A DNA stretch of 38,915 nucleotides from Modestobacter sp. Leaf380 (lineage in GTDB: Bacteria > Actinomycetota > Actinomycetes > Mycobacteriales > Geodermatophilaceae), in contig NZ_LMQC01000025.1 of assembly GCF_001424485.1 (NCBI RefSeq), positions 148,852 through 187,766 on the forward strand, in the 5' to 3' direction. The notes below the pieces were generated by a model. That model worked only from the letters and a program-made list of their open reading frames with translations, ran no database searches and was not told where the DNA came from. A program made the position numbers and the translations under genes. Shown in pieces: positions 1 through 38,915 of this stretch. The first letter of the stretch is position 1; every line of letters begins with the position of its first letter.

Positions 1-551
1 ACGCGACGTGGTGGATCCGCCAGGCCATCACCCGCGCGATGGCCGACCAGGCGCGCACCATCCGCATCCCGGTGCACATGGTCGAGGTCATCAACAAGCT
101 GGGTCGCATCCAGCGCGAGCTGCTCCAGGACCTGGGCCGGGAGCCCACGCCGGAGGAGCTGGCCAAGGAGATGGACATCACCCCGGAGAAGGTGCTGGAG
201 ATCCAGCAGTACGCCCGGGAGCCGATCAGCCTGGACCAGACCATCGGCGACGAGGGCGACAGCCAGCTCGGCGACTTCATCGAGGACTCCGAGGCCGTCG
301 TGGCCGTCGACGCGGTCAGCTTCACCCTCATGCAGGACCAGCTGACCAGCGTGCTGCAGACGCTGTCCGAGCGGGAGGCCGGCGTCGTCCGGCTGCGCTT
401 CGGCCTCGCCGACGGCCAGCCGCGCACCCTGGACGAGATCGGCCAGGTCTACGGCGTCACCCGGGAGCGGATCAGGCAGATCGAGTCCAAGACGATGTCC
501 AAGCTGCGCCACCCCAGCCGCTCCCAGGTGCTGCGCGACTACCTGGACTGA
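1..551 (+). CDS. sigA: Primary RNA polymerase sigma factor, C-terminal part (SigA/HrdB type)
   Basis: This is the 3' end of a principal sigma-70 factor; the start lies left of the window and the frame enters at base 3. The visible 182 residues begin in region 2.4 ([16 protein letters not shown]), the helix that reads the -10 element. Region 3 follows ([11 protein letters not shown]...). Region 4.2 holds the -35-reading helix-turn-helix ([19 protein letters not shown]), and the protein ends [17 protein letters not shown]. That ending is characteristic of the essential HrdB/SigA factors of actinobacteria rather than of the shorter alternative sigma-B/F group. The product directs core RNA polymerase to housekeeping promoters. 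A DUF7455 gene downstream is a usual neighbour. Only the family label sigA versus hrdB versus rpoD is a matter of naming. Confidence 0.96.
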
Positions 552-969
552 GAGGGAAGACCCCCTCGTCTCCCGGACCACGCTGCGCGCGGCCCGGGTC
601 CCTGCGAGGGGGCCGTTCCATCCGGTCGGGGGTCACTCCACGGGAGCGGGTCGGTCGCGGTGTGGGAGGACGGGCTGGCGGGTAAGCGCGTAGCGTGGGA
701 GGCGTCAAGCAAGCAGCGGACCCCACTGCCGGCCCCCGGGTCGGTGCACCGATGAACCACCGAGCACGTGCACCACGAACGACCACCACGACCAGTGAGA
801 TCCCTGCCGACCCGCTCCACCCCCAGGTCCCGCGGACCCGCGACACGCCGCCATCGGCGAGTCGGGAGTCCATCGGACCGGATCGGGAACACCGGGGGTC
901 ATCCTGGCGCTGTGCAGGAGGCCGATCCGCAAGCGCGGGTCCGTGCGGTAGAGAGCGAGTGATGACCAG
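552..969. other. Intergenic stretch, no gene seen
   Basis: These 418 bases between the sigma factor and the DUF7455 gene hold open frames on both strands, but none has a recognisable domain, a good ribosome site or normal codon bias. The left end carries the hairpin described separately. I see no RNA gene. The promoter of the DUF7455 gene presumably lies in the right half, but I cannot point to a convincing -35/-10 pair. Confidence 0.5.
561..612 (+). terminator. Probable terminator after sigA
   Basis: An 8-bp outer stem pairs ccccctcg (561-568) with cgaggggg (605-612). Inside it, ggacc (575-579) pairs with ggtcc (597-601). It starts 10 bases after the sigma factor stop codon. There is no T-tract, which is common for high-GC actinobacterial terminators. 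The assignment rests on position and symmetry only. Confidence 0.5.
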
Positions 970-1185
970 ATGACACAGACCCTGACGACGAGCCCGCCCA
1001 CCGACGACCTGGTCGTTCCCTTCCACTGCGACCGCTGCGGCGCGCTCGCCAAGGTGCGCGTCGTGCTCGCCAGCGGCAGCGACCTCGTCTTCTGCGGGCA
1101 CCACGCCCGCGAGTACGACGCCAAGCTGCGCGACATCGCCGTCGACATCATCGACGCCGACAGCGAGCAGCCCGTCACGACCTGA
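970..1185 (+). CDS. DUF7455 small zinc-ribbon-like protein
   Basis: A 71-residue protein starting MTQTLTTSPP. Its core FHCDRCGALAKVRVVL followed by LVFCGHHAREY provides a CxxC pair and a CxHH cluster, which looks like a small metal-binding (probably zinc) fold. This pattern matches the actinobacterial DUF7455 family, commonly found beside the principal sigma factor gene. The molecular role is not known. The ATG is preceded by the purine-rich stretch gagagcgag. A long hairpin follows the stop codon and closes the unit, so the gene is probably a single transcription unit. Confidence 0.85.
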   Translation: MTQTLTTSPPTDDLVVPFHCDRCGALAKVRVVLASGSDLVFCGHHAREYDAKLRDIAVDIIDADSEQPVTT

Positions 1186-1226
1186 TCGAGACGCTATCGT
1201 CGCTCCCAGCGATGGAGCTCTCACCT

Positions 1227-1281
1227 GACGACGCCGCCGGTGCTCCCGTCCCTCCCCGGGACGAGCACCGGCGGCGTCGTC
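1227..1281 (+). terminator. Strong terminator hairpin after the DUF7455 gene
   Basis: A perfect 19-bp inverted repeat pairs 1227-1245 with 1263-1281. The loop can pair further (gtccc 1248-1252 with gggac 1258-1262), leaving a 5-base loop. It begins 41 bases past the stop codon and ends 46 bases before the VanW gene start. This is the longest perfect stem I found in the window. No T-tract follows. Confidence 0.8.
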
Positions 1282-1327
1282 GTACCCCGGGCAGGTGCCC
1301 CGGCCAGATCGAGGCGGAGACCACCCG

Positions 1328-3883
1328 ATGAGCGACCCCACCCCGCGCGAGGAGACCCCGCGCGAGGACCAGCAGCGAGCCGACGAGACCCCGGACCAGC
1401 CCGCGGAGACCGCGGCCACCCCCGAGGACCCTGCCGCCGAGCGCCCTGCGCCCCAGGGCCCTGCACCCGAGGACCCTGCGCCTGCTGAGACTGCGCCTGC
1501 GGACCCGGCGTCCGCCGACGCCGCGGACCGCACCGAGCGACTGCAGCCCGACGGCACCGTCGGGTCGGCCCGCCCGGGCTCCCCTGCCGCGCCGCCCGCG
1601 GTCTCCCCGCAGCGACCCGTCGCCTCCGTGCGGCCCACCCCGCCGTCGGCGCCGGCACCCCAGCTGCCGCTGACCCCCCGTCGCCGCGCCCGCGACGAGG
1701 ACGCTCCGCCGCCGGTCCCGGTCGAGCAGCTGCCCACCAGCGAGCTGGCCACGCCGTCCACCCGCACGCCGTCCGCCCGCACGACACCGGCGCCCGACGA
1801 GCGGCCCCCGGTCCGCGACGAGGAGCCCAGCGACCTGGAGACCACTGCCGAGGTGCCGGCGGCCGTCGTCCCGCGCGACGTCTTCGACGACGTCCCGCCG
1901 CGCAGCCCTGCCTCGGCTGCACCGCAGCCGCCGGACGAGCCCGAGCGGGAAGACCCCACCGTCGTCGCGGCCGCCTCGTCGGCCTGGGCGGACTCCCCCG
2001 CGGAACCGTGGCCCGCGTCCGGCACCGAGCACGAGGCCGTCACCGGCGACACCACGGACGACGGTCCCGGTGACCCCGAGGACGCGGGCACGTCCCGTTC
2101 CTGGTGGCGCCGTCCCGCCGTGCTGGCCCCGGTGGGCCTGCTCGTCCTGCTCGGCGTCGTCTACGGCGCCGACCTGGCCGTGGCCGGGGACGACGTCCCC
2201 CGCAACACCGTGGTCGCCGGCGTCGACGTCGGCGGCATGTCCCCCGCCGCCGCTGCCGACACGCTGACCGCCGACCTGGCCCCGCGGGTGACCGCGGACC
2301 ACGTCCTGGTCGCCGACGACGTCCAGGGCACGCTGTCCCCCGCCACCGCCGGCATCACCCTGGACGTCGACGCCACCGTGCAGGCGGCGTCAGGTCAGCC
2401 GCTGAACCCGTGGACCCGGGTCGTCTCGCTGTTCACCGACCGCGAGGTCGAGCCGGTCATCACCGGCGACGAGACCGCGCTGGAGGCCCAGCTCGAGCAG
2501 TTCGCCGGCCAGGTCGACCGGGCGCCCAGCGACGCGACCATCGCCCTGGAGGGCACGGAGGCCTCCGTCGTCCCGGCGGTGACCGGTCGCGAGCTGGACC
2601 GCGCAGGCGCGGCAGAGGCCGTCACCGAGGCGCTGGCCTCCGGCGGCGACCCGGCCACGCCGATCGACCTGCCGGTGGAGACCACCGACGTGCTGGTCCA
2701 CGAGGAGCAGGCCCAGCAGGCCCTCGACGAGACCGTCACCCCGGCACTGTCGGCACCGGTCACCGTCGTCGGCGACGACGGTGCGACGACCGCGGAGATC
2801 GACGAGGCCGGGATCGCCTCGGCCCTGGTCTTCACCGGGCAGGAGGACGGCACGCTCGCCGTCACCCTGGACCCCGCGGCCCTCTCGACCGCCCTGGGCG
2901 ACCAGCTCGGGGAGTTCGGCACGCCCGCGGTGGACGCCGACTTCGCCGTCAGCGGCAGCTCGATCTCCGTGGTGCCCTCGGTCGACGGCACCGGCATCGA
3001 CCCGACCGCGCTGGCCGGGCAGCTGCTGCCGGTGCTCGCCCAGCCGGCCCCGCGCCAGGTCACCGCGAGCCTGGGCCCCGTGCCGGCGGAGTTCACCACC
3101 GACGAGGCCAACGCCCTGGGAGTGGTGGAGCAGATCAGCACGTTCACCACCAACTTCACCAGCCAGGCCTCGGGCACCAACATCCGCGTGGTGGCTGCCG
3201 AGGTGGACGGCGCGCTGATCCTGCCGGGCGAGGACTTCAGCCTCAACGGCTACACCGGGCCGCGCGGTGAGGCCCAGGGCTACGTCGCCGCCGGCGTCAT
3301 CAACAACGGCGAGTTCACCCAGGCCGTCGGTGGTGGCATCAGCCAGTTCGCCACCACGATGTTCAACGCCGTCTTCTTCGCCGGGCTCGAGGACGTGTTC
3401 CACAAGCCGCACAGCTACTACATCTCCCGGTACCCGGCGGGCCGCGAGGCGACGGTCTACTACGACTCGATCGACCTGAAGTGGCGCAACGACAGCCCGA
3501 CCGGCGTCTACGTGCAGACGATCTGGACGTCGAACTCCCTCACCGTGACGTTCTGGGGCACCCAGCGCTACGACATCGAGTCGATCAGCAGCGACCGGTA
3601 CAACGTGCGCTCCCCCGTGGTGCAAGAGAAGCCCGACGACGGCTCGTGCTCCCCGCAGGGCGGGTCCAACGGGTTCGACATCACCGTGACCCGGGTCTTC
3701 AAGGACCCGGCGACCGGTGCCCAGATCCGCACGGAGGACTTCCAGACCCGCTACGCCGCAGAGCCGGTCATCCGCTGCGTGCCCGTCGCGCCCCCCGCGC
3801 CGGAGGGCACCGCCCCCGCGGCGCCGGCCCAGCCGACGGGCCGCCGCCCGTCCCGGACGGTCCTCCCGGGCGTGTCGACCTGA
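1328..3883 (+). CDS. VanW family membrane-anchored protein with peptidoglycan-binding-like domains
   Basis: An 851-residue protein. Residues 1-260 are a Pro/Ala/Asp/Glu-rich, low-complexity cytoplasmic segment. One membrane helix follows (about 263-285, AVLAPVGLLVLLGVVYGADL). The extracytoplasmic part has repeats of the PG_binding_4 type (about 300-590) and then a VanW domain (about 604-744) with the conserved stretch EDFSLN...GVINNGEFTQAVGGGISQFATTMFNAVFFAG and HKPHSYYISRYPAGREATV. The tail carries two cysteines and is proline-rich. VanW domains occur in vancomycin-resistance clusters and in many cell-envelope proteins, but their activity is not established, so a cell-wall role is inferred. 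I chose the ATG at 1328 because gaggcggaga lies just upstream; an in-frame ATG at 1295 would add 11 residues and has no such site. Confidence 0.88.
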   Translation: MSDPTPREETPREDQQRADETPDQPAETAATPEDPAAERPAPQGPAPEDPAPAETAPADPASADAADRTERLQPDGTVGSARPGSPAAPPAVSPQRPVASVRPTPPSAPAPQLPLTPRRRARDEDAPPPVPVEQLPTSELATPSTRTPSARTTPAPDERPPVRDEEPSDLETTAEVPAAVVPRDVFDDVPPRSPASAAPQPPDEPEREDPTVVAAASSAWADSPAEPWPASGTEHEAVTGDTTDDGPGDPEDAGTSRSWWRRPAVLAPVGLLVLLGVVYGADLAVAGDDVPRNTVVAGVDVGGMSPAAAADTLTADLAPRVTADHVLVADDVQGTLSPATAGITLDVDATVQAASGQPLNPWTRVVSLFTDREVEPVITGDETALEAQLEQFAGQVDRAPSDATIALEGTEASVVPAVTGRELDRAGAAEAVTEALASGGDPATPIDLPVETTDVLVHEEQAQQALDETVTPALSAPVTVVGDDGATTAEIDEAGIASALVFTGQEDGTLAVTLDPAALSTALGDQLGEFGTPAVDADFAVSGSSISVVPSVDGTGIDPTALAGQLLPVLAQPAPRQVTASLGPVPAEFTTDEANALGVVEQISTFTTNFTSQASGTNIRVVAAEVDGALILPGEDFSLNGYTGPRGEAQGYVAAGVINNGEFTQAVGGGISQFATTMFNAVFFAGLEDVFHKPHSYYISRYPAGREATVYYDSIDLKWRNDSPTGVYVQTIWTSNSLTVTFWGTQRYDIESISSDRYNVRSPVVQEKPDDGSCSPQGGSNGFDITVTRVFKDPATGAQIRTEDFQTRYAAEPVIRCVPVAPPAPEGTAPAAPAQPTGRRPSRTVLPGVST

Positions 3884-3884
3884 C

Positions 3885-3917
3885 CCGTCCGGGTGGGCGG
3901 CCCCCGACGGGGGACGG
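3885..3917 (+). terminator. Possible terminator after the VanW gene
   Basis: ccgtcc (3885-3890) pairs with ggacgg (3912-3917), with an inner ccccc...ggggg pairing around 3901-3913. It starts directly after the VanW stop codon and ends 22 bases before the next start. It might only attenuate transcription. Confidence 0.4.
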
Positions 3918-3939
3918 TTGGCCCGTGCACACTGGTCGG

Positions 3940-5037
3940 ATGGCGACGGTCCTGCCTTCGGGCGCTGCGGCGGGTGCCGGCGCCGAGGAGCCGGACCCGG
4001 TCCTCGACGACCGGGCGCCCGACGAGGAGCACACCGGCTCGACCGCCAGTGCGTCCTCGGCCCGGGTGCCGTGGTCGCCGAAGCTCGCCGTCGCCCGGGC
4101 GCCGGCGCCGGTCCGGGTGCCGTTGCAGGTGCTGGGCCGGACGGTCGCCAAGGCCTGGCACGACCGCATCCTGGGCCTGTCGGCCGAGGCGTCGTTCTGG
4201 CAGGTGCTGTCTGTCCCGCCCTTGTTGATCGGTCTGCTGGGGTCGCTGGGCTACCTGGGCAACTTCATCGGCGACGACACGGTCACCGAGATCGAGGACC
4301 GGCTCGTCGACCTGGCCTCCCAGGCGCTGACCCCCGACGTCGTGGAGACCCTGGTCCAGCCCACGCTCAACGACATCCTGGGTTCGGGTCGGCTCGACGT
4401 GGTGAGCCTGGGCTTCCTGGTCTCGCTGTGGGCGGGGTCCTCGGGGGTGGCGACCTTCATGAACACCAGCGTCATCGCCTACGACCAGCGCGACGTCCGC
4501 GGTCCGATCCGCACCCGGCTGATGGCCCTGGGCCTGTTCGTCGTCGCCCTGGTGATCGCGGTGCTGTCCCTGCCGCTGCTGGTGCTGGGCCGCACGTCGA
4601 TCGTGGCGCTGCTGCCGACCGAGTGGCAGGACACCGCGACCGTGCTGGTGAACGCGGTCTACTGGCCCTCGGTGCTGGTGCTGCTCGTCCTGGCCCTGAC
4701 CAGCTTCTACCACGTGACCCTGCCCCGCCGGCTGCCCTGGCTGCGGCACCTGCTGGGTGCGCTGTTCGCGGTGGCGTTCTTCATCGCGGCGTCCCTGGTG
4801 CTGCGCACCTACGTCGCCGACATCCTCACCACGGCGCTGCCCTACGGCGCGCTGGCCGCCCCGATCGCGGCCCTGCTGTTCTGCTTCTTCCTCGGCATGG
4901 CGATCCTGCTGGGCGCGGAGATGAACGCCACCGTCGAGGCACGCTGGCCCAGCGGCCAGCGCCGCCACGACCGCCGCCGCAAGCGCCGCCGCGAGGCCAA
5001 GATCCACCTCGAGGCCCGCAAGCTCGGCCTCAGGTGA
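3940..5037 (+). CDS. YihY/BrkB family integral membrane protein
   Basis: A 365-residue protein with a polar N-terminus of about 75 residues, then about six hydrophobic segments typical of the YihY/virulence factor BrkB fold: PPLLIGLLGSLGYLG, SLGFLVSLWAGSSGVATFM, LMALGLFVVALVIAVLSL, PSVLVLLVLALTSFYHV, LFAVAFFIAASLVL and APIAALLFCFFLGMAILLGAE. The C-terminus is strongly basic (RRHDRRRKRRREAK). The family is widespread. It was once annotated as ribonuclease BN by error, and its substrate is unknown. I took the ATG at 3940 because the upstream frame loses family character. An in-frame GTG at 3925 is possible. There is no clear ribosome site, so a leaderless transcript is plausible. The gene converges on the DUF3039 gene. 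Confidence 0.85.
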   Translation: MATVLPSGAAAGAGAEEPDPVLDDRAPDEEHTGSTASASSARVPWSPKLAVARAPAPVRVPLQVLGRTVAKAWHDRILGLSAEASFWQVLSVPPLLIGLLGSLGYLGNFIGDDTVTEIEDRLVDLASQALTPDVVETLVQPTLNDILGSGRLDVVSLGFLVSLWAGSSGVATFMNTSVIAYDQRDVRGPIRTRLMALGLFVVALVIAVLSLPLLVLGRTSIVALLPTEWQDTATVLVNAVYWPSVLVLLVLALTSFYHVTLPRRLPWLRHLLGALFAVAFFIAASLVLRTYVADILTTALPYGALAAPIAALLFCFFLGMAILLGAEMNATVEARWPSGQRRHDRRRKRRREAKIHLEARKLGLR

Positions 5038-5059
5038 CCAACCGCGCCCGATGGAACGG

Positions 5060-5111
5060 CCTCGTCGCAGGGGCCCGCCCGGCGCGCAGCGTCGGGTGGG
5101 GGGCGACGAGG
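5060..5111. terminator. Bidirectional terminator between convergent genes
   Basis: cctcgtcgc (5060-5068) pairs perfectly with gcgacgagg (5103-5111), with imperfect inner pairing of the C-rich and G-rich arms. It fills the 78-base gap between the stop codons of the YihY and DUF3039 genes, so it can serve both. Confidence 0.6.
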
Positions 5112-5115
5112 TCCT

Positions 5116-5340
5116 TCACTTCTTGAGCTGCGCGTAGACCTCCTTGCACGGCTCGCACACCGGGCTGCCGGGCTTGGGGCTCTTGGTGACCGGGAAGACC
5201 TCGCCGCACAGCGCCTCGACCATGGTGCCCATGACGGCGCTCTCGGCGATCGCGTTCTTCTTCACGTAGTGGAAGACCTCGGGGCCCTGGTCGGTGCTCG
5301 AGTCGCGGACGTCGGGACGCTCGAGGATCTCGGTGCTCAC
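5116..5340 (-). CDS. DUF3039 small protein
   Basis: A 74-residue protein, starting at a GTG (MSTEILERPD...). The body FHYVKKNAIAESAVMGTMVEALCGEVFPVTK and the end CEPCKEVYAQLKK match the actinobacterial DUF3039 family. Three cysteines, including a CxxC, suggest a small metal site. The function is unknown. The start is supported by agggag 7-12 bases upstream on the minus strand. It is divergent from psuG (91 bp between starts) and convergent with the YihY gene. Confidence 0.9.
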   Translation of the reverse strand: MSTEILERPDVRDSSTDQGPEVFHYVKKNAIAESAVMGTMVEALCGEVFPVTKSPKPGSPVCEPCKEVYAQLKK

Positions 5341-5431
5341 GGTGGGACTCCCTGTCGGTGGTCGGGGGCTGCGGGCGGGCCGGCACCGGGGGGTCTCCCG
5401 GGCGCTGCGACCCGCCGTCCATGATGACAGG
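5341..5431. promoter_or_regulatory. Divergent promoter region between DUF3039 and psuG
   Basis: This 91-base gap must hold the promoters for both divergent genes. Just before the psuG GTG there is catgat (5420-5425), a fair -10 hexamer, which would give a nearly leaderless psuG mRNA. No convincing -35 or operator is visible. Confidence 0.35.
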
Positions 5432-6367
5432 GTGTCTGCCCCCACACCCCGTGCCGCCACCCCCACCCCCGTCCTCTCCCCCGAGGTCGCCGACGCGCTG
5501 GCCGCCGGCCGCCCGGTCGTCGCCCTGGAGAGCACCCTGCTGGCCCACGGCCTGCCCCGACCGGACAACCGCGCTGCCGCCGACCAGGTGGAGGACGCCG
5601 TCCGCGCCGGCGGTGCGGTCCCCGCGACGATCGCCGTGCTGGACGGCGTCCCGCACGTCGGCCTGACCGCCGCCGAGGTGGACCGCGTCTGCGCGGACAC
5701 CGAGCTCGCCAAGCTCGGCGTGCGGGATCTCCCGATCGCGGCCGCGCTCGGCGTCTCGGGTGCCACCACCGTGTCCAGCACCGCCCTGCTCGCGGCCGCC
5801 GCCGGCATCGGCGTCTTCGCCACCGGTGGGCTGGGCGGGGTGCACCGGCAGTCGCAGGACACCTTCGACGAGTCCGCCGACCTGGTCGCGCTGGCCCGGA
5901 CCTCGATCGTGGTCGTCTGCGCGGGGGTCAAGTCGATCCTGGACGTGCCGGCCACCCTGGAGCGGATGGAGACCCTGTCGGTCACCGTCGTCGGCTACCG
6001 CACGCTGCGTTTCCCCGGCTTCTACGTCGCCGACTCCGGTCACGCCCTGGACTGGCAGGTGGAGGACCCGGCGGCCGCCGCCCGGGTGTTCGCGGCCCGC
6101 CGGGCGCTGGCCCCCGGCGCCGTCGTGGTGGCCAACCCGCTGCCGGAGTCCGAGCAGCTGGACCGCGACCTGCACGACCGGGTCATCGCCGGCGCCCTCG
6201 CCGCGGCCGACGCCGCCGGAGCCCGAGGCAAGGACGTGACGCCGTTCGTGCTGGGCCACCTGCACGACGCCAGCGAGGGCGCGACCCTGGCGGTGAACGT
6301 GCAGCTGGTGCTGCGCAACGCCGAGCTGGCCGGCCGGATCGCCGCCGAGCTCGCCCAGCTGTCCTGA
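5432..6367 (+). CDS. psuG: Pseudouridine-5'-phosphate glycosidase
   Basis: A 311-residue enzyme, the normal length for PsuG (about 305). It cleaves the C-C glycosidic bond of pseudouridine 5'-phosphate to uracil and ribose 5-phosphate, with a Mn ion and a catalytic Lys in the known enzymes. Family stretches are LESTLLAHGLPRPDN, the ALGVSGATTVSST segment, the GIGVFATGGLGGVHR loop, VVCAGVKSILDVPATLE and VVANPLPESEQ. The start is a GTG at 5432; the frame upstream does not look like the family. The PfkB kinase begins 1 base after the stop codon, so the two form a pseudouridine salvage operon: kinase first in the pathway, glycosidase second. Confidence 0.95.
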   Translation: MSAPTPRAATPTPVLSPEVADALAAGRPVVALESTLLAHGLPRPDNRAAADQVEDAVRAGGAVPATIAVLDGVPHVGLTAAEVDRVCADTELAKLGVRDLPIAAALGVSGATTVSSTALLAAAAGIGVFATGGLGGVHRQSQDTFDESADLVALARTSIVVVCAGVKSILDVPATLERMETLSVTVVGYRTLRFPGFYVADSGHALDWQVEDPAAAARVFAARRALAPGAVVVANPLPESEQLDRDLHDRVIAGALAAADAAGARGKDVTPFVLGHLHDASEGATLAVNVQLVLRNAELAGRIAAELAQLS

Positions 6368-6368
6368 G

Positions 6369-7253
6369 GTGACCGCGCCCCAGGTGGTCGTGGTCGGCGA
6401 CGTCTGCACCGACGTCGTCGCGGTGCTGTCCGGCGTCCCCGCGCCGGGTTCGGACCGGCCGGCCGCGATCCGCAGCCGGGGTGGCGGTGCCGGCGCGAAC
6501 GTCGCCGCGCACCTGGCCGCCCTGGGGACGTCGGTGCAGCTGGTCGGCTGCGTCGGCGACGACCCGGCCGGCGCCGGGCTGGCCGCGGAGCTGTCCGCGG
6601 CCGGGGTGCAGCTGGCACTGCGGGCGGTGCCCGGCGCGGGCACCGGCACGATCGTCAGCCTGGTGGAGCCCGGCGGGGAGCGCAGCATGCTGGCCGACCG
6701 GGGCGCCAACCTGGACCTGCGCGCCGACGACGTCCCGACGCTGGCGCCGCCGACGCACCTGCACCTGTCCGGTTACACCCTCCTGGACCCGGGTCCCCGC
6801 GAGGCGGGCCTGGCCGCGTTGGCGGCTGCGGTGCAGGCGGGCTGCACCGTGTCGCTGGACCCGGCGTCGACCGGGCCGCTGGCCGGGTACGGGATCGACC
6901 GCTGGCTGGCCGACACGGCCGCGGCCACCCTGTTGCTGCCCAACGCCGAGGAGGCCCGGCTGCTCACCGGCTGCCGGGACACCGGCGACGCGGCCCGCGC
7001 ACTGGCCGCCCGGCACGCGGTGGTGGCGGTCAGCCTGGGCGCCGAGGGCGCGCTGTGGGCCGCGGGCTCCGAGCTCACCCACCGGCCGGCGCACGCCGTC
7101 GACGTCGTGGACACCACGGGGGCCGGGGACGCCTTCGCCGCCGGGCTGCTCTCGGTGTGGGTGGCGGCAGCGGGCCGGCCGGACCCGCTGGCCGCGCTGG
7201 ACGCCGGGATCGCCCGCGCCGCGACCGTCGTGGGGACCGCCGGCGCCCGCTGA
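6369..7253 (+). CDS. psuK: PfkB family kinase, probable pseudouridine kinase
   Basis: A 294-residue PfkB/ribokinase-fold sugar kinase, starting at GTG one base after the psuG stop codon. The N-terminal signature is GGGAGANVAAHLAALG. The C-terminal signature DTTGAGDAFAAGLL holds the anion hole and the catalytic Asp (GAGD). The family phosphorylates sugars or nucleosides with ATP. Assignment to pseudouridine is inferred from the tight pairing with psuG, since PfkB sequence alone does not fix the substrate (ribose, adenosine and fructose kinases look alike). A strong hairpin follows the stop codon. Confidence 0.8.
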   Translation: MTAPQVVVVGDVCTDVVAVLSGVPAPGSDRPAAIRSRGGGAGANVAAHLAALGTSVQLVGCVGDDPAGAGLAAELSAAGVQLALRAVPGAGTGTIVSLVEPGGERSMLADRGANLDLRADDVPTLAPPTHLHLSGYTLLDPGPREAGLAALAAAVQAGCTVSLDPASTGPLAGYGIDRWLADTAAATLLLPNAEEARLLTGCRDTGDAARALAARHAVVAVSLGAEGALWAAGSELTHRPAHAVDVVDTTGAGDAFAAGLLSVWVAAAGRPDPLAALDAGIARAATVVGTAGAR

Positions 7254-7255
7254 GA

Positions 7256-7302
7256 CGCACACGAGGCCCGCACCCCGGTGTCGGGTGCGGGCCTCCTGTG
7301 CG
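7256..7302. terminator. Bidirectional terminator between psuK and the DUF3099 gene
   Basis: A perfect 13-bp stem pairs gaggcccgcaccc (7263-7275) with 7283-7295 around a 7-base loop. The stem continues outward for 7 more positions with one mismatch (7256-7262 with 7296-7302). It lies between the convergent stop codons at 7251-7253 and 7313-7315. Confidence 0.85.
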
Positions 7303-7312
7303 TGCGGTGGGG

Positions 7313-7648
7313 TCAGACGTCGATGACCCGGCCGGCGCTGGGCCGGCTCTCCAGGATCCGGTCCGGTGCGGGCACCTTGTACCGGTTGACGTCGAGCTTC
7401 TTCTTCGGCGGGCGGTCGTTGGCCATGACCACGGCGATCCAGGGCAGCACCGTGCCCAGCACCGCGAAGACCGCCATGAGCCACACGGTCTGGTAGAAGA
7501 CGCAGGCCAGGATCAGGCTGACCATGCGGATGAGCATCGTGATCACGTAACGCTTCTTGCGCGCGTCGTGCTGGTCGGCCCTGCTGGGCTCGGCCTCGGT
7601 GATCAGGACGGGCTCTGCCTGGTTCGTGTGCTGTCGGCTCGAGGCCAC
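7313..7648 (-). CDS. DUF3099 small membrane protein
   Basis: About 111 residues. A polar N-terminus with ITEAEPSRADQHDARKKRYVI is followed by two closely spaced membrane helices (TMLIRMVSLILACVFYQTVWL and MAVFAVLGTVLPWIAVVMAN) and a basic cytoplasmic tail (RPPKKKLDVNRYK). This matches the actinobacterial DUF3099 family, whose function is unknown. Two in-frame GTG codons (7654 and 7648) follow the site agggaagg. I prefer 7648, which gives normal spacing. The gene lies downstream of the HhH-GPD gene on the same strand, with a 159-base gap. Confidence 0.85.
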   Translation of the reverse strand: MASSRQHTNQAEPVLITEAEPSRADQHDARKKRYVITMLIRMVSLILACVFYQTVWLMAVFAVLGTVLPWIAVVMANDRPPKKKLDVNRYKVPAPDRILESRPSAGRVIDV

Positions 7649-7807
7649 GGACACCCTTCCCTGTCGCTGGCCGGGGTGGTGGGGTCGCGGGTCGGCGTCG
7701 TCTCTGGCTGGCGACCGGCCCCCGGTGTCTCCCGGCTCCGCGACCCATCGTGCCACCGTGCCCGCGGACGTGCACCAGGCCCGGCGCAAACGGCGCTTGC
7801 GCAGGCG

Positions 7808-8428
7808 TCAGGCCTGGTCCCGGGCCGCCTTCGCCGCGGCCTTGGCCTGCTGCTTGAAGGCCCGGACCTCCCCCAGCGACACCGGGTCGGTGACGTCGGC
7901 CACGGACCGGCGGGCGCCGTCGTCGCCGTAGTCCCCGGCCGCCTCGCGCCAGCCAGGCGGGGTGACCCCGTACTGCTTGCCCAGCAGTGCCACCAGGATC
8001 TTCGCCTTCTGCGCGCCGAAGCCGGGCAGCTCGCCGACCCGGCGCAGCAGGGTGGCCCCGTCGGGGGCGTCGGACCACAGCCCCTCGGGGTGGCCGTCGT
8101 AGCGCTCCACCAGCAGCCGGCAGACCGCCTGGGTGCGCTCGGCCATCGAGCCCGGGTACCGGTGCACCGCCGGCGGGCCGGTGAAGACCGCCTTCAGCTG
8201 GGCTGGGTCGGCCTCGGCCAGCGCGGCGGCGGACAACTGCCCCACCCCGAGCCGCTCGGCGATCAGCGCAGGGCCGGCGAAGGCACGCTCCATCGGGAAC
8301 TGCTGGTCCAGCAGCATCCTGAGCACGAGCGCGAGGGGGTCCCGGCCGAGCAGGTCGTCGGCGTCGGGGTCCTGGGCGATGCGGATCTGCGGCACGCCGG
8401 CAGTCTGCACCACGTCTGTGATCGGCAC
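7808..8428 (-). CDS. HhH-GPD superfamily base-excision DNA repair protein
   Basis: A 206-residue protein with the helix-hairpin-helix glycosylase fold. LALVLRMLLDQQFPMERAFAGP is the N-terminal helical part. LLRRVGELPGFGAQKAKILVALLGKQYGV contains the DNA-binding hairpin (LPGFGAQKA). The C-terminus is an Ala/Lys-rich helix. It resembles a family of short actinobacterial HhH-GPD proteins rather than Nth, MutY or AlkA. No iron-sulfur cysteine cluster is present. The damaged base it acts on is not evident. The start is a GTG at 8428. Confidence 0.82.
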   Translation of the reverse strand: MPITDVVQTAGVPQIRIAQDPDADDLLGRDPLALVLRMLLDQQFPMERAFAGPALIAERLGVGQLSAAALAEADPAQLKAVFTGPPAVHRYPGSMAERTQAVCRLLVERYDGHPEGLWSDAPDGATLLRRVGELPGFGAQKAKILVALLGKQYGVTPPGWREAAGDYGDDGARRSVADVTDPVSLGEVRAFKQQAKAAAKAARDQA

Positions 8429-9293
8429 GGGCGATCACCACGACCGCCAGCTGCCACCACTGCCTGCCCTCGTCCACGCAGCAGTCCCGACGCCCCGATC
8501 AGGTTGCCCAAGCCGTGCGGCGATCGAGCCGGTACAGAAGGTGCCGCCTGCGAGGATCTGGGCCGTCGGGGTCTCGGTCCGCAGGTGGCGATCACGGCCT
8601 GCGCGTTCCTCGAGCCGGTCGAGCGTTCGGACGGAGGCTGACGAACGGGGGTGTGTGGACCGGCCACACCGGTGCCGAGCGGTCCCGGTCAGGAACCGGT
8701 CGGGCCAGCCTGCGGGGGGTGTCTGACAGTTGGCCGTCCGACATGCGCGAGTCCTACGACGCCGGCGCCGACGGCTACGCCGAGGAGGTCCGAGGACTGC
8801 GGGACCCGTAGCCGCGCGCATCACCGACGACGTCCCTGACGACGACGGGCAGGACCACACCATCGACCCGGCGGTCATCGTGCACGGCGGCCAGGCGCGG
8901 ATCCCCTGGGGCGAGCACCGGTGCTCCACCGCCCCGCTGGACGACTCCGTGACCGCGATCACCGGCCCGGCCGAGGAACTGGGACCACCCGACTTCGAGG
9001 AGGGACGCAGACATCAGACCACCAGCGACACGACGGGAACCCTGGCCGGCCCGTCCCGGTGGCCGATGCCCCTGCCGAGGAGCCAGACCCGTGCCGTCGC
9101 GCCCGGCTCCCGGTCCCTCCCACCCACGACGGGGGACCGCAGACCGTCTGCGGGTCGGCCCCTCGAGACCAGCAGCCGGCGTGCCACGTCCCGGGTGGGA
9201 GCCGTCGGGACGGCGGGGACCGGTCTCCGCGGCAGCGGTCCGACCCCGGGATCGGACTGGTCACGGGGTTGCTGCACCTGCCAGACTCCATGC
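8429..9293. other. Poorly coding stretch, probably decayed sequence
   Basis: About 865 bases without a gene I can support. Third-position GC bias and amino-acid composition in all frames are worse than in neighbouring genes, with many stop codons. Short pieces look once-coding: the methyltransferase-like start at 8743, and a plus-strand segment around 8811-9010 whose translation is acidic and gene-like (ITDDVPDDDGQDHTIDPAVI) but lacks a start and a known domain. It may be a graveyard of one or two genes, at the border between core genes and the biosynthetic cluster. Confidence 0.4.
8743..8811 (+). pseudogene. Possible truncated methyltransferase N-terminus
   Basis: A 22-codon frame begins MRESYDAGADGYAEEVRG and then stops. 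The pattern SYDxxAxxYAEE is how many class I SAM-dependent methyltransferases begin. Nothing after the stop restores the fold in any frame, so I read it as a remnant. The match is short and could be chance. Confidence 0.3.
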
Positions 9294-9752
9294 ATGACCG
9301 AGCCGGTGCCAGCGCCGCACGTCCGGGTGTCCGATGCCGAGCGCTCGCTGGTCGAGACCCGCCTGCGGCAGGCGGTCGAGGTCGGGCAGCTGGAGCTACG
9401 GGACTTCGACCAGCGGGCCGCGCTGACCTGGGCCGCCCGCACCCGGTCCGACCTCGACGCCCTCACCAGCGACCTCGGTGCACCGCCGTCGGCGGCCCCT
9501 GTCGCACCCGCGGTGCCGAGGTCCCGGTCCACGGCCCTGGACACGTACTTCGACGACACCCGCGCGGGCCAGGTCATGAAGGTGCTGGTCCTCGTCTGGC
9601 TGTGCACCTTCGTGGCAGCCGTGGCCGCCTGCATCGCCGTCGGCGTCGTGAACCCCGGCCAGGTGCCGCTCTGGCCGGCGTGGTGGCTTCCCGGCGGTGC
9701 CGTGCTGGGCACCCTGTACGGCCTCGGCGTGGGCCGCCCGACCGACGACTGA
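9294..9752 (+). CDS. DUF1707 SHOCT-like domain membrane protein
   Basis: A 152-residue protein. Residues 9-60 form the DUF1707 domain (RVSDAERSLVETRLRQAVEVGQLELRDFDQRAALTWAARTRSDLDALTSDL), a short two-helix unit common at the N-terminus of actinobacterial membrane proteins. A Pro/Ala linker follows, then two membrane helices (about 97-118 and 127-147). The biochemical role is unknown. The ATG at 9294 sits directly before the conserved domain. The gene converges on the phosphopantetheinyl transferase gene and marks the left border of the biosynthetic cluster. Confidence 0.85.
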   Translation: MTEPVPAPHVRVSDAERSLVETRLRQAVEVGQLELRDFDQRAALTWAARTRSDLDALTSDLGAPPSAAPVAPAVPRSRSTALDTYFDDTRAGQVMKVLVLVWLCTFVAAVAACIAVGVVNPGQVPLWPAWWLPGGAVLGTLYGLGVGRPTDD

Positions 9753-9758
9753 GCGCGC

Positions 9759-9779
9759 GGCTCGGCCTCAGTCCGAGCC
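9759..9779. terminator. Possible shared terminator at the cluster's left border
   Basis: ggctcgg (9759-9765) pairs with ccgagcc (9773-9779) around a 7-base loop. It follows the DUF1707 stop codon and overlaps the last codons of the phosphopantetheinyl transferase gene. The stem is short, so this is a tentative call. Confidence 0.4.
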
Positions 9780-10430
9780 TGCGGGGACGACGACGGCCGT
9801 GGTGATGATCCCCGACGCCACCGACCAGCGACCGGTGAAGCGGGTCAACGGCGCCCCGTCGACCCGGGGGCCGGGGACGAGCAACTCGGCGACGAGGCCG
9901 CCGTCGGGGGTGAGGTGGACCTCGGCGTCGTCGAAGTCCAGCCACCGACCCGTCAGCGGGAACCACGCCTTGTACACCGACTCCTTGGCGCTGAACGTCA
10001 GCCTGTCCCAGTGGACGCCCGGCCGGGACCGCTGCAGCAACGGGAGGGCGGCGCGTTCGCCCGGCCTGGTGACCAGCTCCAGCACCCCCCGCGGCAACGG
10101 TTCGTCCGGCTCGGCGTCGATGCCGAGCGAGCGGACGTGCACGGTGCGGGCCACCGCCGCCGCCCGGTAGCCCCGGCAGTGGGTCATGCTGCCGACGACC
10201 TCGGCCGGCCAGACCGGGGCGCCACCGGCGCCCCTCGGCAGCGGCCCCGGCGGCACGTCGATCGCGCGCAGCGCCGTCCGTGCGCAGTGCCGCACCGTGG
10301 CGTACTCCGCCCGGCGGGCAGGCACGGCCCGCGCCACGTCGGTCTCCTCCTCGGCGTGCACGACGACGGGCGCGGTGTCGGTGCGGGTCGAGCACACCGA
10401 CACCGGCGGTCCGAGGACGGACTCAAGCAC
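9768..10430 (-). CDS. Sfp-type 4'-phosphopantetheinyl transferase
   Basis: About 220 residues. It moves the phosphopantetheine arm from CoA onto the conserved Ser of carrier domains, and so would activate the NRPS and PKS of this cluster. The EntD/Sfp motifs are all present: RAEYATVRHCARTAL (about 40-54), GSMTHCRGYRAAAVA (80-94), LGIDAEPDEPLP (102-113, with the Mg-binding Asp105 and Glu107) and FSAKESVYKAWFPLTGRWLDFDDAEV (146-171, with Glu150 and Lys154). I chose the GTG at 10430 because the protein then begins LESVLG like relatives. This start overlaps the NRPS-1 stop by 8 bases, indicating translational coupling. It is the last gene of the minus-strand operon. Confidence 0.93.
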   Translation of the reverse strand: MLESVLGPPVSVCSTRTDTAPVVVHAEEETDVARAVPARRAEYATVRHCARTALRAIDVPPGPLPRGAGGAPVWPAEVVGSMTHCRGYRAAAVARTVHVRSLGIDAEPDEPLPRGVLELVTRPGERAALPLLQRSRPGVHWDRLTFSAKESVYKAWFPLTGRWLDFDDAEVHLTPDGGLVAELLVPGPRVDGAPLTRFTGRWSVASGIITTAVVVPAGSD

Positions 10431-13400
10431 GGGCAGCCGGTGCGCCGGGCCGGTGCGCAAGGCCCGCCACGAACTCCTCCACATCGGCTTGCGTGATCGG
10501 CTCGACGTGTCCGCCGTGCCTGCTCCACCAGGTCTCGACCGGGGGCACGTAGTCGTCCTCGATGGTCGACAGGTCGACGCCGTCCTCGGTCCGGGGCAGC
10601 AGCAGGACCAGCGGGCGCAGGTCGGCTCCGCCCGGTGGGCGGGCGGCCTCGACCAGCGCGTCCCGGAAGGTGCGGGCGTCCACCGTCTCGAGAGGATGGC
10701 CGCATGCCGTGGTCCAGCTGATCAGGTCATCCCAGGCCAGCCGGTGCGGGCTGATCAGGTGGAAGCAACCGCCGTGGGTGTCGGTGCGGCGCCCGATCTC
10801 GACGATCCCGGCCGCGACCCGGTCGACCGGGGTGAGCGTCATCCCGACCTGCATCGCCGGCACCATCCCCAGGCGGAGCGCGGCCGACATGGCCCTCGTC
10901 ACCAGGTCGTCGGAGTTCGCGACCCCGGTCCGCGTGCTCCACGACACCCGGGCCATGCGGATCACCGTCACGGGCAGGCCGCGCCGGCCGGCCTCCACGA
11001 CCAGGTTCTCCGCCACCCACTTGGACTGCCCGTAGCCGCTGGACCGGGCGGCCGGTGGGTCGACCTGCCCGCTGGTCTCATCCACCTGCCCGCTGTCCAT
11101 CGTCTCCGGGGTGAACACCGACATCGTCGAGACGTGGTGCACCGGCGTCGTCGTGCCCTCGCACGCCAGCCGGAGCACCTCGCGGGTGCCGCCGACGTTG
11201 ACCGCCCGCATCGCCGCGTAGGGGTGCACGGCGTTCACGTCGGCGCCGCAGTGGTAGATCGCCGAGACCGACCGGCCCAGCGCCCCGAAGTCGGCCTCGC
11301 TCAGGCCGAGACGGTCCGCACCCAGGTCGCCGGCCACCACCTCGACCCGGTCCAGCGCCTCGGGCACAGCGGTCCGCCAGCGGTCCGCCGACGCCCGCAG
11401 CCGCGCCTGCGCAGCGTCGACGTCGGCGCCCCGCACGAGGCAGCGCACCCGCCGGTCGGTGGTCCGCAGCAGCTCGGCGAGGACGTGCGCCCCGAGGAAG
11501 CCGGTCGCCCCGGTGAGCAGCACCGGGCCGTCGGGGTCGGCCGGGGGCCCGTGCGGGTGGATTTCCTCGGCGAGCTCTGAGTCCGCGAGGAGCGTCCTGG
11601 CCAGGTCCTCGGTGCTGCCGCCCAGCAGGTGCTGAGCCAGCTGCGCGACCGTCGGGAAGGCCAGTGCGTCGTGCGGGGACATCACGACGCCGAGGTCGTC
11701 GGCGGCAGCGGCCACCCGCAGGGCCGACAGCGAATCGGCGCCGAGGTCGCGCAGCGGGTCCTCGATCCCGAGCCGCTCGACGCCGAGCACGTCCTCCCAC
11801 AGCTCGGTCAGCCGCCGTTCCAGCGCGTTGCGCGGCGCGACGTACGCCGCCGAGGTGGCCGGCACCCGGTCGGACACCGGTAGGGCCGCCCGGTCGACCT
11901 TGTTCGCCGCCGACCTCGGCAGCGCCGGGAGGACGACGAGCAACCCGGGCACCAGGTGCTCGGGCAGCTCCCGCCGCAGCGCAGCGCGCAGTTCCTCGGG
12001 GGTTGGCTGCTCCGGCCCCGGGCACCCGGCGTAGCCGACGAGCCGGCTGTCACCGGCCGGGTTGCGCCCCAGGACGACGACGGCCTCAGCGACCCCGGGC
12101 CGGCGGAGCAGCCGGGCCTCGATCTCCCCGGGCTCGATCCGGTACCCCCGGAAGGACAACTGGTGGTCCCGCCGACCCAGGAACTCCAGGTCCCCCGCCG
12201 CGCGGCGGCGCACGACGTCCCCGGTGCGGTAGACCCGGGCCCCGGGCGGGCCGGCCGGGTCGGGCACGAACCGGTCCGCGGTGAGGTCGGGCCGGCCGCC
12301 GTACCCACGGGCCACGCCCTCGCCACCGACGTAGAGCTCCCCCGGCACCCCCCGCGGCACCGGCTGCAGGTGCCGGTCCAGCACGCGCACCGAGGTGCCC
12401 GCGATGGGCCGGCCGATCGCGACGGGCCGCGGCTGGTCGGGGTCGGCGGGGACGTCGTGGACGATGCAGCCGACGACGGTCTCGGTGGGGCCGTACTCGT
12501 TGACGATGCGCACCCCGGGCACGGCGCGGTGCCACGCCAGCACCGTCTCCAGGGGCAACTGCTCCCCCCCGACCACCACGGTGCCCACCACCGGGCGACC
12601 GGGTGCGTCCGACAGCAGACCGTGCAGGACGTCGAGGTGCCCGGGCGTGGCCTTGAGCAGGTCGATGCCTGGTCCGGCGATCATCCCCGCCACCGCCTCC
12701 GTCTCGCGCCCCACCGGCAGCGCGGTGACCCGCTGCCCGGCCACCAGCGGCACCAGCAGGTTGGTCACGGTGAGGTCGAAGGCGATCGACCCCAGCAGGG
12801 GGGCGCCACCGCCGCCGGGCACGGTGTACGCCTCCATCGCCCAGGTCAGGTAGTTCGCCAGACCGCGGTGGGTCACGAGCACGCCCTTGGGCCGCCCGGT
12901 CGACCCCGAGGTGTAGATGCAGTACGCCAGGTTGTCCGGGTGCACACGACGTGGCACCGGGCCATCGGGCTGGCCCTCGATCGCCGGCCAGTCGCCGTCC
13001 AGGTAGAGGGCCGGGATGTCCAGCGGGGGCAGCCGCCCGTCGAGGTGGTCCTGGGTGAGCAGCATCCGGGCCCCGCAGTCGTGCAGGGCGTGGGCCGACC
13101 GTGCGGGTGGGTGGGCAGGGTCCAGCGGCAGGTAGGCCGCGCCGGCCTTGAGCACGCCGAGCACCCCGACCAGCAGCTCCAGCCCCGGTTCGACGCAGAT
13201 GCCGACGAACTGGTCGCGCCCGATCCCCGAGGTGCGCAGGTAGTGGGCCAGCTTGTTGGAGCGCTCGTCGAGGTCGCGGAAGGTCCACCCGTGGCCGTCG
13301 GGCAGGACCAGGGCGAGTGCGTCGGGCACCGCCCGCGCCGCCGCCTCGAACAGCTGGGGGACGTCGGACGCCGGCTCCGACGGCGCCGCTCCGGTGCTCT

Positions 13401-16400
13401 CCTCGGCCGACCGGCGGAGCTCGTCGTCGGGCAGCCGGGCCGCCCACGCATCGCCGTCGGGGTCCTCGCTCATGGCCACCAGCACCAGCCGGTACATCGC
13501 GGCCAGCCGCTCGCCGTGGTCCCGGTCGACCGCGTCGGGGTGCAGGCGCAGGGTGAGCAGCCCCTGCCGGAAGGCGGTGGCCGACAGGGCGAACTCGATC
13601 TGCGAGTCGTCGATGCTGGCCCCGAAGTCGACCAGCTCCTCGTCGACGGTGCGGAAGTCGAGGTAGTTGAACACCACGTCGAGCAGGCGGCCCCCGCCGG
13701 GCCGGTCACGCTGGATGGCGCCCAGCGGGTAGCGACGGTGCGGCCACAGCTCGATCTCCTGCGCGAAGACCTCGGTGACCAGCTCGCGCCAGGTGGCGGC
13801 CGTGAGCTCGAACGGGAACGGCACCGTGTTGAGGAACAGGCCGTAGAGCCGGTCGGCGCCTGCCACCTCGGGCCGGGTGTCGCACACCAGCCCGCTGAGG
13901 AACCTGGGCTCGTCGGTCAGCATGCTCATGACCTTCAGGTGGGCGGCGTGCAGCACGGCCTTGAATGGCACCTCGGCCGTCCGGGCCAGCGCGCGCAGCC
14001 CCGGCTCCAGGTCGGCGAACATCACCTCCACCCGGATCGGCCCACCGCCGGCGCGCTCGCCTGCGCCGCCCCAGCCGCTGGGCACGGACCACCGGGCCGC
14101 GCCGTCGACCACCCCGCGCCAGTGGTCGCGGTGCGCCGGGTCCGCCAGCGCGGCCCGCTCGGCGGCGACGTGGTCGGCGAAGCGGACCCCCAGCGGTTCC
14201 GGGTCGACCACCGTCTTGCCGTCCCGGAGCTGGCCGTAACAGGTCAGCAGCTCCATCAGGAGCATGTGGTAGCTCCAGCCCTCCATGATCGGGTGGCACT
14301 CGGTGATGATCAGGGACCACTCCCCGGGGGCGCGGACCACCGCGTGCAGCCGGAGCAGCGACGGCGTCGAGACGTCGAAGAGCCGGGCGCGTTCCTCGGC
14401 CATGCGGGCCCGGACCAGCTCGTCCTGCGCGGCCGGGGGCAGGTGCTGCGCGTCCTCGACGGTGGTCGGCAGCTGGGCCGTGCGGTGCACCAGCTGCATC
14501 GGCTCGCTGAAGGTCGCCATGTCGAACCCGGTACGCAGCACCTCCTGCCGCTGGACCACCCGCTCCACCGCCGCGCGGAACGCCGCCGGGGAGAACGGGA
14601 CGCCGTCGCGGACCAGATAGGTGGTTGCGTTGTGGTAGTAGTTCACCGCGCTGTCGGAGAACATCTCGACGAGCATGCCGGCCTGCAGCGTCGTCAGCGG
14701 GTACGCGTCCTCCAGGTCGGCCGCCAGTGCCGCCCGGTCCCGCTCGGGCACCAGGTCGAAGGCCGCTAGCCGCGGTGCGGCGCCGGTCAGCGGCTGCCGG
14801 TCCAGCAGGAGCCCGGCAAGCTCGGCCGGCGTCGAGTGGGCGAAGACGTCGTCCACGGCCAGGTCCAGGCCGGCGGCGCGCAGCTGCCCCACGAGCGCCA
14901 CGGCGCTGAGCGAGTCGCCGCCGATGTCGAAGAAGTCGTCGTCGACGCCGACCTCGGCCAGCCCCAGCGTGCTCGCCAGGGCGGTGACCAGCTGCTGCTC
15001 CAGCGGTGACCGCGGCGCGGCCGCCGTCTCCGCCGCGCCCGAGGCCGCCCGGTCAGGGTCGGGGAGCGCGGCCCGGTCGACCTTGCCGTTGCTGGTGAGC
15101 GGGATGTCCTCGAGGACGACGACGTGCGCCGGCACCATGTGCTCGGGCAGCAGACCGGCGACGAACCGCCGCAGGTCCTCGGCCGACGGGTCCGCGGGGG
15201 CGTCGGTGGTCACGGCGTCGGTGGTCACGTAGGCGACCAGCAGCCCGGTGCCCGCGGCACCGGTCCGCAGGGTGACCACGGCGTCGCGGACGAGCGGGTG
15301 GGTCCGCAGCGCGGACTCGACCTCCCCGGCCTCCACGCGGTGGCCACGCACCTTCAGCTGCTCGTCCCGGCGGCCCAGGAACGCCACGACGCCGTCGGGG
15401 CCCACCCGGGCCCGGTCGCCGGTGCGGTACAGGCGCGCGCCGGGCGGACCGAAGGGGTCGGGCACGAAGCGCTCGGCGGTCAGCCCGGGCAGGTCCCGGT
15501 AGCCCAGGGCGAGCTGCGCGCCGCCCAGGTGCAGCTCGCCCTCCACCCCGGGCGGCACCGGCGCGAGGTCAGGGCCCAGGCAGTGCACCGACGTCCCGGG
15601 GACGGCCCGCCCGATGGGCAGCGACCCGCCGCCGTCGGCCGGCACCCCGGTCGGCGCCTCCACCCGGTGGACGACGTTGGCCACGGTGTTCTCCGTCGGG
15701 CCGTACTCGTTGACCACCACACCGGTGCCCCCCGCGAGGTCCCACCATCGGGCGGCCAGCGACGCCGGGAAGGCCTCGCCCCCGACGACGAGGTGGTGGG
15801 CGAGACCGGCGGCGTCGGCGCCGTCGAGCTGGTCGACCAGGAGCTCCAGGTGCCCGGGGGTCAGCTTGAGGAAGCTGAACGGCCGACCACCCGCGGCCTC
15901 CGCCAGGGCGGGCCCGAGCCTGCGGGTGGACAGGTCCGCCGGCAGCAGGTGCACGGGCTGGCCGGCCACCACCGGCAGGAACAGGGTGGTCACGACCAGG
16001 TCGAAGGCGATCGAGGAGAACAGCGCCGCCCCGTTGCCGTCCGCGGAGAGGTACTCCCCCGCGGCCCACCCCAGGTAGTTCGCCAGGTTCCCGTGGGTGA
16101 CCAGCACACCCTTGGGTCGTCCGGTGCTGCCGGAGGTGTACACCAGGTAGGCGACGGCCGACGGGTCGGGTTCGCCGGGCAGGTCCGCCGACGGCGCGCC
16201 GTCGATCTCGGGTCCGTCCAGGTCGACCGCCAGCACGGCGCCGCCGGCCGAGGCCGCCGGCAGCTCCGAACGGGTGATGGTCAGGACGGCGCCGGAGTCG
16301 GCGAGGACGGCGGCCGACCTCGCGGGCGGGTCGCCGGGGTCCAGGGGGACGTAGGCCGCGCCGGCGCGCCACACGCCGAGCAGGCAGGGCAGCAGGTCCA

Positions 16401-18087
16401 GCCCCCGCTCCAGGCACACCGCCACGGTGGCCCCGGGCCGCACCCCCCGGTCGCGCAGGACGTGCGCGACCCGGTTGCTGCGCTCGTGCAGCTGCGCGAA
16501 GGTCAGCCGCTGCATGCCCTGCACGACGGCCGGGTCGGCCGGCGCGGTGCGGGCCAGCTCGGCCACCCGCCTGCTGACCGGGTGCAGCACGGCCGGGGCG
16601 GTCTCGCCGGCCCGCGGCCCGAGCACGGCCGCCCGCTCGCCCGGTCCCATCACCTCCACGGTGGACAGCGGCGCGGTGGGGTCGTGGGTCACCGCGTCGA
16701 GCAGGGTGCACAGGTGCGCGGCGAAGCGCTGGACCGTACCGGGGCCGAACAGCGCAGTGGGGTACTCCAGGACGCCCCGCAGCCCGCCGTCGCGGCGGGC
16801 GGTGAGCTCGAGCCGGAGGTCGTGCTTGGCCGCGGCCGGGACGACGTCGACCACGTCGACCTCCAGGCCCGGCAGCACGAGGTGCCGGGGGGAGGCCTCC
16901 ACCATGTCGTACATGACCTGGAAGAGCGGGGTCCGGGACGGGTCGCGCCGCGGCTGGAGCTCCTCGACCAGCTGCGGGACCGGGGCCTCCTGGTGGGACA
17001 GGGCGTCCAGCACCAGGGCCCGGTCGTGCTCGAGCAGCTGGGCGAAGCTCGGGTCTCCCTCCCGGACCGACCGGAGCACCACGGTGTTGAGGAAGTACCC
17101 GACGAGGTGCTGGACCTCGGGCCGGCTCCGACCCGCGACCGCGGTGCCGACCGTCAGGTCCGACTGGCCCGACCATCGGTGCAGCAGCTCCCGGAACGCG
17201 GTGAACCCCACCGTGAACAAGGTGGTGTCGTACCGGCGCGCCAGGTCGCGCAGCCGGTCCCCGGATCCGGGCGGGACCTCGAACTCGTACCGGTCCCCGG
17301 CCCACGAGCGCCGGGCCGAGCGGGGGTGGTCCAGCGGCAGCTCGATCACCGGGACCCCGGCGAGCTGCGTGCGCCAGTACCCGAGCTCGCGCTCGAGCGC
17401 GTCGCCGGTCAGGCGCGCCCGCTGCCAGGCCGCGACGTCGGCGTACTGCACCGGCAGGTCGGGCAGCGGCGGCGCCTCCGGCGACCCGACGAGGTGCAGG
17501 TAGGAGGAGAACAGTTCGTCGACCAGCAGTCCCGAGGACCACCCGTCGCCGGCGATGTGGTGCACGGTGAGGACCAGCAGGTGCCGGTCGGCGGCCAGCC
17601 TCAGCACGTGTACCCGCGCGGGGTGCTCGCGCCCGAGGTCGAAGGCGACTCCCGCCTCGGCGCGCGCCACCCCGAGCGCGTGCTCCTCGCGCCGGTCGGC
17701 GGGGACCTCCGCGAGGTCGCTGACCCGCACGGGCGGTACCGCGGACACCGGGTCGACGACCTGGAGGAGGTCCGCGTCGGCCAGCTGGTAACGCGTACGC
17801 AGCACCTCGTGCCGCTCTGCGGTCGACCGCCAGGCACCGTCGAGGGCCGCGAGGTCGAGCTCCCCGCCGACCCACATGGTCAGCGGGATGACGTACTCCG
17901 GGCTGCCCGGGTCCAGCACGCTGAGGAACCACAGCTGCTGCTGGCCGAACGAGGTGACCAGCCGGCCCGGGCGCGGCACCCGCGGGATCCCGTGGCGGGC
18001 CCCGCGGTGACCGCCGGCCAGCCGTGCGGCCAGCAGGGCACGGCGCATGTCCCCGACGGTGTCGGCACCCACGCTCTGCGTGCTCAT
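10423..18087 (-). CDS. NRPS-1: two modules plus terminal reductase (C-A-T-C-A-T-R)
   Basis: A 2554-residue synthetase. C1 is about 40-470, with an intact HHIAGDG at 176-182. A1 is about 510-1000 (YTSGSTGRPKG at 650, NEYGPTE, YRTGD, NGKVD). T1 has DIGGDSL with Ser1059. C2 is about 1125-1550, with the altered catalytic motif CHPIMEG at 1264-1270. A2 is about 1570-2070. T2 has DLGADSL with Ser2119. The C-terminal thioester reductase is about 2185-2540: NAD(P)-binding GATGFLG at 2193, and SDR Tyr2352/Lys2356 in YGQSK. My hand-read 10-residue specificity codes are DLTKVGEVAK for A1 and DLTKVGEVGK for A2, close to known Asn/Asp codes. No epimerase or thioesterase domain is present, so release is expected to be reductive, giving an aldehyde or alcohol. 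The ATG at 18087 overlaps the upstream stop as ATGA; an in-frame ATG at 18126 is unlikely. Confidence 0.95.
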   Translation of the reverse strand: MSTQSVGADTVGDMRRALLAARLAGGHRGARHGIPRVPRPGRLVTSFGQQQLWFLSVLDPGSPEYVIPLTMWVGGELDLAALDGAWRSTAERHEVLRTRYQLADADLLQVVDPVSAVPPVRVSDLAEVPADRREEHALGVARAEAGVAFDLGREHPARVHVLRLAADRHLLVLTVHHIAGDGWSSGLLVDELFSSYLHLVGSPEAPPLPDLPVQYADVAAWQRARLTGDALERELGYWRTQLAGVPVIELPLDHPRSARRSWAGDRYEFEVPPGSGDRLRDLARRYDTTLFTVGFTAFRELLHRWSGQSDLTVGTAVAGRSRPEVQHLVGYFLNTVVLRSVREGDPSFAQLLEHDRALVLDALSHQEAPVPQLVEELQPRRDPSRTPLFQVMYDMVEASPRHLVLPGLEVDVVDVVPAAAKHDLRLELTARRDGGLRGVLEYPTALFGPGTVQRFAAHLCTLLDAVTHDPTAPLSTVEVMGPGERAAVLGPRAGETAPAVLHPVSRRVAELARTAPADPAVVQGMQRLTFAQLHERSNRVAHVLRDRGVRPGATVAVCLERGLDLLPCLLGVWRAGAAYVPLDPGDPPARSAAVLADSGAVLTITRSELPAASAGGAVLAVDLDGPEIDGAPSADLPGEPDPSAVAYLVYTSGSTGRPKGVLVTHGNLANYLGWAAGEYLSADGNGAALFSSIAFDLVVTTLFLPVVAGQPVHLLPADLSTRRLGPALAEAAGGRPFSFLKLTPGHLELLVDQLDGADAAGLAHHLVVGGEAFPASLAARWWDLAGGTGVVVNEYGPTENTVANVVHRVEAPTGVPADGGGSLPIGRAVPGTSVHCLGPDLAPVPPGVEGELHLGGAQLALGYRDLPGLTAERFVPDPFGPPGARLYRTGDRARVGPDGVVAFLGRRDEQLKVRGHRVEAGEVESALRTHPLVRDAVVTLRTGAAGTGLLVAYVTTDAVTTDAPADPSAEDLRRFVAGLLPEHMVPAHVVVLEDIPLTSNGKVDRAALPDPDRAASGAAETAAAPRSPLEQQLVTALASTLGLAEVGVDDDFFDIGGDSLSAVALVGQLRAAGLDLAVDDVFAHSTPAELAGLLLDRQPLTGAAPRLAAFDLVPERDRAALAADLEDAYPLTTLQAGMLVEMFSDSAVNYYHNATTYLVRDGVPFSPAAFRAAVERVVQRQEVLRTGFDMATFSEPMQLVHRTAQLPTTVEDAQHLPPAAQDELVRARMAEERARLFDVSTPSLLRLHAVVRAPGEWSLIITECHPIMEGWSYHMLLMELLTCYGQLRDGKTVVDPEPLGVRFADHVAAERAALADPAHRDHWRGVVDGAARWSVPSGWGGAGERAGGGPIRVEVMFADLEPGLRALARTAEVPFKAVLHAAHLKVMSMLTDEPRFLSGLVCDTRPEVAGADRLYGLFLNTVPFPFELTAATWRELVTEVFAQEIELWPHRRYPLGAIQRDRPGGGRLLDVVFNYLDFRTVDEELVDFGASIDDSQIEFALSATAFRQGLLTLRLHPDAVDRDHGERLAAMYRLVLVAMSEDPDGDAWAARLPDDELRRSAEESTGAAPSEPASDVPQLFEAAARAVPDALALVLPDGHGWTFRDLDERSNKLAHYLRTSGIGRDQFVGICVEPGLELLVGVLGVLKAGAAYLPLDPAHPPARSAHALHDCGARMLLTQDHLDGRLPPLDIPALYLDGDWPAIEGQPDGPVPRRVHPDNLAYCIYTSGSTGRPKGVLVTHRGLANYLTWAMEAYTVPGGGGAPLLGSIAFDLTVTNLLVPLVAGQRVTALPVGRETEAVAGMIAGPGIDLLKATPGHLDVLHGLLSDAPGRPVVGTVVVGGEQLPLETVLAWHRAVPGVRIVNEYGPTETVVGCIVHDVPADPDQPRPVAIGRPIAGTSVRVLDRHLQPVPRGVPGELYVGGEGVARGYGGRPDLTADRFVPDPAGPPGARVYRTGDVVRRRAAGDLEFLGRRDHQLSFRGYRIEPGEIEARLLRRPGVAEAVVVLGRNPAGDSRLVGYAGCPGPEQPTPEELRAALRRELPEHLVPGLLVVLPALPRSAANKVDRAALPVSDRVPATSAAYVAPRNALERRLTELWEDVLGVERLGIEDPLRDLGADSLSALRVAAAADDLGVVMSPHDALAFPTVAQLAQHLLGGSTEDLARTLLADSELAEEIHPHGPPADPDGPVLLTGATGFLGAHVLAELLRTTDRRVRCLVRGADVDAAQARLRASADRWRTAVPEALDRVEVVAGDLGADRLGLSEADFGALGRSVSAIYHCGADVNAVHPYAAMRAVNVGGTREVLRLACEGTTTPVHHVSTMSVFTPETMDSGQVDETSGQVDPPAARSSGYGQSKWVAENLVVEAGRRGLPVTVIRMARVSWSTRTGVANSDDLVTRAMSAALRLGMVPAMQVGMTLTPVDRVAAGIVEIGRRTDTHGGCFHLISPHRLAWDDLISWTTACGHPLETVDARTFRDALVEAARPPGGADLRPLVLLLPRTEDGVDLSTIEDDYVPPVETWWSRHGGHVEPITQADVEEFVAGLAHRPGAPAARA

Positions 18088-19040
18088 CCGCTCCCCTCCC
18101 GTCGCGTCAGCAGGGCCGTCAGCCACGCGAGGTCGACGTCCTCGACCACGCCCTCGGCAACGAGGAACTCGCCGAGCTCGGCCGCGTCCCAGGTCCCCCG
18201 GCGGAGGACCTCCCGGGCGTCGCGCTCCTCCTCCTCGGTGACCTGCGGGCGGTGGCCGGCGGTGTAGGCCATGTCGAAGGAGGCGAAGCCGTCGCGGTTG
18301 AAGTTGTCCAGCACGGCACGCACCCGGGCCTCACCGGTGACGACGTGCTGCGCGATGGAGGCGGCGGTGGACCCCTGCACGCCCAGCAGGACCATCTGCG
18401 CCCGTTGCCAGGAGACCGCCGGGGTGCCCGCCGACCCCGCCAGTGCCCACAGCGACGCCATCTCCTCCTCGCCGACCTGGCGGACCAGGGGGGCCGGCGC
18501 GGCGCGGCGGGGCGGCGGGCGGCGCGAGAAGCGCACCGGGACGGTGGTCATGCGGGCCTTCCACGCCGTCAGGGCCGGCTGCCAGCCCAGCTCGACGGGG
18601 ACCGACCACTGGTCGAGACCGGAGAGGTCGATGTCCAGCAGCGCCCGGTAGGCCTCCTCGGGCAGCGCGGGGTCCAGCCGGACGGAGTGGCCGCTGGCGG
18701 CGTCCTCGACGTGGACCACGTGGGCCCGGCCCCAGTCGGCCGGGTCGGCACGCATCGACTGCAGGGCCGCGACCAGCTCGCCCAGCGACCGCCACCCGGT
18801 GCCCGGTTCCTGCGCGAAGGAGTCGAGGAAGGGGGCCAGGGGGACGTCGAGCACGATCCGGAACGCCGACGTCGGCGGTGGGCCGCCGTAGGAGTGGCCC
18901 TCGACCCCGGCGTCCATCCCGCGGGCGCCGAACAGGTCCTCGATGGTAGCGAGCTCGGCGGTGGTCGGCCCGGTGTCCAGCAGCACCCGCACCTGCAGGC
19001 GACCCACCACGACCGGGGCCGGTGCGGGTGCCCGGGTCAC
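18084..19040 (-). CDS. Protein with IS630-type helix-turn-helix C-terminus, function unknown
   Basis: 318 residues, GTG start overlapping the stop of the CmlA-like gene (GTGA); its own stop overlaps the NRPS-1 start (ATGA). Residues 1-165 form an alpha/beta-looking region I do not recognise (LQVRVLLDTGPTTAELATIE, FRIVLDVPLAPFLDSFA). A basic Pro/Arg linker follows at about 170-185. Residues 205-318 resemble the N-terminal homeodomain-like and winged-helix part of IS630 transposases (RAQMVLLGVQGSTAASIAQHV, RVRAVLDNFNRDGFASF, then a C-terminal FLVAEGVVEDVDLAWLTALL). The DDE catalytic domain is absent and there are no terminal repeats, so this is not an active transposase. DNA binding, perhaps regulation of the cluster, is inferred. 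Its place inside a coupled biosynthetic operon is odd. Confidence 0.7.
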   Translation of the reverse strand: MTRAPAPAPVVVGRLQVRVLLDTGPTTAELATIEDLFGARGMDAGVEGHSYGGPPPTSAFRIVLDVPLAPFLDSFAQEPGTGWRSLGELVAALQSMRADPADWGRAHVVHVEDAASGHSVRLDPALPEEAYRALLDIDLSGLDQWSVPVELGWQPALTAWKARMTTVPVRFSRRPPPRRAAPAPLVRQVGEEEMASLWALAGSAGTPAVSWQRAQMVLLGVQGSTAASIAQHVVTGEARVRAVLDNFNRDGFASFDMAYTAGHRPQVTEEEERDAREVLRRGTWDAAELGEFLVAEGVVEDVDLAWLTALLTRREGSG

Positions 19041-20616
19041 CACCGCAGTTCCTCGCGGACCAGCAGGTGCTCGGCGTGCACACCGCGGTCGGCGCAGGTG
19101 GAGAGGAACTCCTTCACCTGCAGCAACTGGTAGGAGGCAGGGGTGTAGCTGGTCGCCATGACGTGCTGCAGCCAGTCCTCCTGCCCCATCGCGTAGACGT
19201 AGGCCTCCGGGGCGCCCAGCTCGGCCACGACGGCACTGGCCTGCGCGGCGTTCGAGCCCGAGAGCTTGCGGGTGATCGCCATCTTCCGCGGGACCGGTTG
19301 GGTGAACAGCGAGCTGTAGAGCCAGCTCAGCGGCGCACCGTCGCACTCCATCCCGATGAAGGCCATGTCCGCCCGGCCCAGCGTGCGCCGGATCTGCGCG
19401 TACAGCTCGGACTCCAGGCCCGAGGTGTCCGCGCCCACGAACACGTTCCGCCCGGCGATCCGCACCCAGTAGCTGCTCTTGGCACGGATGTCGAGGTCGC
19501 AGTGCTCGCCGAAGAACGGGGCGGCCACGACCGAGCCGCCGGGGAAGGTGATCTCGTCCAGGTCGTCGACCTCCCGCACCCGCATGCCGGCGGCCTCCAG
19601 GAACAACCGCAGCGACGGGTCCTGCCGCTGCCCGCCCCCGTTGCGCGGGACCACGACGGTGCCGACCCGGTGCCGCAGCTGCAGCAGGGTCTCCAGCACG
19701 ACGTGGTCCTGGTGGGCGTGGGTGATCAGGACCAGGTCGATGGTGTCCGGCAGGTCCTCGTAGGTGAACCGGTCGCCCGCCGCGGTGTCGGAGCTGATGA
19801 ACGGGTCCACCAGCACGCTGGCGCCCGGCGCCTGGAGCAGCAGGCAGGCGTGGCCGAAGTAGCGGATCCGGCCGCCCTCGGCGTCGCGGTCGGCCACCGG
19901 GGACCGGTCGGGGGTCAGCAGGCTGCGCAGCAGCTCCTCCTGCCTGCCGTCCCCGATCTCCAGCGCGGCGGCCACCTCGGCCAGCGGCCGGGCCCGCGAC
20001 CGGAGGGAGAACAGGTCGTCGATGCCCGGGTGGTCCAGCTGCAGCGGCAGCTGCAGGTGCCCCGGCGCGGGCAGCCGGGGGGTGCTGAGGATGAACGGCG
20101 GCGACGTGCCGTCGTCCAGGGACAGGTCGACCGACTCACGCTCCCGCCGGTGCACCTCGCTGCGGTAGAGCAGCGGTTCGAGGAACCGCAGCGTGGCGTG
20201 GTGGTCGGTGTCGTAGACCAGCTCGGTCACCCCGCGCAGCTCCGGCGGCAGCAGCGCGTACAGCGGGGACAGGTCGAAGCCCGTGGCTCGGGCCCGCAGC
20301 ATCTCCTCGGCCAGCGTGACCGCTTCGGCGAACGCCAGCGCCACCTTGTCGTCCCGGACGACGGAGTCCCGGAGGTCGGCCACCTCGTCGACCCGCGAGG
20401 ACGGGGCGGCGATGAAGAAGCCGCCCTTCATCTTCGGGTTGGCCACCGCCGCCTCGTGCACCTCGGGGTGCTGCACGAACGAGTCCATGATCGGCAGGAG
20501 CAGGTTCGCCGTCGTCATGGCCCCGGTGACGGGGGCGTACACGTGGGTCCAGGCCACGAACCGGTTGACCAGGCCCTCGATGCGGACGTTGGGCCTGAGG
20601 TAGAGGGGTTCACTGC

Positions 20617-20620
<4 letters not shown>
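19037..20620 (-). CDS. CmlA-like nonheme diiron NRPS beta-hydroxylase (metallo-beta-lactamase fold)
   Basis: 527 residues, nearly the length of CmlA (about 530), the diiron oxygenase that beta-hydroxylates an amino acid bound to the NRPS CmlP in chloramphenicol synthesis. The N-terminal 240 residues form a family-specific domain (VYDTDHHATLRFLEPLLYRSE). The C-terminal half is a metallo-beta-lactamase fold with HAHQDH (His301, His303, Asp305, His306), GEH (Glu372, His373) and GADT (Asp398). As I recall, the metal ligands of CmlA have the same spacing. Other shared stretches are FIGMECDGAPLSWLYSSLF and YVYAMGQEDWLQHVM. A hydrolase role is unlikely given this full-length match. Its ATG overlaps the NRPS-2 stop (ATGA), so it is made together with the synthetase it probably serves. 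Which residue it hydroxylates cannot be read from the sequence. Confidence 0.85.
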
Positions 20621-27072
<6,452 letters not shown>

Positions 27073-27102
27073 GCTCCCCTCCCCCTCCTGCCCGCCGACG
27101 GC

Positions 27103-30100
27103 TCAGGTGCGGACGGCGATCGCCCGCAGCCGTGCAGCCGCGTCCTCGTCGGACATCCCGACCAGCAGCTGCACCACCAGGTCCTCGATCCGCGCGGACA
27201 GCGCGCGGGGCACCCGGGTCTCGAACAGCCCGGCGACGGTCAGGTCGACCTGGAACTGCTCGCGGATCCTGGCCACCAGCTGGACGGCGATCAGCGAGTT
27301 GCCGTTGAGGTCGAAGAAGTCGTCGTCGACGCCCACCCGGTCCAGACCGAGGGTGTCGGCCCACATCTCGGCCACCACCCGCTGGATGTCGTTCTCCGGC
27401 TCGGCGTAGGGCGTGATGAGGCTGCGGACCGCGACCGACGAGCTCGCCTTCGGGGCGGCCTTCATCTGCTCCTCGAGGGCGTCCCGGGTGACCTTGGCCG
27501 CCATCCGCATGCGCTTCACGAAGCTGTCCGGGCAGACGATGACCTGCGGCGCCACGCCCGAGTCCAGCACCTCCCGCAGCATCGGGTAGCCGTCGACGGG
27601 GTCGATGCCGAAGTCCACCTGCTGCGTCCGGAGCATCGCGCGCTCCAGCTTCTGCGAGGTGTGCGGGTCGGCCGCCGACGACTCCGCGGCCGGGGGCAGG
27701 ACGGCCGCGTCGAGGGACGCGGTCGACATGCTCTCGTCGGCGAACTCGAACATGGTGAAGCCCTTGATCGCGACCAGCTCCGCACCGTCCTCGCCGGCCA
27801 GCACGATGTCGCTGCGGATGAGGGCGCCGCTGGTGTCGTCCACGTGCTTGATGTAGCTGTAGAAGCGACGGGGCAGGGGCGCCCGGACGGTGATCTGGTC
27901 GTAGCCGAAGGGCACATGGCTGTTCTGCCGGGCCACGATGGTCTGGCCGAGGGCGTTGGCCTTGTCCAGCAGGGCCGGGTGCAGGCCGAAGTCGGACAGG
28001 TCGTCCAGGAAGGCCTCGTCGAGCTCCACGAGCACCAGCTCGTCGAACAGTCCGTCGTCGGACCGGTCGCCGTGCCAGTGCGCCTTGATGGCGTCGGCCC
28101 ACCGTCGGCCCAGCGTGATGATGTCCTCCTGCGGGCTCTCGGCCTCGTCCTCGTGGTGGCACACGGCCCGCCAGGCGTCCAGGTCGTGGTGCGGCGCGGT
28201 GTCCCGCGGCCCGGGGCCCACCCGTCCGGTGGTCAGGCGGGCACCGTCCGCCGGGTCGACGACGGCCACGTCGTAGACACCTGCCGGGCCAGGGGTCATG
28301 ACGAGGTGCACGGTGCGCCGCTCGTCGAAGGAGACCGGCTGCGCGAAGACGATGTCCCGCACGAGCGCGGTGTCCGCGCCCGTCACCTCCTGGTAGGCCG
28401 CCCGCACCATCTCCACCAGGCTGGTGCCCGGCAGCGTGGGCCGCCCCAGCAACCGGTGTTCGTCGGCGACCCAGTCGGCCGTGGTCAGCGTCTTGACGAA
28501 GACGATCTCGTCACCGCCGGCGCCCAGCAGCCGGCTGCCCAGCAGGGGGTGCGCCACCTTCTCGTAGCGGTGCCCCTGCTCGAAGGACGCGAGCATGTCG
28601 GGCAGGTCGATGTCGGCCGCCATCCCGACCTTGGCCCAGATCGGCCAGTTGATCGTCACGACGTGTGCCCGACCGCCGCTGCGGCTGCGGGCCCAGGAGT
28701 CCATCACCGCGTTGGCCGCGCAGTAGTCGAACAGGCCGTAGTCACCGGTGAAGACGGCGAAGGTGGAGTAGCAGACCACCAGGTCGACGTCGTCGCCGAA
28801 GACCTCGTCGACGGCCAGGGTGCCGAACACCTTGGGGGCGAGCACGTCCTCGGCGTCGTCCGGCGACCGGGTCTCCACCATCCCGCCGCCGGTGATGCCG
28901 GCCGCGTGCAGCACGCCGTCGACGGGTCCGAAGGCGGCCTCGGCCTCCCGACGCACCGCCGCGAGCTGCTCGACGTCGGTGACGTCGGCCGCGACGACGA
29001 GGACCTCGCCACCCAGGGACTCCATCTCCTGCACCGCCCGGATGCGGGTGGACTGCACGGTGTCGGGACCGTCCAGGACCTCTGCCCAGTGCTCCCGCGG
29101 AGGCAGACCGTTGCGGCCGAGCAGGACCAGCTTGGCCTGGTGCCGCTCGGCCAGCTCCCGAGCCATGACCAGCCCGATCCCGCCGAGCCCGCCGGTGATG
29201 ACGTAGACCCCGCCGTCCCGCAGGGTCGGCGCGTCGGCGGCGGGCCGGGTGAGGTCGACCTGCTGGTGGGACCAGGTCCACCGCTTGCGTCCGCGGTAGG
29301 CGACCATCGGTTCGGCCGCGTCGGAGGTGACCTCCCGCAGCAGCTGCTCCACGCACGCCGCACCGGCACCGGTCGGGACGTCGACCGACCGGCAGGTGGT
29401 GGCGCTGAACTCCTTGGGGAGCAGCCGCACGAAGCCTTCGACCGCGTTCTTCACGGGTTCGACCGTCTCGGTCCCGACCACGTCCTGCATGTCGCTGGTG
29501 AGCAGGTAGAAGTCCGTCGGGGGTGCGGCGGCGTTGGACGACACGGCCTGCGCAGCGGCCAGGATGCTGAAGAAGCCGCGGTCCAGCCCGTCCCGCGCGC
29601 GGCCCATGGCCGTGGCGCCCTCCAGCTCCCCGGCCAGCCAGCCGTGCACCACCTTCAGCCGGGGGGCGCCGTCGGCGAGGGCCGCGGTCAGGACGGCGGA
29701 GTAGTCCGCCACCTCCCGGGGCCGCACCGTGCAGGTGTCGCCGTCGACGCCCTGCTCCGCGCCGGCCCGGACCGCGACGACCCGCGCACCGGCCGCCCTC
29801 AACCGGTGCGTCAGCTCACCGACCGCGGCGGTCCCGGTCGGCTCGAGGACGACCCACACGGCGTCGGTGTCCACCGGTCCCGGGGTCGGCAGTGCGGTCT
29901 CCTTCCACACCGGCACGTAGTAGGGGCCGGTCTCGCCGTCCCCGGTGTCCCCGGCCTGCTCGACGCCGGTCCCGGCGGTCCGGCGGCCGTCCAGCCACAG
30001 CCGCTGCTTCTCGAACGGCACCCGCGGCAGCGGGATCCGGTGCCGCGTCTCCCCCGACCACAGCGCCGGGACGTCCAGGCGCGCGCCGGTCTGCCACACC

Positions 30101-32634
30101 TGGCCGACCGCGGACAGCAGCACCGCCGTGTCCGACTGACGCTGCTGCGGGTGCCGCATGGCGGGGACCGCCAGACCCTGCTTGTCGGCCGGGAGCTGGC
30201 GGCGGACCAGCCCGGTCAGCGTCTGGCCCGGGCCCAGCTCCAGCACGACCTGGCCGGCGTCGCACAGCACCTGCGCGGCGTCGGAGAAGCGCACGGCCGA
30301 GCGCAGGTGGGCCGACCAGTACGCGGGGTCGACCGCCTGCTCGTCGGTCAGCCAGGCGCCGGTCAGGTTGGACAGGACCGGGGTCTCGGGCGCCCGGCGG
30401 GGGACCCCGGCCACCAGCTCCTCGAACCGGCCCAGGACCGGCTCGACCATGGCCGAGTGGAACGCGTGGGAGGTGAGCAGGACCCGGCCCTCGATCCCCT
30501 GGAAGCGCAGGGTGGCGGCGAACCCCTCGATGGCCTGGTCGGTCCCCGAGACCACCGTCAGGTCCGGCGCGTTGACCGCGGCGACGTCCAGGTCGGCGGG
30601 CAGCATCGGCGCGAGCACGTGCTCGGGCAGCGGGACCGCCAGCATCGAACCGCCGGGCAGCTCCTGCATCAGCCGCCCCCGGTCGGCCACCAACCGCAGC
30701 GCGTCGCGCCAGTCGAAGACCCCGGCCACCGTGGCGGCCACGTACTCGCCGATGCTGTGGCCCACCACGGCGTCGGCCGCCAGGCCCCAGCTCTGCACCA
30801 GCCGGGCGAGGGCGTACTCGACCACGAACAGCGCCGGCTGGGTGAACTCGGTGCGGTGGATCCGGTCGTCGGTCCCCCCGTCCTGGTCGCCCGGGTACAG
30901 CACCTCCCGGACGTCCCAGCCGACGTGCTCCCTCAGCACCTCGGCGCAGGCGTCGACGCACTCGGCGAACACGGGCTCGTCGTCGTAGAGCTCACGGCCC
31001 ATGCCGGGGTACTGCGCCCCCTGCCCGGGGAAGGCGAACGTGACCGGCCGGGTCACCCCGCGCGGCGGCACCACCCCGGGTCCGGGCTGGGGGACACCGG
31101 CCGCCAGCCGCTCGGCGGCGTCGGTCCCGTCCGTGGCCACCAGGAACCCCCGCACCGGTCGGGCCGTGCGGCCGACCGCGAGGGTCCAGGCCGCGTCGGC
31201 GAGGTCCTCGGGCCGCTCGCGCAGGTGGGCGCCCACCGCGACCGCGTTGGCCTGCAGCCCGGTGGGGGTGCGGGCCGAGAGCAGGACGAGCTGGTGCCGG
31301 CGACGGGGCGACGAGGACGGTGCGGTCTGGGGGGACTCCTCCAGGACCAGGTGCCCGTTCGTGCCGCCGACGCCGAAGGAGCTGACGCTGGCCCGCAGCG
31401 GGCCGGACTCCGACTTCCAGGGGGTGAGCTCGGTGTTCACGTAGAACGGCGAGGCCGGGAAGTCGATCTGCGGGTTGGGCTCGTCGAAGTTGATGGTGGG
31501 GGGCAGCACGCGGTGGCGCATGGCCAGCACGGTCTTGATGACCCCGGTGACGCCGGCCGCGGCGCCCAGGTGCCCGACGTTGGTCTTGACCGACCCGATC
31601 CCGCAGTACTGCGTGCGGTCGGTGTGCTGGCGGAAGGCCCGCGTCAGGGCGTTGACCTCGATCGGGTCCCCGACGTAGGTGGAGGTCCCGTGGGCCTCGA
31701 CGTAGGAGATCGTGGAGGCGTCGACCCCGGACCGCTGGAGGGCCTGCGTGATGGCGCCGACCTGGCCGTCGATGCTCGGGGCGGTGAAGGCACCCTTGTC
31801 GGCCCCGTCGTTGTTCAGGGCGGTGGCCCGGATGACCGCCAGCACGGTGTCGCCGTCGGCGAGGGCGGCGTCGAGCCGCTTGAGCACCACCACGCCGGCG
31901 CCGCTGCCGAAGACGGTGCCGCGGGCCTTGGCGTCGAAGGTGCGGCAGTGCCCGTCCGGTGAGTAGAGGCCGCCCTCGCTGTAGAAGTAGCCGGACACCC
32001 GAGGGACGAACTCCTCGACCCCTCCGGCCAGCGCCATCTCGCAGTCGCCGTTGCGCAGCGCCTGGGAGGCCAGGTGGATGGCCGTCATGGACGTGGAGCA
32101 GGCCGTCAGGCAGGTGAGGGAGGGGCCCCGCAGGTTGAGCCGGTAGGACGTCCCGGTGGCCAGGTAGTCGGCCGTGTTGGCGATGTTGGTCGAGAGCTGC
32201 CCCATCAGCGCCACCACCTCGGGATGGCGGTTGACGTTGTCCTCGAGGTAGGTGTTGAGCCCGGTCCCGCCGTACACGCCCACCCGGCCGGGGTAGGTGG
32301 CGGCGTCGTAGCCGGCGTTCTGCAGCGCCGTGTCGCACTCCTCGAGGAAGACCCGGTGCTGGGGGTCGAGGATCTCGGCCTCCCGGGGGCTCATCCCGAA
32401 GTACCCGGCGTCGAACATCTCCGCGTCCTCGGTGACCGGCGCGGCCTTCACGTAGTCCGGGTTGGCGATGGAGGTCTCGGGGACGCCGGACTCCCGCAGC
32501 TCGTCATCGCTGAAGAAGGTGATGCACTCGACGCCGGCGACGATGTTGGCCCAGAACTCGTCGACGTCCCGGGCCCCCGGGAACCGCCCGGCCAACCCGA
32601 TGATGGCGATCCCCGTGTCTTCCCCACCGCTCAC
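27103..32634 (-). CDS. Type I PKS module, order KS-AT-KR-DH-T
   Basis: 1843 residues. KS is about 5-430 (active Cys179 in TACSTS, His315 in EAHGTST, His355 in KTNVGHL). AT is about 530-830 (FPGQGAQ; GHSIGEY with Ser627; HAFH at 723-726, the pattern linked to malonyl-CoA). KR is about 1140-1340 (GGLGGIG; Ser1290, Tyr1304 and Asn1308 in YCAAN). DH follows at about 1360-1630 (HxxxGxxxxP at 1393-1402, DEHRLLGRPTLPGT; second motif LHPALLD with Asp1557). The carrier domain is at the end (DLNGNSL, Ser1780). There is no enoylreductase, so one C2 extension with reduction and dehydration to an enoyl group is predicted. DH after KR reverses the usual DH-KR order. The GTG start at 32634 follows ggaggg, and the protein begins at the KS with no loading domain, so it should receive a chain from another protein. 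Confidence 0.94.
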   Translation of the reverse strand: MSGGEDTGIAIIGLAGRFPGARDVDEFWANIVAGVECITFFSDDELRESGVPETSIANPDYVKAAPVTEDAEMFDAGYFGMSPREAEILDPQHRVFLEECDTALQNAGYDAATYPGRVGVYGGTGLNTYLEDNVNRHPEVVALMGQLSTNIANTADYLATGTSYRLNLRGPSLTCLTACSTSMTAIHLASQALRNGDCEMALAGGVEEFVPRVSGYFYSEGGLYSPDGHCRTFDAKARGTVFGSGAGVVVLKRLDAALADGDTVLAVIRATALNNDGADKGAFTAPSIDGQVGAITQALQRSGVDASTISYVEAHGTSTYVGDPIEVNALTRAFRQHTDRTQYCGIGSVKTNVGHLGAAAGVTGVIKTVLAMRHRVLPPTINFDEPNPQIDFPASPFYVNTELTPWKSESGPLRASVSSFGVGGTNGHLVLEESPQTAPSSSPRRRHQLVLLSARTPTGLQANAVAVGAHLRERPEDLADAAWTLAVGRTARPVRGFLVATDGTDAAERLAAGVPQPGPGVVPPRGVTRPVTFAFPGQGAQYPGMGRELYDDEPVFAECVDACAEVLREHVGWDVREVLYPGDQDGGTDDRIHRTEFTQPALFVVEYALARLVQSWGLAADAVVGHSIGEYVAATVAGVFDWRDALRLVADRGRLMQELPGGSMLAVPLPEHVLAPMLPADLDVAAVNAPDLTVVSGTDQAIEGFAATLRFQGIEGRVLLTSHAFHSAMVEPVLGRFEELVAGVPRRAPETPVLSNLTGAWLTDEQAVDPAYWSAHLRSAVRFSDAAQVLCDAGQVVLELGPGQTLTGLVRRQLPADKQGLAVPAMRHPQQRQSDTAVLLSAVGQVWQTGARLDVPALWSGETRHRIPLPRVPFEKQRLWLDGRRTAGTGVEQAGDTGDGETGPYYVPVWKETALPTPGPVDTDAVWVVLEPTGTAAVGELTHRLRAAGARVVAVRAGAEQGVDGDTCTVRPREVADYSAVLTAALADGAPRLKVVHGWLAGELEGATAMGRARDGLDRGFFSILAAAQAVSSNAAAPPTDFYLLTSDMQDVVGTETVEPVKNAVEGFVRLLPKEFSATTCRSVDVPTGAGAACVEQLLREVTSDAAEPMVAYRGRKRWTWSHQQVDLTRPAADAPTLRDGGVYVITGGLGGIGLVMARELAERHQAKLVLLGRNGLPPREHWAEVLDGPDTVQSTRIRAVQEMESLGGEVLVVAADVTDVEQLAAVRREAEAAFGPVDGVLHAAGITGGGMVETRSPDDAEDVLAPKVFGTLAVDEVFGDDVDLVVCYSTFAVFTGDYGLFDYCAANAVMDSWARSRSGGRAHVVTINWPIWAKVGMAADIDLPDMLASFEQGHRYEKVAHPLLGSRLLGAGGDEIVFVKTLTTADWVADEHRLLGRPTLPGTSLVEMVRAAYQEVTGADTALVRDIVFAQPVSFDERRTVHLVMTPGPAGVYDVAVVDPADGARLTTGRVGPGPRDTAPHHDLDAWRAVCHHEDEAESPQEDIITLGRRWADAIKAHWHGDRSDDGLFDELVLVELDEAFLDDLSDFGLHPALLDKANALGQTIVARQNSHVPFGYDQITVRAPLPRRFYSYIKHVDDTSGALIRSDIVLAGEDGAELVAIKGFTMFEFADESMSTASLDAAVLPPAAESSAADPHTSQKLERAMLRTQQVDFGIDPVDGYPMLREVLDSGVAPQVIVCPDSFVKRMRMAAKVTRDALEEQMKAAPKASSSVAVRSLITPYAEPENDIQRVVAEMWADTLGLDRVGVDDDFFDLNGNSLIAVQLVARIREQFQVDLTVAGLFETRVPRALSARIEDLVVQLLVGMSDEDAAARLRAIAVRT

Positions 32635-32669
32635 CGTTCTGCCCTCCGGTTGCACACTCGACTGCGACG

Positions 32670-32684
32670 GTCGACCAGGTCGAC
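32670..32684. promoter_or_regulatory. Inverted repeat near the PKS start
   Basis: gtcgacc (32670-32676) and ggtcgac (32678-32684) form a perfect 7-1-7 inverted repeat about 36 to 50 bases upstream of the PKS GTG. This is a plausible operator position. GTCGAC-rich words are frequent in such GC-rich DNA, so chance is possible. Confidence 0.3.
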
Positions 32685-32755
32685 ACCGGGCTCCGGGGTT
32701 GTCCGAAGCCGGACGTGAGGAGTGTCGACGTCCGTGCGGGCCCGACGACAGGGCT

Positions 32756-32771
32756 TGGCGACTAGTCGCCA
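32756..32771. promoter_or_regulatory. Perfect 16-bp palindrome, candidate operator
   Basis: tggcgactagtcgcca is a perfect palindrome lying about 122 to 137 bases upstream of the PKS start. Read on the minus strand with one flanking base, ctggcgactagt differs by a single base from a site in the exporter/mbtH divergent promoter region (34969-34980). Recurrence in front of two cluster transcription units suggests the binding site of a dimeric regulator. Confidence 0.45.
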
Positions 32772-32822
32772 GGACCTCGCCGGGCACCCCGCCAGGACCC
32801 CGTCGGACACCCCGCGCACGGG

Positions 32823-34886
32823 TCAGCGCTGCCCGAGGAACGCCACGACGGCCAGGCCGACCAGGACGACGGGGACCGCGACCGGGACGGCTGCCCGCCA
32901 TCGGGCGACCCGGTCCTCCGGGCGCAGCCCGCACGCGCCGGCCAGCACGGCGCCGACCAGGAACCCGCCGACGTGGGCCGCCACGGCCGTGCCGGGCACC
33001 GCGAAGGTCGTCACCGCCCCGACGAGCACCAGTCCGACGGCCAGGGCAGGGTTGCGGCCCAGCCTGAGGTCGACGAGCAGCAGCGCGGCGAACAGCCCGA
33101 AGACCGCTCCCGACGCCCCCGCGGTGAGCGACCCGTGGTCGAGCAGGTAGGTGGCCACGCCGGCGCCCAGGGCGCTGAGCAGGTACACCCCCAGGAACCG
33201 GGCCGGGCCCAGCACAGGTTCCAGCCGGCGGCCCGCGAGCACCAGCAGCAGCATGTTCACGGCGAGGTGGCCCAGCCCGTAGTGCAGGAAGCTGGCCGTG
33301 CCGAGGCGCCAGACCTGCCCGTCATCCACGGCGGGCCCGTTCATCTCCCCCGCCAGGTGCAGGGGGCCGATGCCGTCCCAGACGACGTCCTCGAGGGTCA
33401 GGCCCTGCTGCCGGCCGACGACGACGAGACCCACGACGGCCACCAGCACGTTCACCGCCACGAGCGCGGTCGTCATGCGCCGGGCCCGGGCGGCCCGGCC
33501 CGGCTGGCCCCTCCGCGCTGGCCGGTCGGTGTCATCGGCGTCGGGGTAGACGTCGGCCGGGTCGTGGGCCCAGACGCCCTCCCGCAGGCGGAGCACCGCG
33601 TACCCGGTCAGCCCGGCGGCCAGGACCGCGGCGACGACCAGGGGCACGCGCAGCGCCGGCTCCCGGCCGACCAGCGGGATGGCCACCGTCACCAGACCGC
33701 CACCGATCAGCGACCCGATCGACAGCGGTCCCCAGGCCAGCAGCCGGTAGATGCTGTTGACCCGGCCGAGCATGTGCCCGGGGACGGTGCGCTGCCGGTA
33801 GGAGATCGTCACGACGTTCCAGATGACGGCCAGTGACCCGGCGACCAGCAGGGCCGCGGCCACCACGAGGGCGCTGGAGGTCAGGCCGATGGTCGTGCTG
33901 ACGGCGACGTTGCCCACCAGGGTGCCCAGCAGGACCCGGCGCGGGCCGAACCTGTCCTCCAGGCCCGGGGCCACGGCCGAGCCCGTCGCGGCCCCGACGG
34001 CGCCCACCGCGAACAGCAGGCCGTACTCACCTGCCCCCAACCCGAGGATCTCCTGGGCGAACAGCACCTGGGTGCTGATGACGACGGCGCTGGCCAGGTT
34101 GAGCAGGCCGAGGAAGATGCCGAGCTGCCGCAGCACCCGGTGCTGCCAGAAGAAGCGCATGCCGGCGGCCATCTCGGTCCGCAGCGAGCGGTCGGCCGGG
34201 GGTGCCACCACGACGGCGGGGCCCCCGGCGGGCACCTGGGGGCGGACCAGCACCAGGAGCGCGGCCGCCACGGCGAACAGCCCGGCGTCCAGGGCGAAGG
34301 GCAGCGAGACCGACACCAGCAGCAGCCAGCCGCCGATCGCGGGGCCGAGGAAGGTGCCCCCGACCGTGTCGGCGAGCATGAGGTGACTGTTGGCCCGGTT
34401 GATGTGGGCCGGGCGCACGAGGCTGGGCAGGATGGTCTGGCTGGCGTTCTCGTTCATCACCGCGAACGAGCCCAGCAGGAACCCGACCAGGTAGATCATC
34501 CACAGGCTGGTGACGTCGAGGAGCACCGCCGCGGCCAGCAGCCCGATGACCAGCGCGCGGGTCAGGTGGGTGCTGGAGATGAGCCGGCGGTGCTCGTAGC
34601 GGTCGACCCAGACCCCCACCGGCAGGCTGAACACCAGCCACGGCAGCTCGGCGGCCACCACGGCCCCGGCGACGAGGAGCGGGTCGCGGGTCAGCTGGGT
34701 GGTCAGCCACGGGAAGGCCACGAAGGTGATGCCCGACCCGAGGCTGGCGACGAAGGTCGCCCCGAGGAGCGCCCAGAAGCTGCGGCCCATGGCGGCCTCG
34801 GCGACCGGTGCGGCGACCGGTGGAGTGCCCGGTGCGGCGACCGGCGGGGTGCCCGTGCGGGTCGTGTCGGTATCGGCGTCGGTCAC
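32823..34886 (-). CDS. MFS exporter fused to a rhomboid-family serine protease domain
   Basis: 687 residues in one open frame. Residues 1-33 are Pro/Ala/Thr-rich with a short internal duplication (GTPPVAAP). Residues 35-435 form a 12-helix MFS transporter of the EntS-like drug/siderophore exporter type (SLPVGVWVDRYEHRRL loop, NENASQTILPSLV, PGHMLGRVNSIYRLLAWG). A polar linker (about 436-470) leads to a rhomboid domain (471-655): HYGLGHLAVNMLL (His535, His540, Asn544), the nucleophile Ser592 in TAGASGAVFG and the base His638 in AAHVGG. Both catalytic residues are therefore present. The GTG start at 34886 has ggaggag at ideal spacing. The internal ATG at 33476, where a separate rhomboid gene would begin, has no ribosome site, which supports a true fusion. 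Export of the cluster product is inferred from context. Confidence 0.88.
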   Translation of the reverse strand: MTDADTDTTRTGTPPVAAPGTPPVAAPVAEAAMGRSFWALLGATFVASLGSGITFVAFPWLTTQLTRDPLLVAGAVVAAELPWLVFSLPVGVWVDRYEHRRLISSTHLTRALVIGLLAAAVLLDVTSLWMIYLVGFLLGSFAVMNENASQTILPSLVRPAHINRANSHLMLADTVGGTFLGPAIGGWLLLVSVSLPFALDAGLFAVAAALLVLVRPQVPAGGPAVVVAPPADRSLRTEMAAGMRFFWQHRVLRQLGIFLGLLNLASAVVISTQVLFAQEILGLGAGEYGLLFAVGAVGAATGSAVAPGLEDRFGPRRVLLGTLVGNVAVSTTIGLTSSALVVAAALLVAGSLAVIWNVVTISYRQRTVPGHMLGRVNSIYRLLAWGPLSIGSLIGGGLVTVAIPLVGREPALRVPLVVAAVLAAGLTGYAVLRLREGVWAHDPADVYPDADDTDRPARRGQPGRAARARRMTTALVAVNVLVAVVGLVVVGRQQGLTLEDVVWDGIGPLHLAGEMNGPAVDDGQVWRLGTASFLHYGLGHLAVNMLLLVLAGRRLEPVLGPARFLGVYLLSALGAGVATYLLDHGSLTAGASGAVFGLFAALLLVDLRLGRNPALAVGLVLVGAVTTFAVPGTAVAAHVGGFLVGAVLAGACGLRPEDRVARWRAAVPVAVPVVLVGLAVVAFLGQR

Positions 34887-35066
34887 GTCGCTCCTCCGGC
34901 CGGGCCTGGGGGTGCCCGGGTCCGGGTCAAGCGGACGCCTCCGCCGGACCGGCGTCAACGTGCTGACCACTTGTCGCCAGCTCGCTCGGGTGGGTTGCCG
35001 GCGCCGTGCCGCGACGGCCAGCATCGGGGGACGGTGCCGGTCGGGCGCCCCGTCGAGGAGGTTGCC
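34887..35066. promoter_or_regulatory. Divergent promoter region between the exporter and mbtH
   Basis: 180 bases separate the starts of the minus-strand exporter and the plus-strand mbtH. The region should contain both promoters. It holds the operator-like site at 34969-34980 and two ttgac words on the minus strand (near 34926-34930 and 34953-34957) that could be -35 elements, but no good -10 follows either. Confidence 0.45.
34969..34980. promoter_or_regulatory. Half-palindrome matching the PKS upstream operator
   Basis: On the minus strand this reads ctggcgacaagt, 11 of 12 bases identical to the left half and centre of the palindrome at 32756-32771. It lies 83 to 94 bases upstream of the exporter start and 87 to 98 upstream of mbtH. 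Confidence 0.4.
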
Positions 35067-35270
35067 GTGTTCGAGGACGACGACGACCGCCACTACACGG
35101 TGGTGGTCAACGACGAGGAGCAGTACTCCATCTGGCCGGTGGGCCGGGAGGTCCCCGCCGGGTGGGCCGAGGTGGGGGTGACCGGGCTGAAGGCCGCCTG
35201 CCTCGAGCACGTGAACGAGGTCTGGACCGACATGCGGCCCAAGAGCCTGCGCCTGCGCATGGGTGGGTGA
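35067..35270 (+). CDS. mbtH: MbtH-like protein
   Basis: A 67-residue chaperone-like partner of NRPS adenylation domains. The family signature is complete: NDEEQYSIWP near the N-terminus, VPAGW, and CLEHVNEVWTDMRPKSLR at the C-terminus with the conserved Trp residues. MbtH proteins bind adenylation domains and raise their solubility or activity, so it probably serves the NRPS genes of this cluster. It is on the opposite strand to them. The start is a GTG at 35067 behind the good site gaggagg. The next gene overlaps its stop codon as GTGA. Confidence 0.97.
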   Translation: MFEDDDDRHYTVVVNDEEQYSIWPVGREVPAGWAEVGVTGLKAACLEHVNEVWTDMRPKSLRLRMGG

Positions 35271-36226
35271 GGGTGCCCCGCACCGGGGTGGCCGTCGAGC
35301 TCGAGGAGCTGCCGATCGGCGCCCTGGTCGAGCGCACCCGGCTCGCCGAGGAGCTCGGCATGGACTCGGCCTGGTTGGTGCAGCTGCCCAACATGCGCGA
35401 CAGCGCGTCGCTGCTGGCCGCGATGGCCGCCACCACCGACCGGATCGGCATCGGGGCCGGCATCCTCCCGGTCTACACCCGCCCCCCGGTGGTGATGGCG
35501 CAGACCGCCGCCACCGTGGACGAGCTGTCCGGGGGTCGGTTCACCCTCGGGCTGGGCCTCGGTCACCGGCTCACCGCCGAGTGGGCCCTGGGCGTCCCCC
35601 AGGGGCCACCGCTGGCCGCGATGCGGGAGTACCTGGAGGTCGTGCGCACCCTGCTGCACGACGGCGAGGTGCACGTGGACGGGGCGCACTACCGCGGCCA
35701 CGCCCGGTACGCACCGCCCCGCCGGGACGACCTGCCGGTGTGCCTGGGGGCGCTCAACCCGAGGATGGTCGAGCTGGCCGGCGAGGCCGCCGACGGCCTG
35801 CTGCTGTGGAACTGCACGGTGGGCTACGTACGCGACGTCGCCGTCCCCCGGCTGCACGACTCCCTGCGCAGGGCCGGCCGCGACCCCGACGGGTTCCCGG
35901 TCGTCGTCATCACCCCGGCCGCGGTGTCCGAGGACCTCGACCACGACACCGCCTGGATGCGGGACTACCTGCAGAACTACGCCCGGATCCCGAACTACCG
36001 GGCGATGTACGAGGCCAGCGGCCTGGGCCACGACCTGACCGGTGGCCAGGTGGGGGACGACCTGCTGCACGCCGCCAGCGTCATCGGCGCCGACGACCTG
36101 GTCACCGAGCGGGTGGCCGAGTTCGCCGCCGCCGGGGCCACCGAGGTGGTCGTGTCGCCGATGGCCAGCGCCCACCACGACGCCGGGCTGTGGCGCCGGA
36201 CCCTCCAGGCCGCGCTGCGGGCCTGA
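35267..36226 (+). CDS. LLM-class flavin/F420-dependent oxidoreductase
   Basis: About 319 residues with the luciferase-like TIM-barrel pattern: TRLAEELGMDSAWL near the N-terminus, IGIGAGILPVYTRPPVVMAQTAATVDELSGGRFTLGLGLGH, then PVCLGALNPRMVELAGEAADGLLLWN and a C-terminal GADDLVTERVAEFAAAGATEVVVSP. The last stretches favour the F420-dependent branch over FMN-dependent monooxygenases, but the cofactor is not certain. The GTG at 35267 overlaps the mbtH stop (GTGA); a second in-frame GTG at 35273 is possible. Co-translation with mbtH ties it to the cluster, where it may oxidise or reduce the product or a building block. The exact reaction cannot be stated. Confidence 0.85.
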   Translation: MRVPRTGVAVELEELPIGALVERTRLAEELGMDSAWLVQLPNMRDSASLLAAMAATTDRIGIGAGILPVYTRPPVVMAQTAATVDELSGGRFTLGLGLGHRLTAEWALGVPQGPPLAAMREYLEVVRTLLHDGEVHVDGAHYRGHARYAPPRRDDLPVCLGALNPRMVELAGEAADGLLLWNCTVGYVRDVAVPRLHDSLRRAGRDPDGFPVVVITPAAVSEDLDHDTAWMRDYLQNYARIPNYRAMYEASGLGHDLTGGQVGDDLLHAASVIGADDLVTERVAEFAAAGATEVVVSPMASAHHDAGLWRRTLQAALRA

Positions 36227-36239
36227 CCGCGGTCAGGCC
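36220..36239. terminator. 20-bp palindrome containing both convergent stop codons
   Basis: ggcctgaccgcggtcaggcc is a perfect palindrome. The plus-strand oxidoreductase stop (36224-36226) and the minus-strand thioesterase stop (36233-36235) sit at mirror positions inside it, with 6 bases between them. As RNA it has almost no loop, so a shorter stem would form. It is the only visible terminator for either gene. Confidence 0.45.
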
Positions 36240-36994
36240 GGCGGGCCGGCGGAGCCGATGCCGCCCAGCTCCGCCGCGACCAGCTGCACGATGGAGGCCC
36301 GGCGCCGGTCGAAGAAGGCGTGGTCACCGGGGAACAGCCGGAGGGTGAAGTCCCCGGTGGTCTCCTCGCGCCAACGCATCATGGTCTCCACCGAGGTGGT
36401 GACGTCGTCGAGCGCGCCGAAGACGGTGACGGGCACCCGCAGCGGGTCGCCGGGGCGGTAGGTGTCGCTCTCGAAGACCTCGTAGTCGGCCCGCACGCTG
36501 GGCTCGAAGAGCGCGAAGAGGCCGGGGTCGTCGATGATCACCGGTGGGACGACGCCCAGGGCCCGCAGGTGGTCGGCGAGGTCGGTGCTCGACATGCGGT
36601 GCACGGCGCTGTCGCGCCGGACGCTGGACGGCGACGGGCAGGCGCAGACGAACAGGTGCGCCGGCGGGCGTCCGGTCTGCTCGAGCAGGCGGGCGAGCTC
36701 GAAGGCCGTCAGCGCGCCCGAGCAGTAGCCGAACAGCGCGTACGGGAGGTCGAGCTGGTCGGACAGGCCACCGACCAGCTGGCTGACCAGGTCGCCCATC
36801 CGGGTCACCAGCGGTTCCCGCAGTCGGCTCTCGCGGCCGGGCAGGCGCACCGCGCACAGGTCGACGCCGGGGGGCAGGCCGTCGCCCCACCCGCGGAAGG
36901 TGGACCCCCCTCCCCCGGCGTGCGGCAGGCAGATCAGTCGCGAGGTCGCCGTCCCCGTCGGGCGCAGCCGCACCACCCAGGGCGAGCTCAGCAT
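36233..36994 (-). CDS. Type II thioesterase with Cys in the nucleophile position
   Basis: A 253-residue stand-alone alpha/beta-hydrolase of the GrsT/RifR type, which removes stalled or wrong acyl groups from NRPS/PKS carrier domains. Family marks are LICLPHAGGGGSTFRGW, VRLPGRESRLREP and LFGYCSGALTAFELARLL. The usual GHSMG is GYCSG here, so Cys91 replaces the catalytic Ser. Asp196 (FGALDD) and His225 (PGDHAFF) complete the triad. Cys-type thioesterases are known and in some systems change the release chemistry, so an altered role is possible. The ATG overlaps the NRPS-3 stop by 7 bases, showing it is coupled to that synthetase. Confidence 0.9.
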   Translation of the reverse strand: MLSSPWVVRLRPTGTATSRLICLPHAGGGGSTFRGWGDGLPPGVDLCAVRLPGRESRLREPLVTRMGDLVSQLVGGLSDQLDLPYALFGYCSGALTAFELARLLEQTGRPPAHLFVCACPSPSSVRRDSAVHRMSSTDLADHLRALGVVPPVIIDDPGLFALFEPSVRADYEVFESDTYRPGDPLRVPVTVFGALDDVTTSVETMMRWREETTGDFTLRLFPGDHAFFDRRRASIVQLVAAELGGIGSAGPPA

Positions 36995-38915
36995 GGCCGG
37001 TCACCGTCCGTCCCGTCCGCACGGCCCTCGAGCAGCACCGCCAGTCGGTGGACGGTGGGGTGCTCGAAGACCGCGCTGACCGGGACCCGGGACACCGTCG
37101 ACCGCCCGACCAGGTCGGCCAGCTGCGCGGCGAGCAGGCTGTGCCCGCCCAGGTCGAAGAAGTCCTCGTGCACCCCGACGACGTCGACCCCGAGCACCTG
37201 GGCCCACAGCTCCGCCAGGCGCTGCTCGAGAGCGCTGCCGGGTTCGCCGACCGGTTCCCGCGCCGCCTCGACGGGGGCGGGCAGGGCCGACCGGTCGAGC
37301 TTGCCCGTGACGGTGCTGGGCAGGTCGTCCACCACCGTGATGCTGCTGGGCACGAGGTGGGCGGGCAGTGCAGCGCGGGCCGCGGTCCGCACCTGCGCGG
37401 CGGTCACCGACCCGTCGGTCACCACGAAGGCGGCCAGCTCGGTGCCACCGGTGCCCCCGCGACGCCACGGCACGACGGCGGCCTGGCGCACCGCGGGCAC
37501 CGCCTCCAGGGCACGTTCGACCTCGCCGGGCTCGACCCTGCTGCCGCGGACCTTGAGCTGGTGGTCGACCCGGCCGGCCAGCTGGACCTGCCCGTCGGGC
37601 AGCAGCCGCGCCCGGTCACCCGTGCGGTAGAGCCGGGCCCCCGGGAGGTAGGGGTGCGGGACGAACCGCTCGGCCGTGAGGTCGGGCCGCCCCCGGTAGC
37701 CGCGGGCCAGGCAGGCACCCCCCACGTGCAGGTGCCCCCGGGCGCCCACCGGGGCGGGTTGCCCGGCGCCGTCGAGCACGTGGAGCTCGACGTTGGCCAG
37801 CGGGGACCCGATCGGGACCTCGGACGAGGACGAGGACGACGACGACCACGACGGCGACCACGACGAGTCCCACGCCTCGGCCGACCCGTACAGGTTGTGC
37901 AACGACCGGCCGGGCAGCTGCGCGGCGAACTGCTGGGCGAGGTCGCCGGGCAACGGTTCCCCGGAGCAGACCCACAGCCGCAGCGCGGGGAGCGCGGAGC
38001 CCAGGTCCTCGACGTGCGCGAGCAGCGCGCGCAGCAGGGTGGGCACCAGCAGGAAGCGAGTGACCCCGCCCCGGGCGAGCACGTCGACCAGGGCGCAGGG
38101 GTCGCGTCCCTGGTCGGTCCCGACGACGACCGTCGGGATCCCCTGCAGCACGCCGCCGAGGAGCTCGGCGAGCGAGTCCACGAACGCGATCGGGGTCTTC
38201 ATGCAAGCCACGTCGCCCGGGGCCGCCGGGCACTGCGCGGCGAACCACCCGACCCGGTTGACCACGGCCCGGGCGGTGATCTCCACGCCCTTGGGCGCAC
38301 CGGTGGACCCGGAGGTGTAGATGACCGCGACCACGTCGTCCGGGGTGGCGAGCGGGGGCTGCGCGGCGCTGTGCGCGCCCTGGTCGACGGGCAGGTCGTC
38401 CAGCAGCAGCAGGGACGGCCCCGCGGGCAGCGCCGCCGCCAGGTCCGCGGTGGTGAGCACGGTGCCCACGCCGGCATCGGCCAGCAGGTGCGCCGTCCGG
38501 GCCGTCGGGTGCTGCACGTCCAGCGGCACGTAGGTCCCGCCCACCTTCCACACGGCCAGCACGGCGACCGGCAGCTCCAGGCCCGGGGGCAGGTGCACAC
38601 CCACGGTGGTCCCATGGCCCACCCCGGCACGGGTCAGCAGCCGGGCGAGCACGCCGGAGCGCTCGTCGAGCTCCCGGTGGGTCAGCTGCGCCCCCCCGTC
38701 GGTGAAGGCCGCGGCGTCAGGGGTCTCGACTGCTCCCCGGGTGAAGCGCGCCACCAGGCTGTCGTCGCCGAGCTCGAGGACCGGCCCCGGCACCAGCTCG
38801 TGCACGATGCGGTGCCGCTCGTCGGGGCCGGGGAGGACCAGGGTGTCCACAGGGGCCAGCGGATCGGCCACCACCTGCGCCAGCACGTGCCGCCAGTGAC
38901 CCACCATCCGCTCCA
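36988..38915 (-). CDS. NRPS-3, C-terminal part (...C-A-T), cut by the window edge
   Basis: The visible 641 residues start in the last helix of a condensation domain (ERMVGHWRHVLAQVVADP), followed by an adenylation domain and a carrier domain (FFDLGGHSL); the protein ends there, with no release domain. Adenylation motifs: IYTSGSTGAPKG, NLYGSAE, YRTGDRARLL, VRGSRVEPGEVE and TGKLD. The Asp that normally holds the alpha-amino group (FD in motif A4) is replaced: the motif reads AFVDSLAEL. My code is VDALVSLDSK, whose V-D start recalls beta-alanine and other non-alpha amino acid domains. The loop after NLYGSAE is a Ser/Trp-rich tract (see repeat). Further modules probably lie beyond 38915. The thioesterase gene overlaps its stop. 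Confidence 0.93.
   Translation of the reverse strand, partial: ERMVGHWRHVLAQVVADPLAPVDTLVLPGPDERHRIVHELVPGPVLELGDDSLVARFTRGAVETPDAAAFTDGGAQLTHRELDERSGVLARLLTRAGVGHGTTVGVHLPPGLELPVAVLAVWKVGGTYVPLDVQHPTARTAHLLADAGVGTVLTTADLAAALPAGPSLLLLDDLPVDQGAHSAAQPPLATPDDVVAVIYTSGSTGAPKGVEITARAVVNRVGWFAAQCPAAPGDVACMKTPIAFVDSLAELLGGVLQGIPTVVVGTDQGRDPCALVDVLARGGVTRFLLVPTLLRALLAHVEDLGSALPALRLWVCSGEPLPGDLAQQFAAQLPGRSLHNLYGSAEAWDSSWSPSWSSSSSSSSEVPIGSPLANVELHVLDGAGQPAPVGARGHLHVGGACLARGYRGRPDLTAERFVPHPYLPGARLYRTGDRARLLPDGQVQLAGRVDHQLKVRGSRVEPGEVERALEAVPAVRQAAVVPWRRGGTGGTELAAFVVTDGSVTAAQVRTAARAALPAHLVPSSITVVDDLPSTVTGKLDRSALPAPVEAAREPVGEPGSALEQRLAELWAQVLGVDVVGVHEDFFDLGGHSLLAAQLADLVGRSTVSRVPVSAVFEHPTVHRLAVLLEGRADGTDGDRPC
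37822..37866 (-). repeat. Trinucleotide repeat coding a Ser-rich loop in NRPS-3
   Basis: Plus-strand gac/gag-type triplets are repeated, with the unit tcgtggtcg occurring twice on the coding strand. They encode SSWSPSWSSSSSSSS inside the adenylation domain, between the NLYGSAE motif and VPIGSPL. Homologues have an ordinary TW-type loop here. The pattern suggests replication slippage that kept the frame. Confidence 0.75.

What the first reader, a model, noticed from the sequence alone, without database searches (positions are those of the whole stretch)
9768..38915. Hybrid NRPS-PKS cluster with reductive release that I cannot match to a known compound
Carrier-protein logic in reading order: NRPS-3 (non-alpha amino acid) - PKS (malonyl, KR, DH) - NRPS-2 (unknown, Ser) - NRPS-1 (Asn/Asp-like, Asn/Asp-like, reductase). 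Accessory genes are an MbtH protein, a thioesterase, a CmlA-like hydroxylase, an LLM oxidoreductase, an exporter and a phosphopantetheinyl transferase. Domain content is seen in the sequence. The order of the assembly line and an aldehyde or alcohol terminus are inference.
Basis: partly seen in the sequence, partly recalled or inferred. Interest (0 to 1): 0.75.

Follow-up and report, generated by a model that had tools for sequence, protein, structure and literature searches.

The report
Unmatched peptide assembly-line gene cluster
A bacterium of unknown name carries a large, apparently intact enzyme assembly line that should build an unusual small peptide with an asparagine-derived aldehyde end and a urea-bearing amino acid; the kind of machine is familiar, but its product could not be matched to a described compound with the tools at hand.

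Summary
In detail: window 9768-38915 carries a hybrid NRPS-PKS cluster (C-A-T-C-A-T-R; CmlA; C-A-T-C-A-T; KS-AT-KR-DH-T; A-T of a split NRPS; TE, MbtH, LLM, MFS, PPTase) with intact motifs. But the window shows only part of it. It stops at a scaffold N; contig C25 ends 1 kb further on, and its last 98 bases equal the first 98 of contig C5, with no other exact copy found. C5 adds three NRPS modules and, decisively, 2,3-diaminopropionate genes (SbnB; SbnA-like, below cut-off) and a carbamoyltransferase with the published diaminopropionate-transcarbamylase motifs HDLP and TRWQTTG. So the unknown residue is probably beta-ureidoalanine or diaminopropionate. The terminal pair is Asn-Asn, and the reductase has intact catalytic residues. 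Predicted line: X - Orn-like - X - beta-Ala-like - C2 - Uda/Dap - Ser - Asn - Asn - aldehyde. New member of a known kind. MIBiG and antiSMASH could not be run; 'unmatched' rests on open-access papers and the collections searched.

The parts
9768..10484 (-). 4'-phosphopantetheinyl transferase; taken as the left end of the cluster
   Evidence: PF17837 + PF01648; nearest NCBIfam PptT, below its cut-off
10423..18087 (-). N1: C-A(Asn)-T-C(variant)-A(Asn)-T-R; last synthetase, reductive release (start at 18087 is a candidate; the ORF opens at 18126)
   Evidence: Pfam, TIGR01746 thioester reductase over its cut-off, R residues, Asn codes
10810..11517 (-). Terminal reductase domain core (NAD_binding_4) of N1
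   Evidence: PF07993 5.2e-60; best match by sequence among solved chains is MxaA 4u7w, 1.7e-67
13357..14766 (-). Second C domain of N1, active-site line ECHPIMEGW instead of HHxxxDG
   Evidence: matches at E<=1e-60 in 23 of 394 genomes of the class, own included
19037..20620 (-). CmlA-type diiron beta-hydroxylase, HxHxDH present
   Evidence: PF18456 6.7e-68, motif
20617..27072 (-). N2: C-A(Uda or Dap)-T-C-A(Ser)-T
   Evidence: Pfam; A1 55% identical to the first A domain of the NBC_01244 cluster; A2 code DVWHVSLVD read by hand
27103..32634 (-). PKS: KS-AT(malonyl type)-KR-DH-T, KR before DH (start at 32634 is a candidate)
   Evidence: Pfam, active-site motifs
32823..34886 (-). MFS exporter in one open frame with a C-terminal rhomboid protease domain (start is a candidate)
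   Evidence: PF07690, PF01694
35067..35270 (+). MbtH-like protein (start approximate)
   Evidence: PF03621 1.1e-21
35267..36226 (+). Luciferase-fold (LLM) oxidoreductase, nearest to F420-type subfamilies (start approximate)
   Evidence: PF00296 1.2e-57; best NCBIfam TIGR03564, below its cut-off
36233..36994 (-). Stand-alone thioesterase with GYCSG in place of GxSxG
   Evidence: PF00975, motif
36988..38915 (-). N3: C(cut)-A(beta-Ala-like)-T; the gene continues past the window into C25 to 188779 and on to contig C5
   Evidence: Pfam, C domain, contig overlap, code VDALVSLDS

Best explanation
It is a collinear hybrid NRPS-PKS assembly line split over two contigs: NA (A-T-C-A-T, C5) - NB (C-A-T, C5) - N3 (C-A-T, across the junction) - PKS - N2 - N1. 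The cell makes 2,3-diaminopropionate with the SbnA-like and SbnB proteins and carbamoylates it with the DPTCase-like enzyme to beta-ureidoalanine. NA starts the chain with a residue of unknown identity (code DVEDLGAMT) and adds an Orn-like residue; NB adds another unassigned, perhaps basic, residue; N3 adds beta-alanine or a similar beta-amino acid; the PKS adds one malonyl unit, reduced and dehydrated to an alkene; N2 adds beta-ureidoalanine (or Dap) and Ser; N1 adds Asn and Asn, one of them probably beta-hydroxylated by CmlA on its carrier. The reductase then releases the chain with NAD(P)H as a peptide aldehyde, which may close onto its own side-chain amide as a 5-hydroxypyrrolidinone or be reduced further to the alcohol. 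The MFS protein exports it. Shown: genes, domains, motifs, contig overlap, co-occurrence with related clusters. Inferred: substrates, order, hydroxylation site, aldehyde, export.
For: Domains. Junction: 98-base exact end overlap; a genome search with it found 2 places at 100%, the two contig ends, and 2 at 69-71% (40 of 106 candidates scored). SbnB 396.5 bits, over its cut-off 326.9, at C5:10014-10985; SbnA-like gene 283.8 bits, SbnA being its best family, at C5:15206-16075. Carbamoyltransferase at C5 about 11765-12685 with HDLP and TRWQTTG, the pair that PMC4581275 gives for DPTCase (passages); the genome search found two other transcarbamylase-like genes. N2-A1 matches the first A domain of the NBC_01244 synthetase at 55% and those of NBC_01005 and NBC_00376 at 46-48%, the other 11 listed matches being 33-38%. 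All three records carry a carbamoyltransferase with HDLP and TRWQTTG, and NBC_01244 has sbnA and sbnB annotated just upstream. R-domain residues intact. Seven C domains for eight A domains plus a PKS; no C domain outside this line in the genome at E<=0.001.
Against: Four of the eight A-domain calls (NA-A1, NA-A2, NB, N2-A1) rest on loose or indirect reading, and N3's beta-Ala call on a partial code match. The SbnA-like match is under its curated cut-off (283.8 vs 349.95). DPTCase and DBTCase motifs differ little, and PMC4581275 calls their separation unclear. Compared the other way, NBC_00376 A1 scores only slightly better with N2-A1 than with N2-A2 (291 vs 279 bits) and has the higher identity with N2-A2 (48.8 vs 46.1%). 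N1's second C domain departs from HHxxxDG. The C5-C25 junction falls inside N3, and an N with duplicated flanks on each side breaks its frame in the assembly, so N3 is intact only if those are assembly artefacts. Transcription, product and mass were not testable.
Confidence: 0.65

Rival explanations
1. The Ser-Asn-Asn end works as in the bleomycin family, where Ser-Asn-Asn is worked into a pyrimidine unit (recalled); the product is a bleomycin-like metal-binding peptide with beta-Ala and one PKS unit, and the reductase only offloads it.
For: Ser, Asn, Asn in the same order, a beta-Ala-like code and a single PKS module; [quoted passage not shown]
Against: Here Ser-Asn-Asn is at the end of the line and not at its start; no Cys or His code was read among the eight A domains; a terminal R domain and Dap/ureido genes are not mentioned for that family in the passages seen.
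Confidence: 0.08
2. A siderophore: Orn-like, Ser and beta-hydroxylated residues bind iron, and the R domain makes an alcohol end as in myxochelin.
For: The MFS protein has a match to EntS and N1 one to the myxochelin synthetase MxcG, both far below their cut-offs; Ser, Orn and beta-hydroxy residues are common siderophore parts (recalled).
Against: The terminal codes are Asn and not Asp; none of the proteins scanned matched an ornithine N-hydroxylase or a catechol-synthesis family, though not every ORF was scanned.
Confidence: 0.12
3. The terminal R domain acts as a redox-dead Dieckmann-type domain and gives a tetramic acid instead of an aldehyde.
For: Some R-like domains do this (recalled).
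Against: The Tyr-Lys pair, Ser/Thr and the TGATGFLG dinucleotide loop are intact, and the best match among solved chains is the MxaA reductase.
Confidence: 0.05
4. The carbamoyltransferase and Dap genes serve a separate pathway, or beta-ureidoalanine enters at NA or NB rather than at N2.
For: NA-A1 and NB codes are also unassigned; the genes lie on C5 next to NA and far from N2.
Against: The genome has no C domain outside this line, and N2-A1 is the best match by score to the first A domain of NBC_00376 and the best match of N2-A1 in each of three DPTCase-type clusters is such a first A domain.
Confidence: 0.15

Closest known systems
Streptomyces plasmid clusters NBC_01244, NBC_00376 and NBC_01005 (no product named in the records)
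   Same: MbtH, an A-T-C-A-T synthetase whose first A domain matches N2-A1 at 46-55%, N1-like synthetases (39-44% in the listed pieces), variant C domains, a carbamoyltransferase 59-63% identical with HDLP and TRWQTTG, MFS; sbnA/sbnB directly upstream in NBC_01244 and some 10-20 kb upstream in NBC_01005
   Different: The Dap-type domain starts the line there; NBC_00376 p1 and p2 have no reductase or PKS domain by Pfam; no CmlA match in the three stretches; NBC_01244 carries fatty-acyl genes
Herbidospora sakaeratensis cluster (L014, L093)
   Same: N1-like synthetase (49% over N1 residues 7-2118) with the same two Asn codes, the variant C domain (58%), and CmlA (68%) directly after it
   Different: Ends in a third C domain instead of a reductase; no carbamoyltransferase match in the four stretches compared
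Viomycin/capreomycin and zwittermicin pathways
   Same: Dap carbamoylated by a DPTCase to beta-ureidoalanine in viomycin and zwittermicin (PMC4581275 passages)
   Different: Cyclic pentapeptide made by five modules in viomycin and capreomycin (PMC9403184 and PMC12400406 passages); here eight A domains, a PKS module and a reductive end
Bleomycin-type clusters
   Same: Ser and Asn codes in the order Ser-Asn-Asn, a beta-Ala code, one PKS module (PMC3777966 passages)
   Different: Place of Ser-Asn-Asn in the line, no Cys code, reductive release
Ramoplanin-type beta-hydroxyasparagine
   Same: A diiron beta-hydroxylase working with Asn (recalled, no call)
   Different: The rest of the assembly line (recalled)

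Membership tests
Hybrid NRPS-PKS assembly line | A, T, C modules plus a KS-AT-ACP module encoded together | tested here: met
Hybrid NRPS-PKS assembly line | Active-site residues present in carriers, KS, AT, KR, DH | tested here: met
   C-domain motifs vary and N1's second one is ECHPIMEGW
Reductive-release (R-domain) synthetase | C-terminal thioester reductase over curated cut-off | tested here: met
   TIGR01746 284.9 vs 213.35 bits
Reductive-release (R-domain) synthetase | TGxxGxxG, Ser/Thr and YxxxK | tested here: met
Reductive-release (R-domain) synthetase | Aldehyde or alcohol product | not testable with these tools
   needs an enzyme assay or the product
Diaminopropionate transcarbamylase (DPTCase) | HDLP instead of HCLP, and (T/S)RWQTTG instead of DxxxSMG | tested here: met
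   against PMC4581275
Diaminopropionate transcarbamylase (DPTCase) | Dap biosynthesis genes beside it | tested here: met
   SbnB over cut-off; SbnA-like gene has SbnA as best family but is under the cut-off
Diaminopropionate transcarbamylase (DPTCase) | Carbamoylation of Dap | not testable with these tools
   needs an enzyme assay
CmlA-type beta-hydroxylase | CmlA N-terminal domain plus metallo-lactamase-fold HxHxDH | tested here: met
Bleomycin family | Ser-Asn-Asn at the start of the line, Cys modules at its end | tested here: not met
   Ser-Asn-Asn lies at the end and no Cys code was read
Tuberactinomycin (viomycin) family | Five-module cyclic pentapeptide line | tested here: not met
   eight A domains, a PKS module and an R domain
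Tuberactinomycin (viomycin) family | Capreomycidine biosynthesis genes | not tested
   not searched for
A described MIBiG cluster | Same gene order and codes | not testable with these tools
   MIBiG is not held; ten paper searches listed none with this layout by title or abstract start

The most novel reading that the evidence does not exclude
The cluster makes a so far undescribed family of ureido-peptide aldehydes, X-Orn-X-(5-aminopentenoyl)-Uda-Ser-Asn-Asn-al, with a beta-hydroxylated asparaginal end that closes to a hydroxypyrrolidinone and serves as a protease inhibitor for Asn-cutting or related enzymes.
Probability: 0.2. Interest if true: 0.65.

Novelty: new member of a known kind. Interest (0 to 1): 0.42.

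Why it matters
Orphan hybrid clusters are common, so the machine itself is not surprising. What is useful is a concrete, testable prediction: beta-ureidoalanine genes joined to an Asn-Asn-reductase end is a combination that none of the loci compared here shows, it gives a mass-spectrometry handle (urea loss, aldehyde trapping), and the similar A domains found with DPTCase-type enzymes (hand-read DALQWATID here, DALQFATVD in NBC_00376, DAWQFATID in NBC_01244) offer a candidate code for diaminopropionate or beta-ureidoalanine. It also shows how a scaffold N can hide part of a pathway from a window-based scan.

Tried and rejected
Considered and rejected: a truncated or dead cluster (N1, N2, PKS, NA and NB are open; the breaks in N3 are single N's with 98-99-base duplicated flanks, read as assembler overlaps). 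Asp instead of Asn for N1 (Glu at position 322). A Dieckmann-type R domain. Bleomycin and tuberactinomycin membership (see membership table). The idea that the variant C domain of N1 is special to this cluster: 23 of 394 class genomes, own included, have a match at E<=1e-60, and 28 plasmid records at E<=1e-50.

Led nowhere: two PKS searches, of the class and of the order, gave no answer, so relatives of the PKS were sought only in the plasmid collection (706 records at E<=1e-50; the 15 listed are 36-41% identical). In the class searches 3 candidates or 4 candidates per genome were scored in the rows shown, so their counts are lower bounds. The ten paper searches listed no cluster with this layout; two returned nothing, and of the papers listed only passages of five were looked at (PMC10880069, PMC3777966, PMC4581275, PMC9403184, PMC12400406). 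The zwittermicin cluster paper was not held. An automatic code reader misplaced position 278 in NA-A1, NB, N2-A2, N1-A2 and the first A domains of NBC_01005 and NBC_00376, found no code for several domains and failed on N2-A1; the codes given for the window cluster are read by hand with the recalled GrsA positions, and position 517 was not read. A regular expression for the TRWQTTG loop was wrong and was corrected. The organism was not identified. I did not use structure prediction.
Full report
What is in the window. On the minus strand, in order of transcription: N3 (A-T seen, C cut), a stand-alone thioesterase, an MFS/rhomboid frame, a PKS with KS-AT-KR-DH-T, N2 with C-A-T-C-A-T, a CmlA-type hydroxylase, N1 with C-A-T-C-A-T-R, and a phosphopantetheinyl transferase. 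An MbtH gene and a luciferase-fold oxidoreductase lie on the plus strand between PKS and thioesterase. Of six ORFs scanned to the left, three matched VanW/PG-binding, BrkB and DUF1707 families and three matched nothing, so nothing biosynthetic was seen there. KS Cys/His/His, AT GHSIGE and HAFH (malonyl type, recalled), KR and DH motifs, nine carrier serines and the R-domain TGATGFLG, HVST and YGQSK are present.

The window shows only part of the pathway. C25 ends at 188779. One base after the window lies an N whose two flanks are the same 99 bases; C5 has an N at position 322 with a 98-base repeat. The last 98 bases of C25 are identical to the first 98 of C5; a search of the genome with them found two places at 100% (those two ends) and two others at 69-71%, 40 of 106 candidates being scored. 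Both contig ends encode parts of a C domain in the same direction: the profile covers positions 4-63 and 35-141 on C5 and 110-451 on C25. I conclude that the contigs join there, in the middle of N3. On C5 follow NB (C-A-T, 614-3883), NA (A-T-C-A-T, 3880-9969), SbnB (10014-10985), a short-chain dehydrogenase, a carbamoyltransferase, a SARP/BTAD regulator and an SbnA-like gene (15206-16075). The nine C-domain rows found in the whole genome reduce to seven domains, all in this line.

The ureido amino acid. The carbamoyltransferase (C5 about 11765-12685, minus) is an OTCase-fold enzyme below the NCBIfam ornithine cut-offs. Against solved ornithine carbamoyltransferases it has Asp for the Cys of HCLP and TRWQTTG in place of the DxxxSMG loop (motifs confirmed). 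PMC4581275 (passages only) states that HDLP with (T/S)RWQTTG marks 2,3-diaminopropionate transcarbamylase, which makes beta-ureidoalanine in the viomycin and zwittermicin pathways; it also says that the separation from the diaminobutyrate enzyme (TRWQSMG) is not yet certain. The search of the genome found two further transcarbamylase-like genes, on C8 and C22. SbnB scores over its curated cut-off (396.5 vs 326.9); the SbnA-like gene is the genome's best match to SbnA but below its cut-off (283.8 vs 349.95). In plasmid records a 63% identical carbamoyltransferase sits directly after an N1-like synthetase in NBC_00376 and NBC_01005, and in NBC_01244 sbnA, sbnB, MbtH, two synthetases, a 59% identical carbamoyltransferase and an MFS gene follow each other. 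All three enzymes have HDLP and TRWQTTG. A Streptomyces clavuligerus plasmid has a 62.7% relative with both motifs, near two ornithine-cyclodeaminase-like genes and a PALP-family gene.

Which domain loads it. Against the synthetases of these three clusters it matches the first A domain of NBC_01244 at 55% over 401 residues and those of NBC_01005 and NBC_00376 at 46-48%; the other 11 listed matches are 33-38%. Compared the other way, with the eight A domains of this cluster as subjects, NBC_00376 A1 scores 291 bits with N2-A1 and 279 with N2-A2, but its identity is higher with N2-A2 (48.8 vs 46.1%). The A domain next to the S. clavuligerus carbamoyltransferase also prefers N2-A1 (204 vs 176 bits), though its code looks different. 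I take N2-A1 as beta-ureidoalanine or diaminopropionate; the two cannot be told apart here.

Other substrates. N1-A1 reads DLTKVGEVA and N1-A2 DLTKVGEVG; the second is the L-Asn code printed in Table 1 of PMC3777966 (passage). N2-A2 reads DVWHVSLVD, close to the two Ser codes of that table. N3 reads VDALVSLDS and shares V, D, A, V and S with its beta-Ala code VDATVSIADK; this is looser. NA-A2 DVGEAGVVA resembles an Orn code (recalled); NA-A1 DVEDLGAMT and NB DVEHVGAIA cannot be assigned beyond 'perhaps basic'. Codes were read by hand from alignments.

The Asn-Asn end. N1's second C domain has ECHPIMEGW in place of the classic HHxxxDG; the Herbidospora homologue (58% identical) has ECHAILEGW and the NBC_00376 one ECHPVIEGW. 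Matches are widespread (23 of 394 class genomes, own included, at E<=1e-60), so the sub-group is probably functional. Herbidospora sakaeratensis has the same Asn-Asn synthetase and CmlA side by side, but ends in a C domain and not a reductase. CmlA itself is rare near the host: 1 of 112 genomes of the family at E<=1e-60, the own one, and 6 of 394 of the class at E<=1e-90, own included. The genome-contig scan confirmed 156 stretches and kept the best 80; three of these match over full length above 50% identity. An R domain match at E<=1e-50 is in 5 of 60 relatives, own included, and in none of the 8 other members of the genus searched. This pattern suggests gain by transfer or repeated loss; neither was tested.

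How it most likely works. See the best explanation. Collinearity, hydroxylation site and aldehyde end are inference.

Novelty. Each part is known. I found no described cluster with this combination, but MIBiG, antiSMASH and most subscription papers were not available, so I rate it a new member of a known kind, of moderate interest.

Noticed in passing
window 32823-35210 (-): An MFS exporter and a rhomboid protease domain share one open reading frame without a stop between them; either a fusion or two genes in one frame (a candidate rhomboid start is at about 33476).
   Followed up: partly
window 36233-36994 (-): The stand-alone thioesterase has Cys at the nucleophile position (GYCSG); the three relatives compared in L013, L093 and L016 have GHSMG or GHSLG.
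   Followed up: partly
G000:C25:148851, C25:187767 and C5:322: Single N's. Those at C25:187767 and C5:322 have 99- and 98-base duplicated flanks, read as assembler overlaps; the one at C25:148851, just left of the window, shows no such repeat. Two of them set the window limits.
   Followed up: yes
window 27103-32634 (-): The PKS has KR before DH (KS-AT-KR-DH-T), the reverse of the usual order (recalled).
   Followed up: no
L131 (NZ_CP108489.1 215000-262000): A Streptomyces plasmid cluster with fatty acyl-AMP ligase, sbnA, sbnB, a 6737-residue synthetase with several variant C domains and the same type of carbamoyltransferase; no product named in the record.
   Followed up: partly
window 13357-14766 (-): A C-domain sub-group with CHxxxEGW or similar in place of HHxxxDG, widespread in the class; its function is not explained here.
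   Followed up: partly
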